DNA of 64,000 nucleotides from an uncultured Desulfovibrio sp. Its GTDB lineage: Bacteria; Desulfobacterota; Desulfovibrionia; Desulfovibrionales; Desulfovibrionaceae. A program made the position numbers and the translations under genes. Location: NCBI GenBank assembly GCA_913060505.1, contig CAJXRQ010000005.1, positions 1-64,000 on the forward strand, written 5' to 3'. Under the pieces are notes generated by a model. The model made no database searches. It worked only from the letters and a program-made list of their open reading frames with translations, and was not told the DNA's origin. This document shows positions 1-64,000 of this stretch, piece by piece. Every line of letters starts with the position of its first letter. Position 1 is the first letter of the stretch.

Positions 1-1
1 G

Positions 2-331
2 CAATCGGATGAGATGGACACAACCGATGATGCCGGGGGTGAAACCGGTGATGATGCGTTGGAGACCGATTTCTTTCTCATGGACAGCGAAGATGATGGT
101 GCGGGGCAGGGAAGCTGGACCGACATCACGGAAAATGAAGAATCTTCTTCCTCGGATATGGACATGGTGGAAAACGGATGGGCTGAAGAAGTCGAAGACG
201 ATACGCAAGGCCAAGGAAAGGGCAAGGGGCGCGGCGGACAGGATGAACAGGACGATGGACCGCAAAGCGATGATGCTATGAATGCCTTTGATCAGGATGC
301 GGAGGATTTCCCGGACCAAACGGATTGGTAG
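2..331 (+). CDS. C-terminal end of an acidic protein, 5' part outside window
   Basis: The reading frame is open from the left edge and ends at 331, giving about 109 visible residues. They are very rich in Asp, Glu, Gly and Ser, with one short Lys/Gly patch, and show no recognisable catalytic motif or membrane segment. The stop is followed within 12 bp by a strong terminator, so this is the last gene of its transcript. It lies just upstream of a type I exporter, and acidic C-termini are common in exported calcium-binding or adhesin-like proteins, so it could be the tail of the exporter's substrate. That link is inference from position only. An ATG exists at 14, but the frame runs through it from upstream. 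Confidence 0.55.
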   Translation, partial: QSDEMDTTDDAGGETGDDALETDFFLMDSEDDGAGQGSWTDITENEESSSSDMDMVENGWAEEVEDDTQGQGKGKGRGGQDEQDDGPQSDDAMNAFDQDAEDFPDQTDW

Positions 332-342
332 CAACGTAAGCA

Positions 343-375
343 CGCCCGCTTTCAAGAGAGAAAGCGGGCGTTTTA
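343..375 (+). terminator. Rho-independent terminator after the acidic protein
   Basis: A perfect 11-bp stem (343-353 with 360-370) has a 6-nt loop and is followed by TTTT. It separates the upstream gene from the secretion operon that starts at 448. Confidence 0.9.
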
Positions 376-447
376 ATTATCATCGTCGTAAACCATGTGC
401 CCCTGTATGATTGAAATAAATTCCACCCGAACACAACGAGGCAAGGA

Positions 448-2142
448 ATGGATTTATCATACTTCCAAGGGCAAAAAGGATTCATGCGCGACTTGCGCAC
501 CCTGCCGCGTCTGATGGGCAGTTCGCTGGATTTGTTCCTTGCCTCAATGGGAATCAACACGCTGGCTCTGGCCCTGCCTATCATACTCATGCAGGTATAT
601 GACAGGATTGTGCCCACTCAGGCCACAAATACCTTGCTGTGGTTGGTGATCGGCTTTTTCTGCGCCCTTGTCCTCGAATCGGTTCTCAGACTCTGCCGCA
701 GTACAGTCACCAACTGGATGTCGGCCCGTTTCGAACACGACCTGGCCCACTCCTGCGTGGAGCGTTGGCTAAACTGCTATCTTGAAGATTTCGAACAGGA
801 CGGTGCGGGAGTGCACCTTGACCGCCTGCGCGCTGTCAACACGTTGCGCACGTTCTATGCCGGGCAGGCCTTTCAGCTCATGCTCGACCTGCCCTTCGCC
901 CTGTTGTTTCTTGCTGTGGTAGGATTTCTGAGCGGTTGGCCGGTAGTAGCCTATCTTGTCTTCATGGCCGCCGTCTTTTTCTTCATTATTTCCTTCATTC
1001 GCAAATATTACAGCACAAATCGGCTGCGACAAAAAAAACTCAGCGACCGCAGATTCAATTTTCTGGTGGAGGCCCTCGGCGGCATCCACACCATCAAAGC
1101 CGTGACGCTTGAGGAATCCATGCTTCGTCGCCACGAACGATTGGAAGCTGAAGCTGCCAAAAGCGACTACGACGTTATCTTTATCGGTAATCTACCGGTA
1201 AGCCTAGGAAACATGTTCTCTCAGATGATTCTCTTCGGTGTTCTGTTCGTGGGGGGTAGCCTTGCAATCGGGGGATATATGACACTCGGTAGCCTGGCGG
1301 CCTGCACCCTGCTCAGCGGAAGATTCTTCCAACCATTCCGAAGTCTGGCCACGTTCTGGGTCCGGCATGCCGATATTCGCATCGCACAAGAACAAATCAA
1401 ATCCATTGCCGACCTGCGTGAAGAATCCGACCTTTCTTTCCAATGCCTCCCGGACGAAATCGAAGGAGGAATACGGGCGGAAGGTTTGAGTTTCCACTAC
1501 GATGAAAACTCCCCTCTGATTGTCAACGAACTAGACCTGACGGTTGCTCCGCGGGAAATGGTCTGCCTGAACACCCAGGGCAACAGGGGAACGACAACAC
1601 TGCTCAATTTGCTGTACGGAATGCTTCCTCCCACGGACGGCAGAGTGTTCATCGGCAACCTTGACCTCGCAGAAATATGCCACAACGACTACAAAGGACG
1701 TATGGAATTCATCCCGCAGCAAGGGACGCTTTTCAACGGCACGATCTTCGACAACCTGACGCTCTTCAACCCGGCACATCGTGACGCGGCACTGGACGCC
1801 GCTGCCCTACTCCAACTTGAGGAAGTCCTTTCCGACCTGCCTCTCGGATATGAAACCCGCGTAGGGAACCGACTCTATGAATTCCTCTCCACAGGTGTCA
1901 TCCAACGCATCTGCCTTGCCCGCGCCCTGACCATCCGCCCCAGAATAATGTTGCTGGACCGCGCCAACGACGCCATGGATACGGACAGCGACGACTTGTT
2001 CCTTTGGCTTTTGAAAAAGCTCAAGGGAAACTGCACCATTGTCATGGCAACGGCCAATCCGCTGATTCTGGCTATGGCGGACTCCATCTACCAGATTGTT
2101 GACGGCAAGCTCATGAAAATGGAGGCCGAACAATGCTTCTGA
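448..2142 (+). CDS. Type I secretion ABC protein 1 with degenerate ATPase domain
   Basis: This 564-residue protein has an exporter-type membrane domain (hydrophobic segments from about residue 30 to 290) followed by an ABC ATPase domain (about 340-560). It has no N-terminal C39-like domain. The ATPase is degenerate: the Walker A region reads GNRGTTT, without the Lys; the residue after the Walker B Asp is Arg (LLDR) instead of Glu; and the H-loop His is Asn (TAN). The signature LSTGV keeps the Leu-Ser and one Gly, and a Q-loop Gln is present. It probably cannot hydrolyse ATP alone. It is the first gene of an operon with a hemerythrin, a second ABC protein carrying intact Walker motifs, and an HlyD adaptor, so a heterodimeric exporter of the PrtD/LapB type is likely. 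The substrate is unknown. Confidence 0.85.
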   Translation: MDLSYFQGQKGFMRDLRTLPRLMGSSLDLFLASMGINTLALALPIILMQVYDRIVPTQATNTLLWLVIGFFCALVLESVLRLCRSTVTNWMSARFEHDLAHSCVERWLNCYLEDFEQDGAGVHLDRLRAVNTLRTFYAGQAFQLMLDLPFALLFLAVVGFLSGWPVVAYLVFMAAVFFFIISFIRKYYSTNRLRQKKLSDRRFNFLVEALGGIHTIKAVTLEESMLRRHERLEAEAAKSDYDVIFIGNLPVSLGNMFSQMILFGVLFVGGSLAIGGYMTLGSLAACTLLSGRFFQPFRSLATFWVRHADIRIAQEQIKSIADLREESDLSFQCLPDEIEGGIRAEGLSFHYDENSPLIVNELDLTVAPREMVCLNTQGNRGTTTLLNLLYGMLPPTDGRVFIGNLDLAEICHNDYKGRMEFIPQQGTLFNGTIFDNLTLFNPAHRDAALDAAALLQLEEVLSDLPLGYETRVGNRLYEFLSTGVIQRICLARALTIRPRIMLLDRANDAMDTDSDDLFLWLLKKLKGNCTIVMATANPLILAMADSIYQIVDGKLMKMEAEQCF

Positions 2143-2645
2143 CGCAGCAGGGAACCACCTCCAGAAGAGAACTGGCCTGGACCCGATGGGTGCTTCAGTC
2201 CGCCCGCACCTGGGAAGACGTCGTCGGTATCGTGCGTAAAATCGGAATACACGCCGTGGATGAAGATCATCGCAAGTTCACCCAGTTCGCCCTGGATTTG
2301 AACCTGATTATCCAAGCCTTGAGCAACCGGGACACATCCTTCGACAATCTGCACCGGGGTGACGAGATATTCCGGCAACTCCTAGATTACGCACATATCC
2401 ATTTTCAACGGGAAGAACGCATCATGCGGTCCATGAAAAGCCCCATGCTTCACCGGCATCTGGAACAGCACGGCGCGTTTATGGGAATGATCGAAGAACA
2501 TTATGAAAATTTCAAACTCGGGCGGCTTCAGATGGTTTCGGGTCTGAAACTTTCCATTCTGGACTGGTGGGTCAACCACATCAACGTGGTCGACTACAAA
2601 ACTTTCGTGCTCGGAAAAACCAAAAACATGAAACTGGGGGAGTAA
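2133..2645 (+). CDS. Bacteriohemerythrin inside the secretion operon
   Basis: This 170-residue protein has the full hemerythrin ligand pattern for a di-iron, O2-binding site: His and DEDH near residues 40-46, HFQREE near 89, HRHLEQH near 107-113, and HINVVD near 149-154. The start ATG lies inside the end of the upstream ABC gene (10-bp overlap), and the stop overlaps the next ATG by one base (TAATG), so translation is probably coupled in both directions. Bacteriohemerythrins typically bind, deliver or sense O2 in micro-oxic or anaerobic bacteria. The location between two exporter genes is unusual. Whether it senses O2 for the exporter or is simply co-expressed cannot be decided from sequence. 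Confidence 0.88.
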   Translation: MLLTQQGTTSRRELAWTRWVLQSARTWEDVVGIVRKIGIHAVDEDHRKFTQFALDLNLIIQALSNRDTSFDNLHRGDEIFRQLLDYAHIHFQREERIMRSMKSPMLHRHLEQHGAFMGMIEEHYENFKLGRLQMVSGLKLSILDWWVNHINVVDYKTFVLGKTKNMKLGE

Positions 2646-4756
2646 TGCAACAGGCGGCCACAGTTTCAGCATTCGTCATGCCGGGCGGGCTTGCGCCCTG
2701 CATTCCGCCACTGTTGGACGCGCTTGGCTGGCGAGGCAGCGATATGCACTTGGCCGAGGCCATGCCGCACCTGACCGGAACCGTGGATATCTCGGACCTG
2801 TTGAACGTCATGGCAAATCTCAAATTCGGCAGCAGATCGCTGGATACCGACATGCTGGGGCTGGATCCCCGGATGCTGCCATGCCTTTTCATCGATGCAG
2901 ACGGGCATACACTGGTGCTGGTCAAGGGTGATGGAACAAGCCTGCTGGCTTTTGACTCGGACACCAAGGCCTACCGGGAAATCGAACCCGACACACGCAC
3001 AGGAACCGCCTTTTTCTTCGCCCAGATCGATTCGCGCGGACACTCCCTACACCGCACCCAGCCAGGGTGGTTCCGCAAAGTCATCAACCGGTTTGCCAAA
3101 ACCCTGCGCCACGGCCTGCTCATATCCTTTTTACTGAGTGTGCTGGCTCTGACCATGCCGCTCTTCGTCATGACTATCTATGACCAGATGCCTTTCTTCG
3201 ACAACAACCGCACTCTGGCTTTCATTGTCATTGGCGTACTGGTCTTCATCCTGAGCGATTTCGGACTACGTTTGATCCGTTCCGGCATCCTCAGTTTCAT
3301 AGGAGCACGTCTGGGAAATATCGTGGGCAATGAGGTGTTCCGGCGTATTCTCTACCTGCCTCCGGCATACACCGAATCCGCTTCCATTGGAGCGCAAGCC
3401 TCACGCATCAAGGATTTCGACACAGTTCGGGACTTCTTTTCCGGGCAGGCCTTTGTGGCCCTGCTTGATATTCCCTTCATCCTGTTGCTGGTAGCGGCCA
3501 TGTGGGCGTTAGGCGGCTCCGTGGTCTTTGTTCCGCTCACGGCCATCGTTCTTTTCGGCATTATGGCGCTCATCTACATGCCCCTTGTCAAACGGGCCAA
3601 TGAGCAAATAGCCAAAACCGGCGCGACACGGCAGGAGCTGGTCATGGAAATGCTGACCAAGATGCGGGCCATTAAACACACCAGCACCCCGGTCAAGTGG
3701 GAGGACCGCTACCGCCAGCTTTCCGCCGAATGTGCCGCCAGTTCTTACCGGGCCTCTCAACTTGCCTCACAAATCAACGTGCTCACGAACATGTTCATTA
3801 TGGGCGCCGGAGTTTCCACAATGGCTGTTTCCGTTCACAACGTACTGGCAAAACAGATGTCCATGGGCGCGCTGGTCGCCTGCATGATTCTGGTCTGGCG
3901 CATTCTTGCCCCGCTTCGTTCCGGTTTTGTGGTCATGCTGCAAGTGGAACGCATCAACAAGAGTATCAATCAGGTTGACCGGCTCATGAACCTCGACATC
4001 GAACAACAGACGGAATCGCTGTTAACGCTGAATAAAAAGCTCCGGGGTGATGTAGTTTTCTCGCAGGTGTCCATCCGCTACATGAGCGACGCCCACCCCG
4101 CGCTGCTGGGTGTCAGCTTCTCGGTTTCCCATGGCGAAATCCTGACCATTGCCGGGCATGACGGAGCCGGAAAATCAACCATATTGAAACTTATTCTGGC
4201 CCTGTATCGGCCTCAGGCTGGCCGGATAACGCTGGACCACACCAACCTGCGCCAAATGGACCCGATATACCTGCGGCGATCCATCAGCTATGCGCCACAG
4301 TCGCCACAGTTCTTTTATGGGACGATTGCCCAAAACCTACGGCTGACCAACCCGCTTGCCCCGGACGGCGAGTTACGGGATGCCTGCCTGCGTGCCGGAG
4401 TGCTGGATGCCATCGAAGCGTTGCCCAACGGTTTGGACACCCGCATAGGCGATTATCAGCTCAAGAAAATGCCCTTGACTTTCCTCAAAAAGCTCAGTCT
4501 GGCCCGAACATTCATCCGCCCGGCACCATTGTTGTTGCTGGACGAAGTCATGGAACGGCCGGAATTCGAGGATCGGGAAATCATTCTCGACATGCTGGAT
4601 GAACTGCACGGCAAAACAACCATCATCATGGTTACCAACCATGCAGCCTATCTCAAAAAGGCCGACAAGGTGCTCTGGATGGAAAAAGGGCGCGTGCGCA
4701 TGTTCGGCAAGGCTGAAGACGTGCTCCCGCAACTGCCCGAAGAATACAAATGCTGA
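2645..4756 (+). CDS. Type I secretion ABC protein 2 with C39-like domain
   Basis: The 703-residue protein starts at 2645, after a GGGGGAG ribosome-binding site that overlaps the previous stop. Residues 1-150 resemble the C39-like domain of LssB/LapB exporters without an obvious catalytic Cys. Membrane segments span about 150-430, followed by an ABC ATPase. Walker A (GHDGAGKST) and Walker B (LLLLDE) are intact and a His is present in the H-loop (TNH), but the signature that should read LSGGQ is MPLTF. This complements the first ABC protein, which kept a usable signature but lost its Walker residues. The pair would therefore have one working composite ATP site and one dead site. The protein probably forms the inner-membrane channel of a type I secretion system together with the 448-2142 product. 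Confidence 0.9.
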   Translation: MQQAATVSAFVMPGGLAPCIPPLLDALGWRGSDMHLAEAMPHLTGTVDISDLLNVMANLKFGSRSLDTDMLGLDPRMLPCLFIDADGHTLVLVKGDGTSLLAFDSDTKAYREIEPDTRTGTAFFFAQIDSRGHSLHRTQPGWFRKVINRFAKTLRHGLLISFLLSVLALTMPLFVMTIYDQMPFFDNNRTLAFIVIGVLVFILSDFGLRLIRSGILSFIGARLGNIVGNEVFRRILYLPPAYTESASIGAQASRIKDFDTVRDFFSGQAFVALLDIPFILLLVAAMWALGGSVVFVPLTAIVLFGIMALIYMPLVKRANEQIAKTGATRQELVMEMLTKMRAIKHTSTPVKWEDRYRQLSAECAASSYRASQLASQINVLTNMFIMGAGVSTMAVSVHNVLAKQMSMGALVACMILVWRILAPLRSGFVVMLQVERINKSINQVDRLMNLDIEQQTESLLTLNKKLRGDVVFSQVSIRYMSDAHPALLGVSFSVSHGEILTIAGHDGAGKSTILKLILALYRPQAGRITLDHTNLRQMDPIYLRRSISYAPQSPQFFYGTIAQNLRLTNPLAPDGELRDACLRAGVLDAIEALPNGLDTRIGDYQLKKMPLTFLKKLSLARTFIRPAPLLLLDEVMERPEFEDREIILDMLDELHGKTTIIMVTNHAAYLKKADKVLWMEKGRVRMFGKAEDVLPQLPEEYKC

Positions 4757-4769
4757 CGAGGATACAGAC

Positions 4770-6107
4770 ATGAAAAAAACAAATGGAAAGATACGAGTCA
4801 GCAGAAAGGATTCCCTGCATCTCTCTCAGGCGTTGCTGCTGGAGGAAACCGGAGTTCCCCGTTTGGTCCGATCCGTGATTCTCACTCTGACGGCGGTCAT
4901 CGTGATTTTTATTGTCTGGGCTTCCCTGACCCGTATTGACGAAGTGTCCATTGCCAATGGCAAGATCATTCCCTCGGGGCATGTCAAACGGATCCAGAGC
5001 GAGGACGGCGGCGTGGTGCTGCAAATTCTGGTGCAGGAAGGACAGGCCGTGGAGAAAGGGCAGGAACTCATTACCATGGATCCCACGGTTTCGGTTTCCA
5101 ATCTTGACCAGTACCGCGCCAGACAGGCTTCCCTCGCCCTGCGCAAGGAGCGGCTCCAGGCACACATAGATGGCCGCAAGCCTGATTATTCCAAGGTGGA
5201 AGAACGGTTTTCGGAACTGGCAGCCCAACAGGCCAGGCTGCATGCCCAAAAAATCGAGTCCATGAATGTGACCAAGGCGATTCTTGCCAATCAGATCAAG
5301 CAGTATCAGGCGGAACTCAAGGAACTCTCCAACCGGGAAAAAACACTCCGCGAGCAGTATGAACTCACCCGTGAAGAATATGAAACCTATGCGGATCTGT
5401 TCGACAAGGAACTGGTGGGCAAAACGGAATTTTTCGGCATCAAGCGGAACTTCCTGCAAGTGCAGGAATACCTGCACCAGATACCGGTGCGCCGTATTCA
5501 GGTGAATGAAAAGCTTACGGAAAGCCGCAACCGGCTCATAAAACTACGCGAAGATGCCATGGAAGAATGGATGGGAAAACTGACCACCGTGGAAACCGAA
5601 GCCTCGGAAATACACGAAGTCATCAAGCGGTTCCGCATGGACGTTTCCCAGCTCTCCATCAAGGCTCCGGAGAACGGTGTGGTACACAATCTTCAGGTCA
5701 ATTCGCCGGGTGAGGTCGTTCAACCCGGTGAAACTGTCCTTGAGCTGGTACCCATGGGCAAGAAACTTGTGGCCGAGGTCAAGATCACCTCACGCGACGT
5801 GGGCCATATCCAGATAGGCCAACCCGCCACCGTGAAACTCACGGCCTACGATTATTCGCGATACGGCGGGGCCAAAGGCGTACTTACGGACATCTCGCCC
5901 ACTACCATTGTGGATGCCGACGGCAGGGTCTATTACGAGGGCATTGTCACCCTGAAAAGCAACCACCTGACCAAGGGAACGGTCAAGCATCTTATACTGC
6001 CCGGCATGACTGTTCAGGCAGACATCAAAACCGGGGACAAGACCTTGATCGGCTACTTCCTGAAGCCCATTTACCTGTCGCTGGAGCAATCATTCCGGGA
6101 GCGGTAA
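4770..6107 (+). CDS. HlyD-family periplasmic adaptor of type I secretion
   Basis: This 445-residue protein has one N-terminal membrane helix (about 33-52), a lipoyl-like half (around GGVVLQILVQEGQAVEKG), a long coiled-coil hairpin (about 115-290), the second lipoyl half and a beta-barrel domain. It ends in the family's typical LKPIYLSLEQSFRER tail. The ATG at 4770 follows GACGAGGAT and comes 13 bp after the upstream stop, so I prefer it over longer in-frame extensions. It bridges the inner-membrane ABC pair to an outer-membrane TolC-like channel. No TolC gene is in the window, so that partner must be encoded elsewhere. Confidence 0.92.
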   Translation: MKKTNGKIRVSRKDSLHLSQALLLEETGVPRLVRSVILTLTAVIVIFIVWASLTRIDEVSIANGKIIPSGHVKRIQSEDGGVVLQILVQEGQAVEKGQELITMDPTVSVSNLDQYRARQASLALRKERLQAHIDGRKPDYSKVEERFSELAAQQARLHAQKIESMNVTKAILANQIKQYQAELKELSNREKTLREQYELTREEYETYADLFDKELVGKTEFFGIKRNFLQVQEYLHQIPVRRIQVNEKLTESRNRLIKLREDAMEEWMGKLTTVETEASEIHEVIKRFRMDVSQLSIKAPENGVVHNLQVNSPGEVVQPGETVLELVPMGKKLVAEVKITSRDVGHIQIGQPATVKLTAYDYSRYGGAKGVLTDISPTTIVDADGRVYYEGIVTLKSNHLTKGTVKHLILPGMTVQADIKTGDKTLIGYFLKPIYLSLEQSFRER

Positions 6108-6203
6108 AAGGAAACGAGTATTGCCCGGCGCCCCCTCATGGATTAAAGCGCACCATCGCCAAGGCATCGGCTAAAATAAGTTCAGCCAATACCGGGAGAG
6201 GCA

Positions 6204-6830
6204 TCAATCGGCAAGGGACTGCCGCAAGGTTGCAATATCGCCCATGAGCAGGCCGAGTTCCTTTTTGATGCGTGATTCAGGCCAATCCCACCATTGAAGT
6301 TCTTCCAACAGTGCCACGTCCTCATCCGAAAAACGCTTTCGGATCAGCTTTGCCGGGGCTCCGGTGACAATGGCATACGGAGGGACATCCCGGGTCACTA
6401 TGGCCCGCGAACCTATCCGTGCTCCATTCCCTATCGTAACTCCGGCCATGACAAGCGCTTCAAACCCTATCCACACGTCGTTGCCGATGACAATGTCGCC
6501 CTTGTTGTCCCAGCTTGAGGTTATGTTCAATTCATGCTCCCACAACTCCCCGAAAATGGCGAAGGGATAGTTGACACATGAATCAGCCTTGTGGTTGCCG
6601 CCGTTGAAAAGGAACTTTGCTCCGTGCGCTATTGAACAGAATTTGCCGATGATCAATTTATCGTTGTTCACCGGATAGTGGTAAAGAACGTTTTTTTCCT
6701 GAAACTTCAGGGGATCTTCAAAATCATGATAATATGAATACTCCCCCACGATGATATTGGGATCAGCCACCGCTTCGCGAAGATTACAGGTGTTCTTGTC
6801 ATTTGATCTTGGGAATAGAGGTAACTTCAT
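6204..6830 (-). CDS. CatB/Vat-like hexapeptide acetyltransferase
   Basis: This 208-residue left-handed beta-helix acetyltransferase has hexapeptide repeats (GNDVWIGFEALVMAGVTIGN and neighbours) and the NGGNH segment that carries the catalytic His in the CatB/Vat xenobiotic acetyltransferases. It ends in an Arg/Lys-rich helix typical of that family. Members transfer acetyl from acetyl-CoA to chloramphenicol, streptogramins or unknown hydroxyl groups. A role in resistance is not shown by sequence, and many chromosomal homologues have unknown substrates. It converges on the secretion operon and has no operon partner. Confidence 0.8.
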   Translation of the reverse strand: MKLPLFPRSNDKNTCNLREAVADPNIIVGEYSYYHDFEDPLKFQEKNVLYHYPVNNDKLIIGKFCSIAHGAKFLFNGGNHKADSCVNYPFAIFGELWEHELNITSSWDNKGDIVIGNDVWIGFEALVMAGVTIGNGARIGSRAIVTRDVPPYAIVTGAPAKLIRKRFSDEDVALLEELQWWDWPESRIKKELGLLMGDIATLRQSLAD

Positions 6831-6970
6831 TTTTCTTCCTCACTTGCATACTTCCTCTTCTTGCACTCCATACAGGACCACTGGCAAAACAGGTCAAAAA
6901 AGAGACAAGTCATCTCATTCATCATGCAATACAAGCAACCTCCCTGCACAGTAGGCAAACGATAGAGAAC

Positions 6971-7004
6971 AAAAAAAGCTTGCGAGAGAAACTCACAAGC
7001 TTTT
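6971..7004 (-). terminator. Terminator downstream of eutBC
   Basis: Arms 6974-6982 and 6996-7004 form a 9-bp stem extended by a further GAG/CTC pairing. On the minus strand it is followed by a run of seven T. It ends the eutBC transcript. Confidence 0.85.
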
Positions 7005-7030
7005 CTAAATCAAAACAAAACTATTTCCGT

Positions 7031-7798
7031 TTATTTTTCCAACGCGCCCTGCAACGCACTGTCCACCTTGAGGTCCACGCCGGAAAGGCCGCGCCGCAGA
7101 GCCTGTTCAATAAGCGCGCAAAGAATGGCCGCCGCATCTTTGTAGCTCAGGCCTGCCGGGCGGATATTGGAAATGCAATTGCGGGATTCATCCGTGGTTC
7201 CAACCCCCGGAGCATAGGTCAGATAGATTCCCATGCTGTCGGGAGAGCTGAGTCCCGGACGCTCGCCGATAATAACGACAGATAACAGTGCTCCCAGCGT
7301 CTGGGCGACATGGTCGCCAATGGCGACCCTCCCCTGTTCCACATAGCACAGCGGCCCCACGGACAGGCCAAGCTTTTCCAGCAACGAGGTAAAGGTCTGC
7401 CAAAAGGGGACGAAGTTCTCGGCTATGGCCGTTGAGGAAAGCCCTGCGGAAACAGTAAAACAAAGGTCATACTCTTTGCCCGTTTTGGACAGGAGAGCTT
7501 CCTCGCTTTTCTGCGACAACAACCGCCCAAGATCCGGCCGTTGCAGAAATACGGCCCGGGTTGCAGCCCGGCTTTCTATGGACAAGTACTGCAACCCGCC
7601 AAAGACCGCCTGCTGGTCCAAGACCTGATGCACAGCGTCACGTGCCTTGGCATGGTCCATCTGGAAGCCAAGCACTTCACGGGTGCGCAGGCTGGTGCCA
7701 CTCCGCCCCAGAGCGATGCGCGCATCGGTCCATGAACGCAACCGGGACCAGAAATCCTCCTCAATGATATCATCGGCAAGCTTACGAGGGGAGTTCAT
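7031..7798 (-). CDS. eutC: Ethanolamine ammonia-lyase small subunit
   Basis: The 255-residue protein matches EutC in length and motifs (SLRTREVLGFQMDHAKARDAV near the start, GERPGLSSPDSMG and the TDESRNCISNIRP segment near the C-terminus). With EutB it forms the adenosylcobalamin-dependent lyase that converts ethanolamine to acetaldehyde and ammonia. I place the start at 7798, where the gene overlaps eutB by 17 bp; the open frame continues further upstream but inside eutB. Neither the reactivase eutA nor any microcompartment shell gene is nearby. Confidence 0.93.
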   Translation of the reverse strand: MNSPRKLADDIIEEDFWSRLRSWTDARIALGRSGTSLRTREVLGFQMDHAKARDAVHQVLDQQAVFGGLQYLSIESRAATRAVFLQRPDLGRLLSQKSEEALLSKTGKEYDLCFTVSAGLSSTAIAENFVPFWQTFTSLLEKLGLSVGPLCYVEQGRVAIGDHVAQTLGALLSVVIIGERPGLSSPDSMGIYLTYAPGVGTTDESRNCISNIRPAGLSYKDAAAILCALIEQALRRGLSGVDLKVDSALQGALEK

Positions 7799-9173
7799 TA
7801 AACTGTTCCTTGTTTGGAATACGAAGGGAGGCGGGAGCGGCACTTTGCAATGTTCCTTCCCGAACAATACCGGCCAGTTCCAACCATGCCAGAAATTCGG
7901 GGGCAGGTGTATAGCCGAGCTGGCGCCGTATGTACAAAGCGTCGTGGAATGACGTTGACTGGTAGTTCAGCATGATGTCGTCCGCTCCGGGAACGCCCAT
8001 GATGAAATTGCAACCGGCCACTCCCAGCAGGGTCAGCAACGTGTCCATTGAGTCCTGATCCGCTTCCGCATGGTTGGTGTAGCAAACATCCATCCCCATG
8101 GGCAGACCGAGCAGTTTACCGCAGAAATGATCTTCAAGACCGGCCCGAACGATTTGCTTCTCGTCGTACAAATACTCCGGCCCGATGAAACCGACCACGG
8201 AGTTGACGAGAAACGGATTGAACTTCCGGGCGACAGCGTATGCACGGGCCTCGACAGTCTGTTGGTCCACGCCGTGATGTGCGCCAGCCGACAAAGCCGA
8301 GCCCTGCCCTGTTTCAAAATACATGAGGTTTTCACCCACGGTTCCCCGATGCAGCGAAAGCCCGGCTTCATACCCCTGCTCAAGAATATCCAGCGTCACT
8401 CCAAAACTCCTGTTCACTGCCTCGGTTCCACCGATGGACTGAAAGACAAGATCGACAGGAGCGCCTTTTCCAATGGCCTCAATCGTGTTGGTAATGTGGG
8501 TCAATACGCATGACTGGGTTGGAATTTTATATTCCTCACGCAGTCTGTCGAGTAATTCCAGTAGACGGATGGCGGAACTGACACTGTCTGTTGCCGGGTT
8601 GATGCCGATGCACGCATCGCCGCTGCCGTACATCAACCCGTCGAAAATCGAGGCCACGATTCCTGCGGGATCGTCCGTGGGATGGTTGGGCTGCAAACGG
8701 GTACACAGGGTTTTCTCAAGTCCCACAGTGGTTCGAAAACGGGTCACCACCCGAATTTTCGAAGCCACATGAACAAGATCCTGCACCCGCATGAGCTTTG
8801 AAACAGCTGCCGCCATTTCCGGGGTCAGCCCGGGGGCCAGTTCGGCAAGGACGTTTCCGGTCGTATGTTCGGACAACAGCCAATCCCTGAATTCGCCCAC
8901 GGTCAACGAGGCGATCGGAGCAAAAGCCCCAGCGTCATGCGTATCCATGATCAGACGGCTGACAGCGTCCTCTTCATAGGGGATAACCGGATCTTCCAGA
9001 AATGCGCCGAGCGGCACCTCGGACAACGCCACCTGGGCCACGGCCCGTTCAAAGGCCGAACAGGCGCCTATCTGCGCGAGATCGTCGCCGGATTTTGGCG
9101 TGGAGGCCTTTGCCAGCAAGGTTTTCAAATCATCAAATCGATGAACGACCTTATCAATCGTAACTGAATACAT
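7782..9173 (-). CDS. eutB: Ethanolamine ammonia-lyase large subunit
   Basis: The 463-residue product has the EutB TIM-barrel signature segments, for example LMYGSGDACIGINPATDS, FETGQGSALSAGAHHGVDQQ and GLPMGMDVCYTNHAEADQDS. It is the catalytic subunit of the B12-dependent lyase that produces acetaldehyde and ammonia. The ATG at 9173 gives the usual family length; an upstream in-frame ATG at 9287 would add 38 residues unlike EutB. Acetaldehyde from this reaction could be handled by the alcohol and aldehyde dehydrogenases encoded elsewhere in the window, which is an inference. Confidence 0.93.
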   Translation of the reverse strand: MYSVTIDKVVHRFDDLKTLLAKASTPKSGDDLAQIGACSAFERAVAQVALSEVPLGAFLEDPVIPYEEDAVSRLIMDTHDAGAFAPIASLTVGEFRDWLLSEHTTGNVLAELAPGLTPEMAAAVSKLMRVQDLVHVASKIRVVTRFRTTVGLEKTLCTRLQPNHPTDDPAGIVASIFDGLMYGSGDACIGINPATDSVSSAIRLLELLDRLREEYKIPTQSCVLTHITNTIEAIGKGAPVDLVFQSIGGTEAVNRSFGVTLDILEQGYEAGLSLHRGTVGENLMYFETGQGSALSAGAHHGVDQQTVEARAYAVARKFNPFLVNSVVGFIGPEYLYDEKQIVRAGLEDHFCGKLLGLPMGMDVCYTNHAEADQDSMDTLLTLLGVAGCNFIMGVPGADDIMLNYQSTSFHDALYIRRQLGYTPAPEFLAWLELAGIVREGTLQSAAPASLRIPNKEQFNELPS

Positions 9174-9658
9174 GGCACCCACGTACGGTTCGTGTTTCCC
9201 GCACTGGGCGGGCTGAAAAAGTATGACAACCGGTCGAAATTGCGAAAAACGTTCCACTTGCCAGGGGGCAGGAAAATCCGCTTTCAACCATGATACTACA
9301 ACTTGTCTTCATAAACAATACATTGAACAAATACATATACTTGAAGCTCCATTCAGATCTTAAAAACCCAAATTGGCAATTCCAATTTTCTCCTGCCGCG
9401 AGAAAATCAGGACATGGGTGCAACAAAAATGTTACATACTTTCCTGCTAACATCACCTTTTTGTTCAAATTATCTTTTCCGGCAAGAAACGTGATATGAG
9501 GGCAAAGCGCCCAGTGCCCATATTCTGCAACATCTCTCTTCATGCTGCGAATGGCCCTTATTTTGCTTTGATAACAACCAAATAACAGTTGCAATCCATC
9601 GCTAACCATCAGAGGTGTTTAACACCCTACAATTTGAAAAGCATAAGGACTTTTCTCC
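9174..9658. other. Divergent intergenic region between eutB and HAD gene
   Basis: This 485-bp stretch carries the promoters of eutBC (minus) and the HAD gene (plus). I see no credible gene, no cobalamin-riboswitch-like core and no clear -24/-12 element. The one structured element is the inverted repeat at 9370-9388. Confidence 0.6.
9370..9388. promoter_or_regulatory. Perfect inverted repeat upstream of eutB
   Basis: AAATTGG and CCAATTT are separated by 5 bp, about 200 bp upstream of the eutB start. It could be an operator for eut control. No regulator gene is adjacent, so the partner is unknown. Confidence 0.3.
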
Positions 9659-10372
9659 ATGCCCTGCAAACGCAAAGCAGCTTTTTTCGATATGGGCGAA
9701 ACCCTCTATTCCTATGAGGGGCTCCCACTCAGCTGGAAAGACCATTTCCAAAAAGCCTGGAAACAGGCGTTGACCGAAAGCGGCCATGTCCCCACAGACA
9801 ACCAGCTCAGGATACTGAAAGACTACATGACCCAGTTCAACACACGCGAAGTTCCTCGTGAAATCGAATACGATGCAGAACACATTTTTAGTGGTGCCTT
9901 GCGTGCCGTGAGCATTGAACAACGTCATTTGCCCGCCATTATTGACAACTTCTTCGATTATTTCCGGCAGCGCCTCACCCCGTATGAAGAAACCGTGTCA
10001 GCGCTCAAAAAGCTGAAGACGCGCCACATCTACATAGGAGCGTTGACAGATGTCGCCTACGGCATGCCGAACCATTTTATAGCCGACGACCTCAAACAGG
10101 TCGGTATCCTGAACCTGATGGATTGCTGGAAAACCTCCGTGGATGTTGGTTTTCGCAAGCCGCACCCCAAAGGCTATACGGAGTTGTGTGCCAATGCTGA
10201 ATGTCTGCCTGAGGAAGCCATTTATGTCGGCAATGAACGCAAGGATGTTGACGGGGCCAACCGGGCGGGACTCACTTCGGTTCTGATCCACCGGGCAGAT
10301 ACTGGAATACCGGAATGGGGACAGGATCATACAATTCATTCCATTTTGGAGTGCGAAAACCTGTTCCAATGA
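9659..10372 (+). CDS. HAD-superfamily hydrolase
   Basis: This 237-residue protein has the four HAD motifs: FFDMGETL near residue 9 (nucleophile Asp, with Gly two residues later where many members have Asp), GALTD near 125 (Thr), the Lys of GFRKPHPKG near 160, and GNERKDVDGANRAG near 185 (metal-binding acids). A cap domain occupies about 20-105. It is probably a small-molecule phosphatase. The missing second Asp in motif I is seen in some HAD subgroups and can mean reduced phosphomonoesterase activity. It is transcribed divergently from eutB and has no operon partner. Confidence 0.82.
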   Translation: MPCKRKAAFFDMGETLYSYEGLPLSWKDHFQKAWKQALTESGHVPTDNQLRILKDYMTQFNTREVPREIEYDAEHIFSGALRAVSIEQRHLPAIIDNFFDYFRQRLTPYEETVSALKKLKTRHIYIGALTDVAYGMPNHFIADDLKQVGILNLMDCWKTSVDVGFRKPHPKGYTELCANAECLPEEAIYVGNERKDVDGANRAGLTSVLIHRADTGIPEWGQDHTIHSILECENLFQ

Positions 10373-10384
10373 ATGGACACATTA

Positions 10385-10421
10385 AAAAAAATGGCGGGAA
10401 TCGATAAAATCGACTCCCGCC
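10385..10421 (-). terminator. Terminator downstream of feoB
   Basis: A 13-bp stem with one mismatch (10393-10405 with 10409-10421) is followed on the minus strand by eight T. The plus-strand side has no T run, so it mainly serves feoB. Confidence 0.87.
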
Positions 10422-10443
10422 AAGTGCTGTAAACCACTTCAGG

Positions 10444-12444
10444 TTAGTCGATCAGTAAATGCAAGACCTGATAGAGAAGTATCCCCAGTCCAAGGGAAAG
10501 AACAGAGGTGTAAAGAAGAATACCCAGCAAGGTCTTCACCCGCTTTCCGGTTTCGCTGTAGATAATGCCGAGAGTGGCCACACACGGCAAAAAAACGCTC
10601 TGGGCATAGATAAAGGTTATGGCACCGGCACCGGAAATCGAAGCGTTGATTGCGCCCGACAAATCCGTTGTCGGCACATTGAATATTACCGCCAGTGTTG
10701 CCAGCATGGCTTCCTTGTTCAGCACGGATGCAAACAATGCCGTCATCATCCGCCAATCCAGCCCCATCAGATCGCCGAGAGGCTCAAGAAGATGGCCCAC
10801 ATACCCGAGAAGACTGGTGTTAATTTCACCGCTGGGGAAATACGCTGCAAACCAGATCAAAGTACTGAAGGCCACAATAACGGTTCCGGCCTTGCGTACA
10901 AAGGCTACGCATCGCACATAGGTTTGACGGGCAATGGCTTTCCAGTTCGGCCGCTGGTATTGTGGTAATTCCATGATCAGGCTGATCGCCTCCTCATCTT
11001 TCAAAACAAACCGATCAAGCAGCTTGCACATGAATCCCAGCAAAAGGAAATTGAGAAAAACAAGACCAACCACGGCTCCGACGGCAATTCCGGGAGGGAA
11101 AAGCCATGCAGCAATGGCTGCCGAGACCGCAATTTTTGCAGAGCACGGAACCAGAGGTACCAGCATTGTAGTCAAAAAACGTTGCCGTTCCGAATCCGTT
11201 ATCCGACAGGCGAGTGCGCCCGAAATATTGCATGGAAGGGCAAAAAGAAACGGAATAAAAGCCCGTCCGCTCAAACCGATCTTTGCCATAAAACGATCCA
11301 TGACAAACGCTATGCGTGCCATATAGCCGACATCTTCCAGCAGAGAAAAAACAGCATGAAATGCTCCAATGAACGGAACGATGGCAAGAACCGATCCTGC
11401 GCCACGCACAATGCCCTGTAACAATCCCCCCAACCAGGGAACATATTCACTGCCGATCACAAAGACCACTTTTTCGAGGCGAAATACACCTTCCATCAAA
11501 ATAAACGCTGGCGACAGCCCTGCGGCCAGTCCCGCTATCATGCTCACCAACAGGACGCCAACCATGATCCACAGTCCCCAGAAAGGATGGGTGGCCCATC
11601 GATCCCACCGATGCGTTCTTTCTCCTGCAACGCGTGAAGGAGACGTATCACCAACAACTTTCCGTATCCATGCGTACCGGGCGGCAACCAATTGCTCCGC
11701 GAGAGAGTCTTTTCCTTGCAGACGGGCATCCGCTTCCTGCAATGCGGTTTCCGCCTCCGCCTGCAACATGGCCCGAACGTCGGCATCACCCTCCATGAGT
11801 TTGAGAGCTTCCCAGGCTGCCCGGGATCCGCGTCCTGCACCATTGCCCAAAAATTTCCCCAGTGATTCATGGATTTCTTTTACCTCTCCATCCAACCAGG
11901 CAATGGACAGCCCCGCATCGTTTGCAATGGGAGAAGCTGCCTGGCTCCAAAGGATCGACTTGAGTTTCTCCACTCCTGTTCCCTTCGAAGCCACAAGCGG
12001 AATTACAGGAACACCCAGCTGTTCCTGCAGGTGCCCGATATCGACAAGACAGCCTGCTTCTTCCGCCAGATCCATCATGTTCAAACCCACGACGTAGGGA
12101 ACGCCCAGCGCCGCAACTTCGGAAACATAATAAAGGGTTCGTTCCAGGCAAAGGGCATTGACCACGACAAGAACCAGTGAAACGTCACCATCCAGCACAA
12201 AATCCCTGGCGATGCGTTCTTCAGCCGATCCGGCAGTAAGGCTGTATGTTCCCGGTAGATCCACCATTTCAAGGTGATCCTTGCCGAACCAGACTGCGCC
12301 GCTCTTTTTCTCGACAGTTTTCCCGGGCCAATTCCCAACGGCCTGTCTCAATCCGGTCAATGCATTGAATAACGTAGACTTTCCGGTATTTGGCTGGCCA
12401 GCAATGGCGACGGTAGCCCGGGCTTCTCCGCTGCTTTGCATCAT
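10444..12444 (-). CDS. feoB: Ferrous iron transporter FeoB
   Basis: The 666-residue protein has an N-terminal G-protein domain (G1 GQPNTGKST near 16-24, G3 DLPGTYSL near 59-66, G4 NMMD near 120), a helical spacer domain to about 265, and a polytopic membrane domain with two Gate-like halves (one includes PFLFALPCNISG). It imports Fe(II) across the inner membrane. It overlaps feoA by 4 bp (ATGA), so translation is coupled. A second in-frame ATG lies one codon in. Confidence 0.96.
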   Translation of the reverse strand: MMQSSGEARATVAIAGQPNTGKSTLFNALTGLRQAVGNWPGKTVEKKSGAVWFGKDHLEMVDLPGTYSLTAGSAEERIARDFVLDGDVSLVLVVVNALCLERTLYYVSEVAALGVPYVVGLNMMDLAEEAGCLVDIGHLQEQLGVPVIPLVASKGTGVEKLKSILWSQAASPIANDAGLSIAWLDGEVKEIHESLGKFLGNGAGRGSRAAWEALKLMEGDADVRAMLQAEAETALQEADARLQGKDSLAEQLVAARYAWIRKVVGDTSPSRVAGERTHRWDRWATHPFWGLWIMVGVLLVSMIAGLAAGLSPAFILMEGVFRLEKVVFVIGSEYVPWLGGLLQGIVRGAGSVLAIVPFIGAFHAVFSLLEDVGYMARIAFVMDRFMAKIGLSGRAFIPFLFALPCNISGALACRITDSERQRFLTTMLVPLVPCSAKIAVSAAIAAWLFPPGIAVGAVVGLVFLNFLLLGFMCKLLDRFVLKDEEAISLIMELPQYQRPNWKAIARQTYVRCVAFVRKAGTVIVAFSTLIWFAAYFPSGEINTSLLGYVGHLLEPLGDLMGLDWRMMTALFASVLNKEAMLATLAVIFNVPTTDLSGAINASISGAGAITFIYAQSVFLPCVATLGIIYSETGKRVKTLLGILLYTSVLSLGLGILLYQVLHLLID

Positions 12445-12674
12445 CTTTCTCCTTTGACCACAATACCTTCGGCCACGGCTCTGGACATGGCTACCAATGT
12501 ATTGCGAACCTCCACGAGAACGGCCCCTCTGTTCACGTTCCGTAGCACTTCAACTCCAACTCCCTGTACAATGCCGAGCGGGGCCAAACGGGATCGCTCC
12601 CGCGGAGAACAAGCGACTTCTTCAACCGTGGCGGCCCCGCCCTGGGGGACGTCTGCCAATTTCATTGCTTTCAT
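12441..12674 (-). CDS. feoA: FeoA-domain protein
   Basis: This is a 77-residue SH3-like FeoA domain (KLADVPQGGAATVEEV at the start, LAPLGIVQGVGVEVL in the middle). FeoA supports FeoB activity. The ATG at 12674 is preceded by GAGGA at a good distance; an in-frame TTG five codons upstream would place the ribosome-binding site inside the gene, so I rejected it. It is the first gene of feoAB, located just after the TonB receptor gene and its terminator. Confidence 0.92.
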   Translation of the reverse strand: MKAMKLADVPQGGAATVEEVACSPRERSRLAPLGIVQGVGVEVLRNVNRGAVLVEVRNTLVAMSRAVAEGIVVKGER

Positions 12675-12694
12675 AATATGAGTCCTCAAACATA

Positions 12695-12720
12695 AAAGAG
12701 GGCACCCTTGCAGGTGCCCT
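12695..12720 (-). terminator. Terminator between TonB receptor and feoA
   Basis: An 8-bp GC-rich stem (12699-12706 with 12713-12720) has a 6-nt loop and a CTTTT tail on the minus strand. It lies 6 bp after the receptor stop and 20 bp before feoA, so it may be a partial terminator that lowers read-through into feoAB. Confidence 0.75.
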
Positions 12721-12725
12721 TTGAT

Positions 12726-14789
12726 TTAGAATTCAAAGTTGCAACCGACCTGCACCCCGATACTCAAGGGGCTGGCATACCGCGCAGGAGCCATCCCCGT
12801 TGCGGTCTGAAAGGCACGAACAAGATACTCCTCATCGAACAGGTTCTTCCCAAAAATTTCCACGTTCCAATTATTCGCCCTGTACCCCAGCTTGGCATTG
12901 GCAAGCGTGTAGGGATCCTGTTTTATGACGTTCAACTCCTCCAGATACTTGGGGCCGAAGTGCGTCACGGTCATTGATCCGAAGAAACCGCTGTCATGCA
13001 TATAGCTGAGGCCGCAACCGATGGAGTATTCATTGGTATTGGGAATCATGTTGCCCGTAGGATCGCCGGTAGGATGTCCCTCGTAATCGTCAAATTCGGC
13101 ATTCATCCACCCGGCATTGGCAAAGATGTTCAGCCCCTTGGCTGCCAGCCAGCTCACATCCGCTTCGACACCGTAACTATGGGCCCGTCCGGCGTTGTCG
13201 CGAACCTGTGAACCGTCCACGACTGCCGTAACCTGCATATTGGTCCAATCGATCCAGAAAGTAGCTGCATTGAAGCGCAAGCGTTTGTTGAAGGCCATTC
13301 CCTTGTAACCAAGTTCATAGGTCAGGGTGTATTCGGGATCGACGACATGGTCCTCACCAATACCGGCAACATCTACCTCGTTGACCACATAATCCCCGGC
13401 ACGATACCCTCTGGAGATCAGTCCATAGACGCTGTGCTCCGGGGAAATTTCATAGGTCAACGTAGCGCTTGGCAACGGAGCGAACCAAGTGTGTCCTTCG
13501 CTATGTTCGGCACCGGAATCAGAGTCTTCGATAAACCAATTCCGCCGTTCCACGTCCAGACGGAGCGTTCCCTCCAATTCCAACGAAGGAGTTATGTCGT
13601 AAGCAAGTTCACCGAACCACGCACCACCATAGGTATTGATGGAAGATTCGGATTTGTAGGCAGTTCCCATAATGCCCATAAGCGTGGAACAATCCGTTTT
13701 TTCGGCCAGAAAGAACAGCCCCGTCAGCCAGCGAAGACGGGCATCCCTATCCGATGAAGCCAGTCGAAGTTCCTGAGTAAAGGTATTGTAGGTCTCCTCA
13801 TAGTCCGTCAGCTCATATATGCTTGCCAGAGTGGCGTCCATATCGGCACCGGTCTCATACCGTGAATTGGAATAGGCAGTAATGGACGTCAATTCCATGT
13901 CGGCAAAGGCATGCCTTACCGTTAGGCTTCCGGTAAACAATCCTCCGTCTTCCTTACCGGCATAATCACTGGTCGAATCGTATACCGAGTCCGTGCCGTA
14001 GTTGACCCACCCATCATTTGTACCACTGTAATTGTCTGCCATGATGGAAAAGGTGATGTCCGTATCCGGGTTGGCCTGATACACGAGCTTTCCGTGCCCT
14101 TTGACCTGATCGCTCCAATTGGCATCACCATCGCCATGCACTTCGCTGTCCATATATCCATCAGTGGCCTCATGCTGGAAAGCCAACCGGTATTTGAAAC
14201 TCTCTCCGGCAGGTCCGCTCACCGCCCCGGTCACCCGACGACTGTTAAAAGACCCGTAGCTGGCTTCGGCTTCGGCCTCAGGCTTATCGGAAGGCGTACG
14301 AGTGATGATGTTGATGACACCCGCATGCGTGTTGCGGCCGTACAAAGCTCCCTGGCCGCCGCGCAAAACCTCGATGCGTTCAACATCAAACATGGTGTCT
14401 ATTCCTACATATGGTACCGTGACTCCATCGACATTGATGTTCCAAGTCTTGGACATGGTTGTAACACCACCGATACCTCTATAGTTGAACTCAGTGTAAT
14501 GATTGCCTATCTGCTGCATGCCCAGGTTTGGCACCAGCATGGGAAGATCCCGCAGATTGGTAAAACCAAGTTCATCCAGTTCAGCACCATCAAAAACGGA
14601 TATGGATGCAGAAACATCCTGAACATCCTGCTCAACCTTGTGTGCGGTGACGGTTACACTCTCCAACTGCAAGGGGTTATCTTGCGTTGTGTTCTCCCCA
14701 TCTTCAGCAAAAACAAATGAAGCAGTCGACTGGATAACGACTGTCATTATCAACAAAATCCTCCAAAACCACTGTAAACGAAAATACAT
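12726..14789 (-). CDS. TonB-dependent siderophore-type receptor
   Basis: The 687-residue outer-membrane receptor has a signal peptide (about 1-28, ending FVFAED), a plug domain (about 40-160, with TVTAHKVEQDVQDV and the LRGGQGALYGRNTHAGVINI segment) and a 22-strand-type barrel ending in the C-terminal aromatic GCNFEF. The start at 14789 follows AGGAGG. It probably imports a ferric siderophore energised by TonB-ExbBD. The neighbouring PchR-like regulator, methyltransferase and feoAB support an iron role, but no siderophore synthesis gene is present, so the ligand may be a xenosiderophore. Confidence 0.93.
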   Translation of the reverse strand: MYFRLQWFWRILLIMTVVIQSTASFVFAEDGENTTQDNPLQLESVTVTAHKVEQDVQDVSASISVFDGAELDELGFTNLRDLPMLVPNLGMQQIGNHYTEFNYRGIGGVTTMSKTWNINVDGVTVPYVGIDTMFDVERIEVLRGGQGALYGRNTHAGVINIITRTPSDKPEAEAEASYGSFNSRRVTGAVSGPAGESFKYRLAFQHEATDGYMDSEVHGDGDANWSDQVKGHGKLVYQANPDTDITFSIMADNYSGTNDGWVNYGTDSVYDSTSDYAGKEDGGLFTGSLTVRHAFADMELTSITAYSNSRYETGADMDATLASIYELTDYEETYNTFTQELRLASSDRDARLRWLTGLFFLAEKTDCSTLMGIMGTAYKSESSINTYGGAWFGELAYDITPSLELEGTLRLDVERRNWFIEDSDSGAEHSEGHTWFAPLPSATLTYEISPEHSVYGLISRGYRAGDYVVNEVDVAGIGEDHVVDPEYTLTYELGYKGMAFNKRLRFNAATFWIDWTNMQVTAVVDGSQVRDNAGRAHSYGVEADVSWLAAKGLNIFANAGWMNAEFDDYEGHPTGDPTGNMIPNTNEYSIGCGLSYMHDSGFFGSMTVTHFGPKYLEELNVIKQDPYTLANAKLGYRANNWNVEIFGKNLFDEEYLVRAFQTATGMAPARYASPLSIGVQVGCNFEF

Positions 14790-14790
14790 G

Positions 14791-14814
14791 TTTCCTCCTC
14801 TTTTGAGGGGGGAA
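14791..14814 (-). promoter_or_regulatory. Hairpin enclosing the receptor ribosome-binding site
   Basis: Arms 14791-14800 and 14805-14814 pair with two A-C mismatches in the minus-strand transcript around a 4-nt loop, and the AGGAGG of the receptor gene lies in the arm next to the start codon. It could reduce translation until opened. Confidence 0.4.
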
Positions 14815-14905
14815 AATACAACAGGTTCACAAAACTGCTTACTCAATCGGGCAATAAGTTTGCTCACAGAGGGAATACAATTCCGTTCACGTGCTGGCTT
14901 CAACA

Positions 14906-14936
14906 CAAAAAAGCCGCCCCCTTTTGAGGGACGGCC
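14906..14936 (-). terminator. Terminator downstream of the methyltransferase gene
   Basis: A GC-rich hairpin (about 14913-14936, with one bulge) is followed by TTTTTT on the minus strand, 25 bp after the methyltransferase stop. Confidence 0.75.
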
Positions 14937-14960
14937 GGATAATGACGAGATAAAAAGGAA

Positions 14961-15779
14961 TCAACTCAAGATGTCATAACGAAGTATACGGAACGTGCTT
15001 TTCATGCCCGGAATGAATCCTATCAGGCATGCCAGTCCCCAGCGTCGACGTTCCTGATTCATAAAGCGTTCTGTTGATACATGTTTGAACTTCGGTGTCC
15101 ATTCGCTGAGACCGGCATCATCATCAAGAGCCCACAAAAACTGGGCATTTGTCTTTTTAACCGTATCATGCCGGCTTGAATTTTTAACGCCAAAACGATT
15201 GCAGGCATCAAAGTGCAATTCGGCCTGCTCAAATTTTTCGGTCAGCGAAACAAGAAACGGACGCAATTGTTCTTCCGTAAAATACATGAACACACCTTCG
15301 GCTATGATCATGAACTGCGCTCCCGGATGCTCACGCTTGATGGTGCCTACCCAGGAGTCCGTATCGAACATGGACACAGCCAGATGGGGGTTCTCCGCAC
15401 GGGGAGGCATCAATTTCTTTCGAAAATCGATAACTTCCGGTAAATCCAGTTCGTAAAAAACACCTTTTCCCGAATAGACCCGTTCAAATCGAGTATCCAG
15501 TCCGGCTCCAATGCTGATCACAACAGGATTGCTTGCTTCCCGGACAAACCGGGCTGCCTCCCGGTCGAAGTGGCGAACCCGGATAGCAGTCCCGACCTGG
15601 GACATGCGGGAATTCGTAAACTTCTCAAAATCATAATCAATATGGCCAACCAGTTCAGAGGCCTTTGGATCCGAAATGATCGCATCATCCCGAAGTGTTT
15701 CCAAATGCCGCATATACAAAGGAATGAACAGGGTATCCGCAACGGCATCCGTGATAGGTACGGCAATTTTATCAGTCAT
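14961..15779 (-). CDS. SAM-dependent methyltransferase, LCM/TcmP-like family
   Basis: The 272-residue protein resembles leucine-carboxyl-methyltransferase/TcmP-like O-methyltransferases: a SAM-binding VISIGAGLDTRFERV segment (about 88-102), ELDLPEVIDFRKK (about 113-125) and IIAEGVFMYF (about 160-169). Family members methylate carboxyl or hydroxyl groups, often on natural products. It lies between a siderophore-receptor gene and a PchR-like regulator, an arrangement seen in iron-uptake loci of anaerobes, but its substrate is unknown. The start at 15779 follows AAGGAG, which is itself part of a hairpin. Confidence 0.82.
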   Translation of the reverse strand: MTDKIAVPITDAVADTLFIPLYMRHLETLRDDAIISDPKASELVGHIDYDFEKFTNSRMSQVGTAIRVRHFDREAARFVREASNPVVISIGAGLDTRFERVYSGKGVFYELDLPEVIDFRKKLMPPRAENPHLAVSMFDTDSWVGTIKREHPGAQFMIIAEGVFMYFTEEQLRPFLVSLTEKFEQAELHFDACNRFGVKNSSRHDTVKKTNAQFLWALDDDAGLSEWTPKFKHVSTERFMNQERRRWGLACLIGFIPGMKSTFRILRYDILS

Positions 15780-15786
15780 CGAAAAT

Positions 15787-15801
15787 CTCCTTTGAAAGGA
15801 G
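15787..15801 (-). promoter_or_regulatory. Palindrome containing the methyltransferase ribosome-binding site
   Basis: CTCCTTT and AAAGGAG pair perfectly around one base. In the minus-strand transcript the AAGGAG of the methyltransferase gene is the second arm. The hairpin (6 bp if a 3-nt loop is allowed) could limit translation initiation. Confidence 0.4.
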
Positions 15802-15873
15802 AATACTCGTTCGGAAAGGAGCCTGTCTGCTCCGTAAGGAAGCAAAATGGACGCAGCAGGGATATTTGAAGGT

Positions 15874-16860
15874 TCAGGATATTGAATGAAAACGTCTGCC
15901 GGAGTCAGCCCGAAAATCTTTGGGGCGCACTCCAAAAAACTTGCGAAAAGCCACGCTGAAATGACCTACGTTGGAATAGCCTATTTCCCAGGCGACCTCA
16001 CTGACGTTGAGTTGCCGTTCCTGCAAAAGGGCCTGTGCGCGATGCATCCTGTCCTCATGCAGACATCCAAAGGCTGTTTGATTAAACACGGCCCTGAACC
16101 CAGTTTTCAACTTGTTCGTGTTCACGCCAACCATCGCGGCCAGATCTGCCAGACTCGGTGGAGAGGCCATACTGGTTCGCAAAATGGTGCGGGCTTCCCG
16201 TATGCGTTCAACATCCGATTTGGCCAATGGAGCCTTCCGGCCGTTGCTCTTCTGCCTGCCAAGCGTGTCCAATTGATAGGAAAGAAGCTCCAAGGCCTTG
16301 GCTTGAATAAAAAATTTTCTGGCACTTCCCGTGAATTGGCAATCCATAATCTGGTTGGCCACCATTTTCTGCAATGCCGTCATTCGACTCGCGACATTGA
16401 CAAAATGGGTTCCATTACCTTTTAAAGCGGATTCCATTTCGGACACGTGATAGCCATCATCATCCATCATATCCCGAAGCCGATTCGTATCGATGTTGAT
16501 ACCAAGCATACGGGTAGGTTCATGTCCATGAATTTCAAACCGAAGATTGATATTTGGCAGGTAATGAACAACCACAGAATCGGGCTTCACCTCAAAATTG
16601 CCATGTTTTGTCGTATCCGGCGAACAACTACGGGCATTGCCGGACAAAACAAAACCAAATTCAAAAATATTTTCAGGTTTGGAAAAATCTATTCGCGTTC
16701 CTTCTCCGCAGTCCATTTCCATAGTGACAAGATCAATGCCCGGCAGAACCTTGCATTGATGGAAGCCCTTCATGGCAGAGTGAAGCGGATGGGCCTTTCC
16801 TTCCCTTTGAACCGTAGCCTGCCCCGTATCGATAATGTTCGATCTCTCGTTAAAATTCAT
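15874..16860 (-). CDS. PchR-like AraC-family regulator
   Basis: This is a 328-residue regulator. Residues 1-210 resemble the ligand-sensing part of PchR-type siderophore regulators (GIDLVTMEMDCGEGTRIDFS, FEFGFVLSGNAR). The C-terminal double helix-turn-helix (about 225-325) includes SLADLAAMVGVNTNKLKTGF and VAWEIGYSNVGHFSVAFRKF. Such proteins activate receptor genes when the ferric siderophore is taken up, so the TonB receptor at 12726-14789 is the likely target. A GGGAGGAGG ribosome-binding site fixes the start at 16860. A Fur-like box lies directly upstream, suggesting iron repression. Confidence 0.88.
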   Translation of the reverse strand: MNFNERSNIIDTGQATVQREGKAHPLHSAMKGFHQCKVLPGIDLVTMEMDCGEGTRIDFSKPENIFEFGFVLSGNARSCSPDTTKHGNFEVKPDSVVVHYLPNINLRFEIHGHEPTRMLGINIDTNRLRDMMDDDGYHVSEMESALKGNGTHFVNVASRMTALQKMVANQIMDCQFTGSARKFFIQAKALELLSYQLDTLGRQKSNGRKAPLAKSDVERIREARTILRTSMASPPSLADLAAMVGVNTNKLKTGFRAVFNQTAFGCLHEDRMHRAQALLQERQLNVSEVAWEIGYSNVGHFSVAFRKFFGVRPKDFRADSGRRFHSIS

Positions 16861-16878
16861 GCCTCCTCCCTGCGAAAT

Positions 16879-16897
16879 GATTATGAAAACCATTTTC
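16879..16897 (-). promoter_or_regulatory. Fur-like box upstream of the AraC gene
   Basis: GATTATGAAAACCATTTTC matches the 19-bp Fur consensus at 15 positions and includes the perfect TGAAAA/TTTTCA inverted repeat. It starts 19 bp before the start codon of the regulator, where binding would block transcription. Confidence 0.75.
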
Positions 16898-17003
16898 ATT
16901 CTATTGTCAAGTTTCTCTCCCCTTCAGCTATTCATCTCTATCGACAACTGGAATATTTACGATTTCATAAAAATATGCACAGCACAAAAACGACTGTCCC
17001 CCA

Positions 17004-17042
17004 AAAATGAACGGCGGGAACCAACATGCGTCGGTTCCCGCC
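17004..17042 (-). terminator. Terminator downstream of cyuA
   Basis: A perfect 10-bp stem (17013-17022 with 17033-17042) has a 10-nt loop and is followed, after GTTCA, by TTTTT on the minus strand. Confidence 0.8.
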
Positions 17043-17082
17043 TGAAAGGGAAAGTCATGCTCTCCCATATTGCAGTATGCAG

Positions 17083-18384
17083 TTATACGGCTTCCGTGGA
17101 AGACGAATTGCTTTTGCTGGTCATGATATCCAGAATGACCTTGTCGGTTTCGGCCATTCCGACACTTCCAAGACGGCCGATATTCCGAATGCAGGCTTCA
17201 ATATCCTCATCCAGAATACCATCCTTGCCAGGAACGGATATTCCCTTCATGGCCAGGAATGCACCACTGATGGCAGCTTCCACACAGGAGGCAACCTTCA
17301 AAGCGCAGGAAGTCTTGGCCCCGTCGCAAACCATTCCGGCTATGTCGCCAAGCGTATTGCGAATGGTGCTTTCCATTTCCTCCATGCCACCGCCGAGCAG
17401 GAGCACGATGCCGCATCCGGCAGCCGTGGCCGCCAGACTCGCACCGCACAGGGCGGAAAGCCGTCCGAGATGGTGCTTGAGGTGAATCGCCGTAAGGTGG
17501 CTCATGATCAGGGCGCGGACCAGATCTTCCTCGGAAGCATCCCGCCGATGTGCGAACGCCACCACGGGAAGCGTGGCGGTAATACCCTGATTGCCACTTC
17601 CGGAGTTGCTCATGACAGGCACGGGAGCACCTTCCATCCGGGCATCGGATGCGGCTGCGGTCAGCTTGATGGCATAGGAAACCACATCGTCTGAGCGCAG
17701 GCCCATGGCAAGATCCTTGTCCATGGAACGGCCGACCCGGAGTCCCCAATCGCTGTTCAACCCTTCTACAGCGGCAGCCTCGTTCAGGCGTGCAGCCTCA
17801 AGGATAAAGGAGATATCCTCCAACGGCGCACTGGTGGCAAACTCCAGAATGTCCCGCATGCTCATGGGCCACTCTTCCTCAACTTCTTCGGAAGCAGCCT
17901 GATCAACACTCAATACGGTTTCACCGTTTTTCTCCACAAGCACGATTGCGGTATGCTCACGCGCAATAACGCAGCGGGCATTTTCTTCACCCGCATACAC
18001 GGTAACATCCGCGTACAGCACTTCGTCGGTTTCAGCGATGCTGATCTCGACCTTTCCGTTCGCCAGCATTTGCTTGCCGAGCTTCACCTGTTCTTCGGAA
18101 AGATCGCGAAGCACTTCCAGAGCAAGTGAGGATTTGCCGCCCGTCACGCCCACGGCGGCAGCAACTTCCAGCCCGGTAGTACCGGTACCCGGAACGCCGA
18201 CGCCCATGCCGTTCTTGAGCAGGTTGCCACTCACCCGGACCTCAACCCGCTCAGGGAGGGTTCCAAGTGTTTCAGCAGCGCGGGCTGCGGCCAGGGACAC
18301 GGTGATCGGCTCGGTACAACCGAGAGCCGGCACCACTTCCTTGTTGAGCAGCGCTATGTATTGTGGCCAATTTTCTTTTGACAT
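17083..18384 (-). CDS. cyuA: L-cysteine desulfidase family (CyuA/YhaM, UPF0597)
   Basis: The 433-residue protein matches the CyuA/UPF0597 family: PALGCTEPITVSLAAARA at residues 19-36 with the conserved Cys, GVPGTGTTGLEVAAAVG, SNSGSGNQGITATLPVV and conserved late Cys residues (ALCGASLAATAAGCG). CyuA is an iron-sulfur enzyme that degrades L-cysteine to pyruvate, sulfide and ammonia. It lies 24 bp after a dicarboxylate/amino-acid symporter gene, with RidA and a YheO-like regulator further upstream, so the block looks like cysteine (or serine) uptake and degradation. Confidence 0.9.
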   Translation of the reverse strand: MSKENWPQYIALLNKEVVPALGCTEPITVSLAAARAAETLGTLPERVEVRVSGNLLKNGMGVGVPGTGTTGLEVAAAVGVTGGKSSLALEVLRDLSEEQVKLGKQMLANGKVEISIAETDEVLYADVTVYAGEENARCVIAREHTAIVLVEKNGETVLSVDQAASEEVEEEWPMSMRDILEFATSAPLEDISFILEAARLNEAAAVEGLNSDWGLRVGRSMDKDLAMGLRSDDVVSYAIKLTAAASDARMEGAPVPVMSNSGSGNQGITATLPVVAFAHRRDASEEDLVRALIMSHLTAIHLKHHLGRLSALCGASLAATAAGCGIVLLLGGGMEEMESTIRNTLGDIAGMVCDGAKTSCALKVASCVEAAISGAFLAMKGISVPGKDGILDEDIEACIRNIGRLGSVGMAETDKVILDIMTSKSNSSSTEAV

Positions 18385-18408
18385 TATTATATCTCCCTTG
18401 AAACAGGG

Positions 18409-19644
18409 TTAGCCTTGAACCTCGTTCAATTCCTGCTGCGCCGCAGCTTCTGCGGCCGCCCGGGCTGCATCGAGCTCCCCGTGGCGATTGAAGAGGCCTT
18501 CAAGCATAAGAGTCAGGGCACCATCGCCTGTTACGTTGCAGGCGGTACCAAAGCTGTCTTGCAGGGCAAAAACAGCCAGCAGCAGGGCTACGCCGGCCGG
18601 GTCGAAATTCAACACGCCGACCACGATGCCCAATGAAGCCATGACAGTGCCGCCGGGGACACCGGGAGCACCGATAGCGAAGATACCGAAAAGCAGAACA
18701 AACAGGATCATGGTTCCCATGGAAGGCAGATGACCATACAACATCATGGAAATGGTCATGGCGAAGAAGGTTTCCGTCAGCACAGATCCGCAAAGGTGAA
18801 TCGTGGCTCCGAGAGGCACCATGAATTCGACGGTATCCTTGCTCAACACCTTGGATTTGCTGGCGCACTCAAGAGAAACCGGCAAGGTTGCGGCGCTGGA
18901 CATGGTTCCAACGGCCGTCAGGTATGCCGGGAGGTAATGCTTCAGGACTTCAAGCGGGTTCTTTCCGGAAATAAGACCGGCAATGGAATACAGCACAGCC
19001 AACCAGATAAAGTGACCCACGAGCACGATGGCGATGACTTCGAGGAAGACCGGCAACTGGCGGGTGAGGCTGCCCTCATAGGCCAGACCGGCAAAAGTTG
19101 CGGCAATGAAGAACGGCAGCACGGGGATGACGATACGGGTAACAACCTGCATCATGATGCCCTCGAACTCGCCGAGTATGGAACGGAACGTGCGGGCATT
19201 GGTCCAGATGGTGGCTATGCCCAGTATAACAGCTGTTACCAGAGCCGTCATGACAGGCATGACGGGCGGGATGCTGAGTTGGAAGACAACCTCGGGCAAT
19301 TCACGCAGGCCTTCAACCTGTGTGGCTATGGAAAGATGGGGAATGAGGACGTAACCGGCAACGGCGGCCAACGTGGCTGCGGCGGCGGCGGAAACATATG
19401 CAAAGAGGACACCCGCGCCTAGCATCTTGTTGGCGTTTTGACCGAGACGCGTAATGGCCGGAGCGATGAATGCGATGATGACAAGCGGGACAGTATAATA
19501 AATGAATTGTCCCATGACATACTTGGCAGTAATAACGACTTCCATGACTGGCTTGTTGGCAACAAGTCCGATACCTACACCGACAATAATGCCGAATATG
19601 AGCTTGAAGATCAGCCCGAACTCTCCGAATCTGCTTTTAGACAT
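18409..19644 (-). CDS. Cation:dicarboxylate/amino-acid symporter (DAACS family)
   Basis: The 411-residue protein has about eight membrane helices plus re-entrant loops and the family's serine-rich hairpin (TVGTMSSAATLPVSLECA) and late motif (LQDSFGTACNVTGDGALTLML). Relatives import glutamate, serine/threonine or C4 acids with Na+ or H+. The CyuA neighbour suggests cysteine or a related amino acid as substrate, which is inference. The start at 19644 follows AAGG. Confidence 0.9.
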   Translation of the reverse strand: MSKSRFGEFGLIFKLIFGIIVGVGIGLVANKPVMEVVITAKYVMGQFIYYTVPLVIIAFIAPAITRLGQNANKMLGAGVLFAYVSAAAAATLAAVAGYVLIPHLSIATQVEGLRELPEVVFQLSIPPVMPVMTALVTAVILGIATIWTNARTFRSILGEFEGIMMQVVTRIVIPVLPFFIAATFAGLAYEGSLTRQLPVFLEVIAIVLVGHFIWLAVLYSIAGLISGKNPLEVLKHYLPAYLTAVGTMSSAATLPVSLECASKSKVLSKDTVEFMVPLGATIHLCGSVLTETFFAMTISMMLYGHLPSMGTMILFVLLFGIFAIGAPGVPGGTVMASLGIVVGVLNFDPAGVALLLAVFALQDSFGTACNVTGDGALTLMLEGLFNRHGELDAARAAAEAAAQQELNEVQG

Positions 19645-19734
19645 AACCTTCCATCCTGATGTTGAGCGCTGCCCCCGGCGGACTCTCTCCTCCGCCGGAA
19701 CCAGCACGTTTATGCAGCGTTTTCTTCCGACTTG

Positions 19735-20115
19735 TTACTTCTCCGCAACGACTTCTATTTCCACCAGTGCGTCCTTGGGCAGGCAAGCTACCTCAAAGCA
19801 ACTACGCGCCGGGAATGGCTCCGAGAAGAACGAGGCATACACTTCGTTCACCGCACCGAAATCTCCGATGTTTTTCAGGTACACCGTGGTCTTGACCACT
19901 TTTGCCAAGGAAGAACCGGCAGCTTCGAGCGTGTACCGAACATTTTCCAGGGACTGTTTTGCCTGTTCGGCAGCACCTTCCGGCATCTGGCCGGTTTTTC
20001 CATCAATGGGCAGTTGGCCGGAAGTGAAGATCAAGCCGCAGCTGGCTTCGCTTCCATGGGAATAGGGGCCGACGGCTGCCGGGGCTTTATCGCTGTTGAC
20101 GGCTTTAGGCATCAT
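19735..20115 (-). CDS. ridA: RidA-family enamine/imine deaminase
   Basis: The 126-residue protein has the YjgF/RidA fold signature (AVGPYSHG, IFTSGQLPIDGKTG) and the conserved Arg and Glu at PARSCFEVACLPKDALVEIEVVA. RidA hydrolyses reactive 2-aminoacrylate released by PLP-dependent or Fe-S dehydratases acting on serine or cysteine, which fits the adjacent cyuA. Two consecutive ATG codons follow GGAG; the second (20112) has the better spacing. Confidence 0.93.
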   Translation of the reverse strand: MMPKAVNSDKAPAAVGPYSHGSEASCGLIFTSGQLPIDGKTGQMPEGAAEQAKQSLENVRYTLEAAGSSLAKVVKTTVYLKNIGDFGAVNEVYASFFSEPFPARSCFEVACLPKDALVEIEVVAEK

Positions 20116-20250
20116 ATATCTCCTTATTTTTTTAATAGGTTTTTCAAACTGATAGATTCATATCAGCATGATATAAAATTCTTATAATAAGACATCGTTT
20201 TCTAGTCAATAATTTTTTATTAGTTATAATAAATTTTTATCAAACGCACA

Positions 20251-20282
20251 AAAAAAGGCCCTGCTTTTTTTGCAGAGCCTTT
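20251..20282 (-). terminator. Terminator downstream of the YheO-like regulator
   Basis: An 11-bp stem with one mismatch (20254-20264 with 20272-20282) has a 7-nt loop and is followed by seven T on the minus strand. Confidence 0.85.
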
Positions 20283-20310
20283 CAAAGACTTGGGATTATC
20301 ACGAAAACAA

Positions 20311-20997
20311 CTATTGTTCGTTCAGCTTTTGCAAATAACGATAGATGGTTGCTTCGGATGCCGCAAGATGCTCGGCCACGACACGAATAGTACCCTTGAG
20401 AAGGAATACCCCGTGAGCATTGAGCTTTGCCATGATCTCCATTTTCTCTGCCGTGGTCATGCGGTCAGGTGGAATATGGGCCTCGGCGACGACCTGGCGG
20501 ATGAGGTTTTCCGTCAACTCCTCCATGGAGCCGGAAAAAGTCTCGGTATGCGCCGTATGCTCCGAACTCTGCTTTGCCTTTTCCGATTCAAGACCTGCCG
20601 AGTTGATGACCTTGTTCAGCATGTCCCTGGCCTGTATCAAGTCCGAGGTATCCATGTTCAAACAGAGCATACCGGCAGGTTCCCCATCGTGGTCCCGGAT
20701 GAAATAGGTGGCGGAATGAAGTGGCACCCCGTCCCGGGACCGGGTCGTATACCCCATTACCCAATCCTGCTTCTCATACTCCTTGTTCACAAGAAGCTTG
20801 AGGGCCAAGTCTGTCAACGGCGCTCCGTTCTGGCGGCCGGAGATATGACCGTTGGCGATTGCGAGCACGGATTTTTCCTTTGTCGAGGTATCGTGCAGCA
20901 CCACCTCACAGTTTTCACCCAGAAAAGAACCCAAAAAGGCGACAATAGGAACAAATTGATGAACGATGGACCGTTTGGAACCGCTTTTCTCTCCCAA
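20311..20997 (-). CDS. YheO-like PAS/helix-turn-helix regulator
   Basis: The 228-residue protein has an N-terminal YheO-like PAS domain (about 15-125, with GENCEVVLHD, NGHISGR and the DHDGEPAGMLCLNMD strand) and a C-terminal helix-turn-helix (about 180-225, ending ASEATIYRYLQKLNE). Homologues such as DauR control amino-acid catabolism. It is upstream of ridA, the symporter and cyuA on the same strand, and is the likely local regulator. The start codon appears to be TTG at 20997, supported by GGAGGG five bases away; no ATG occurs before the PAS domain. Confidence 0.82.
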   Translation of the reverse strand: MGEKSGSKRSIVHQFVPIVAFLGSFLGENCEVVLHDTSTKEKSVLAIANGHISGRQNGAPLTDLALKLLVNKEYEKQDWVMGYTTRSRDGVPLHSATYFIRDHDGEPAGMLCLNMDTSDLIQARDMLNKVINSAGLESEKAKQSSEHTAHTETFSGSMEELTENLIRQVVAEAHIPPDRMTTAEKMEIMAKLNAHGVFLLKGTIRVVAEHLAASEATIYRYLQKLNEQ

Positions 20998-21170
20998 TTC
21001 TTTCCCTCCTTGAATAATAAAAAATTATTAAAAAAAGAAAAAACTAGCGACGTGCGAAAGTAATGTCAAATCTGAGGGAAAAATACAAAAGATATGCTCA
21101 AAAATTCTTTGCAAAATAAAGCTACAATATCAGATTTCTGCCCAGAACCATGTGAAAATTTGGAGCAAAA

Positions 21171-21208
21171 CAAGACCCGGACCTTGTGACCGAACAAGAT
21201 CCGGGTCT
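21171..21208 (-). terminator. Terminator downstream of nitroreductase
   Basis: A 15-bp stem with one mismatch (21173-21187 with 21194-21208) is followed on the minus strand by TGTTTTG. Confidence 0.8.
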
Positions 21209-21261
21209 CTCATACTTTATCTCAGCAGAATGACAAACTGCCTATTGCTGAACAGGGCCTG

Positions 21262-21894
21262 TCAGGAAAGCATAATCTCATCAAGCGATTTGCGGTTGTG
21301 TTCCACGGCCTGCCCCTCTGCCGGATGGCCGACAACAAGCAGGGCAACCACGCGGAGGGCAGGATCGATGCCCAGCAGTTCCTTGACTTTCTGCTCGTCA
21401 AACATGCCGATCCAACAGGAACCAAGTCCCAGTTCAACCGCCCGCAGCATCATGAAGGAAATGGACAGTCCCACATTCATGGCGGCAGCGCCGAAACGTG
21501 CGGTTTCATCAGCAGCAGCTTCACGGGCCACGTAGTCTTCAATTCCGTTCATGGAATCGCCCTGTATCAACTTGTTCTCGCGAAAGAAAAAAGCGCTGGC
21601 CTGGGAATCGCGAACATAGCCGGAAAGATCGGCGCAGCACGCGATAATCGCACCGGCCGAGGCAAGCCATGTTTGCGTTCTGGAGACTTCCTTTTTGCCG
21701 AACTCCTTCAGAATTTCCTTTTCCTGCGCAACCTTGAAACGCCACGGTTGGGAATTCAGGCTGGAAGGAGCCAGACGCGCCGCTTCAAAAAGGGCTTGCA
21801 ATTCCTCATCGGTAACCGGTTCCTGCGTAAATGCCCGCACGCTGTGCCGCTTGGCAATGGCATCCATCACGCTGATTTTTTTTCCTGTCTCCAT
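21262..21894 (-). CDS. Nitroreductase-family flavoprotein
   Basis: The 210-residue protein has the FMN-binding segments of the nitroreductase family: RHSVRAF near 16-22, APSSLNSQPWRF near 42-53, a GLSISFMMLRAVELGLGSCWIG segment near 143-164 and a GHPAEGQ end. It would reduce nitroaromatics, quinones or flavins with NAD(P)H. The physiological substrate cannot be read from sequence. The GAGGA before the ATG supports the start. It stands alone between terminators. Confidence 0.9.
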   Translation of the reverse strand: METGKKISVMDAIAKRHSVRAFTQEPVTDEELQALFEAARLAPSSLNSQPWRFKVAQEKEILKEFGKKEVSRTQTWLASAGAIIACCADLSGYVRDSQASAFFFRENKLIQGDSMNGIEDYVAREAAADETARFGAAAMNVGLSISFMMLRAVELGLGSCWIGMFDEQKVKELLGIDPALRVVALLVVGHPAEGQAVEHNRKSLDEIMLS

Positions 21895-22031
21895 TCAATT
21901 GTCCTCACTTCTAGGCATGGGAATTTATGTTTTACATTGGCAAAACCAAGGCATGAGCCAGTAAAACAATAGTAGGCAAATCCGCTGTTTCTGTCACGAA
22001 GAGAACTTCTGCCTTTCGTCGCAGCAAACGC

Positions 22032-22853
22032 TTACAAGGAGACACAGCGGATATTTTCTTCCGGGGGTTGTATGGCCCGATGGTACTTCACGGCAGGCTT
22101 TCCGAAGGCCATGGCATTCACGATGATATGGTCTTCTGGAATACCAAGCAACGTACGAATTTCAGGAACAATGGCCGTCATGATTGCTCTGGCGATGCCG
22201 TCCCAGACCGTGCCAAGTCCATGGCTGTTGGCCAGCAATTCGAAGTAGCTCATGGCAATGGTACAATCCACCATGGGGTTCAGCGCATGTTCCGGCGCCG
22301 AAGCTACCAGCAAATGCGGTGCACCACGGAAGATAACGTCTTCACCTTCTTTGCCATTCTCAAGAAAATAGGCAATCCGCTCCATACCCTCGGGGAGTCG
22401 GCCTTCCTGGATGGCTTTTAACGCCCCCCCGGTTGTTTGCTTGCGCAGCTTGTCCATGGATTCCGGATCATCAACCACTGTAAGATGGGTTTGCCGTTGA
22501 TTTACGGCTGTCGGAGCATGGTTCACCACCTCCAGCAAATGACGAATAAGCGCCGGATCCACACCTTCCTTTTTATATCTTCGGATAGACCTACGGCCCA
22601 GAATCAAAGTCTCCATCTGCTCCGGATCGGGCACTCCCCGTTTCAGCGACAGGCTGTCGCCCGGATTCTTGCCAAGGACACTGATGGCCCCGGGTTTGCA
22701 CACAGCAAGACAGTGCTGGCAACCTATACATTTGGATTCCATTCCTTCACGAACATACGGATGTTCGTCCATTCCCAACACGCTGTACAAACAGTCCCGG
22801 ACACACTCGCCACACTGGGTACATTTCTCCGTATCTACCGAAAAGCTGATCAT
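22032..22853 (-). CDS. Ferredoxin-nitroreductase fusion
   Basis: The 273-residue protein starts with a two-[4Fe-4S] ferredoxin domain (CTQCGECVRDC near 11-21 and CIGCQHCLAVCKPG near 43-56), followed by a nitroreductase domain (RRSIRRYKKEGVD near 87-99, HAPTAVNQRQTHL near 112-124). The fusion allows electrons from low-potential donors to reach FMN. It is common in anaerobes and usually has an unknown substrate. The start at 22853 follows GGAG; the basic upstream extension in frame is unlikely to be translated. Confidence 0.9.
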   Translation of the reverse strand: MISFSVDTEKCTQCGECVRDCLYSVLGMDEHPYVREGMESKCIGCQHCLAVCKPGAISVLGKNPGDSLSLKRGVPDPEQMETLILGRRSIRRYKKEGVDPALIRHLLEVVNHAPTAVNQRQTHLTVVDDPESMDKLRKQTTGGALKAIQEGRLPEGMERIAYFLENGKEGEDVIFRGAPHLLVASAPEHALNPMVDCTIAMSYFELLANSHGLGTVWDGIARAIMTAIVPEIRTLLGIPEDHIIVNAMAFGKPAVKYHRAIQPPEENIRCVSL

Positions 22854-23016
22854 TCGTGTTCTCCTGCGCCTTTTAAATCGTTTCTGTATACGGTTGCCAT
22901 TTACCATATACAGTCGAAAAAGAAAGCAGGCACCTTCAGGTACTATGGTTTCATAACGGTAGGATTTTCATAATTTCAATACATTATGCACTTCTTCCAA
23001 GATTTGCCGTTTCATT

Positions 23017-23631
23017 TCAAATGCGATCGCAATCCCTGTCCCGACGGTTTTTTCTTGCCAAAAGACAGCTTTCTGTTTCCACATCTATGGTGGCCCGCAA
23101 CTCGCGGATGACATCATCAAGCCCGGTGTATTTTACGCCATAACCAAGATTGAAAGCATAATCGAAGTCAGGAGGATTAATCCCCTGAGCCTGTTGCAAC
23201 AGGGTTTCCAATTTATCCAAAGCTTTGACGACTCGAGCCTCCGGGCTCCGGGCGAATTCATACTCATCCCACAGGGCCATAAGCTCCTCACGCATATCCT
23301 CAGGAAGAGACCGAATAAGCTCCACCATGTCTTGCCGCTCCTGCTCCGTTTTGGAACCATGTTGTTCTGGCGCAGGAATATCACCGTTGATGGCCTCCCC
23401 CAAGTCGTGAACAATACAAAGTTGCAGAATGCGCAAAGTATCCAAGTGGGGATAATACCGGCTAATGAGCATTCCAAACAGGCTAAGCCTCCAGCTATGC
23501 TCTGCCGTGCTTTCCTGCCGACCATTTCTCGCCCACGAAGAACGCAATGTGCTCTTCAGGCGTTCGGCACGGCGCAAAAAATCCAAAATTTCAACAAGAG
23601 AACTTCCTATCGTTTGCATTACTATTCCCAT
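23017..23631 (-). CDS. HD-domain hydrolase, YfbR/HDDC2-like
   Basis: The 204-residue HD-domain protein has metal ligands in STAEHSWR (near 37-44) and IVHDLGEAINGDIPA (near 69-83), plus a conserved late Asp (KALDKLETLLQQ). This pattern belongs to the 5'-deoxynucleotidase YfbR/HDDC2 group, which removes phosphate from deoxynucleoside monophosphates. The start could be 23631 or the ATG at 23619. It is transcribed divergently from a Crp-like regulator. Confidence 0.85.
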   Translation of the reverse strand: MGIVMQTIGSSLVEILDFLRRAERLKSTLRSSWARNGRQESTAEHSWRLSLFGMLISRYYPHLDTLRILQLCIVHDLGEAINGDIPAPEQHGSKTEQERQDMVELIRSLPEDMREELMALWDEYEFARSPEARVVKALDKLETLLQQAQGINPPDFDYAFNLGYGVKYTGLDDVIRELRATIDVETESCLLARKNRRDRDCDRI

Positions 23632-23702
23632 CTGCTAAAAGTTGCTTTATAGCTGTATTTCCTTACAGGTTAAGCAATACCCCATTCACCAAGAACGGAA
23701 AA

Positions 23703-23716
23703 AGGACAATTGTCCT
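23703..23716. promoter_or_regulatory. Perfect palindrome before the Crp-like gene
   Basis: AGGACAATTGTCCT is a 14-bp perfect palindrome ending 11 bp before the start codon of the Crp-like gene, in the divergent promoter region. It may be an autoregulatory operator. Confidence 0.4.
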
Positions 23717-23726
23717 AAAACGCAGA

Positions 23727-24392
23727 ATGAGATCAATCCCATCAAAATTAACCCGAAAGCTTGTCGAAGCGTACCAATGCCGTCTTCAATTGAGCCAAGG
23801 CATCCTTACTAATAAAGATATGATTCCCGGCGAATCGCTCATTCAGCAAGGCGACTTTCCAGAAAACGTATACATTGTTTTGAGCGGCAGCCTTAAAATC
23901 CATCACAACACGCCCAAAGGAGCCGAATTTCTGGTAGCCATAGCTGGACCGGGAGAAATCATTGGAGAAGTTGAGGCGCTCACACGGGAGGCATGCGTCT
24001 GTTCCGCTACCTCCCTCAAAAAGAGTACCGTTGGCGTCATCCCCAAAGAGGCATATGCCCAATGGCTTGAGGAAGATCACGGCTTCGCACTGCTGGTGAA
24101 CCTCGCCATGTCTTATCGGCTTCAAAAGGTTGTACGTCGCTCGGCCACCCACCTTTGCTATCCTCTTGAGTATAGCGTGCTGAAACTCTTCGCCATACAG
24201 GTCCAAGAAGAAGGATCGACACGGCTGCCTGCCACCAAAGAAGAGTTGGCGAATTATCTTGGCACCAACACACGAAGTATCAACAGAGTTCTGAAAGATC
24301 TGGAACAAAAAAACGTACTGCGATCCTCCAAAGAATTGGAAATAACCTCCTTGGAACAATTGGAATGGGCCATACGGACCTACGACAAATAA
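23727..24392 (+). CDS. Crp/Fnr-family transcription regulator
   Basis: The 221-residue protein has a cyclic-nucleotide-binding-type beta-roll (about 15-130, with IPGESLIQQGDFPENVYIVL and GPGEIIGEVEALTRE) and a C-terminal winged helix (about 150-205, with TKEELANYLGTNTRSINRVL). It lacks an N-terminal four-Cys cluster, so it is not an FNR-type O2 sensor; the effector is unknown. The start at 23727 gives the usual family length, although its ribosome-binding site is weak. The regulated gene may be the divergent HD hydrolase or a distant target. Confidence 0.88.
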   Translation: MRSIPSKLTRKLVEAYQCRLQLSQGILTNKDMIPGESLIQQGDFPENVYIVLSGSLKIHHNTPKGAEFLVAIAGPGEIIGEVEALTREACVCSATSLKKSTVGVIPKEAYAQWLEEDHGFALLVNLAMSYRLQKVVRRSATHLCYPLEYSVLKLFAIQVQEEGSTRLPATKEELANYLGTNTRSINRVLKDLEQKNVLRSSKELEITSLEQLEWAIRTYDK

Positions 24393-24485
24393 ATCTTTCC
24401 AACTCTCTCCCCAGCCACTTCATATCCTGTTGCCATAAGCCTACATAGTCAGAAAAAGAGGTATGAGATTAGCACCTAAAACTAG

Positions 24486-24515
24486 TTGACTATAGTCATA
24501 TATTGAGCATATCAA
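24486..24515 (+). promoter_or_regulatory. Promoter with MarR-type palindrome
   Basis: A -35-like TTGACT (24486-24491) and a -10-like TATCAA (24510-24515) are 18 bp apart. The perfect palindrome TGACTATAGTCA (24487-24498) overlaps the -35. With a marR gene at the end of the operon, autoregulation is likely. Confidence 0.5.
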
Positions 24516-24541
24516 CTTCTCTCCAAATTGAGGAGTTTACC

Positions 24542-26827
24542 ATGCAAAATAAATTTCTACACGTATACGGAACGCGGGAACGCAATCTCAAAAATGTGTC
24601 CGTATCCATTCCCAAAAATCAAATCACCGTATTTACGGGAGTATCCGGCTCCGGGAAGTCTTCTCTTGTGTTCGACACCATAGCTGCGGAGTCTCAACGG
24701 CAATTAAATGAAAACCATTCTAGTTTCATACAACACCGCTTACCTCAATATGGACAACCGGATATGGATGGAATGGAAAACTTGCCGGTCTCGTTCATCA
24801 TTAGCCAAAAGCGATTGGGAGGCAACACGCGCTCCACGGTCGGAACCATAACGGATATATACTCTCTTCTCCGCCTACTCTATTCGCGCATGGGAAAACC
24901 GTTCGTGGGCTATGCTGAAGTTTTTTCCTTCAATTCCCCAAAAGGTATGTGCAAGACGTGCCATGGGACAGGTAAGGTGGACACCATTGATATCGATCGC
25001 TTGTTGGACAGAGATAAATCCCTGCTTGAAGGGGCGATTTTATTTCCAACATTTGAACCGGGCGGCTGGCGGTTGCGGCGGTATTTATATTCCGGGTTGT
25101 TTGATAATGACAAAAAGCTGCGTGATTTCAATGAGGAAGAAATGAACTGGCTGTTATACAGGACGGACAAAAAGCTACCGAATCCTGATCCACAGTGGCC
25201 GAAAACCGCTCAGTATGAAGGAGTAATTCCACGCATTGAGCGAACTTTTCTACACGGAGAAAGCGAAGAACGGTCCAGACACAAAAAGAAAATCGACAGT
25301 ATTGTCGCCCGTGGCATATGCGCAGACTGCGGAAGTTACAGGCTTAGCTCCCAAATATTGTCTTGCAAGATTGCGGGGAAGAACATTGGAGAATGTGCGT
25401 CCATGCAGTCTGACGACTTGCTTACTTTTTTACACACACTGGAATGCCCACCTCCCGTAAAACCCGTTCTTATCGCGCTCCAACGCCAATTGAAGCATAT
25501 GGTTTCCATAGGTTTGGGATATTTAAGTTTAAATCGAGAAACATCAACTCTTTCCGGAGGAGAATCACAACGAATCAAGATCTTGCGTCAGCTTGGAAGC
25601 AGCCTGACAGACGTGGCCTATATTCTGGATGAACCCAGTATCGGCTTGCACCCTCACGATGTAAACAAAGTCAACGCGCTTCTACGCCAGCTCCGGGACA
25701 AAGGGAACACGTTGCTCGTCGTGGAACATGATCCTGACATCATCCGTATAGCCGACCACATTGTCGACATGGGTCCCCGAGCAGGTTCTAACGGTGGAAA
25801 CGTCGTTTTTGAAGGTACATACGATGGCCTCGCCCAAGCAGATACGCTGACGGCCAAACATCTGGGACATACCGTTTACTTCAAAAAAGCACCGCGAAGA
25901 CCAGCAGGCTATATCGCCATTAAAAATGCCACACTGCACAATTTGAAAAACGTCAATGTAAATATCCCGAAAAAAATTCTGACTATTGTCACTGGTGTAG
26001 CCGGTTCCGGGAAAAGTAGCCTAATCAACGGAGTGCTGCCAAAGCTCTGTACGGATTGCATCATGATCGATCAGAAGCCTCTCCATGCATCAAAGCGGTC
26101 AACCATAGCAACAATCACTGGCATATTCGACGATATCCGCAAGAAATTTGCCCAAGCCAACCGTGTTGCACCGAGCCTTTTCAGCTTCAATTCAAAAGGT
26201 GCCTGCCCTGCATGCAAAGGTCTGGGCAAGATCTATACGGATCTCGCATTCATGGATACGGTTGTGACAACATGCGAAGTATGTAGAGGCAATCGATACA
26301 CACACGAAGTTCTCCAATACACCTTAAAGGGAAAGAACATAGCAGAGATACTTTCCTTAACCATTAACAATGCCTGCCGTTTTTTTGCTGGGGAAAAAAC
26401 AGCCAACACTCTTTCCCGGCTGAGCACGGTAGGACTAGGGTACATTACTCTGGGACAAACCTTGGACACGCTTTCAGGTGGGGAGTTACAACGAGTCAAA
26501 CTTGCAGCTGAACTCGGCAAAAAAGGACAAATTTACATTCTCGATGAGCCCACAACGGGGCTGCACATGGCGGACGTAGCACAGCTGATGGAAGTTTTGG
26601 ACAAACTCGTAAGCAGGGGAAACACTTTGATCGTCATTGAACATAACCTGGAGGTGCTCGCTCAGGCGGACTGGGTTATTGACCTTGGGCCCGGAGCTGG
26701 ACAAAAAGGAGGGACCATCCTTTTTGAAGGGACACCGCAGGAACTTTCAAATACGTCCGACTCCATAACCGGACGCTACCTGAAAAAATATATGCAGCAT
26801 AGGGAACAGCATAATGGCAAACATTGA
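24542..26827 (+). CDS. UvrA-like twin ABC ATPase
   Basis: The 761-residue protein has two UvrA-type ABC modules. Both Walker A motifs (GVSGSGKSSLVFD, GVAGSGKSSLING) and both signatures (LSGGESQRI, LSGGELQRVKLA) are intact. Zinc-type Cys pairs occur at CKTCHGTGK, CADCGSYR, CPACKGLGK and CEVCRGN. It is about 180 residues shorter than housekeeping UvrA, and the UvrB-binding region appears absent or reduced. Such short UvrA-like proteins occur near drug-resistance or stress genes. AGGAG precedes the ATG. The gene overlaps a marR gene by 14 bp, so stress- or drug-inducible expression is likely. Self-resistance to a DNA-binding compound is an inference. Confidence 0.88.
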   Translation: MQNKFLHVYGTRERNLKNVSVSIPKNQITVFTGVSGSGKSSLVFDTIAAESQRQLNENHSSFIQHRLPQYGQPDMDGMENLPVSFIISQKRLGGNTRSTVGTITDIYSLLRLLYSRMGKPFVGYAEVFSFNSPKGMCKTCHGTGKVDTIDIDRLLDRDKSLLEGAILFPTFEPGGWRLRRYLYSGLFDNDKKLRDFNEEEMNWLLYRTDKKLPNPDPQWPKTAQYEGVIPRIERTFLHGESEERSRHKKKIDSIVARGICADCGSYRLSSQILSCKIAGKNIGECASMQSDDLLTFLHTLECPPPVKPVLIALQRQLKHMVSIGLGYLSLNRETSTLSGGESQRIKILRQLGSSLTDVAYILDEPSIGLHPHDVNKVNALLRQLRDKGNTLLVVEHDPDIIRIADHIVDMGPRAGSNGGNVVFEGTYDGLAQADTLTAKHLGHTVYFKKAPRRPAGYIAIKNATLHNLKNVNVNIPKKILTIVTGVAGSGKSSLINGVLPKLCTDCIMIDQKPLHASKRSTIATITGIFDDIRKKFAQANRVAPSLFSFNSKGACPACKGLGKIYTDLAFMDTVVTTCEVCRGNRYTHEVLQYTLKGKNIAEILSLTINNACRFFAGEKTANTLSRLSTVGLGYITLGQTLDTLSGGELQRVKLAAELGKKGQIYILDEPTTGLHMADVAQLMEVLDKLVSRGNTLIVIEHNLEVLAQADWVIDLGPGAGQKGGTILFEGTPQELSNTSDSITGRYLKKYMQHREQHNGKH

Positions 26828-27233
26828 ACTTGAGCAAAGTTATCTCCCATTCCAATGTCTGATCATAAATAACCTCAATCGTTTCAACATCGAGGGGGTG
26901 GCGACAGCTCAGTACTACCTGCTGGATATACTGGCCACCCAAGGAAGCAAGACGACTAAGGAGTTAGCAGCACTGAGAGGTATTTCGCAATCCGGGATAT
27001 CTAAGCTGACAAAACGCCTGCTTGATAAGAAATATATCGTGCAGAAACGAAATCCTACTGACAGGCGCTCTTATGCCATTTCCGTCACCAAGGCGGGAAA
27101 AGAGTTTTTGACCCGTTCCGCATCGCTTCGGAATGAATTACTTGAAACCATAGAAAGAGCTCTGGAACCGGATGAAATAGCTATGTTTGCTTCGCTGTGC
27201 AGCAAGATAGTAAAAAAAAGCAAGAAACCTTAA
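26814..27233 (+). CDS. MarR-family regulator
   Basis: The 139-residue winged-helix protein has the MarR layout: a dimer helix, a helix-turn-helix (TTKELAALRGISQSGISKLTKRLLDKKYI, about 43-71) and a wing with the conserved DRR (NPTDRRSYAISVT). Its start overlaps the UvrA-like gene by 14 bp. It probably represses the operon by binding the palindrome at 24487-24498. Confidence 0.9.
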   Translation: MANIELEQSYLPFQCLIINNLNRFNIEGVATAQYYLLDILATQGSKTTKELAALRGISQSGISKLTKRLLDKKYIVQKRNPTDRRSYAISVTKAGKEFLTRSASLRNELLETIERALEPDEIAMFASLCSKIVKKSKKP

Positions 27234-27327
27234 ATTATAACGCCACAAACATATACAAAACACAACCAAAGCACTGACGAAAAAAAATCATGCTGTCGGC
27301 ACACAAATACCACGGTATTCGATGAAT

Positions 27328-27374
27328 ATAAAAAACTCCCCCGAACAGACATCTGTCCGGGGGAGCTCCATTTT
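27328..27374. terminator. Bidirectional terminator between marR and the AGCS gene
   Basis: Stem 27336-27349 pairs with 27352-27365 with one mismatch. The minus-strand side is followed by six or more T, and the plus-strand side by CTCCATTTTA, so it can serve both converging genes. Confidence 0.85.
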
Positions 27375-27386
27375 AATCGTTTTTGC

Positions 27387-28796
27387 CTAGTCTTCAGAGG
27401 GTGTAGCCACCGAAGAGGCAATGTTCTCGTTTTTCGAAGTACTCCCTTCGTGGGCCTTTCTCTCAAAGTACTGCTTCGTTTCCGAAACAACGACGGGAGT
27501 CAGCAGCAGGAGACCAATCAGGTTGGGGATAGCCATCAAGCCGTTCAGCATGTCCGAAATGTTCCAGACAATACTGAGCTTGGCCACAGCCCCAACTCCC
27601 ACGAAACAGATGAAGAGAAGCCGATACGGAAGCACGGCCTTTACACCAAGCAGATACTCAATGGATTTTTCGCCGTAATAACTCCAACCGAGAATGGTTG
27701 AATAGGCAAACAGCACCAGACCGATGGTTACGATATGCGCGCCGCCGGGCATTCCCTTTGCAAAGCCAACGGTTGTCAGCTCGGCTCCGGTCAGGCCACC
27801 GGACCATACTCCGGTGAGGATCAGGACAAGGCCTGTCATGGTACAGACAACCAGCGTGTCGATGAAGGTCTGGGTCATGGACACCAGAGCCTGCGTCACC
27901 GGTTGCTTGGTCTGCGCCGCCGCAGCAGCGATGGGAGCACTACCGAGGCCGGACTCGTTGGAGAAGACTCCGCGAGCCACACCCATTCTGATAGCGAGCA
28001 TCACTGTTGCCCCGGCAAATCCGCCGGTAGCGGCAGTCGGGTTGAACGCCTGTTCGACAATGAGTCCCAGAGCGGCAGGGATCTCAGCAGCGTTGGCAAT
28101 AAGGATGTACATTGCGCCGATCATGTAGAAGATGATCATGACGGGCACGAAGAGACCGGTCACCTGACCGATTTTCTTGATGCCACCCAGAATCACCGCA
28201 CCAACACCTACCATCAGGACAATCCCGGTTACGGTGGGGGAGATGTGGTACGTGGCATGAACCGCGTCCGCAATTGAGTTGGATTGAACCATGTTTCCGA
28301 TACCGAAGGCGGCTACGGAAGCAAAGCATGCGAAGATGGCCCCGAGCCAGGGCTTTTTCAAGCCGTTGGCGATATAATACATAGGACCACCGCTCATTTC
28401 GCCGTTTTCATCGACAACGCGATACTTCACGGCCAGAACAGCTTCGGCATACTTTGTGGCCATGCCGACAAGACCAGTAACCCACATCCAGAACAGTGCT
28501 CCGGGGCCACCCATGGCAATAGCCGTGGCGACGCCTGCAATGTTACCGGTTCCGACAGTGGCCGAAAGGGCCGTCATCAGTGCCTGGAAGTGGGTAATGT
28601 CCCCAGGCTCGTCTGTCTCTTCCTTGCGTTTCACCAACGCAAGATAGAGTGCATATCCCAATTTCCTTATTTGCAATCCGCGTAGTGCGAGTGTAAGCCA
28701 AATGCCTGTTCCCACCAGCAGAATCAACATGGGCGGCCCCCAGACGAACGCCCCTACTTTACCAACCAAACCATCTAGTGCTGTCAAAAAATCCAT
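27387..28796 (-). CDS. Alanine/glycine:cation symporter (AGCS family)
   Basis: The 469-residue protein has about eleven membrane helices and the AGCS signatures ([20 protein letters not shown] near 94-113, [27 protein letters not shown]). It imports alanine or glycine with Na+. It is downstream of alanine dehydrogenase with an 83-bp gap and probably shares its sigma-54 promoter. Confidence 0.95.
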
Positions 28797-28879
28797 GCAA
28801 TCTCCTTGGCTTTAGACCTTGGATTTCCAGTAACAAACTCTCCTTTTAGATATCTTCGATACTTAGCCGCTCGTGTTTC

Positions 28880-29992
28880 TTAGAGGACTTCGTCCACCGG
28901 CACGTACTTGAGGTCGAAGGCATCAGCAACGCCCTTGAACGTGACATCGCCGTGGACGATGTTGAGACCGGTCTTGATTGCATGGTTATCGGCGGCAGCC
29001 TGTTTCCAGCCCTTGTTGGCCAGCTGCAGAGCGTACGGCAGAGTGGCGTTGGTCAGAGCCATGGTGGAGGTAACGGGCACAGCGCCGGGCATGTTGGCAA
29101 CGCAGTAGTGAATGACGCCTTCGACATCAAACACGGGTTCCTGGTGAGTGGTGGGCTTCGAAGTTTCGAAACAACCGCCCTGGTCGATGGCGACGTCAAC
29201 GATCACAGCGCCGTCCTTCATGGACTTCAGCATTTCGCGGGTAACCAGCTTGGGAGCCTTTGCACCGGCAACGAGCACAGCGCCAACAACGACATCAGCT
29301 TCGGAGACCAGCTCGCGCAACAGGGAGGGGCTGCTCATCATGGGGAAGCAGTTCTTGGGCATGACTTCCGAAAGATGACGGAGCCTGTCCAGATTCATGT
29401 CGAGCAGATAAACCTTGGCGCCGAGACCGCAAGCCATATTGGCAGCGTTGGTTCCGACGACACCGCCGCCGATGACGACAACGTTTGCGGGAGCAACACC
29501 GGTAACACCGCCCATCAGCAGGCCGCGACCACCGAAATCACGTTCCAGATATTTGGCTGCTTCCTGAATGGACATACGTCCTGCGACTTCACTCATGGGA
29601 GTGAGCAGCGGGAGGTCGCCAGCAGGGCCTTCCATGGTTTCATAAGCGACTGCGACGGACTTGTTCTTGATGAATGCGCGGGTCAGCGGCTCATCCGGAG
29701 CAAAGTGGAAGTAAGTGAAGACGATCTGACCTTCGCGAACCAGGTCGTATTCAGACGGTTGCGGCTCCTTGACATGCATGACCATGTCGCAGGCAGCGAA
29801 TATTTCGGCAGGAGTCTTGATGATTTCGGCACCGGCTGCGACATACGCATCATCCGAAAAACCGCTTCCCACACCAGCGGAAGCCTCCACCATGACCTCA
29901 TGGCCATTGGCGCACATGACTTCTACACCGTTGGGTGTCATCGCAACTCTGTTTTCTGCCTTTTTGATTTCTTTCAGGATTCCGACTTTCAT
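28880..29992 (-). CDS. ald: Alanine dehydrogenase
   Basis: The 370-residue protein matches NAD-dependent alanine dehydrogenase in length and motifs: KKAENRVAMTP near 10-20, VMVEASAGVGSGF near 33-45, a substrate Lys at HVKEPQ near 74, and the NAD-binding GGGVVGTNAANMACGLGA near 174-191. It converts alanine to pyruvate and ammonia, feeding pyruvate to energy metabolism. GGAGG precedes the ATG. It is expressed from a -24/-12 promoter at 30067-30083 with upstream repeat sites, and the TyrR-like activator gene lies just beyond them. Confidence 0.96.
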   Translation of the reverse strand: MKVGILKEIKKAENRVAMTPNGVEVMCANGHEVMVEASAGVGSGFSDDAYVAAGAEIIKTPAEIFAACDMVMHVKEPQPSEYDLVREGQIVFTYFHFAPDEPLTRAFIKNKSVAVAYETMEGPAGDLPLLTPMSEVAGRMSIQEAAKYLERDFGGRGLLMGGVTGVAPANVVVIGGGVVGTNAANMACGLGAKVYLLDMNLDRLRHLSEVMPKNCFPMMSSPSLLRELVSEADVVVGAVLVAGAKAPKLVTREMLKSMKDGAVIVDVAIDQGGCFETSKPTTHQEPVFDVEGVIHYCVANMPGAVPVTSTMALTNATLPYALQLANKGWKQAAADNHAIKTGLNIVHGDVTFKGVADAFDLKYVPVDEVL

Positions 29993-30066
29993 TGTAAAAC
30001 CTCCAAGATAGTACTGTTAACGTTTACGTAACATTGAACTCAATAGTTGGACCGCAGTATCTCTAA

Positions 30067-30083
30067 GGCAATCCTCATGCCAA
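30067..30083 (-). promoter_or_regulatory. Sigma-54 promoter of ald
   Basis: Reading on the minus strand, TTGGCATGAGGATTGCC has the GG and GC doublets at the exact sigma-54 spacing. Transcription would start about 60 bp before the ald start codon. The rest of the gap 29993-30418 holds the two repeats listed separately and otherwise only AT-rich DNA. Confidence 0.82.
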
Positions 30084-30206
30084 CGCGAAAACAGGCTGCT
30101 TGCTGTTCTGATTTTTTAGTAAAAAAATCTACTAAATCAGCTTGTTATAATTTCAGGACTTAAAAATTATGCAAGAAAAGATATAGATTTAAACCGCATT
30201 ACAAAC

Positions 30207-30224
30207 GGTTCGTTTTGTTTCCAA
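30207..30224 (-). promoter_or_regulatory. Upstream activator repeat, copy 1
   Basis: GGTTCGTTTTGTTTCCAA occurs here and, identically, at 30277-30294, exactly 70 bp apart. Copy 1 is about 135 bp upstream of the ald -24 element. It is a likely binding site of the TyrR-like activator. Confidence 0.65.
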
Positions 30225-30276
30225 AAAGAAAAAAATAATTTGTTAATACTTTGTAATAACTAAGCTATAACGCTGT

Positions 30277-30294
30277 GGTTCGTTTTGTTTCCAA
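30277..30294 (-). promoter_or_regulatory. Upstream activator repeat, copy 2
   Basis: This is the second exact copy of the 18-bp repeat at 30207-30224, about 205 bp upstream of the ald -24 element. Same orientation as copy 1. Confidence 0.65.
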
Positions 30295-30418
30295 CCTGTA
30301 AATTTGTTACCAGAAGCAGTGAAAGAGCTTTGCGCAAAAAACAAACCCGAAAAAATAAATCACATCTCCGGGTCAAAACATCGGATGAAAGACAGGAGAA
30401 AAGACGTAAGCGGAAACG

Positions 30419-32035
30419 CTAAAATGGCTGGGGGGCGGACTCCCAGCAGGAAGCTTCTTTTTTGTTCAACTGATATTTTTCAATTTTTCTCAACAATGCA
30501 GTATGGGAAAGATGAAGTTTCCTGGCCGCCTGTCGAATGCTCGAAGTGGAATTGAGTGTCTCAAGAACCAAATTCATCTCATAGGCGCTGACCATCTCTT
30601 TAAGGGGCCTTTTCGGTTTCTTTTGCACGGGGTGGCATTGCTGGCCGCAACAGAGTGGTTTCGTGTTGAAATGGATGGATTCGGCAGTAACTCGAACGGA
30701 GTCACTGAGAATGGAAGCCCGTTCAATGACGTTGCGCAACTCTCGCACGTTTCCCGGCCAATTATAGGAACAAAGTTGCTCCAACGCTTCCGGGGTAACC
30801 ACCTGATCCTCTTTCTGCAATCTGCGGTTGAATTCGCGCAAAAAGGATTCGACCAGCAGGGGAATGTCGTCCAACCGCTCCCTTAACGGAGGAATCCGGA
30901 TGTTCAGCACGTTGATTCGATAAAAAAGGTCTTCGCGGAACTCTCCTGCCTCCACCATCTCATTCAGGCTTTTGTTCGTAGCGGTGATGACTCTGGCGTT
31001 GACTGGAATCTGTTCGACACCGCCAATACGACGAACGAAGCCGTCCTGCAGGACTCGAAGAATCTTGGCCTGCGGTCCCAGCGGCATGTCACCGATTTCG
31101 TCGAGAAAAATCGTCCCATTGTGAGCGGCCTCAAACAAGCCGGGCTTGCCCTTTTTCTTGGCGCCGGTAAACGCCCCGTCAACATAACCGAAAAGTTCAC
31201 TCTCAATCAGGGCTTCAGGCAGCGCGGCACAGTTGATGGGGATGAAGGGGCCGGTCCGGCCGCTTTTGAAATGGATGGCCTTGGCGAAAAGTTCCTTACC
31301 GGTTCCGCTTTCGCCGGTGATGGAAATAGTGGTATCCAGACCCGAGGTCTTCTTTGCAAACGAAATCAGATTCTGGATAGCCTTGTTGTCTCCGATAAAA
31401 TCGTCAAAGGTCGTATCAATGGGTGCCATGACCGCATCGACCATTGCCTTGACTTCCTTGAGATCCTTCATCAGCAACACAGCGCCGGCAAAATTGCCAC
31501 GAGAGTTGAAAATAGGTTTTGCCGATCCGTAAAACTCCACCCTACCGGTACTGGTGACAGCGGATTTCCTCCTGCTGACCGGTATCTTTTTTTTCACACA
31601 GTCAAAAAGAACGTTGTCGTCACCCCCCACCTCGCTCACATGAGTGTTGACCAAATCTTCATACGGGAGTCCGAGAATACGGCAGGCAACGCTGTTGGCC
31701 GTGTTGATGATCCCGTGGGAATCCACGGAAAGGATACCTTCGCTCATCCAGTCAAACAGAATTCTGGACCAGAGTGCGCGCTTTTCCTGCGGCAAACGGT
31801 TCAACTCGGAATATTTCTCAATGCCCGGCAGTTCGGAAAAAAGTTTGAAAAGCACATCTTTGTGCACCTGATTTTTCCCATTGTTTATTTCCAGGGCGAC
31901 ATGAGCAAATTCGCCTTTCTGCTCGACCTCCATCGAAATGATATTCATATGATGGTCTTGGAGAAGCTTTGTGATATCAAAGACGATTCCGATCCTGTCC
32001 TTGAACACCAGCTCGAATTTTCTGCTTTTGTGCAT
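30419..32035 (-). CDS. TyrR-like sigma-54 activator (ACT-PAS-AAA-HTH)
   Basis: The 538-residue protein has an N-terminal ACT domain (about 5-75, RIGIVFDITKLLQDHHMNII), a PAS domain (about 88-200), an AAA+ sigma-54 interaction domain (about 210-445: Walker A GESGTGKE, the sigma-54 contact loop GAFTGA intact, Walker B GTIFLDEIGD) and a C-terminal Fis-type helix-turn-helix (SIRQAARKLHLSHTALLRKI, about 500-519). ACT domains bind amino acids, so it probably activates ald and the AGCS gene in response to alanine. It is on the same strand, upstream of ald, with the repeat sites between them. Confidence 0.92.
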   Translation of the reverse strand: MHKSRKFELVFKDRIGIVFDITKLLQDHHMNIISMEVEQKGEFAHVALEINNGKNQVHKDVLFKLFSELPGIEKYSELNRLPQEKRALWSRILFDWMSEGILSVDSHGIINTANSVACRILGLPYEDLVNTHVSEVGGDDNVLFDCVKKKIPVSRRKSAVTSTGRVEFYGSAKPIFNSRGNFAGAVLLMKDLKEVKAMVDAVMAPIDTTFDDFIGDNKAIQNLISFAKKTSGLDTTISITGESGTGKELFAKAIHFKSGRTGPFIPINCAALPEALIESELFGYVDGAFTGAKKKGKPGLFEAAHNGTIFLDEIGDMPLGPQAKILRVLQDGFVRRIGGVEQIPVNARVITATNKSLNEMVEAGEFREDLFYRINVLNIRIPPLRERLDDIPLLVESFLREFNRRLQKEDQVVTPEALEQLCSYNWPGNVRELRNVIERASILSDSVRVTAESIHFNTKPLCCGQQCHPVQKKPKRPLKEMVSAYEMNLVLETLNSTSSIRQAARKLHLSHTALLRKIEKYQLNKKEASCWESAPQPF

Positions 32036-32349
32036 GACTGACGTTTATCCGTGAAGAAAGGCTTTTCCCCTTTCACGCATGGGCCGTGCGCGAGGCGGGG
32101 ATTGCTGCGACAAGACTCTTATTTTCCTGCGGAGGCAATTTAATACACCCAAGAGCAACAACTGGACACCACTCCAAAAGATACTTTCTTGGAAGGGAAA
32201 AGCAAGCGATTTTCGTATCCCCATTTTACCGAAACCAGCGGACAACATCAAAGATGCTCCTGTTCAAAACAATATGAAGCAACCGGTACAAGAAGGAATT
32301 GGCCTCTGTGTCCTTCCGCAGGAAGCGCTCTTCCCAAGACACCAGGTTT
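32036..32349. other. Intergenic region with no recognised feature
   Basis: These 314 bp separate the TyrR-like gene (start 32035) from the end of the AraC gene. I see no convincing gene, terminator, sigma-54 element or long repeat. It must contain the promoter of the TyrR-like gene. Confidence 0.5.
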
Positions 32350-33243
32350 TCATCGATGAAGCCTGTGGTATTGAAGTGGTGTAATGCCTTCCAGCCTACT
32401 AAACACATTTGAAAAATGCGCTTGATCCGAAAACCCGCACGAAACAGCGATATCCGCAAGCTCAAGCCTGTGCGACCGGATCATGTGCTTGGCCCGGCAA
32501 ACACGAAGCCGCATGACATACTGATGTGGTGTAAAAGCCGTGGAAATTTTGAAACGTTTCATGAAATTGCTTCTGCTGAGTGAAACAAGGTCCGCAAGCT
32601 GCTGGACACCGATCTTGGAGGAAATATTCGCCTCAATGTAATCCAACACGCGCTTCAACTGAACGGACGAAAGTCCGTCCCTTTCATATCTTGAGAAACC
32701 GAACGAATGGGAAGGCAACCGTTCCAGAACAAGAGACGCGACGTTGCTGACATGGTATTCCATACCAATGGATCTGGCCTCATCGGGGTTAAACATCTCA
32801 TAAATCATGTGCTGCACCACTGAAGCCAGCCGGACATCACTCAAGCCAAATGCAGGACCGAGGGAACCGGGATGAAACCGCTCTCCCCGACTGTCCGCCA
32901 TATCCATGATCAAATCGTTCTCCAGGTAAATATGAAGTGCTATGGTTTCGCTCTGAAAGGAGGCTTTGGTCCCACTGTTCGGGGGAGTCACGGTTATGGA
33001 ATAAGGATCAAGCAGCTTGGCTTCCTGAGAATACCCGACCACCTTACGCCGGACAAATGTGGGAACAAGCGGTACCGAAATCCACAATTTGTTTCGAAAT
33101 CCTTCAACTTCAAAAGTCTGCGGCGGTTCCTTCATCAGCAAGCCCCGGAAACCAGCTTCTGGTTCTGCCGACAATTCCTTCAGCACTGAACCTTCAGGGG
33201 TTTTTTCCAACATCTGTCCGGTGGTTTGCAACGTTTTCTCCAT
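32350..33243 (-). CDS. AraC-family transcription regulator
   Basis: The 297-residue regulator has an N-terminal sensing region of unknown ligand (about 1-190) and a C-terminal double helix-turn-helix (about 198-295) with KIGVQQLADLVSLSRSNFMKRF and ADIAVSCGFSDQAHFSNVF, ending GITPLQYHRLHR. It follows the permease, tetrapyrrole methylase and TonB receptor genes on the same strand, and could regulate them or be independent (204-bp gap). Confidence 0.88.
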   Translation of the reverse strand: MEKTLQTTGQMLEKTPEGSVLKELSAEPEAGFRGLLMKEPPQTFEVEGFRNKLWISVPLVPTFVRRKVVGYSQEAKLLDPYSITVTPPNSGTKASFQSETIALHIYLENDLIMDMADSRGERFHPGSLGPAFGLSDVRLASVVQHMIYEMFNPDEARSIGMEYHVSNVASLVLERLPSHSFGFSRYERDGLSSVQLKRVLDYIEANISSKIGVQQLADLVSLSRSNFMKRFKISTAFTPHQYVMRLRVCRAKHMIRSHRLELADIAVSCGFSDQAHFSNVFSRLEGITPLQYHRLHR

Positions 33244-33446
33244 ATGAAGCCCTTATCCCCTTTCCTGCACGGAATTGACAACGCACTGTCCACAACAACG
33301 TCAGCAAGCAGTTCGGTTCATGTTCAGGAACTTGTTTATGGCAATTATGCCGCACCAGCACCTAGCAATCAATACTATTTATATTTCCCGGTAATCATAC
33401 ATATAATAGAAACCGGAATGAACGTTCCCCACCCTGCTGTTGGCCA

Positions 33447-34895
33447 TTACGGATTCCCCGTTCCGTCCTCACCCTCTGATCCAGCCATGACGCTACACTG
33501 CTCGCCATGCAACACATCCCATTCTTCATCATCAGTAACGGTAAAAAGCTTGAAAACAAGAATGCCGAGAACAATGGTTCCCATGCCGATAATCCCGGCT
33601 AAAGGGCGACTGAACAGCGAGTAGGCAATGATCCATAGATTCACGGCTATGAAAAGTGCCGGGGTCAAAGGATATCCCAAAGTTCGGTAAGGCCTTGGCA
33701 TGTCCGGTTCCGCCAGGCGCATCCGAATCAGTCCGCAAACGGTCATTACCGACGAAAGAGCAAGAGTGAACCCGATATAGGCAAGCAGCGTTTCAAATGC
33801 CGCACTCAAAATCATCAGGACAGCCAACCCGCCCTGAAGCAGAATCGATCTTGCCGGAGTTCGGCCCTTTACATTTACCCGACAAAAGCCCTTGAAGAAC
33901 ACTCCATCGCACGCCATGGCATAATACACTCTCGGCCCGGCCATAATCATGGCACTGATAACGGAAAGAAGACCGAAAGCGATGGCCAATCCCACACCCC
34001 TTCCGACCTTTGCCCCGAACAGGGCAGCACCGGCTTTTATTCCGAGATCCAACGCACCTTTCATGGATTCCACAGGCAGCGCGAATATGTAGACCGCGTT
34101 CAACAGCAGGTAGAGCAAAATAACGGATATGGTGCCGAGGACCAACGCCAGCGGGACATTCCTGCCGGGATTCCTGATCTCGCCTCCGAGGTAAGCTGCA
34201 GCATTCCATCCACTGTATGCAAAGGAAATGAAAATCAGCGATACGGCGAATCCGGGGCTAAACACTGAAGAGGGGGCGGATGTGAGCACCCCGGAAACCC
34301 GCGAGGCATCCCCTGTACCGAAGCAAAGTCCGGCAACGACGAATGCAAGCACAAATCCTATCTTGAAAACCGTAAGCAGATTCTGCACCCGGCGCCCGAG
34401 ACGGACGCTGTGGTAATGGACCAGCGAAAGCAGGACCACAACCCCGACGGCAAGCAACGTTGTGGCGGAAATGTTGATCAACGGCCTTCCGCAACATTCC
34501 AGAACAAGCCACGGCTCGTGTTCGCCTCCCAGCATATAGGTGGCGAACGCGATAGCCGCTGCGGCAATTGGAGCGGAAAACCCGACGATCAGTGAAACCC
34601 ACCCCGACAGAAAAGCCGGAAGTCTTCCAAACGTCCGCCGGAGGTAAACGTATTCTCCGCCAGCATGGGGCATCATTGCCCCCAATTCGGCATAGCACAG
34701 GGCCCCGGCCAGAGCGCAAAGCCCGCCGACAAGCCAGCACACCAACAGGGATTGGGCACTTCCCAACTCCGCAATGATGAATCCGGGAATGACAAAAACG
34801 CCGGTACCCAGCATATTTGCCACAACCACAATAAATGCGGACCCCAGACCCATTTCGCGCTTCAGGCCCCCTGCGCCAGCCGACTGTTTTTTCAT
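33447..34895 (-). CDS. APC-superfamily amino acid permease
   Basis: The 482-residue protein has about twelve membrane helices and the APC start motif (SAFIVVVANMLGTGVFVIPGFI, with the conserved GTG substrate loop). It also has LCYAELGAMMPHAGGEYVYLRR, typical of amino acid/polyamine permeases of the LAT/YfnA type. The start overlaps the stop of the tetrapyrrole methylase gene by 4 bp (ATGA), so they are co-translated. The substrate is unknown. The pairing with a tetrapyrrole methylase and a heme-type receptor is odd for an amino acid permease. Confidence 0.9.
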   Translation of the reverse strand: MKKQSAGAGGLKREMGLGSAFIVVVANMLGTGVFVIPGFIIAELGSAQSLLVCWLVGGLCALAGALCYAELGAMMPHAGGEYVYLRRTFGRLPAFLSGWVSLIVGFSAPIAAAAIAFATYMLGGEHEPWLVLECCGRPLINISATTLLAVGVVVLLSLVHYHSVRLGRRVQNLLTVFKIGFVLAFVVAGLCFGTGDASRVSGVLTSAPSSVFSPGFAVSLIFISFAYSGWNAAAYLGGEIRNPGRNVPLALVLGTISVILLYLLLNAVYIFALPVESMKGALDLGIKAGAALFGAKVGRGVGLAIAFGLLSVISAMIMAGPRVYYAMACDGVFFKGFCRVNVKGRTPARSILLQGGLAVLMILSAAFETLLAYIGFTLALSSVMTVCGLIRMRLAEPDMPRPYRTLGYPLTPALFIAVNLWIIAYSLFSRPLAGIIGMGTIVLGILVFKLFTVTDDEEWDVLHGEQCSVMAGSEGEDGTGNP

Positions 34896-35713
34896 TTAAG
34901 AAAGTCCCCGACATAAATCAGGTGTTCAAAAGGCAGTCTTCCACCATCAAGCTTGCCTATTATCGTGTCCAGCGTCGCTTTCAGCACCTTCTGCTTTTCC
35001 CGGTAACCGGCATGGGAAACGATGGCGATAGGCGTGTCGCCGGGGTAGCTCTGTCTGAGTTGCTTGATGACCTCGGGCAAGTTCATTCCCATGGTGAAAA
35101 AGACCATGGTCGACTGCGTCTTTGCCAGCTCGGCCAACGAGTCCTTGCCTTTGTATCCTTTCCGCGCCCCCATGGCGGCCGTCATGATGACGGAGTGACT
35201 GACCTGTCCGCTGGCAACTCCGCGCAACAGTGCTGCATTGGCAGCGTTAAAGCTGGACAATCCGGGAACGACTTCGGGATTGAGATCGGCAAATTCCTTC
35301 AGGTAGCCCGTATGCGGGCCGTAAACCATGGGATCACCGCCATCCAGAATGGCCACGGTCTTGCCTGCAGCAACGGCACTTCTGATGACCGTCCGGGCCT
35401 CCCGTTCCATAGCCTTGACCTTATCGGCGCTCCTGTGGTGCCCGAACGAGGCGAACAGGCCGTGACCAGCCTCATGCACTTCCTTGCCGGAGAGCAAATC
35501 CGCATATCCCTCCCGTATGCCTTTCATGGCGAAAATCACATCTGCCCCGGCAATGGTTTTCCGGGCGCGGATGGTCATGTTGTCCCTGTCGCCCACACCG
35601 AGACCGACAAGGTAGAGTTTTCCACCACCGTCCGCATGGGCTGAAGCCAGAAGGAAAAAGAGGGAAACAAAGACCGCCGCAATGATCATCGACAAACTTC
35701 GTGTTTGAAGCAT
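34892..35713 (-). CDS. Exported tetrapyrrole methylase-like protein
   Basis: The 273-residue protein begins with a clear signal peptide (residues 1-27, hydrophobic IIAAVFVSLFFLLASAHA). The rest is a tetrapyrrole (corrin/porphyrin) methylase domain: KLYLVGLGVGDRDNMTIRA near 32-50, ILDGGDPMVYGP near 121-132 and VVPGLSSFNAANAAL near 146-160. Such enzymes use SAM in the cytosol during B12 or siroheme synthesis, so export is unexpected. It lies 42 bp after a heme-type TonB receptor, suggesting a periplasmic heme- or corrinoid-binding role instead of catalysis, which is inference. A periplasmic tetrapyrrole chelatase (CbiK-P) is known in Desulfovibrio, giving a precedent. Confidence 0.85.
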   Translation of the reverse strand: MLQTRSLSMIIAAVFVSLFFLLASAHADGGGKLYLVGLGVGDRDNMTIRARKTIAGADVIFAMKGIREGYADLLSGKEVHEAGHGLFASFGHHRSADKVKAMEREARTVIRSAVAAGKTVAILDGGDPMVYGPHTGYLKEFADLNPEVVPGLSSFNAANAALLRGVASGQVSHSVIMTAAMGARKGYKGKDSLAELAKTQSTMVFFTMGMNLPEVIKQLRQSYPGDTPIAIVSHAGYREKQKVLKATLDTIIGKLDGGRLPFEHLIYVGDFLK

Positions 35714-35755
35714 GGGAATCTCCTTTGTGGTTAATTTCAGTTATGTTCAAAAGGA

Positions 35756-38038
35756 TTACATGCGATACTCGAAACCAAGCCGTATATCCCGGCCGGGTTC
35801 GGAAAGGACGTTGCCGTCGCTGTCGGCAATGCTGGTCTGCTCGCTGTATTTACGGTCAAACAGATTGTTCACAGCCAAAATCAGCGTCAGCCCGGGCACA
35901 AACTCGGGAGTCCACTCTGCCTGGACGGAATGGATCAGATAGCCGGGGCGCTCGTCTTCCCCGGAAGGCACGTCTTCCAGACGGGCCACGTAGGTCATGG
36001 TGTAACCGAAGGTCCAGGAATCCAGAAAGCTGAACCGGTTGTCCCAAACCAACCGGTCTCCGGTGGAAGCGGCAAGGCGCCGGGTTACTGACACGGGATC
36101 CCCATTTTCGTCGCGGGTGGTGACGTGGGTATAGCCTACCGAGGTATTGAATGCTTCGATCCCCCATCCGAGACGGGCTTCCCAGCCTTTGGAGAACAAC
36201 GGGTCCGAGTTCATGATGGCCTTCACCACACCGCCCTTTCCACCTTGGGCCGTGATGATGTTTTTCATGCGGGAGTCAAAGTAGGTCCATTCGACCTGCA
36301 GGGAGTCAGTGGGCAGCAAAAGACCGTTCTTGCGAAAACGCAGGCCGCCTTCATACCGCTCCGAGGTTTCGGGAGCCTCGACCGAAAACACCGTGTTCTG
36401 ATTGATGTTGGCCAGCCACGATCCGGGAATAATGCCGGAAGCCCTGACAGCCTGGCCATAATTGGCAAATGCCGTCAGCCCGGAGAACAGATCGTACTCC
36501 ATGCCCACGTTCGGAGACACCCGGCTGCCGTCGATGTCATTTTCCCCAAACTCGGCGCCATATTCGTCCAGACGCGCGCCAAAGGAAAGCCGGGTCGGTC
36601 CCCAACTCAGCCTGTTTTGCAAAAACAGCCCGAGATTGTGCGAATCGTTGTCCGTATCCGTACCACTGGCATCCGCAGTATTGTTCTCCGCAACGTAATC
36701 CAGGCCGGTGGTCAAATTATTCTGAACAGAACCAAAGGCAAAGTGGAACGTATTCCGTATATCTCCGCCCAGCGTGTCCGCGGCGTATTCGGAATTGCTG
36801 TCGCGGTTTTCAACCGAGTTCTCATTGTAGTAAAGGTTGATATGTGAATCGACATATGGATTGTCCGGGTTGAAACGGTGGTCGACAACATAACTGTTAC
36901 GCTCGGTATACACATACACAGGGTCCGCACCGGAGGCATAGCCCATGTCGCTTCCTGCGCCTCCCCACACATAAAGGCCGGAATCCCGCTTATGTTCAGC
37001 ACTAACCCGCAGACTGTGATTGTTGAATTCCAACATGCTCATCTTGAGCATGAAATCGTAATCCTCACCGGCGGTATTTTCGGCTTCATCCCCGCCGCCC
37101 ACGGCGTAATCCCGACGATCAAGCCCGGAAAAATTACCCATAAGTCCAAAATGATCCGACACCTTGCCAAAAACGGTTGTGCTGCCACGCCATGATTTGT
37201 CCGTGCTTCCGTATCCACCCCGGACAATGGCCCCCACTTTTTCCCCGGATTCCAGCAAATCCTGTGCATCGACTGTCTCGAAACGAATGCTACCGCCAAG
37301 GGCTCCCGGCCCCGCGTCTGCGCTGGAACCGGTCTGCACCGAAACCTTTTTCAGCAGGGTGGGGTCAATGGACCCGATGTCGCCACGGTGCTGGTGCAGG
37401 CTTCCACCCTGTTTCGCGCCGTCAATGGAGATGTTCAGATTTGTCGCCTCCACGCCCCGCACGTAAAGACGCTGTGCATTGCGAGCACCACCGCCAACCA
37501 CAAGAGAAGGATCATCCCGAAAAACGTCCGCCATATCCCTGGCCATGGAGCGACGCAACTTGTCCACGGAAATTTCATGTGTCCCGATGGCCGCGCCCTG
37601 CACCTGCATGGTAGGCAAAACCGTATCCTTTTCCTGTCCGAGAGGAACAATGACCAATGTGCCGTCACCGGAGATCTTGCCTGTCAGCCCCGTCCCCGCC
37701 AACAACTGTTTCAATCCTTCCTGGGCAGTAAGCCTTCCACTTATTCCATTTGTTTCCTTTCCCGTTACAATCCTCTCATCATAATGAACTTTTATATTGC
37801 ACTGTAATGCAAAATCAGAAATTCCTTTTTCCAGATTTATTTTGGAAATTGAAAAATTATAATACTTATCTCCAGATTCTTCTGCATAGGCATTCTCAAT
37901 GCTTAATATCGGCATCAGCACCACTATAAGTGCTGCAAGCATAATTATTTTATAAATACTCAAAACGTTTTTTTTCTCCAAATTGCAATTATGCCAAATA
38001 CCCCTCATGGGCATTGCAAAAAAAAGTATCTTCATCAT
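35756..38038 (-). CDS. TonB-dependent receptor with STN domain, heme/hemoglobin type
   Basis: The 760-residue protein has a long N-region with a hydrophobic signal segment (about 27-52), an STN signalling domain (about 60-125: FALQCNIKVHYDERIV, GLKQLLAGTGL), a plug domain (about 140-260) and a beta-barrel. It ends in the typical DIRLGFEYRM. The plug motif RLYVRGVEATNLNISIDGAKQ and the barrel layout resemble heme/hemoglobin-type receptors. The STN domain suggests possible signalling to an anti-sigma factor, but no FecIR pair is in the window. GAGGGG precedes two consecutive ATG codons (38038 and 38035). Confidence 0.9.
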   Translation of the reverse strand: MMKILFFAMPMRGIWHNCNLEKKNVLSIYKIIMLAALIVVLMPILSIENAYAEESGDKYYNFSISKINLEKGISDFALQCNIKVHYDERIVTGKETNGISGRLTAQEGLKQLLAGTGLTGKISGDGTLVIVPLGQEKDTVLPTMQVQGAAIGTHEISVDKLRRSMARDMADVFRDDPSLVVGGGARNAQRLYVRGVEATNLNISIDGAKQGGSLHQHRGDIGSIDPTLLKKVSVQTGSSADAGPGALGGSIRFETVDAQDLLESGEKVGAIVRGGYGSTDKSWRGSTTVFGKVSDHFGLMGNFSGLDRRDYAVGGGDEAENTAGEDYDFMLKMSMLEFNNHSLRVSAEHKRDSGLYVWGGAGSDMGYASGADPVYVYTERNSYVVDHRFNPDNPYVDSHINLYYNENSVENRDSNSEYAADTLGGDIRNTFHFAFGSVQNNLTTGLDYVAENNTADASGTDTDNDSHNLGLFLQNRLSWGPTRLSFGARLDEYGAEFGENDIDGSRVSPNVGMEYDLFSGLTAFANYGQAVRASGIIPGSWLANINQNTVFSVEAPETSERYEGGLRFRKNGLLLPTDSLQVEWTYFDSRMKNIITAQGGKGGVVKAIMNSDPLFSKGWEARLGWGIEAFNTSVGYTHVTTRDENGDPVSVTRRLAASTGDRLVWDNRFSFLDSWTFGYTMTYVARLEDVPSGEDERPGYLIHSVQAEWTPEFVPGLTLILAVNNLFDRKYSEQTSIADSDGNVLSEPGRDIRLGFEYRM

Positions 38039-38837
38039 AAACCCCTCTCATTACGTTCTCGACATAAACAACAATCATCGACAATTGACAAAACACAGCT
38101 AACCACATCGCTGCATGGCATATTCAAGCAATACAAATATTATCTGTAATATAATGAACGATTAGGAGTACTTCGGCAGCTGTTGCCACCTGTTCGTTCA
38201 TCAGGGAGCAGTCTTTAATTGATAATGAATTTGAATTTTATTCTCAATAAAGCCCTGCAACATCAATGCATTGCAGGAGAAAGCAGCCTTTACGCTGTTC
38301 AGTTCAGAAGCGAACAGAAATGGAAGCAAAAAATCCGGGTACCAGAACCAAAGCAATTCAACGAAATTATATTTTCGCGCAAAAAGGCAGGTTCCTGTCA
38401 AAGCCCCCCTCACAAGGCCAAAACGGATGTATAGCCAACGACGACGTTTGCAAAAGTCATCCATTCGTCAGGGTTTACTAAATATCAATGCACACAATTT
38501 ATTGCAAAATACGTTCGTTTTTTTGTAAAAAAGTAATCTGACCAACTGCCGCCAAAAATATAGAAAAAGAAGTGTTGCGCGTTTCTCTCATTCCAAAATT
38601 CATGAACCACAACCAATCATCCCCTTCAGCAAAGGTTCCATGCGCTTTTCGGTGCAGCTCAGGAACCATGCGAACATGTCGAAACCCAGAACTGCCGCCA
38701 GTGGCCTAGCCCCTTTCGCGCAAAAGAGCGCAACATTTTGCAATGCGGGTTGAAAAAAAAATGATTTCAGGCCAACCTAATGATTCGTCAACAACCTCCT
38801 GACAGATGGGACTCTTTTTGTTCCGAGGTATCAAACA
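38039..38837. other. Divergent intergenic region, 799 bp
   Basis: This AT-rich region lies between the heme-type receptor (minus) and the alcohol dehydrogenase gene (plus). It holds the Fur-like palindrome at 38219-38247. Short frames such as 38201-38464 on the minus strand lack family resemblance and a good ribosome-binding site. I see no sigma-54 element before the plus-strand operon. Confidence 0.55.
38219..38247. promoter_or_regulatory. Fur-like imperfect palindrome
   Basis: A 29-bp imperfect palindrome (11 of 14 pairs) begins TTGATAATGAATTTG and matches 12 of 19 positions of the Fur consensus. It is 181 bp upstream of the receptor start and might mediate iron control. Confidence 0.35.
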
Positions 38838-39980
38838 GTGCTCAGCACCAAATTTGCCATACCGGACATAATTTTCGGACACGGGTCCATTACCCACCTG
38901 CCACAATGTGCACGCCGCGTTGGAGCCAAGCGTATCCTTTTCGTCAGCGATAACGGGCTTGAAACCGCAGGGTGGGTCGATCTCGTCAAGGAAATACTAA
39001 AGGCCAACAGCCTGGATTGCGTCTATTTCAACAATGTGGATTCAAACCCCCGCGATTGTCAGGTGCATGAAGGGGCACGGCTCTACGAAAAGGAAAAATG
39101 CGACGTGATCATCGCCCTTGGCGGCGGTAGTCCCATGGACGTGGCAAAAGGCATCGGCGTGATAGCGGGCAACGGCGGCCAAATCCGCGATTACGAGGGT
39201 GCAAACCAGATAATGCGTCCCCTGCCACCCATGATCCTCATCCCCAGTACGGCGGGCAGCAGCTCGGACATCTCGCAATATTGCATCATCACGGACATGA
39301 AACGGCAGGTGAAAATGTCCATCATCAGCCGGTCACTCGTTTCCAATATTTCCATCATTGATCCGCAGATTCTTGTCACGCAAAGCCGGAACATGATTCT
39401 TGCCGCAGCAGTGGACGCCATGGCCCATGCGATTGAATCCTACGTGTCAAAACTGGCGTCCCCTTTCACGGAAATGCAGGCTCTCAAGGCCATCGAACTC
39501 ATCATCAAGAACATCCGCCCTGCGGCAGACGACAATGACATCAAGGCAATGGAACAATTGTCCATTGCCAGCACGGCTGCGGGAATGTCTTTCAGCAACG
39601 CCGGGCTGGGTGCGTTGCATGCCATCGCCCATTCCCTCGGCGGCTTCTATGACGTGCTGCACGGCAGGGTCCACCCCGTACTTCTGCCGCCGATAATGCG
39701 CTACAACATGTCCGCATGCCGGAAAAAAATGGGAGAAATCGGCCGGCAGATTGCCGGATCGCGCCTCTGCCCGGACAACCATCTGGCTGATGTCGGCATA
39801 GACATTCTTGAAGAACTTTTCACCGACCTTGAGCTCGACACCAAACTCCGCCAGCTCATCCCGGACAAAACGCATCTGGAAACGATCTGTAAAGTCGCCA
39901 CGCGGGACGCATGCCAATTGACCAATCCCAAAGACGCACACTGGCAGGATCTGCTGGCAGTATGCGAGGAGGCCTGGTAA
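38838..39980 (+). CDS. Iron-containing alcohol dehydrogenase, regulatory-operon copy
   Basis: The 380-residue group III alcohol dehydrogenase has the NAD motif GGGSPMDVAKGIG (near 95-107) and a complete metal site: Asp and His of AVDAMAHAIES, His of LGALHAIAHSLGG and His of VLHGRVHPVLLP. It oxidises primary alcohols with NAD+ or reduces aldehydes. The start is a GTG at 38838, preceded by GAGG; no in-frame ATG fits better. It is the first gene of an operon with a histidine kinase (1-bp overlap) and a sigma-54 response regulator, so its activity may be tied to sensing of alcohol supply. It is a clear paralogue of the 42822-44003 enzyme. Confidence 0.9.
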   Translation: MLSTKFAIPDIIFGHGSITHLPQCARRVGAKRILFVSDNGLETAGWVDLVKEILKANSLDCVYFNNVDSNPRDCQVHEGARLYEKEKCDVIIALGGGSPMDVAKGIGVIAGNGGQIRDYEGANQIMRPLPPMILIPSTAGSSSDISQYCIITDMKRQVKMSIISRSLVSNISIIDPQILVTQSRNMILAAAVDAMAHAIESYVSKLASPFTEMQALKAIELIIKNIRPAADDNDIKAMEQLSIASTAAGMSFSNAGLGALHAIAHSLGGFYDVLHGRVHPVLLPPIMRYNMSACRKKMGEIGRQIAGSRLCPDNHLADVGIDILEELFTDLELDTKLRQLIPDKTHLETICKVATRDACQLTNPKDAHWQDLLAVCEEAW

Positions 39981-41191
39981 TGCCGACCACTTTATCCGAT
40001 CTCATCGGGATTGAGCATTCCAAGCTCGGATTCTTTCAGGAGTTGCAGCACACCATTGAGGAACTCAAGCTTTCCAACCATGAGTTGGATCTGCAACGTA
40101 GGGAAATCGCGGCCATTCTGGACGGGATTACCGACGTGATGATGGTTCTTTCCGACGACTTGCGCATCATCTCCGTGAATCACGAATTCGAAAAGCTCTT
40201 TGGCGGCGGCAACATCTACAAGGGAAGTTTCTGTTACCAACTCTTTCGCAACAGCAAAAAGCCCTGCCCGGAATGTCCTGCGTTCCGCTCCCTGAGCACC
40301 GACAAGATATGCAAGGAAACAGCGACATTCCGCATCAACGGCCGCAAGCGGCAATTCGAGATGATCGCCTCGCCGCTCAATTCGCCGGACAAATCGGAAA
40401 ACCGGGTGCTGATCTTCAAACGGGATGTGACTCTGGAAAACGAATTGCAGGCCAAATATTATCAGGCGGAAAAAATGGCTACGGTCGGAACGTTGGCAAC
40501 GGGCGTGGCCCATGAGGTCAACAATCCGCTCATGGCCATTTCCGGCTTTGCGGAGGGGATCCAACGCAGGCTTTCCAAATACGAAGACCAGCTTTCCGAG
40601 GAGTTGCTGGACGACTTCAGCGACAGTGCAAGCATCATTCTGAAGGAATGCAACCGCTGCCAGGAAATCGTCAAAAGCCTGCTGAGTTTCGGCCACCCCC
40701 GCTCTTCGATGTTCAACGTGGTTTTTCTCAATTCCGTGGTTAAGGAAACCATTGATCTTGTCAATTTTCATTTGCAGCGATCCAAGAACCTGACCCTGGA
40801 ACTGGATCTGAGCCCACGACTTTCGCCCATCAAGGCGGACGAGCCGCAACTCAAGCAGGTCATTCTCAATCTGCTCACCAACGCCAGTGACGCCATCGGC
40901 AAGGAACCGGGCACACTGTCCGTGCGGACCTACCAGAAGAACGAAGAATGGGTGGCCTTCGAAGTTCAGGACACGGGTTGCGGTATTCCAGCGGACATAA
41001 GAAACAAGCTTTTCGATCCGTTCTTTACTACCAAACCCGTGGGCAAAGGCATCGGGATAGGCCTGTCCACCTGCTATAATATCGTCAAGGAACACCAAGG
41101 TGAGATTGAAGTGGTCAGCGAAGTAGGAAACGGTTCGAAATTTATCGTATCACTCCCCATTGAGCAGGTAAGCAATGCAGACACCGTATAG
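39980..41191 (+). CDS. Cytoplasmic PAS histidine kinase
   Basis: The 403-residue protein has no membrane segment. A coiled coil (about 10-45) leads into a PAS domain (about 45-160) with a CYQLF...CPEC cysteine arrangement, seen in many sensors of this type. HisKA follows (phospho-acceptor His in VAHEVNNPL near 196) and HATPase (N box LLTNASDAIG, G boxes DTGCGIP and GKGIGIGLS). The start at 39980 overlaps the dehydrogenase stop (TAATG). It is NtrB-like and is expected to phosphorylate the next-door response regulator. The signal is unknown but probably soluble and intracellular. Confidence 0.92.
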   Translation: MPTTLSDLIGIEHSKLGFFQELQHTIEELKLSNHELDLQRREIAAILDGITDVMMVLSDDLRIISVNHEFEKLFGGGNIYKGSFCYQLFRNSKKPCPECPAFRSLSTDKICKETATFRINGRKRQFEMIASPLNSPDKSENRVLIFKRDVTLENELQAKYYQAEKMATVGTLATGVAHEVNNPLMAISGFAEGIQRRLSKYEDQLSEELLDDFSDSASIILKECNRCQEIVKSLLSFGHPRSSMFNVVFLNSVVKETIDLVNFHLQRSKNLTLELDLSPRLSPIKADEPQLKQVILNLLTNASDAIGKEPGTLSVRTYQKNEEWVAFEVQDTGCGIPADIRNKLFDPFFTTKPVGKGIGIGLSTCYNIVKEHQGEIEVVSEVGNGSKFIVSLPIEQVSNADTV

Positions 41192-42521
41192 AGTTCTTGC
41201 TGTAGACGACGAGCAGAGCATCCTCAAACTTCTGGAAAGGGAACTGAATTCCCCCGAGCGTATTGTGAATACGGCCCGGAGCGCCCAGCAGGCGAGACGA
41301 ATGATGGCCAAGAACGAATACGACGTCCTCATTCTCGATATCAAGCTGCCGGACGGGAACGGCTTGGATCTCTACACGGAATTCAAAGCCAAGGAACCCG
41401 ACGTTGAGGTCATTCTCATCACGGGGCACGGCGACATCAACAGCGCCGTGGAGGCCATGCGTATCGGCGTATACGACTACATCACCAAGCCATTCAAACT
41501 TGACCGGCTGGAGTTGGTACTTGACCGCGCATTCCAGAAAGTCTCCCTGCAGCGTGAAAACCGGGGGTTGCGCCACACCCATGAAACCGGAGACGACGGA
41601 CTTCAGCTTGTGGGCAAATCAGAGCCTATCAAACACATCAATTTTCTGATCGACAAGTTGCGCACCTCGGAAGTACCGGTGCTCATCACCGGTGAAAGTG
41701 GCGCGGGCAAGGATGTCGTGGCCCGGAAAATACATAACCAAAGCAAGCGGGCCGCCCGGCCGTTGATCATCAAGAACTGCGCCATGCTCCAACGGGAACT
41801 GGTGCGCTCCGAACTGTTCGGCCATAAAAAAGGCGCGTTTACCGGCGCTGCGGAAACAAGGGAAGGACTCATTTCGCTGGCTCACAAGGGCACACTGTTT
41901 CTGGATGAAATCGGCGACCTTCCCGAAGACGTGCAGGCCTCGCTCCTGCGCGTGCTGGAAACAAAGACCTACCGCCGCATGGGCGAAAACGAAGAACGCA
42001 GGGCGGACGTGCGCTTTCTCTTTGCCACCAACCGTAACCTCGCCCAGGCAGTGGAAAACGGCCAGTTCAACGAGGCGCTTTTCCACCGCATCAACGTCTT
42101 CAACATCCACATCCCGAGGTTGAAAAAACGCAAGGAGGATATTCCACGCCTTGTCGGCTATTTTCTGGACACCATCAATCCGGGGTCGCGGCAAACCGCG
42201 GTCTCGGAAAAGGCCATGCAGCTGATGCTCAACTACGATTGGCCCGGCAATGTCCGCGAACTGCGCAATGTGCTGGAAAGAGCGCTCATCCTCACGGACA
42301 ACGACGTGATTACCGAACATTCCCTGCCCAAGGAACTCTTTTCCGAGAATGAATGTGACGACGCTCCGCCGCCCATGTCTCTTGAGAACATGGAAAAGGC
42401 TCATATTATTCGGATTCTGCGCTACTATGATAATAATAAGCAAAAAGCTTCCGAAGTTCTGGGAATAGGCCGTAAAACGTTGTATAGAAAGATACAGAAA
42501 TACGGCATTGAAATAGACTAG
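41175..42521 (+). CDS. NtrC-family sigma-54 response regulator
   Basis: The 448-residue protein has a receiver domain (1-120, acidic DDE near 11-13, phospho-Asp in LILDIKLPDG near 55, Lys in ITKPF), an AAA+ domain (about 145-370, GESGAGKD, intact GAFTGA, GTLFLDEIGD) and a C-terminal Fis-type helix-turn-helix (QKASEVLGIGRKTLYRKIQK). It overlaps the kinase gene by 17 bp. The promoter of the adjacent adh-hdr-flx operon has a -24/-12 element and upstream palindromes, making this protein the obvious activator. The same sites recur before the moeA-like/mop genes. Confidence 0.94.
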   Translation: MQTPYRVLAVDDEQSILKLLERELNSPERIVNTARSAQQARRMMAKNEYDVLILDIKLPDGNGLDLYTEFKAKEPDVEVILITGHGDINSAVEAMRIGVYDYITKPFKLDRLELVLDRAFQKVSLQRENRGLRHTHETGDDGLQLVGKSEPIKHINFLIDKLRTSEVPVLITGESGAGKDVVARKIHNQSKRAARPLIIKNCAMLQRELVRSELFGHKKGAFTGAAETREGLISLAHKGTLFLDEIGDLPEDVQASLLRVLETKTYRRMGENEERRADVRFLFATNRNLAQAVENGQFNEALFHRINVFNIHIPRLKKRKEDIPRLVGYFLDTINPGSRQTAVSEKAMQLMLNYDWPGNVRELRNVLERALILTDNDVITEHSLPKELFSENECDDAPPPMSLENMEKAHIIRILRYYDNNKQKASEVLGIGRKTLYRKIQKYGIEID

Positions 42522-42531
42522 CCCCGTACTC

Positions 42532-42548
42532 GAAGTCACTCTGACCCA
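42532..42548 (+). promoter_or_regulatory. Distal activator site of adh-hdr-flx (UAS2)
   Basis: GAAGTCACTCTGACCCA is centred 31 bp upstream of UAS1. It matches the site at 60019-60035, read in the direction of mop transcription, at 13 of 17 positions. Confidence 0.6.
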
Positions 42549-42562
42549 CACGCTGTAGCAGA

Positions 42563-42579
42563 TGTATCATTTCGACACA
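42563..42579 (+). promoter_or_regulatory. Proximal activator site of adh-hdr-flx (UAS1)
   Basis: TGTATCATTTCGACACA is an imperfect palindrome centred 165 bp upstream of the -24 GG. It matches the site at 59988-60004, read in the direction of mop transcription, at 15 of 17 positions. Confidence 0.75.
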
Positions 42580-42733
42580 TCGCTAAAAATCGTCACAATA
42601 TCGTAGCGTTAATTTCACTGAACTTCCCGGCTCCGCTCTCTCTGCCTCGTCATGATGGGTCATTTTGTCCCTGTGGCGACCGCCTCCTCCTCGCGCGGAC
42701 CTCCAACTAGCCGAAAAAGAAAGACAACTCATC

Positions 42734-42750
42734 TTGGCTCGCTCTTTGCT
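42734..42750 (+). promoter_or_regulatory. Sigma-54 promoter of adh-hdr-flx
   Basis: TTGGCTCGCTCTTTGCT has the GG and GC doublets at the correct distance and matches most of the sigma-54 consensus. Transcription would start about 60 bp before the adh start codon. Confidence 0.88.
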
Positions 42751-42821
42751 CTTAAGGGGCACCTGGCTGGTATCCATACGGTATACCCGTTGTGTTTAAC
42801 CTCTTTTCAGGAGAAAGTATC

Positions 42822-44003
42822 ATGGCTGTCCAAGAACAAGTTTACGGATTCTTTATTCCCCGCACGACCCTCATCGGCATCGGAGCATCCAAAGAAATCC
42901 CCACAAAAATCCGCGCTCTCGGCGGGGAAAAACCTCTTGTTGTCACTGACCAGGGCATTGTGAAAACCGGTATTCTGAAACAGATCACGGACCTGCTTGA
43001 CGATGCCAAGATGAAATACGAAGTCTACGACAAAACCATCCCGAACCCCACCGACAAGAACGTCCACGACGGCGTTGCCGTATACAAGAAAGCAAAGTGT
43101 GACAGCCTCATCACGCTGGGCGGCGGTTCCTCCCATGACTGCGGCAAGGGTATCGGCCTTGTTATTTCCAACGGCGGCAAGATTCATGACTACGAAGGCG
43201 TGGACAAATCCACCAAGCCCATGCCGCCATACGTGGCAGTAAACACCACGGCAGGAACCGCTTCTGAAATGACCCGTTTCTGCATCATCACCGACCTTTC
43301 CCGCAAAGTGAAAATGGCTATCGTGGACTGGCGCGTAACACCCAACATCGCGCTCGACGATCCCATGCTCATGGTGGGCATGCCCCCGGCGCTGACAGCG
43401 GCCACGGGCATGGACGCCCTGACCCATGCCGTGGAAGCCTACGTTTCCACCATCGCCACGCCCATGACCGACGCATGCGCGGAAAAAGCCATTGAACTGG
43501 TCTTTACCTACCTGCGCCCGGCAGTGGCAAACGGACAGGATCTCCAAGCCCGTGAAGCAATGTGCTTTGCCCAGTATCTCGCCGGTATGGCCTTCAACAA
43601 CGCCTCCCTCGGCCACGTGCACGCCATGGCACACCAGTTGGGAGGCTTCTATGACCTGCCCCACGGCGAGTGCAACGCCATCCTGCTGCCGCATGTCGAA
43701 CAGTTCAACCTGATCGCCAAGGTCGACAGATTTGCCAAGATGGCCCAGATCATGGGTGAAAATATTGATGGTCTCTCTCCGATCGAAGCAGCTGAGAAAA
43801 GCCTTAAAGCCATCAAGCGTCTCTCCTCTGACGTAGGCATCCCCTCCGGGCTTGTCGAACTCGGCAAACGCTATGGAAAGGACGTCAAGGTCAAGGACAT
43901 CAAGGAAATGACCACAAACGCCCAGAAGGACGCCTGCGGCCTGACCAACCCAAGATGCCCGACCGACGCGGACGTGGCAGCCATTTACAAGGCCGCCATG
44001 TAA
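42822..44003 (+). CDS. adh: Iron-containing alcohol dehydrogenase of the hdr-flx operon
   Basis: The 393-residue group III alcohol dehydrogenase carries GGGSSHDCGKGIG (NAD-binding, near 98-110) and metal ligands in TGMDALTHAVEAYV, LGHVHAMAHQLGG and DLPHGECNAILLP. It closely resembles the abundant ethanol dehydrogenases of Desulfovibrio, which produce acetaldehyde and NADH. AGGAG precedes the ATG at 42822. It opens the adh-hdrCBA-flxDCBA operon; a stable hairpin after the gene may raise its expression relative to the downstream genes. Confidence 0.95.
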   Translation: MAVQEQVYGFFIPRTTLIGIGASKEIPTKIRALGGEKPLVVTDQGIVKTGILKQITDLLDDAKMKYEVYDKTIPNPTDKNVHDGVAVYKKAKCDSLITLGGGSSHDCGKGIGLVISNGGKIHDYEGVDKSTKPMPPYVAVNTTAGTASEMTRFCIITDLSRKVKMAIVDWRVTPNIALDDPMLMVGMPPALTAATGMDALTHAVEAYVSTIATPMTDACAEKAIELVFTYLRPAVANGQDLQAREAMCFAQYLAGMAFNNASLGHVHAMAHQLGGFYDLPHGECNAILLPHVEQFNLIAKVDRFAKMAQIMGENIDGLSPIEAAEKSLKAIKRLSSDVGIPSGLVELGKRYGKDVKVKDIKEMTTNAQKDACGLTNPRCPTDADVAAIYKAAM

Positions 44004-44018
44004 ACGAGGCCAACATTA

Positions 44019-44043
44019 CCGGGAGGGGCATTGCCCCTCCCGG
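44019..44043 (+). other. Strong hairpin between adh and hdrC
   Basis: A perfect 11-bp GC-rich stem (44019-44029 with 44033-44043) has a 3-nt loop and no T run. It is more likely an mRNA-processing or stability element, or a weak attenuator, than a terminator. Confidence 0.6.
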
Positions 44044-44153
44044 GCATTCTGTGCCCCACTCGCCAAACAGCATCGCAACGGGACTCCCCAAAGGCCTGGC
44101 CGACATGGCCGGCACTGTCGATGCAAACCGGCAAAGCCAAACGGATCAAGGCT

Positions 44154-44714
44154 ATGGAAACAATACATGTAAACAGTTCCTGCGATGAGGCGTTCATCCA
44201 CGCGGTTGAAAACGAAAGTGGAGAGAACGTCAGCCTTTGCTATCAATGCGGTAACTGTACGGCAGGGTGTCCGTATACGGACTTCTACGACATTCCGGTG
44301 AGCCAGATCATGCGCCTTGTCCAGATGGGACAACGCGAGACAGTGCTTTCATGCCGGTCCATATGGCTCTGTGCCACCTGCGAATCCTGCACCACCCGCT
44401 GCCCCAACAACATCGACGTGGCCACCGTCATGGATGTGTTGCGTCATATGGCGCGCAGGGCGGGCAAGAATCCGGAACCGCAGGTCAAAACTTTTTGCGA
44501 TTCCTTTCTCGCTTCCGTCAAACGCCACGGCAGGGTGTTCGAGGCGGGATTGATGGCCAGTTACATGACCAAAACCGGACGAATTCTCACCGACGCCGAT
44601 CTTGCGCCCAAAGTTCTTCCCAAAGGGAAATTGGGATTCACACCGCACAATATCGTGGGCAAAAAGGAGATCACCGAAATCTTTCAACGATACAACGCGG
44701 AGAAAAACTCGTGA
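44154..44714 (+). CDS. hdrC: Heterodisulfide reductase subunit HdrC
   Basis: The 186-residue protein has two [4Fe-4S] motifs (CYQCGNCTAGCPY near 23-35 and CATCESCTTRCPN near 64-76), followed by a helical domain, as in HdrC. It passes electrons between HdrA and the catalytic HdrB. The start is placed at the ATG at 44154; an earlier in-frame ATG at 44121 is possible. It belongs to the Flx-Hdr complex, which links NADH oxidation to ferredoxin and a thiol/disulfide partner (proposed DsrC) by electron bifurcation. Confidence 0.92.
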   Translation: METIHVNSSCDEAFIHAVENESGENVSLCYQCGNCTAGCPYTDFYDIPVSQIMRLVQMGQRETVLSCRSIWLCATCESCTTRCPNNIDVATVMDVLRHMARRAGKNPEPQVKTFCDSFLASVKRHGRVFEAGLMASYMTKTGRILTDADLAPKVLPKGKLGFTPHNIVGKKEITEIFQRYNAEKNS

Positions 44715-45610
44715 GCTCATCGTTAACATTTGCATATTATCCCGGCTGCTCCGGGCAGGGGACCTCCATCGAATACGACAAATCGACCCGCGCCGTGTGC
44801 AAGGCCCTGGGCATAGAACTGGTGGACATCCCGGACTGGAGCTGTTGTGGCTCAAGTCCGGCGCACACAGTGGACCACATTCTTTCAGCGGCGCTTTCGG
44901 CCCGCAACATCCTGCAGGCGGAAGATATGGACGTACAGGGCATCATCACCCCCTGTCCCAGCTGCCTGACCAACCTCAAGGTGGCCAGCCACCGCATGCG
45001 CGACGAACAGTTCAAGGAAAAGGTGGATGACCTTCTGAACGAACCTTGCCGCAACGATCTGCCCATCATGTCCGTGCTGCAAGTCATCTATGAGAAACTC
45101 GGCCCCAAGGCGCTCGCCGCCAAGGTCACTAATCCGCTCAAGGGACTGAAGCTGGCACCCTATTACGGTTGCATCATGAACCGTCCGCCGGAAGTCATGG
45201 ATTTTGACGACTGTGAAAACCCCGTGGCCATGGACCATCTCATGGAAGCGGTCGGGGCAGAGGTCATGCCCTTTCCGCTCAAGGTGGAGTGCTGCGGGGC
45301 GTCCTTCGGCGTGGCCAGAAACGACGTGGTCACCAAGTTGTCCGGCAAACTCCTTGACGTGGCCGCGGACTGCGGCGCGGCCGCCATGGTCACGGCCTGT
45401 CCGCTCTGCCAGATGAACCTGGACATGCGCCAGGATCAGATCAACAGGGCCAACAAGAGCAGCCACAAAATGGCGGTATTCTATTATACGCAGCTCATCG
45501 GAAAGGCTCTCGGCCTCAGCGACGCCAGCCTCATGCTGGACAAGCTGTGCGTGGACCCCGGGCATCTGTTCCGGGAAATAGAAACAGCCCGAACAGCGGA
45601 CGCCGTATAG
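44711..45610 (+). CDS. hdrB: Heterodisulfide reductase subunit HdrB
   Basis: The 299-residue protein has two CCG domains (PDWSCCGSSPAHTVDH near 40-55 and VECCGASFGVARND near 193-206, each with further Cys residues upstream), which in HdrB hold the noncubane [4Fe-4S] clusters of disulfide reduction. Translation starts with GTG at 44711, overlapping the hdrC stop by 4 bp. In sulfate reducers the substrate is thought to be the DsrC trisulfide or disulfide and not CoM-S-S-CoB. Confidence 0.93.
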   Translation: MSSSLTFAYYPGCSGQGTSIEYDKSTRAVCKALGIELVDIPDWSCCGSSPAHTVDHILSAALSARNILQAEDMDVQGIITPCPSCLTNLKVASHRMRDEQFKEKVDDLLNEPCRNDLPIMSVLQVIYEKLGPKALAAKVTNPLKGLKLAPYYGCIMNRPPEVMDFDDCENPVAMDHLMEAVGAEVMPFPLKVECCGASFGVARNDVVTKLSGKLLDVAADCGAAAMVTACPLCQMNLDMRQDQINRANKSSHKMAVFYYTQLIGKALGLSDASLMLDKLCVDPGHLFREIETARTADAV

Positions 45611-45640
45611 CCGGGCACGTTCTGAGGAGGCTCATTCCCC

Positions 45641-47620
45641 ATGAAAATAGGAGTTTTCGTCTGCCATTGCGGCAGCAATATAGCCGGAACCGTAAATGTA
45701 GGCAGCGTGGCTGAAGAGGCGCTCAAACTTCCGAGCGTGGCCTTTGCCAGTGACACCATGTACGCCTGTTCCGAACCGGGGCAGGACGCCATCATCGAGG
45801 CAATCAAGGAACACAGGCTCGATGGCGTGGTGGTCGCATCCTGCTCGCCGCGCATGCACGAACCCACATTCCGCAAAACCGTGGAACGCGCCGGGCTGAA
45901 CAGGTACATGTTCGAAATGGCCAATATCCGCGAACATGTGTCGTGGATCGGCAAGGACAAGGACGCCAACACCCGCAAGGCCGTCGACCTTGTTGCCATG
46001 GCCGTGGCCAAGCTCACGCAGGACCGGGAGCTGACCCCCAAGACATTCGACATCAACAAGCGTGTACTGGTCATCGGCGGCGGCGTCGCCGGGATTCAGG
46101 CCGCGCTGGACTGTGCGGACGGTGGGCTGGAAGTGGTGCTGGTGGAAAAGACATCCTCCATCGGCGGCAAGATGTCCAAACTGGACAAGACCTTCCCCAC
46201 GGTGGACTGCTCTAGCTGCATTCTGGGTCCGAAGATGGTGGACGTGGCCCAACACCCGAACATCACGCTCTATGCCAGTTCGGAAGTTGCTGACGTGAAG
46301 GGCTATGTGGGCAATTTCAACGTTTCCATCAACAGGAAGGCCACGTATGTTGATTGGGCGGCATGCACGGGCTGTGGCCTGTGCATGGAAAAATGCCCCA
46401 GCAAAAAATCGCGGGACGTTTTTAACGAAGAAATCGGTACCACAACAGCCATCAACATCCCCTTCCCGCAAGCAATTCCCAAAAAAGCATCCATCGATCC
46501 GGAATTCTGCCTGAAGCTGACCAAGGGCAAATGTGGCGTGTGCGAAAAGGTCTGCCCTACCAACGCAATCCGTTTCGAACAGAAACAGGAAACCGCGGAA
46601 GAGGCGGTCGGAGCCATCATCACCGCCACGGGATACGATCTTTTCGATTACACCCGCTACGAGGAATATGGCGGAGGACGCTACGCCGATGTGATCACTT
46701 CTCTGCAATATGAACGCCTGCTTTCGGCTTCCGGCCCCACCGGCGGACACATCAAACGGCCGTCGGACGGCAAGGAGCCAAAGGATGTTGTCTTCATCCA
46801 GTGTGTGGGTTCACGGGACAAGTCTGTCGACAGGCCGTATTGTTCCGGATTCTGCTGCATGTACACGGCCAAACAGGCCATTTTGACCAAGGACCATCTG
46901 CCCGAATCCCAATCCTATGTTTTCTACATGGACATCCGCGCTCCGGGGAAACTCTATGACGAATTCACCCGCCGGGCCATGGAAGAATACGGGACCAAGT
47001 ACATCAGGGGCCGTGTAGCCATGGTCTATCCCAAAGGCGATAAATACATTGTCCGCGGGGCAGACACCCTCATGGGTGCACAGGTCGAGGTCGAGGCCGA
47101 TCTCGTGGTACTTGCCGTGGGAGCCGAAGCCGCAAAAGGCGCACCCCAGCTGGCGGAAAAGTTGCGCATCTCTTACGATGCGTACGGATTCTACATGGAA
47201 AGCCACCCGAAACTGCGTCCTGTGGAAACGAATACCGCCGGAGTGTTCCTTGCCGGATCGTGCCAAGGCCCCAAGGACATTCCCACGTCCGTTGGACAAG
47301 GCAGTGCGGCCGCCGCAAAAGTGCTGGCCCTGTTCTCAAAGGACCAGCTCGAAAGCGATCCTCAGGTTTCCGTCGTGGACATCAAGCGGTGCGTCGGCTG
47401 CGGCAAATGCATCCAGACATGCCCGTTTGGAGCCATTGAGGAAATGGACTTCCGGGGAATGCCCAAGGCCAACGTCATCGAGACCATTTGCCAGGGCTGC
47501 GGCATCTGTACGTCCACTTGCCCGCAGGGAGCCATTCAACTGCAACACTTTACCGACAACCAGATCCTCGCGGAGGTCAATGCCATATGTCAGCAAACAC
47601 CGGCTCAGAACTTAAAATAG
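45641..47620 (+). CDS. hdrA: Heterodisulfide reductase subunit HdrA
   Basis: The 659-residue flavin subunit has an N-terminal CHCGSN segment, the FAD-binding VLVIGGGVAGIQAALDCADGG near 142 with Cys residues in TVDCSSCILGPK, and several ferredoxin motifs (CTGCGLCMEKCPS, CGVCEKVCPT, CVGCGKCIQTCPF, CQGCGICTSTCPQ). HdrA is the proposed bifurcating FAD protein. AGGAG precedes the ATG, and the end overlaps flxD by 34 bp. Confidence 0.95.
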   Translation: MKIGVFVCHCGSNIAGTVNVGSVAEEALKLPSVAFASDTMYACSEPGQDAIIEAIKEHRLDGVVVASCSPRMHEPTFRKTVERAGLNRYMFEMANIREHVSWIGKDKDANTRKAVDLVAMAVAKLTQDRELTPKTFDINKRVLVIGGGVAGIQAALDCADGGLEVVLVEKTSSIGGKMSKLDKTFPTVDCSSCILGPKMVDVAQHPNITLYASSEVADVKGYVGNFNVSINRKATYVDWAACTGCGLCMEKCPSKKSRDVFNEEIGTTTAINIPFPQAIPKKASIDPEFCLKLTKGKCGVCEKVCPTNAIRFEQKQETAEEAVGAIITATGYDLFDYTRYEEYGGGRYADVITSLQYERLLSASGPTGGHIKRPSDGKEPKDVVFIQCVGSRDKSVDRPYCSGFCCMYTAKQAILTKDHLPESQSYVFYMDIRAPGKLYDEFTRRAMEEYGTKYIRGRVAMVYPKGDKYIVRGADTLMGAQVEVEADLVVLAVGAEAAKGAPQLAEKLRISYDAYGFYMESHPKLRPVETNTAGVFLAGSCQGPKDIPTSVGQGSAAAAKVLALFSKDQLESDPQVSVVDIKRCVGCGKCIQTCPFGAIEEMDFRGMPKANVIETICQGCGICTSTCPQGAIQLQHFTDNQILAEVNAICQQTPAQNLK

Positions 47621-48048
47621 TTGGTTTTCTCTGCAACTGGTGCTCCTACGGCGGCGCAGACACTGCCGGTGTCGGGAGATTCCAGCAGCCCACGGACCTG
47701 CGCATCATCCGTGTTCCCTGCTCGGGCCGCATCGATCCCTTGTTCGTGCTCAAAAGCCTGTTCAACGGTGCGGACGGCGTTCTGGTTTCCGGTTGCCACC
47801 CGCGAGACTGCCATTACGCCGAAGGCAACTTTTATGCACGCAGAAGGCTGGAAGTGCTCAAGCGGTTCCTGCCGATTCTGGGCATTGACGAACGCCGTTT
47901 CGAATACACGTGGGTATCGGCTTCCGAGGGGCAAAAATGGAAGACCGTTGTCCAGACATTTACGGAACGCATCCACGAACTGGGGCCTGCCCCAAAGCTG
48001 GACCAATGCCTGATGGAAAGGGCCCAAGCCATGGCTATGGCCGTTTAA
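47587..48048 (+). CDS. flxD: FlxD, MvhD-like [2Fe-2S] protein
   Basis: The 153-residue protein has the MvhD/FlxD pattern: CNWCSYGGADTAG near 16-28, VPCSGRIDPLFVL near 43-55 and GCHPRDCHYAEGN near 69-81. It transfers electrons from the FlxABC module to HdrA. The ATG at 47587 lies within the end of hdrA, so translation is coupled. Confidence 0.92.
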   Translation: MSANTGSELKIVGFLCNWCSYGGADTAGVGRFQQPTDLRIIRVPCSGRIDPLFVLKSLFNGADGVLVSGCHPRDCHYAEGNFYARRRLEVLKRFLPILGIDERRFEYTWVSASEGQKWKTVVQTFTERIHELGPAPKLDQCLMERAQAMAMAV

Positions 48049-48073
48049 ACCGGTTATCTGAACGGAGACAACA

Positions 48074-49027
48074 ATGTCGAATCTGGACACATTGAAAGCG
48101 AAAATAAAAGAACGCCTTCCCGATCTGGACATGGTCGTTGGCTGGGAGCAGGGGTTCGACCCGCTGCGGGCTACTCCCCTGTTCATGCGTACCGAGGAAG
48201 ACGTGGACCGGCTGATCTGGAATCCGCTCTGTGTGCACAACCTCGCCACATACCTGCCCGGACTCAAGGGCAGGAAGGTCGGCGTGGTGGTCAAGGGTTG
48301 TGACAGCCGCTCCATCATCGAGTTGTTGCAGGAAAAGCTTATCAACCGCGATGACATCGTCGTTTTTTCCATGCCTTGCGAAGGTGTTGTTTCGGTACGA
48401 AAAATTCAAAACAGGATAGGCTCGCTGGACTATGTGGAATCCGTCGAAGCGGATACCGGCACAGTGAAGGTCACGGTGGACGGCTCTTCGCAAAGCTTCG
48501 GGTTCCCGGACGTAGCGGCATCAAAGTGTGGCCGCTGCCAATACCATACGGCATTGCTTTCGGACGAATTTGTCGGAGAGCCGAACAACGAAAAAGCCGA
48601 AGACGATTACTCGGACGTGACATCGTTCGAGGCCAGACCGCAAGAGGAACGTCTGGCTTTCTGGATGACGGAGATGCAACGCTGTATCCAATGCTATGCA
48701 TGCCGCAACGCCTGTCCTCTGTGCGTCTGCCGCGACCATTGCGTGGCCCAGAGCCGCGATCCGCACTGGATGACACAGGAAAATTCAACGCAAAACAAAT
48801 GGTTCTTCCAGGTGATCCACGCCATGCATCTGGCTGGCCGCTGCACCGAATGTGGAGAGTGTGAGCGCGCCTGCCCCGTGGGTATTCCGCTGTTGCTGCT
48901 CAAGCGCAAGTTGAACAAGGAAATTGAAGAACTGTTCGACTACAAGGCAGGAACGCTCATCGACTCGACACCGCCGTTGCAGGCATTCAAGGTGGAGGAA
49001 GACAATATCAACGAGAGGGGATGGTGA
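48074..49027 (+). CDS. flxC: FlxC, iron-sulfur subunit
   Basis: The 317-residue protein has an FrhB-like N-terminal part (VVVKGCDSRSIIELLQEK) and a C-terminal part with two [4Fe-4S] motifs (CIQCYACRNACPLCVCRDHC near 209-228 and CTECGECERACPVG near 261-274). It is an electron-transfer subunit of the Flx NADH dehydrogenase module. It ends in TGATG, overlapping flxB. Confidence 0.88.
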   Translation: MSNLDTLKAKIKERLPDLDMVVGWEQGFDPLRATPLFMRTEEDVDRLIWNPLCVHNLATYLPGLKGRKVGVVVKGCDSRSIIELLQEKLINRDDIVVFSMPCEGVVSVRKIQNRIGSLDYVESVEADTGTVKVTVDGSSQSFGFPDVAASKCGRCQYHTALLSDEFVGEPNNEKAEDDYSDVTSFEARPQEERLAFWMTEMQRCIQCYACRNACPLCVCRDHCVAQSRDPHWMTQENSTQNKWFFQVIHAMHLAGRCTECGECERACPVGIPLLLLKRKLNKEIEELFDYKAGTLIDSTPPLQAFKVEEDNINERGW

Positions 49028-50082
49028 TGGCTGTCAAATTCCTTGCAAAAGACAACCTTGTTCCCTGGCTTGCAGAGCTGGCTGAAACGCATCGGACAAT
49101 CGTGCCCAAACGCGAAGGAGAAGCGGTCGTATTCCGCCCCTTTGCCAAGGAGGAAGCCCCCGAACTTTCGGCCCGCCCCACGGAGTCGCCCAAGTCGGCT
49201 ATCTTTCCTCAATGCGACACCCTCATGTCCTTCCGGTACACCAAGGATGAGGAAGATCCCGGAAAGGTGTTGCTGGACTTGCGGGAAATGAAGGATGAAT
49301 CTCCTGCGGTCGTGGTTGGGTGCCGAAGTTGCGATGCCGCAGGTTTCAACACCTTTGACCGTGTATACATGACGGACAAAATCACGGACCAGAACTACCG
49401 TGCCCGGCGTGAAAACACGCTGTTCGTAACGATTATCTGCGAAAAGCCAGCCACTACCTGTTTCTGCAACTGGGTAGGAGGCAGCCCGACGGACACCAGC
49501 GGTGCGGACGTACGTATGACCCCGCTTGAAGATGGTTGGGTTCTTGAGTCCATTACGGAAAAAGGAGAACCGCTCCTTTCCAGCACACTGCTGAAAGACG
49601 GCGACGATCGGGCTGGCGATGCCGAAAAAATCAGGCAACAGGCCAAAGAACGGATGCCCGAAGCTCCCGACCTTTCCGAAGCGCCGGGCAAAGTGCTCGC
49701 CCTGTTCGAAAACAACGATTTCTGGGAAGCCGAATCCGCCAAATGTATCAGCTGCGGCGCATGCACATACCTATGCCCCACCTGCTACTGCTTCAACATC
49801 ACGGACGAAAGCTCCGGCATGGAAGGCGTACGGTTGCGGACATGGGACAACTGCATGTCCCACCAGTTCACCATGGAGGCCAGCGGACACAACCCCCGCC
49901 CCACCAAGGCGCACAGGCTCAAAAACCGTGTTGGGCATAAATTCAGCTACTATCCGAACATTCACGACGGCAACATATCCTGTGTCGGTTGCGGCCGCTG
50001 CATCAAGAGCTGTCCCGTTTCCGTGGACATCCGCAGCATCGTGTTGCACGCCATTGCCGCTCCGGCGGAAACGGAGAAATAA
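49027..50082 (+). CDS. flxB: FlxB, iron-sulfur subunit
   Basis: The 351-residue protein has C-terminal ferredoxin motifs (CISCGACTYLCPTCYC near 239-254 and CVGCGRCIKSCPV near 318-330) and an N-terminal region with further conserved Cys residues (VGCRSCDAAG), like anaerobic sulfite-reductase A-type subunits. GAGAGGGG is well spaced for the ATG at 49027, so I prefer it over the ATG at 49021. Confidence 0.88.
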   Translation: MAVKFLAKDNLVPWLAELAETHRTIVPKREGEAVVFRPFAKEEAPELSARPTESPKSAIFPQCDTLMSFRYTKDEEDPGKVLLDLREMKDESPAVVVGCRSCDAAGFNTFDRVYMTDKITDQNYRARRENTLFVTIICEKPATTCFCNWVGGSPTDTSGADVRMTPLEDGWVLESITEKGEPLLSSTLLKDGDDRAGDAEKIRQQAKERMPEAPDLSEAPGKVLALFENNDFWEAESAKCISCGACTYLCPTCYCFNITDESSGMEGVRLRTWDNCMSHQFTMEASGHNPRPTKAHRLKNRVGHKFSYYPNIHDGNISCVGCGRCIKSCPVSVDIRSIVLHAIAAPAETEK

Positions 50083-50085
50083 ACC

Positions 50086-50940
50086 ATGCTGCAGAACACG
50101 CAAACAGCGAAAGACGCCAACCCATATCTGCCGTCCATCGGCACCATTGTGGAGATCATCGAGGAAACCCCGAATATCAAGACGTTCCGTGTCGTACTCA
50201 ACAGCGAAGGCGACATGAAGAACTTCACCTTCCATCCCGGACAGGTAGGACAGCTCTCAGTGTTCGGCACTGGCGAATCAACCTTTGTCATCAATTCGCC
50301 GCCCACCCGTATGGACTACCTGCAATTCAGCGTCATGAAGGCTGGAGAGGTAACGGCCATGCTGCACACTCTTTCCGTGGGCGACCAGATCGGCGTGCGC
50401 GCTCCCCTGGGCAACTGGTTCCCATATGAAGAACTCAAGGGAAAGGATATCGTCTTTATCGGCGGGGGCATAGGCATGGCCCCGTTGCGGACGCTACTGC
50501 TCTACATGCTCGACAACCGGGCCGACTACGGCAAGATAACTCTGCTGTATGGAGCCAGATCTCCCGAAGACATGGCCTTCAAATACGAACTGCCCGACTG
50601 GCTGGAACGTGACGACATGGAAACCACGCTGACCATCGATGCCGAAGCTCCGGGTTGGGAACATTCCGTTGGCCTGATCCCCAACGTTCTTCAGGAGATG
50701 AATCCCTCCAGCGAGAATTGCATGGCCATAACGTGCGGGCCTCCCATAATGATCAAATTCACGCTACAGGCCCTTGCCAAGCTGGGTTTCAAGGACGACC
50801 AAATCTTGACCACGCTCGAAAAACGCATGAAATGCGGCGTCGGTATCTGCGGACGTTGCAACATAGGCACAAAATATGTTTGTGTAGATGGTCCTGTTTT
50901 CACTTATGCGCAGCTCAAGGAGTTGCCCAACGAATTGTAA
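50086..50940 (+). CDS. flxA: FlxA, FAD/NAD(P)-binding subunit
   Basis: The 284-residue ferredoxin-NADP reductase-type protein has an FAD domain (about 10-110), an NAD domain (GGGIGMAPLRTLLLYMLDNR near 126-145) and a C-terminal Cys cluster (MKCGVGICGRCNIGTKYVC near 246-264) for a [2Fe-2S] centre. It oxidises NADH, probably made by Adh, and passes electrons to FlxB and FlxC. Confidence 0.93.
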   Translation: MLQNTQTAKDANPYLPSIGTIVEIIEETPNIKTFRVVLNSEGDMKNFTFHPGQVGQLSVFGTGESTFVINSPPTRMDYLQFSVMKAGEVTAMLHTLSVGDQIGVRAPLGNWFPYEELKGKDIVFIGGGIGMAPLRTLLLYMLDNRADYGKITLLYGARSPEDMAFKYELPDWLERDDMETTLTIDAEAPGWEHSVGLIPNVLQEMNPSSENCMAITCGPPIMIKFTLQALAKLGFKDDQILTTLEKRMKCGVGICGRCNIGTKYVCVDGPVFTYAQLKELPNEL

Positions 50941-50950
50941 CCAGTCCCCT

Positions 50951-50996
50951 GCCGGGAGAAGGGTCGGTTCGAAAACGGCCCGGCCCTTCTCCCGGC
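50951..50996 (+). terminator. Strong hairpin at the end of the adh-hdr-flx operon
   Basis: A perfect 13-bp stem (50951-50963 with 50984-50996) with a 20-nt loop that can pair further. No T run follows, so it may stop transcription inefficiently or protect the mRNA end. Confidence 0.6.
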
Positions 50997-51032
50997 GCTC
51001 CTAACAGGCAACACTAACCACCAGGAGTCGTC

Positions 51033-51512
51033 ATGGCACATTTCTTCCACGCTAATGAAATCGCCGGGGCCGCAGTTGAAATCGAAAAAAAAGGTCGCGC
51101 CTTCTACATGCGCCTTGCGGACGTCGCCAAAAATGACAAGGTACGCAAACTCTTCTCCCATCTGGCGCAGGAAGAGGCCAGACACGAACTGATCTTCCAT
51201 GACCTCATGGACAGGCTCGGCAAGATCGAACTTCCGGCATGGGCTTCCAATGAAGAATATTGCCGTTATCTCTTGGGCCTCATTGAATCCCATGCCCTGT
51301 TTTCCGATGAACTGGTGGAAAAAAAGATGGGCAGTCTGGCGGACGAAGCCGATGCCATTCGCATGGCCATGAGCTTTGAAAAAGACACTCTGCTCTTTTT
51401 CATCGAGATGGAAGGATTGGTCCCGGACAGTGAAAAAGACGCTGTGCGGGAATGCATCCATGAGGAAAGGCAACACCTTTCCAACCTTCAGGACATGCTC
51501 GTGGCGCTTTGA
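51033..51512 (+). CDS. Ferritin-like/rubrerythrin-type di-iron protein
   Basis: The 159-residue four-helix protein has two ExxH-type metal motifs: EIEKKGRAFY near 16-25 and EEARHELIFH near 47-56 in the first half, and SFEKDTLLFF near 113-122 and EERQHLSNL near 143-151 in the second. It resembles the rubrerythrin domain without a C-terminal rubredoxin. Such proteins reduce peroxide or store iron. An AGGAG site precedes the ATG. It follows the flx genes after a hairpin and may be co-transcribed. Confidence 0.85.
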   Translation: MAHFFHANEIAGAAVEIEKKGRAFYMRLADVAKNDKVRKLFSHLAQEEARHELIFHDLMDRLGKIELPAWASNEEYCRYLLGLIESHALFSDELVEKKMGSLADEADAIRMAMSFEKDTLLFFIEMEGLVPDSEKDAVRECIHEERQHLSNLQDMLVAL

Positions 51513-51687
51513 CGCTCCGGGAAAACAACCTGAAATGAATAGATTTTCGGCCCGGCTGAAGTGCGCTGTGACGGGGCGGCGTTCCACTGGCCCGGCCGGG
51601 AGAAATTGAACACGGACAGAGAACACCCGGCCCCGGGAGGAGAAGTCCATTTGCGGCTCCTCTCCCACAGCTCCGGAGGGATGTGCC

Positions 51688-52539
51688 ATGTTTATGACTG
51701 CCGCCGCAGGTTTTGCCCTGCCTGATCCGCTGTATGACAACGATCAACTGTTCTTTGCCGAGCCGGGACCGCCATCCGCTTCTTTTCGCATCCAACGGCT
51801 GGGCACATACCTTGTTTCCGACCTTTTCATCGCCAAGCAGACGATCAAGTCCGATTTTGTACACGAACAACGACTGGTCACGCTTTGCAGAGGAAAGGAG
51901 CTTTTCTTTACCGGTCAGCGTTTCAGCCAATGGGATCTGGACGTTTTGCTGTACTGCTCCCTGAACACTTCGCCGCAGGGAAACGATCCCGGAAAATTCC
52001 GCTTTACTCCTGTAGAACTTTTACACGCACTGAACATGCGCAACTCCCCGGCCAACAGGTCTCGGGTTTTCGAAAGCCTGCAACGCCTGCACACGGGCGT
52101 GATCGATATTCGCGGCAGGGATTACCAATACATGACCCGCCTCATGAACCGCGTGCTTGTCGACACCCGCAAGGAGCGCTGCCTTGTTGAAGTCAACGGC
52201 GATGTGGCTGACTGTTTCCGTATGGGCGGCATTGACCGTGGCATCCGCGCCCGCCAGTCCTTGAGCCGAAACGGCCTTGCAAAATGGATTCACGGGGCAA
52301 CCATGGTTTTCCGGGGCGGATTCACCGCCGAGATGGAAAGCCTGCGCCACCTCTGCCATGTAACCGCCGGGCAAAGACACAGTTTCCCCAATATGCTTGC
52401 AAAGGCACTGGAACTGCTGGAGTCCTCCGGCTGCATCGAACATTGGCATATCAACGGCACTTCAATACAGGTGACGTCCCGCTCCATTCGGGAACGGAAA
52501 ACAATGTGCGGCGTTTTCCATCCCGGTGTCTGCTCCTGA
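51688..52539 (+). CDS. TrfA-like replication-initiator-type protein
   Basis: The 283-residue protein resembles plasmid replication initiators of the TrfA type: two winged-helix regions, the first around ELFFTGQRFSQWDLDVLLYC...FRFTPVELLHALN (about 70-120) and the second around ESLRHLCHVTAGQRHSFPNM (about 215-235), ending in a CIEHWHINGTSIQV strand. TrfA binds iterons and opens the plasmid origin. I see no iteron repeats in the flanking DNA, and the neighbours are redox genes, so it may be a domesticated DNA-binding protein or regulator. GGAGGG precedes the ATG. The stop is 13 bp before nadB. Confidence 0.65.
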   Translation: MFMTAAAGFALPDPLYDNDQLFFAEPGPPSASFRIQRLGTYLVSDLFIAKQTIKSDFVHEQRLVTLCRGKELFFTGQRFSQWDLDVLLYCSLNTSPQGNDPGKFRFTPVELLHALNMRNSPANRSRVFESLQRLHTGVIDIRGRDYQYMTRLMNRVLVDTRKERCLVEVNGDVADCFRMGGIDRGIRARQSLSRNGLAKWIHGATMVFRGGFTAEMESLRHLCHVTAGQRHSFPNMLAKALELLESSGCIEHWHINGTSIQVTSRSIRERKTMCGVFHPGVCS

Positions 52540-52552
52540 GGGAGAAATCCTC

Positions 52553-54139
52553 ATGCCTTCCACCAGAATCAAAACGCAGGCGCTCGTCATCGGTTCCGGC
52601 ATTGCCGGGGCCAGTTGCGCGCTGACCATCGCGGCCAAGGGGCACAAGGTAGTTCTGATCAGCGCCGGTGCAACCCCGGGCGACGGCAACACGGCCTATG
52701 CACAGGGCGGCATCGTTGCAAGGGGCAAGGAAGATTCCCCGGCTCTGCTCTCAAAGGACATGCATACGGCAGGCTGGAGCTACAACCATACGGCAGCCGT
52801 TAAGCATCTCGCAGCCCATGGGCCGGAGATTGTGGAAGAACTGCTCATCCGCAAGCTGAACGTTCCTTTTGCCATAAAGGAAGATGGTTCGGAATATGAC
52901 ATGACCCGCGAGGGCGGGCACTCGGTCAACCGCGTACTTTATTGCGGCGATTACACGGGGCGGGCCATTACGGACGCCCTCAACATGGCCCTGGAAGAAG
53001 ACCCGAACATTCGCATAGAAACGGGCCGAACGGCTGTAGACCTGATAACAAGCCTCCACCATACCACCCGGCTGGCGTTCCGATACGGCCGCATCAACCA
53101 ATGCCTCGGGGCGTATGTATACAACAACGCCACCGGACATGTGGAAACGATGTTGGCGGACTATACGGTTCTGGCCACAGGCGGACTGGGCCGCATCTTC
53201 CTTCATTCCACCAACAGCGGATGTTGCGTGGGCGGTGCGCTGACCATGGCTCACCGCTGCGGCGCTCGCCTGATGAATGCCGAGTTCATGCAGTTTCACC
53301 CCACGACTCTGTATAGCCGCTCCAAGCGCCGCTTCCTCATTACGGAAGCCATGCGCGGGGAAGGCGCACACCTGACGGACGGCAAAGGGCGGCGATTTAT
53401 GGAGCAATACGATTCCCGCAAGGAGCTGGCTCCTCGTGACATCGTTTCCCGCGCCATCGTGGATACGCTGCAACGAAGCGGCGAGGAATGCGTTTTTCTG
53501 GACTGCCGCCCCGTCGAACACGACCTGCCCACACGTTTCCCCACGATATACAAGCACTGCCTCGCACTGGGCCTGGACATACGCAAAGACCCCATTCCGG
53601 TTGTTCCCGGTGCGCATTACCATTGTGGCGGGGTGTATTCGGACGTCAACGGAAGAACAAGCCTTGAGCGGCTCTTCGCCATCGGTGAATGCAGTTGTAC
53701 CGGTGTCCATGGTGCCAACAGGCTCGCCAGCACATCACTGCTGGAAGGCGTGTTGTGGGGGCACAACGCCGGGGAGTTCATCGGCAGGAGATTATCCCGG
53801 AAAACAGGCGCGAACAAACGGTTACTGGACTCCATACCGGATTGGAAACATCCGGGGCAGGTTCAGAACGAAGACCCGGCTCTCATCGCTCAGGACTGGA
53901 TGAACATCCGGTCCACCATGTGGAACTATGCAGGGATCAACCGCACCGAACAACGACTTGCCCGTGCCTGCGAGGATTTGCGAGTGCTCATCAAGGATCT
54001 GACCAATTTCTATAAAAGGACGCCCCTGTCAAAACCGCTCATTGATCTTTACCACGGCTGTTATGCAGCCTATATAGTAGCCATGTCCGCCCTGAACAAT
54101 AAACAGTCCATTGGCTGCCACGCATTGCAGGACGATTGA
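52553..54139 (+). CDS. nadB: L-aspartate oxidase
   Basis: The 528-residue flavoprotein belongs to the NadB/succinate dehydrogenase family: FAD motif ALVIGSGIAGASCALTIA near 8-25, MQFHPTTLY near 247-255, GAHYHCGGV near 360, and the NadB-type GECSCTGVHGANRLASTSLLEG near 382-403. It oxidises L-aspartate to iminoaspartate for NAD synthesis, using fumarate or O2. GAGGGAG precedes the ATG at 52553. nadA and nadC are not in the window, so a fumarate-linked side role is possible. Confidence 0.88.
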   Translation: MPSTRIKTQALVIGSGIAGASCALTIAAKGHKVVLISAGATPGDGNTAYAQGGIVARGKEDSPALLSKDMHTAGWSYNHTAAVKHLAAHGPEIVEELLIRKLNVPFAIKEDGSEYDMTREGGHSVNRVLYCGDYTGRAITDALNMALEEDPNIRIETGRTAVDLITSLHHTTRLAFRYGRINQCLGAYVYNNATGHVETMLADYTVLATGGLGRIFLHSTNSGCCVGGALTMAHRCGARLMNAEFMQFHPTTLYSRSKRRFLITEAMRGEGAHLTDGKGRRFMEQYDSRKELAPRDIVSRAIVDTLQRSGEECVFLDCRPVEHDLPTRFPTIYKHCLALGLDIRKDPIPVVPGAHYHCGGVYSDVNGRTSLERLFAIGECSCTGVHGANRLASTSLLEGVLWGHNAGEFIGRRLSRKTGANKRLLDSIPDWKHPGQVQNEDPALIAQDWMNIRSTMWNYAGINRTEQRLARACEDLRVLIKDLTNFYKRTPLSKPLIDLYHGCYAAYIVAMSALNNKQSIGCHALQDD

Positions 54140-54153
54140 CCGGGAGGAAAAAC

Positions 54154-54417
54154 ATGGCATCAACGATCAAACTGTATGCCCTGAGCACCTGCCCCCACTG
54201 CTCGCAGGCCGGGGAATTGCTGGAAGCTCTTGTCGGACCGGACGGTTTTGAACACATCTACGTGGACAGGCTCTTCGGTGACAAACGAAACGATACGATG
54301 CGGGAACTACGCACCATCAATCCGGAAATGTCCTTCCCCACATTAATCATCGATGGGGAAGTCATAACCGGCTTCAAGGAAAAGCGTATCCGGAAGTTGC
54401 TTAAGAAAACGGATTAA
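54154..54417 (+). CDS. Glutaredoxin-like protein
   Basis: The 87-residue protein has a thioredoxin fold with the active site STCPHCSQA near residues 10-18, a cis-Pro region (MSFPTLIIDG) and a GFKEKRIRKLL end. CPHC resembles glutaredoxin-like thiol reductases of anaerobes. GGGAGGA precedes the ATG at 54154, 14 bp after nadB. Its stop overlaps the stop of the convergent minus-strand gene by 4 bp. Confidence 0.85.
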   Translation: MASTIKLYALSTCPHCSQAGELLEALVGPDGFEHIYVDRLFGDKRNDTMRELRTINPEMSFPTLIIDGEVITGFKEKRIRKLLKKTD

Positions 54418-55565
54418 ACATGCTCCGCCACCGGACATCCGGAAAGAATCTCGCGAGTCAGGGCTTCGGGATCAATGCCCAATTCCCTTTCAAAACGGCG
54501 CAAAACCTGCTTGCCGCGTTTATGGCGCCCGGTAATGGCCCGGCGGGCATCCGGTATATGCCCGTAGCGAGCCATCTTGTCTCCGTATCGCTCGTCCAGT
54601 GAAACGGGCGTCACGCCATGAATCAATTTGTCTGCCAGAAAAACAATTTCCTTTTCCGTGATGGGGTCGCCGGGCAAAAGAACCAGATCCGAATGATGTC
54701 GTACGATGTCCGCAGCATCCTCAAATCCATGAATGGCAAGCCATTCCCCGCCAATGGCGTCATGACGTTTCAAGCCCTTGCCTACGTCGTGCGTCAGTGC
54801 GGCCCCTTCCACAAAACAACGATCCAGCCGATCCTGCCCGAAACGTTGGCCGTTCAACATGTCACAGAAACGAACGCTGACACGCGCCACGGCCCGGCAG
54901 TGTTCGCGAGTCTCGTGGGGAGTGGAATACATGTTCCAAAGCTGTTCACATTCATCAGGAAACGGATATTTCAGGCCAACATGTTGTCTGGCGACAGAAT
55001 AGTCTTCGGCGGTTTCCAAAGCGCGCAAAACCCCGCGGTCAACCACATCCATATCTGAGGCCTCGGAGTCAAAACGACTCAGCAAAGTGCAAAGCGTTTC
55101 CTCTTCCGTGTGCTCCAGCATGCGCGGCACAAGCTTGCTGTGCACCAACGGCGGGTATCCTCTTTTGCCCTGAAACCGTGGATACAGAATGGAAGCATCC
55201 TCTTTTTCAAATGCCTGAATCAGCCGGGTTACGGTCTTGGCGCGAACAAGAGGACGATTTACAGGCAAAATAAAGAATCCTGAAACATCCCGCTGAAATT
55301 CCCTGACACCCGTCATGAGAGAAAAAAGAACCCCCTGCCCTCCATCGCTTTCGTATACGACTTCGGCTCCGGAATTCTCTGCCGTTTCCTCCAACTTCCG
55401 ATTCGTTTTTTTCCCCACTACGACAATCTGCCGGACATCGTTGGCCCAGAACAAATCCACGCAACGGGACAGAACACTCTCCGCCCCAAAGGAAAATAAC
55501 GGATTGAAGCGGCACTTCCCGGAGCAAAATTCGTCCGCGAAAATAATGGCCGCCAGCTTCTTCAT
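54414..55565 (-). CDS. MobA-like nucleotidyltransferase fused to HD domain
   Basis: The 383-residue protein has an N-terminal MobA/MocA-like domain (1-195) and a C-terminal HD hydrolase domain (about 215-340, HETREHCRAVARVS, LTHDVGKGLKRHD, IVRHHSD). The usual LAAGxSxRMG nucleotide-binding loop is replaced by FADEFCSGKCRFN, although PVNRPLVRAKTV keeps the family's PxDxP region in altered form. It is encoded downstream of mop, so it may mature or sort the molybdenum cofactor (MocA-type) or regulate it. The exact reaction is unknown. Confidence 0.82.
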   Translation of the reverse strand: MKKLAAIIFADEFCSGKCRFNPLFSFGAESVLSRCVDLFWANDVRQIVVVGKKTNRKLEETAENSGAEVVYESDGGQGVLFSLMTGVREFQRDVSGFFILPVNRPLVRAKTVTRLIQAFEKEDASILYPRFQGKRGYPPLVHSKLVPRMLEHTEEETLCTLLSRFDSEASDMDVVDRGVLRALETAEDYSVARQHVGLKYPFPDECEQLWNMYSTPHETREHCRAVARVSVRFCDMLNGQRFGQDRLDRCFVEGAALTHDVGKGLKRHDAIGGEWLAIHGFEDAADIVRHHSDLVLLPGDPITEKEIVFLADKLIHGVTPVSLDERYGDKMARYGHIPDARRAITGRHKRGKQVLRRFERELGIDPEALTREILSGCPVAEHV

Positions 55566-55715
55566 AACCAGCCTCCTCGACGTTCAATCAGAACCGGATG
55601 GCACAGGAACGGTTTCCGATTCTAAAGAGCCCAGATGACAAGGTAGACGACAGAGCGAAGGGAAGCAAGCCCACATGTAAAAATGTTTATTACTTTATTG
55701 GAAAGTGATTGTCCG

Positions 55716-55753
55716 TTCAAAAAAGAAGCGGCCCGCGCAAAAGCACGGGCCGC
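55716..55753 (-). terminator. Terminator downstream of mop
   Basis: An 11-bp stem with one mismatch (55728-55738 with 55743-55753) has a 4-nt loop and TTCTTTTTT following on the minus strand. Confidence 0.85.
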
Positions 55754-55783
55754 CAACAGAGAGTGTCGGGAATGGCTTTTCAG

Positions 55784-58501
55784 CTAGCCTTTGAGGCCGG
55801 CCAGAATCTTTTCAGGCCGTGCGGGGAGTTCCTTGATGCGAACGCCGCAGGCGTTGTAGATGCCGTTGATGATGGCCGGGTGCGGACCGCAGAGCGGCAC
55901 TTCGCCGACGCCGGAGGCGCCGAACGGGCCATCGGCACGCGGGGTTTCCACGTAGATGATGTCCATCTTGTCCGGGATATCCTTGATGTACGGAAGACCG
56001 GCGCCCACCATGGTGGAGTGCTTTTTGATGTCTTCGTAATCTTCGGTCAGGGCCAGGCCGATACCCTGGGCCAGGCCGCCGTAGATCTGGCCGTCGACCA
56101 GCAGGAAGTTGTTGACCGTGCCGATGTCGGCAACCATGGTCATGCCTTCCACTGAGGTCTTGCCGGTAGCGAGTTCCACGGCAACTTCGGCCATGAACAC
56201 GCCGTACATGTAGCAGCAGAACGGGTTGCCCTGTCCGTTTTCGTCGCAGTCGTTGGCCGGGGCGGTGAACTTGCCGTAGTAGCGCAGTTCCTTCTTGTCG
56301 GCCACCATCTCTTCATAGGTGCGGAAGCCGCCTTCGGGCTTTTTCATGGCCGCAACGAGCTGGTCGCAGGCGTTCTTGGTGGCCTGTCCGACCATGACCT
56401 GCGAACGGGAACCGCCAGCCGGGCCGGCGTTGGGGGCCTTGCTGGTGTCGCCGATGACGATGTGGATCTGCTCGGGGCTCAGGCCCAGAGGACGCAGGGC
56501 TTCGTGGGCAGTACCCAGGGAACCCATGTCCGCGCCCTGACCGTGGTCACCCCAGCAGGTGTAGATGGTCACGGTGCCGTCTTCGTTCAGAGCGGCATCG
56601 GCTTCCGCGGTGTCCGGTCCGTCAAGGCCGGAGGCGTATACGGCCACGGCAACACCCACGCCGCGCTTGATGGCGTCCGTGGAGTCCTGCTCGGCCTTTT
56701 TCTTGGCTTCTTCATATTTGGGACGCAGCTTGTCGATCATCTCGGGCAGGCTGTAGACTTCGGGATCCTGGCCGGTTGGCGTGGTGGAACCTTCGCGGTA
56801 CACGTTCTTGTAACGCAGTTCCAGCGGGTCCATGCCCAGTTTTTCGGCCAGCTCGTCCATCAGCACTTCGGACGGGAACTCGGCTTCCGGTCCGCCGTAG
56901 CCGCGGAATGCTGCACCCCAGCAGTGGTTGGTGCACACGGTGCGGCCTTCACCACGGATGGACGGGATGTCGTAACCGGCACCGATGAACTGTGCGCCGC
57001 GCAGGGTCAGCAGGTCACCGAATTCCGAGTACGGGCCGTGGTCCACGGTCCAGTCGGTTTCCATGCCCAGCAGCTTGCCGTCATTGGTGGCGGCCATGCG
57101 CACGGAGGTGAACTGCGGCGAGCGCTTACCGGTGTAGGTCTGCTGCTGGTGCCAGTCATAGTTCAGGTAGCACAGGCGGCCGGTAGCCATGGAGGCCACG
57201 CCCACCAACGCTTCCATGGTCGGCGAGAACTTGTACCCGAAGGTGCCGCCCGTGGGGTTCTGGACCATGACGATATTTTCAGGCTCCACGCCGATGCCCG
57301 GAGCGATCATGTACAGGTGCAGGTGCAGGCCGATGGACTTGGAATGGATGACCAGCTTGCCCTCGTCGTTTTCGTAGGCGAATCCCACGTCCGGCTCGAT
57401 GGGCATGTGCGGCTGGCGCTGCGTGTAGTAGTCGCCTTCCACGACCACGTCGGCCTTGTCGAAGATCGGCTTGGTGTCGTCACCCTTGGCGACCTTCTGG
57501 ATGTAGTAAACGTTGGGTGTGCCCGGATGGATTTCGATGGCGTCGTCGGCCATGGCTTCCGGGGCGCTCATGTATTCGGGGAGCTGTTCCAGCTCGACCT
57601 TGACCTTCTTGGCCGCGGCACGGGCGTTTTCATCCGTGTCCGCGCACACGATGGCAATGGCGTCGCCGTACTGGAACACCTTTTCGTCGCAAAGGATCGG
57701 ACGATCCCAACCGTCACCCTTGTTGGTGGGGAAGGTGATCAGGCCCGTGATGCGGTTCTTGCCCTTGACGTCCTTGTGCGTCACCACCTTGAACACGCCG
57801 GGCATGGCCTCGGCTTCGCTGGTGTCGATGGACAAAATGTTTGCGTGGGAGACTTCCGCCTGAACCAGCGCGCAATGCAGGCTGCCCGGGGGCAGGTGCA
57901 GGCCCAGGTCGGCGCCGAAGTCCCAGGTGCCGGTAACCTTGGCCACGGCGTTCGGACGCGGGTACTTGGTACCCCAGATGCGGCCGTCTTCGGGAAGCTT
58001 GAAAATCAGGTCGTCCATGGTCTTTTCGCCACGCATGACTTCCGCGGCGGCCATGACAGCGTCCACCAGCGGCTTGTAGCCCGTGCAACGGCAGGCGTTG
58101 CGATGCTTCTGGAACCAGTCGCGAACTTCCTCACGAGTCGGGGACGGATTGGATTCCAGCAGCGCCACCGTGGATACGATGAAGCCCGGAGAACAGAAAC
58201 CGCACTGGGCTCCGCCGTAAGCAATCCAAGACATCTGAACCGGATGCAGACGATCCGGACTGCCAACACCCTCAAGCGTGCGGATCTGGGAGTATTCCTT
58301 GATCCGTTTCCATTTGCGAGTGCACGAACGGATCACTTTGCCGTCCATGATGATCGAACAGCTACCGCACTGGCCCGTGCCGCAACCGACCTTTACACTC
58401 GTCAGACCCAGGTTCTCGCGCAGGACCAGAGCCAGGGATTTGTCACCCTCGGCCACAACCATGCGTTCGACACCGTTGACCTTGATCGTTTTCTTGAGCA
58501 T
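55784..58501 (-). CDS. mop: Molybdenum aldehyde oxidoreductase
   Basis: The 905-residue enzyme is very similar in length (907) and motifs to Desulfovibrio gigas Mop. It has a plant-type [2Fe-2S] domain (VGCGTGQCGSCS near 38-49), a helical second [2Fe-2S] domain (GGAQCGFCSPG, RNACRCTGYKP), then molybdopterin domains (PTGGTFGYKFSPT, TNHCWGAAFRGYGG, DHGQGADMGSLGTAHEALRP, GASGVGEVPLCGPHPAIING with the active-site Glu). It oxidises aldehydes such as acetaldehyde to acids using the MCD cofactor, without flavin. It is the second gene after the moeA-like gene on the minus strand and likely shares its sigma-54 promoter. Confidence 0.97.
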   Translation of the reverse strand: MLKKTIKVNGVERMVVAEGDKSLALVLRENLGLTSVKVGCGTGQCGSCSIIMDGKVIRSCTRKWKRIKEYSQIRTLEGVGSPDRLHPVQMSWIAYGGAQCGFCSPGFIVSTVALLESNPSPTREEVRDWFQKHRNACRCTGYKPLVDAVMAAAEVMRGEKTMDDLIFKLPEDGRIWGTKYPRPNAVAKVTGTWDFGADLGLHLPPGSLHCALVQAEVSHANILSIDTSEAEAMPGVFKVVTHKDVKGKNRITGLITFPTNKGDGWDRPILCDEKVFQYGDAIAIVCADTDENARAAAKKVKVELEQLPEYMSAPEAMADDAIEIHPGTPNVYYIQKVAKGDDTKPIFDKADVVVEGDYYTQRQPHMPIEPDVGFAYENDEGKLVIHSKSIGLHLHLYMIAPGIGVEPENIVMVQNPTGGTFGYKFSPTMEALVGVASMATGRLCYLNYDWHQQQTYTGKRSPQFTSVRMAATNDGKLLGMETDWTVDHGPYSEFGDLLTLRGAQFIGAGYDIPSIRGEGRTVCTNHCWGAAFRGYGGPEAEFPSEVLMDELAEKLGMDPLELRYKNVYREGSTTPTGQDPEVYSLPEMIDKLRPKYEEAKKKAEQDSTDAIKRGVGVAVAVYASGLDGPDTAEADAALNEDGTVTIYTCWGDHGQGADMGSLGTAHEALRPLGLSPEQIHIVIGDTSKAPNAGPAGGSRSQVMVGQATKNACDQLVAAMKKPEGGFRTYEEMVADKKELRYYGKFTAPANDCDENGQGNPFCCYMYGVFMAEVAVELATGKTSVEGMTMVADIGTVNNFLLVDGQIYGGLAQGIGLALTEDYEDIKKHSTMVGAGLPYIKDIPDKMDIIYVETPRADGPFGASGVGEVPLCGPHPAIINGIYNACGVRIKELPARPEKILAGLKG

Positions 58502-58547
58502 CCGAAAGTCCTCCTTGTTCGGATTTGAGCTTTCAACCTATCATCAC

Positions 58548-58565
58548 CCCCTCCTGCAGGAGGGG
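58548..58565 (-). other. Perfect palindrome between the MoeA-like gene and mop
   Basis: CCCCTCCTGCAGGAGGGG is an 18-bp perfect palindrome in the 71-bp gap, forming a stable hairpin without a T run. It is probably an mRNA-processing or stability element that separates mop from the upstream gene. Confidence 0.55.
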
Positions 58566-58572
58566 TCTATCG

Positions 58573-59595
58573 CTATACCGCCTTGCCGAACGGGCAAATC
58601 GGGAACCGGCAGGTCTCGCAGCCAGCGCAAAAACCACCGTGACCAAGCGCCACGATGTCTTCACGGGTGACCTTCTCACCCACCAGTATGCGGGGAACTA
58701 TCAAATCGAAAATCGAAGCGCGGTAATACATCACGCAGCCGGGCAGGCCCACGATGGGCACGCCGTTCAGATACGCCAGCATGAACATCGCTCCCGGGAA
58801 CGTGGGAGAACCGTAGGTCACCACCTCCGCGCCCGTGGCACGGATGGCCGCTGGCGTCTGGTCGTCCGGGTCCACGGACATGCCGCCCGTCAGAACGACC
58901 ATGGTCGCGCCGTTGTCGATGAACTCCAGAACCGCGTCACGAGCCATTTCAAGCTTGTCGTCCACAAACACCTGACCAGCGATCTTCGAGCCCATGGACT
59001 CGAACTTGCGCCGCACCACCGGACCGAAACGGTCCCGGATGCGTCCGTGAAAGACTTCGCTCCCCGTCGTCACAACGCCAACGTTGTACTCAAGGAACGG
59101 CTTGACCCGAAGCACCGGGCCGGTCTCGCTACAGATCTCCTCCACCCGGCGGACACGCTCCTCGTCCACCACCAGAGGAACCACACGGGTTCCCGCTATG
59201 GCCCGCGGCTCCTTCACCAAAAGCCCGTCGTGCATCGTGGCCACAACGACCTCTTCCACCGAGTTCACCCGGTTCAAAGCCGCCACGTCCACACGCAAAA
59301 GGCCGGGAGATGCCGTCAGGTTCACCCGCCCCTCGCACACGCTGCTCAGGCTCAATCCCGGACCTGCCACCGCACTGGCGATCCGGCGTGCTGCCTCGTT
59401 TTCATGAATCTGACCCTCAGCCAGATCAAGCACGTAAATGTGCTCCTTGCCTATCTCCAGAAGCAGGGGAATGTCCTCCTCGCTGATGACATGCCCCTTC
59501 CGAAAGGCCGGCCCTTTGGACTCGCCGGGTACGATGCGCGTCATGTCATGACACAGCACCATGCCCACGGCCTCTTCTACAGGTACTGCCTGCAT
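58573..59595 (-). CDS. MoeA-like molybdopterin-binding protein
   Basis: The 340-residue protein has the MoCF-biosynthesis (MogA/MoeA-type) domain at about 170-320: VGVVTTGSEVFHGRI, VVLTGGMSVDPDDQT, GLPGCVMYY. The N-terminal part is not the usual MoeA domain set, and the C-terminus is a Cys-rich tail (FCAGCETCRFPICPFG). Such proteins occur near xanthine-oxidase-type enzymes and are thought to help insert molybdenum or mature the cofactor. GGAGG fixes the start at 59595. The next gene is mop, its likely client. Confidence 0.87.
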   Translation of the reverse strand: MQAVPVEEAVGMVLCHDMTRIVPGESKGPAFRKGHVISEEDIPLLLEIGKEHIYVLDLAEGQIHENEAARRIASAVAGPGLSLSSVCEGRVNLTASPGLLRVDVAALNRVNSVEEVVVATMHDGLLVKEPRAIAGTRVVPLVVDEERVRRVEEICSETGPVLRVKPFLEYNVGVVTTGSEVFHGRIRDRFGPVVRRKFESMGSKIAGQVFVDDKLEMARDAVLEFIDNGATMVVLTGGMSVDPDDQTPAAIRATGAEVVTYGSPTFPGAMFMLAYLNGVPIVGLPGCVMYYRASIFDLIVPRILVGEKVTREDIVALGHGGFCAGCETCRFPICPFGKAV

Positions 59596-59818
59596 TGTGG
59601 AAACAACCTCCATAATTCAATTTGGAACGACCCCATTCAAACGACCCGCCACCCGGCCAAGCCACCGCTCAAACAAGCCCCCGGAAAGATGGTAGAAAAA
59701 AATTTCGCCCGTCACGGAAAGCCTGTCCTTATCCACAGAAACAAAAAATGACCTGACGACCCTCACATGTACGCCAAGTCGGATTTCTGTGGCTCACTGT
59801 TTGGACGAGATTTCCAAA

Positions 59819-59835
59819 AGCAAATACCAGACCAA
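59819..59835 (-). promoter_or_regulatory. Sigma-54 promoter of the moeA-like/mop genes
   Basis: TTGGTCTGGTATTTGCT on the minus strand has GG and GC at exact sigma-54 spacing, though positions 5-7 deviate from the consensus. Transcription would start about 210 bp before the MoeA-like gene. Confidence 0.65.
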
Positions 59836-59922
59836 CAATTTAATCATTAATTTACAGTATGTTGCAAAATCAACACTTACATTTTCTTTGAAGACTGTAG
59901 CAAAATGACCCAAAAAAAAGGC

Positions 59923-59949
59923 TTATTCCTGCTATATAGATAGGAATAA
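59923..59949. repeat. Long inverted repeat in the mop promoter
   Basis: TTATTCCT and AGGAATAA flank CTATATAG, forming a nearly perfect 27-bp palindrome between the promoter and the activator sites. It may be a further operator. Confidence 0.45.
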
Positions 59950-59987
59950 TGCGGAAATACCTTTGCCCCCCAAGGCATTATGCCGGT

Positions 59988-60004
59988 TGTGTCATAATGA
60001 TACA
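59988..60004 (-). promoter_or_regulatory. Proximal activator site of mop (UAS1)
   Basis: TGTGTCATAATGATACA (plus strand) is a palindrome centred 164 bp upstream of the -24 GG. Read in the direction of mop transcription it matches the adh site 42563-42579 at 15 of 17 positions. Confidence 0.75.
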
Positions 60005-60018
60005 TTTTTTTTGGCATT

Positions 60019-60035
60019 TGGGTCAAAATGACCAC
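60019..60035 (-). promoter_or_regulatory. Distal activator site of mop (UAS2)
   Basis: TGGGTCAAAATGACCAC (plus strand), with a GGTCA/TGACC core, is centred 31 bp upstream of UAS1, the same spacing as at adh. It matches the adh site 42532-42548 at 13 of 17 positions in the same orientation. Confidence 0.6.
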
Positions 60036-60311
60036 CTTAACCAATTGAAAAGAAATACAAAGATTTTAGCACAAAATAGAGGGAAAAGTTATGCAGGTTT
60101 CTTTAGCGAGCCACATTCACAACAACATCTGTCCTCGTGTCTTTCCAAAACCTGTCAAGCATTTCACGGTTGCCTTTTCTTATCCATTTCCTGTCCTGTT
60201 TCGTCCTTTTCCTCCCGCCAGCACCTGATTTCCCAAATCCCGTGGTACAATCCTCCGCCGTTTGCAATGCGCCATGCGCGCACCACAACCCAAATATCAA
60301 GGAGAGTTATC

Positions 60312-60830
60312 ATGGGATCAAAATGGACCCAACACATTGGCGATGATCAACGTGTGGATGACATGCCGAAGCACATGGAAGGAACAGCGGCTCAACAGTA
60401 TACTTGGTGATGGTATGTTCCGAAACCCACGGCCTGCAACAAATGCAAGGCGCTGGCAGGAAAATACTTTTCGGAAAACCCCGGTCCGGTCCATCCGAAC
60501 TGCAAATGCCGAATTGCAAGTGAGGTTAGACAGGAGCCTGTTCCGAATGGTAATATCTATGGAACGTTACAGGGTTATGAAGATAGCGCCACGGAGAAAT
60601 TCGGAGGCAACCAGAAGATCGTTGTCGAGATAACGAACCTTGGGCCATTCGCCGCAGGCGCACGGATATGGGTGGATCGAAAGGAATGGAAAGCAACCCC
60701 TCTAATGTATCCAGGGAAAACTGAAAAATTTGAATTCACCAAATTCGGCGAGCTTCCCGTTCCATGGGAAGTTTTTATTATCAATCTCGGTGGGAACAAC
60801 TCCAGCATGCAATACCGGATCAAGCAGTAA
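60312..60830 (+). CDS. Gene with in-frame TGA: selenoprotein candidate or nonsense allele
   Basis: AAGGAGAG precedes the ATG. The frame runs 32 codons to a TGA (60408-60410), then continues without another stop for 139 codons to TAA at 60828. The part after TGA has TACNKCKALAGKYF and GPVHPNCKCRI, a Cys/His arrangement seen in the C-terminal part of phage minor-head (Mu F-like) proteins, then a beta-rich domain. No signal peptide. The next gene starts 5 bp later. Either TGA is recoded (selenocysteine; see hairpin at 60411-60467) or it is a recent nonsense change (a CGA or TGG codon would need one base change). The function is unknown. Confidence 0.5.
60411..60467 (+). promoter_or_regulatory. 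Extended hairpin directly after the in-frame TGA
   Basis: Outer arms 60414-60421 and 60459-60466 (one mismatch), a CCA/TGG pairing (60427-60429 with 60454-60456) and an inner GCCT/AGGC stem around a loop that starts with G at 60436, about 25 nt after TGA. This is roughly compatible with the bacterial SECIS layout but has large internal loops. Confidence 0.3.
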
Positions 60831-60835
60831 TCATT

Positions 60836-61285
60836 ATGAAAAAAATTCTCGTTCTACTCCTATTCTTGATGATTCCCACCACAACTTATTCACAAGCGGT
60901 CTATGACGTTTCATGCAGTAATATCGCCAGAATCAGGATTATCAAAATTGAAGCTGTCCGTTGGAACGTAAAATCTCCCAACGGATACTTCTATGCCTTG
61001 GCGTTGGAATTAAAACCCGAGGAGATAAAACGCTTTGTAGAACTGCGCCTGAGCCTGCCAACCGTCCATAAAATATACAGGGGAGATGACTACTATCCGC
61101 CGGATATGCTTATAACTGCCAACGGCAGATCTCTCAGGAACGACATTCCGGCCATGACCGGATTTGCGGATCAGGAAATAACCATTCCCATCATTCGGAA
61201 AGAAGACGCTTTTGCCGCAGCGCGGCAGGTTTGCCCGGCATTGGTTCCAACCAAACTTACTATCGATGGCCATTATGACGAATAA
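60836..61285 (+). CDS. Exported small protein, tandem paralogue 1
   Basis: The 149-residue protein has a signal peptide (about 1-20, KKILVLLLFLMIPTTTYSQA). The mature part has two conserved Cys residues (VSCSN near 26, RQVCPALVP near 135), a YRGDDYYPPDM segment and an EDAFAAARQVCP end. The strand-helix pattern around LELKPEEIKRFVELR and ITANGR weakly resembles the P1 head subdomain of SecD. It is the most divergent of the three copies, and starts 5 bp after the TGA-interrupted gene, so the four genes look like one operon. The function is unknown. Confidence 0.75.
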   Translation: MKKILVLLLFLMIPTTTYSQAVYDVSCSNIARIRIIKIEAVRWNVKSPNGYFYALALELKPEEIKRFVELRLSLPTVHKIYRGDDYYPPDMLITANGRSLRNDIPAMTGFADQEITIPIIRKEDAFAAARQVCPALVPTKLTIDGHYDE

Positions 61286-61286
61286 A

Positions 61287-61432
61287 GAACAGGGCAGAAA
61301 ACCACTCGCAAAACAACACCACTTCAGGGAATAACAATAATGAGAAAGCTCTTGTTTCTGCTCATCCTTCTGATGGTTCCTGCAAACGCCTACTCGCAAG
61401 GGACCTATGACGTTTCATGTTCCAATGTTGCA
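61287..61432 (+). repeat. Direct repeat unit, copy A
   Basis: About 146 bp spanning the intergenic leader, start and signal-peptide codons of paralogue 2. It recurs at 61791-61938 with only a few differences, indicating recent duplication or gene conversion. Confidence 0.85.
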
Positions 61433-61807
61433 TGGATGGAAGTTATCAGAATTGAAGCGAATCGATGGAACGTACAATCTCCCAATAAATACTTCCATGT
61501 TTTGTATTTGGAGTTGAAACACGAAGCAGCAAAGGAACTTGTGGCGCTGAGAAAAAGCCAGCCAACTCTTCATAAGGTATACAGGGGCGATGATTACTAC
61601 CCGCCGGACATGATCATAACTGCCAACGGCAAACCTCTCAGGAATGATATTCCGGCCATGACCGGCTTTTGCATTCAGGGAATTTCCATTCCCATAATTC
61701 GGGAAGAAGACGCCTTTGCCGCAGCACGGCAGGTTTGCCCGGCGCTGGTTCCTGACAAAATCACCATTGACGGGCATTATGACAAAGAAAGAACAGGGCA
61801 GAAATAA
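61340..61807 (+). CDS. Exported small protein, tandem paralogue 2
   Basis: The 155-residue protein has a signal peptide (1-20, ending ANAYS), both conserved Cys residues and the YRGDDYYPPDM segment shared with copy 1. Its N-terminal 31 residues are identical to those of copy 3, while the middle is closer to copy 1, so the array appears mosaic. The C-terminus is slightly longer (HYDKERTGQK). The function is unknown. Confidence 0.78.
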   Translation: MRKLLFLLILLMVPANAYSQGTYDVSCSNVAWMEVIRIEANRWNVQSPNKYFHVLYLELKHEAAKELVALRKSQPTLHKVYRGDDYYPPDMIITANGKPLRNDIPAMTGFCIQGISIPIIREEDAFAAARQVCPALVPDKITIDGHYDKERTGQK

Positions 61808-61938
61808 CCACTCGCAAAACAGCACCACTTCAAGGAATAACCATAATGAGAAAGCTCTTGTTTCTGCTCATCCTTCTGATGGTTCCTGCAAACGCCTACT
61901 CGCAAGGAACCTATGACGTTTCATGTTCCAATGTTGCA
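61791..61938 (+). repeat. Direct repeat unit, copy B
   Basis: Second copy of the repeat at 61287-61432, spanning the end of paralogue 2 and the leader, start and signal-peptide codons of paralogue 3. It has a 2-bp insertion relative to copy A. Confidence 0.85.
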
Positions 61939-62295
61939 AAAATAAAAATCGTCAAAATTGAAGCGGCACCATGGAACATGGACTCCTGCAACGGCTATTT
62001 CCATGTTCTTGCCATGGAATTAAAACCCGATGCTGCTAAAAAATTTGTCACCCTGCGAATGACAACACCAACAATATGTATTCGTTACAGAGGCGAAGAC
62101 CGATATACTAAAGACATCGTCATCACCGCCAATGGAAAGCCTCTCAAAAACGACGCACCATGCATGACCGGCTTTTCGGATCAGGCAATCATAATTCCCA
62201 TTATTCGCGAAAAAGACGCCTTTGCAGCAGCGCGGCAGGTTTGCCCGGCGCTGGTTCCTGACAAAATCACCATTGACGGGCATTGGGATGAGTAA
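61846..62295 (+). CDS. Exported small protein, tandem paralogue 3
   Basis: The 149-residue protein has the same signal peptide as copy 2 and the same C-terminal block (EDAF-type helix, RQVCPALVPDKITIDGH). Its middle differs from both other copies (CIRYRGEDRYTKD in place of YRGDDYYPPDM) and has extra Cys residues (DSCNG, APCMTG), perhaps forming an additional disulfide. Sequence drift in the centre with conserved ends suggests diversification for different partners, which is inference. Confidence 0.78.
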   Translation: MRKLLFLLILLMVPANAYSQGTYDVSCSNVAKIKIVKIEAAPWNMDSCNGYFHVLAMELKPDAAKKFVTLRMTTPTICIRYRGEDRYTKDIVITANGKPLKNDAPCMTGFSDQAIIIPIIREKDAFAAARQVCPALVPDKITIDGHWDE

Positions 62296-62437
62296 AGAGC
62301 AGGCTAAACAGCCCGGGCCAGCGATTGAATAATACGGTTGCAGACAAACGCGCCACCCAGTACACCCGGAAGCATTCGGATGGCTGTCTGAATCTCTTGA
62401 ACATGACATGCAACAAGGCATCCCAAGGAAACGCCCG

Positions 62438-63544
62438 ATGAAACACGTACCTGTGACGCTCGTCAGCTATACGTATAACGACAACGCGCTGTTGGACGGC
62501 TTGTTATGTCATGTGGATTCCTGGAACCTGAAGCCAACATCCATTATTCTGGTGGATGACGGCTCCAGTGAACCGTACGCTCCTGCAAAATCATTTGACA
62601 ACATACCGATCCAATTGATTCGGTTTGAAACAAACAAGGGATTCTTCACAGCAAAATCAACCGGCATCAGCGCTGCAAAAACAAAATTTGTCCTGTCCAT
62701 GGATGCGGACGTGCGGCTCCATGCGGATTGGCTTACACATACATTGCCTCTCGCCGCAGACAAGACTATCGGCATCGCCTCAAGTCCGCTCACCACCAGT
62801 TTTTCCAATACGTACCTCTCCCGCTATGCCCAGCTGTTTTACAGCAACAACGTTGACGACACCGGCTATGTAAAGCTGATCGGCGGCGGTGTATGGCTCT
62901 TCAGGAAAGAGGTATGGGACACGACCGGCGGCATGGACGGATTCAGAGGGACGGTCGGCTCGGACAACTTCTTTTGCAAAAAGCTCCTGGACAACGGCTA
63001 CCGCAACTACATCACCAAGGAGACAACAGCGACCCAGGTGAGAAAAATGAGCCACATCACCATGGCCGCAAAAGGCTGGGCAACGCAGTTCGAAGCGATA
63101 AAAGACGCTGTCGCCGCAGGAGAACCGTTTGAAAAGGCCGCTCCGGTCTGTTTGCAGGTTTTCTTCAACAAGATGAACAGCGGAAAATACGAACCGGAAT
63201 TCCTGTATTTCGACATACTCTCCGTATACCACTCCCTGCTCTCTTTTGCGGGTATGCACTTCCCGGAAAAAAAAGAGGGCTTCACCACTTCACTTCTTTC
63301 TCCATTCAAAAAACTGCTCAATATTCATACGGCGCTTGTTGCCGACCTTCAGAAACTTGGGCACGACCTGCAGCAAGAGCCTTCGCCTCACGATCCGCTT
63401 GCCGATCAAATCGTTTCCATCATGCTATCCAAAATCCCCGGAGATTGGTGGCAACCGCTTAACGATAGGCTGCCGAACATCCTTGAGCAATGTCTTGGGG
63501 AAGAAGACTTCTCCTCATATTACAAAACCACGCCAGCCGCATGA
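62438..63544 (+). CDS. Family 2 glycosyltransferase
   Basis: The 368-residue protein has a GT-A fold start (VTLVSYTYNDN near 5-15, IILVDDGSSEPY near 36-47), the metal-binding LSMDADVRL (near 84-92), a GGGVWLFRKEVWDTTGGMDGFRG acceptor region (near 151-173) and a C-terminal helical domain. It transfers a sugar to an unknown acceptor, perhaps a surface polymer. The ATG at 62438 follows AAGGAA; the ATG at 62408 would add ten residues. The operon relation to the paralogue array is uncertain (142-bp gap). Confidence 0.85.
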   Translation: MKHVPVTLVSYTYNDNALLDGLLCHVDSWNLKPTSIILVDDGSSEPYAPAKSFDNIPIQLIRFETNKGFFTAKSTGISAAKTKFVLSMDADVRLHADWLTHTLPLAADKTIGIASSPLTTSFSNTYLSRYAQLFYSNNVDDTGYVKLIGGGVWLFRKEVWDTTGGMDGFRGTVGSDNFFCKKLLDNGYRNYITKETTATQVRKMSHITMAAKGWATQFEAIKDAVAAGEPFEKAAPVCLQVFFNKMNSGKYEPEFLYFDILSVYHSLLSFAGMHFPEKKEGFTTSLLSPFKKLLNIHTALVADLQKLGHDLQQEPSPHDPLADQIVSIMLSKIPGDWWQPLNDRLPNILEQCLGEEDFSSYYKTTPAA

Positions 63545-63601
63545 AGGCACTGCCTTCTCCCGATTTGGAAAGGCACACAAGCTCCAAAGGCCCTGCCTTG
63601 C

Positions 63602-64000
63602 CTACATACCGGCAATGTCCAGCCTGACGGTTTCGACCATCTCCCGCAATCCGTCCTCATTGATATTAATGTCGGCCTTTCTCTCATCGCTCGTTTTTCC
63701 GTAGGCATTGGGATGAGGATTACCTTCAGTCAAAAACAGAAACCTATTTGTGTCCTCTATTGTTTCAAAAAGAGCTCTGTTTTCTGCCTGCAAGTCTTTG
63801 GATATATTGCCGTCGGAAATAATGACAAAATTTCGTTTCAAACCACGGAAAGTAACTTTCCTATCCTTTTCATGATTGAACTTATTCGGTATATTGCGTG
63901 TCTGGTCACGCAAATCTTTAATTTGCTGAGCGTATGGTTCAATTTTGTTTTCTTGAGCCCGTTTCCACCCAAGGTCCTGTTTCAGTTCGAAGACGGAAAG
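63602..64000 (-). CDS. Unknown protein, C-terminal part; 5' end outside window
   Basis: The minus-strand frame is open from the right edge to the stop at 63602, giving about 132 residues. Visible segments include FELKQDLGWKRAQENKI near the edge, FVIISDGNISKDLQ and RFLFLTEGNPHPNAYG. The ELK segment followed by a helix is reminiscent of PD-(D/E)xK nuclease cores, but the part in view is too short to assign a family. No membrane segment. Convergent with the glycosyltransferase gene. Confidence 0.5.
   Translation of the reverse strand, partial: LSVFELKQDLGWKRAQENKIEPYAQQIKDLRDQTRNIPNKFNHEKDRKVTFRGLKRNFVIISDGNISKDLQAENRALFETIEDTNRFLFLTEGNPHPNAYGKTSDERKADININEDGLREMVETVRLDIAGM

Follow-up and report, generated by a model that had tools for sequence, protein, structure and literature searches.

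Shared sigma-54 promoter layouts suggest joint control of alcohol and aldehyde oxidation genes in an uncultured Desulfovibrio

Genes and promoter layouts in the window

The 64-kb stretch of DNA analysed here (the window) belongs to a 3.16-Mb, 81% complete assembly of an uncultured Desulfovibrio sp. (G000) and carries a sigma-54-dependent response regulator, a neighbouring histidine kinase, an adh-hdr-flx cluster and, on the opposite strand, moeA-mop (Table 1). The regulator displays NtrC-type features, namely a receiver domain with a phosphorylatable Asp, an AAA+ domain in which the GAFTGA motif is intact (residues 220-225), as the first-pass annotation had claimed, and a Fis-type helix-turn-helix (HTH). 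It is encoded with the kinase, which is likely its partner, and with adh1, and is linked to adh2-hdr-flx, a gene context of the DVU2394 type. Autoregulation of adh1-HK-RR was considered and rejected, as no -24/-12-like element (up to three mismatches) was found within 800 bp upstream of adh1.

The hdr-flx genes match Pfam and NCBIfam families below the curated cut-offs for exact names, and their order is kept in relatives. Mop scores 1692 bits against NCBIfam NF045668 (curated cut-off 1100) and aligns over its full length with the aldehyde oxidoreductases of PDB 1dgj and 1sij (E=0), which belong to the same MOP-type enzyme family. The moeA-like gene, whose start was compared with relatives, has an alternative start at 59613. 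A second, near-identical moeA-mop copy lies 27 kb away in G000 without the promoter, and acetaldehyde oxidation is therefore probably not wholly under this regulator.

Table 1. Genes and promoter elements of the adh-hdr-flx and moeA-mop loci; distances are to the -24/-12 element of the same promoter.
Feature	Positions	Strand	Remarks
Histidine kinase, PAS-HisKA-HATPase	39911-41191	+	Pfam; adh1-HK-RR order kept in relatives
Sigma-54-dependent response regulator	41175-42521	+	Receiver, AAA+, HTH_8 (Pfam)
Site A, adh	42532-42548	+	203 bp; score 7.9 (weak)
Site B, adh	42563-42579	+	172 bp; score 20.2
Site C, adh	42656-42672	+	79 bp upstream; score 16.6; new here
-24/-12 element, adh	42734-42750	+	TTGGCTCGCTCTTTGCT; 1 mismatch to TGGCACN5TTGCW
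adh2, iron-containing alcohol dehydrogenase	42822-44003	+	Pfam
hdr-flx cluster, electron-bifurcation type	44267-50940	+	CCG, HdrA-like, Fer4 and NAD-binding subunits
mop, molybdopterin-dependent aldehyde oxidoreductase	55784-58501	-	NCBIfam NF045668
moeA-like molybdopterin-binding protein	58573-59595	-	PF00994; first gene after the mop promoter
-24/-12 element, mop	59819-59835	-	TTGGTCTGGTATTTGCT; 3 mismatches to TGGCACN5TTGCW (poor)
Site C, mop	59896-59912	-	78 bp upstream; score 17.3; new here
Site B, mop	59988-60004	-	170 bp; score 23.1
Site A, mop	60019-60035	-	201 bp; score 15.4

The first-pass annotation had described one layout, common to the adh and mop promoters, of a -24/-12 element preceded by two sites. 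Re-reading the letters and coordinates bore out both -24/-12 elements, the B site present at both promoters (15 of 17 positions identical) and the A site exactly 31 bp upstream of B at each (13 of 17), with the regulator gene ending 10 bp before adh site A. The count of two sites did not hold, since a third, site C, is also common to both promoters (13/17 identical). The distances of A, B and C to the -24/-12 element are nearly equal at the two promoters; adh A is the weakest of these sites in the window and the C sites are strong. A search for IHF sites between the sites and the promoter returned a single one-mismatch match, at mop.

Specificity of the layout

A 17-mer pattern derived from the B sites of adh and mop occurs exactly at only these two places in the assembly, a result that is circular by itself, and with up to three mismatches it has 33 matches, versus 19 for a reversed control. 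The genome-wide scan for the paired motif at 31-bp spacing, which had been put forward earlier as a check, recovered only the adh and mop promoters at up to three mismatches. With a matrix built from other genomes, the five best sites in the window were five of the six adh and mop sites.

We also scored a composite model, made up of the A-B pair, its spacing and the -24/-12 element, that was trained on the adh promoters of 12 other genomes, with G000 and every mop promoter withheld; the matrix training sites were chosen by consensus similarity, and the scores of the 12 training promoters are thus not evidence. The held-out G000 promoters scored 32.5 (mop) and 26.1 (adh), the next-best score in the window being 1.3. 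Shuffling dinucleotides 3000 times per region gave maxima of 7.5 and 4.7, none reaching 10, and 67 loci around distant relatives of the regulator scored up to 2.9. On the held-out scores and the shuffles, chance was rejected as the source of the similarity between the adh and mop layouts.

A possible third target, an MCP gene (contig C24, L010, ~6589-8130, minus strand), was considered and rejected as a firm one: it is preceded by weak sites, a 31-bp pair among them, and by a poor -24/-12 element, the composite score is 12.95 (locus L003) and, at E<=1e-90, its best match among 40 other genomes has 49% identity. Further targets could be missing because the assembly is incomplete.

The layout in related genomes

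Of the 36 genus genomes, 18 contain matches to the regulator at E<=1e-125. The A-B-promoter core recurs at both adh and mop in four related species besides G000, so that the conservation on which the original proposal depended is found at mop of G044, G002, G049 and G018; together with G000, these are five of the 36 distinct moeA loci scored, the next best reaching 9.1. G044 and G018 lack site C at mop, and in G029 the A-B pair is present at mop at another distance. The layout precedes moeA-mop in 5 of the 15 scanned genus genomes that encode a regulator ortholog of at least 58% identity and in 0 of the 16 that do not (a count leaving out G008 and G009, whose moeA upstream regions were unscanned; Fisher p=0.018), and the B-to-promoter distances at adh and mop covary within genomes (172/170, 174/172, 169/162, 162/161 and 162/160; r=0.91, n=5), both values being rough because the genomes share ancestry.

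This distribution argues against another activator, rather than the adjacent response regulator, reading the sites at one or both promoters, which we consider unlikely. Several observations speak for such an activator: the regulator has 25 matches in G000 at E<=1e-60, which implies many activators of the same fold, the RKTLYRK core of its HTH recurs in relatives of 50-54% identity and is thus no proof of specificity, TGT/ACA-type sites are reported to serve many activators (PMC6615313), and the described DAP-chip targets of D. vulgaris PhoB (DVU1083) include an alcohol dehydrogenase (PMC3333781). Against it, 16 genus genomes encode an ortholog of at least 58% identity, and in 15 of them (all but G003) the regulator gene directly precedes adh2; the reported DAP-chip assignment of DVU2405-2397 (adh, hdr) to DVU2394 in D. 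vulgaris Hildenborough (PMC3333781) also favours the adjacent regulator.

All seven adh promoters of genus genomes outside the training set scored at least 23 (G000, G043-G047, G049), and G018 adh, a training member, scored only 11.3. Two more distant held-out adh2 promoters passed (L043, 31.2; L049, 24.3) and two failed (L050, L053); at L050 the regulator is directly upstream and no -24/-12-like element was found, and L312 has no element. The adh promoters of G032, G036 and G040, whose regulators are ~50% identical and whose adh2 is divergent, fail the composite model. Fits were weak for N. oxamicus (13.1), N. liaohensis (15.7) and Desulfovibrio sp. Rs511 (16.8); in the first two, A and B form a similar pair with a spacing of 32 bp.

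In another five of the 15 genomes, moeA (with mop in four) follows downstream of the adh-hdr-flx cluster and shares its strand (G006, G013, G043, G046 and probably G021), and in the last five (G003, G020, G022, G023, G045) mop has neither the promoter layout nor adjacency to adh-hdr-flx. Aligned over their length, sites included, the adh and mop promoters of G002 score 13 standard deviations above shuffles. A duplicated promoter would align in this way, and the mop promoter of G000 has a poor -24/-12 element; both observations are consistent with adh being the only real target and the mop layout a silent leftover of promoter duplication or chance, a reading to which we give very little probability. 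We tentatively suggest, at just short of even odds, that aldehyde oxidation has come under the regulator repeatedly and by three routes: (i) copying of the adh enhancer-promoter onto moeA-mop (G002, G049), (ii) fixation of matched-spacing sites at a mop cluster that lies beside adh (G000, G018, G044) and (iii) placement of moeA-mop downstream of adh-hdr-flx; in G000, gene conversion from the second cluster would in addition have overwritten the moeA-mop coding sequence, the wired promoter being kept.

Proposed joint control and known systems

One regulator likely turns on both gene sets, because the same layout stands at both and its core recurs in four related species. We predict, with a probability of roughly 80%, that the regulator binds the A-B-C arrays and switches on adh-hdr-flx and moeA-mop together via sigma-54. 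The joint control initially suggested is well supported by comparative sequence and, for its adh half, by the DAP-chip data reported for DVU2394 (PMC3333781).

The neighbouring kinase would phosphorylate the regulator upon a redox or alcohol/aldehyde signal. Regulator dimers would then occupy A and B, spaced 31-32 bp or about three turns apart, from one face of the DNA, and perhaps also C, and the AAA+ oligomer may reach the sigma-54 holoenzyme via GAFTGA by DNA looping. Adh would oxidize ethanol and Hdr-Flx would take up the electrons of the NADH; the oxidation of acetaldehyde by the MoeA-like protein and Mop would rise in step with ethanol oxidation, limiting the build-up of acetaldehyde, the toxic product of ethanol oxidation.

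By analogy, the regulator's signal need not be ethanol. Joint control could be real without being for growth on ethanol as such and instead serve redox balance or aldehyde detoxification (including the formation of ethanol from pyruvate and its re-use), a possibility that we take seriously and place somewhat below an even chance. High expression of adh is reported for D. vulgaris with lactate, pyruvate, formate or H2 (PMC3333781), S. fructosivorans adh is described as not induced by ethanol (PMC10084766), and the kinase has a PAS domain for which no ligand was identified, whereas D. vulgaris is reported to need adh for growth on ethanol (PMC3333781). This alternative is about which signal is sensed and leaves the wiring as proposed; it is compatible with joint control by the regulator.

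The closest known system is that of DVU2394 in Desulfovibrio (Nitratidesulfovibrio) vulgaris Hildenborough, a two-component sigma-54 response regulator to which an adh and hdr-flx operon is assigned (PMC3333781, PMC4641369). Relatives in Nitratidesulfovibrio share the adh1-HK-RR arrangement, and the sequence comparison covered Nitratidesulfovibrio and Desulfovibrio sp. relatives (54-57%). As described, DVU2394 differs in having GSFTGA instead of GAFTGA, a direct-repeat motif (present at just a subset of its hits, and in no strains but Hildenborough and Miyazaki) instead of a palindromic array, and, as other DAP-chip targets, the stress genes DVU3298-3305 with no aldehyde oxidoreductase among the described targets, whereas moeA-mop is the predicted second target here. 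Neither PMC3333781 nor PMC4641369 mentions 'DVU1559', the D. vulgaris aldehyde oxidoreductase, in its main text. The clostridial AdhR and AorR are likewise sigma-54 activators with TGT...ACA upstream sites at alcohol dehydrogenase and aldehyde oxidoreductase genes, but a separate activator is described for each enzyme (adhA; predicted aor-moaD), in contrast with the single predicted two-component regulator here (PMC6615313, PMC7017808). Different regulators were also suggested for adh and the ferredoxin-type aor of S. fructosivorans (PMC10084766). The first-pass annotation knew of no earlier description of the shared site; the adh half is in fact known through the DVU2394 DAP-chip work, and neither the mop half nor the common geometry came up in the literature searched, exclusive of the DAP-chip target tables.

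In 2023 it was stated that how a related sulfate reducer regulates hnd, adh and aor remained 'to be elucidated' (PMC10084766), and this question is now directly testable because the sites, their spacing and a regulator have been named. If our proposal is true, the enzyme that makes acetaldehyde is tied to the one that removes it by one two-component switch, which would explain how the pathway is balanced, and the genomes in which moeA-mop has its own promoter or adjoins adh-hdr-flx would offer a natural series for the evolution of enhancer-promoter geometry.

Promoter architecture shared by adh and mop

The first-pass annotation proposed that one sigma-54 activator serves adh-hdr-flx and mop through sites A and B, upstream of each -24/-12 element. 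Re-reading of the sequence recovered every named element with the same coordinates and identities; the set was incomplete, as a third common site, C, had been overlooked. Site starts lie 203, 172 and 79 bp (A, B and C) from the -24/-12 element at adh and 201, 170 and 78 bp at mop. A matrix built from genomes other than G000, the assembly containing the window (contig C5; 3.16 Mb, 81% complete), ranked mop B (23.1), adh B (20.2), mop C (17.3), adh C (16.6) and mop A (15.4) as the top five sites of the 64-kb window, and gave adh A just 7.9.

Features of the locus and of the second moeA-mop copy
Feature	Coordinates	Strand
adh1-HK-RR (PAS histidine kinase, response regulator)	38838-42521	
RR (regulator)	41175-42521	+
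adh2 + hdr-flx	42822-50940	
mop + moeA-like gene	55784-59595	opposite to adh/hdr-flx
Repeated tract, copy 1 (3799 bp)	55784-59582	
Repeated tract, copy 2	C5:82726-86524	
Neighbouring stretch 1	60939-61778	
Neighbouring stretch 2	61443-62284	

Just two exact matches to the derived 17-mer exist in the G000 assembly, a count that is circular as evidence since the pattern was made from those sites. We scored promoters with a model combining site pair, spacing and -24/-12 element, trained on the A and B sites of adh2 promoters from 12 other genomes, with G000 and every mop promoter excluded. The held-out G000 promoters scored 32.5 (mop) and 26.1 (adh) and the next best place in the window 1.3; the maximum was 7.5 (mop) and 4.7 (adh) over 3000 dinucleotide shuffles, and 2.9 at 67 loci around distant regulator relatives (≤43% identity; 2.06 million strand-bases). 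Across 4.59 million strand-bases, with many loci overlapping and the adh and mop promoters included, scores above 14.1 were confined to the regions preceding adh2 or moeA and, at L044 and L046, to sequence immediately after a regulator ortholog.

Conservation across genomes

Scores of at least 23 were obtained for 19 of 23 adh2 upstream regions, or 18 of 22 distinct ones because Pseudodesulfovibrio sp. MC-09 (L055) and G047 have identical adh promoter letters; G018 scored 11.3, and G032, G036 and G040 failed the layout by model scoring. Twelve distinct regions, including that of G018, come from training genomes. Seven of the ten held-out regions pass, all from genus genomes in which the regulator immediately precedes adh2 (G000, G043, G044, G045, G046, G047, G049), and the three failures (G032, G036, G040) are more distant genomes with a divergent adh2. 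Among further held-out loci, L043 (31.2) and L049 (24.3) pass, and L050 and L053 do not. The adh promoters of N. oxamicus (13.1), N. liaohensis (15.7) and Desulfovibrio sp. Rs511 (16.8), close to the lineage with DAP-chip data, score low and carry a 32-bp pair ahead of a good -24/-12 element. No layout elements were found upstream of a Syntrophobacteraceae adh2 (L312).

Searching 14 genomes for a 31-bp pair returned six rows versus one in the reversed control: three are the two G000 promoters, two the adh promoters of G002 and G013, and one is without explanation. A 32-bp pair gave 27 rows versus none in 18 genomes (13 at adh, three at mop) and 23 versus six in 36 genus genomes (eight at adh, three at mop). 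When 19 loci from these scans were scored, the layout exceeded 5 only at G045 adh, G049 adh and G049 mop; the G029 mop locus falls below threshold because its pair sits at a shorter distance.

Eight of 18 adh promoters (G000, G044, G018, G022, G045, G006, G023, G020) carry a site 78-80 bp away from the promoter element; four others (G002, G013, G046, G049) carry theirs at 95, and the remaining six lack one there. Among six mop promoters compared, C lies at 78 in G000 only; sites occur at 94 in G002 and 63 in G049, with a pair at 115 and 83 in G029; G044 and G018 have none. The G002 and G049 mop promoters (L161, L298) stand ~560-660 bp ahead of moeA, leaving a long leader.

Other loci merit mention. 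A gene read as an MCP-like chemoreceptor lies beside nif-like genes (L010, G000 contig C24, ~6589-8400) with weak look-alike sites, one 31-bp pair and a poor -24/-12 element, and is a possible candidate third target. Downstream of a 51% regulator relative in G036 (L180, ~8248-8630), two GTCA...TGAC-type sites spaced by 32 bp lie ahead of a -24/-12-like element (score 14.1) and may serve a sister regulator. A second hdr-flx-like cluster (L187, G000:C13 ~18700-24900; subunits 45-78% identical) showed no layout above 14.1 by model scoring; comparable clusters, likewise unlinked, exist in G009, G013, G014, G016, G020 and G023.

The second moeA-mop copy

Family profile and comparison with solved structures identify Mop as a molybdopterin aldehyde oxidoreductase of full length. 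The moeA-mop tract is repeated with one mismatch (L154/L155). Copy 2 belongs to a longer cluster that is collinear with the G018 mop cluster; the other genes around copy 2 received molybdenum-related names from sequence reading. The layout is found at the window copy only (copy 2 upstream score <0). The 1.7 kb upstream of copy 2 is 79% identical to its G016 counterpart, and sequence comparison of the copy 1 upstream region with G016 gave no match. G000 is a draft genome, and the duplicate is possibly an assembly error. Identity between the copies breaks off at the stop codon of mop on one side and a few codons inside moeA on the other, and we consider it likely that gene conversion replaced the coding part and kept the promoter of the window copy. 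Separately, the two neighbouring stretches are 78% identical, by which the adjoining function-unassigned genes look like tandem duplicates.

Published regulation and proposed mechanism

DAP-chip work assigned DVU2405-2397 (adh, hdr) and DVU3298-3305 to DVU2394, with a direct-repeat motif in a subset of its hits, seen solely in the Hildenborough and Miyazaki strains of D. vulgaris (Rajeev 2011, PMC3333781); DVU2394 was later listed with GSFTGA and target DVU2405-2399 (Kazakov 2015, PMC4641369). A text search of both main texts did not find 'DVU1559', which appears with DVU2405 in an ethanol metabolism group (PMC10920352) and, in part of PMC11784015, solely as lowered in an adhesin mutant. Evolved syntrophic cultures repeatedly acquired DVU2394 mutations, loss-of-function changes among them (PMC8319347). 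PMC10084766 describes control of hnd, adh and aor as still to be worked out; its aor is a ferredoxin-type enzyme, whereas the enzyme here is Mop. Separate activators, AdhR and AorR, were predicted in Clostridiales (PMC6615313), and AdhR was demonstrated (PMC7017808). In D. gigas an aldehyde dehydrogenase lies downstream of hdr-flox (PMC4287179), which is a precedent for adjacency.

Sites, spacing, promoter elements, regulator motifs and linkage are directly observed; the regulator carries its receiver Asp, GAFTGA and HTH. Sigma-54 activators bind upstream sites as dimers, oligomerize upon phosphorylation and remodel the closed complex through looping. The regulator would act as a typical activator of this kind at the adh and mop promoters, with the PAS kinase reading the signal that drives it at both. 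Ethanol oxidation to acetaldehyde and the reoxidation of NADH, by Adh and Hdr-Flx, would in this way be linked to the conversion of acetaldehyde to acetate by Mop.
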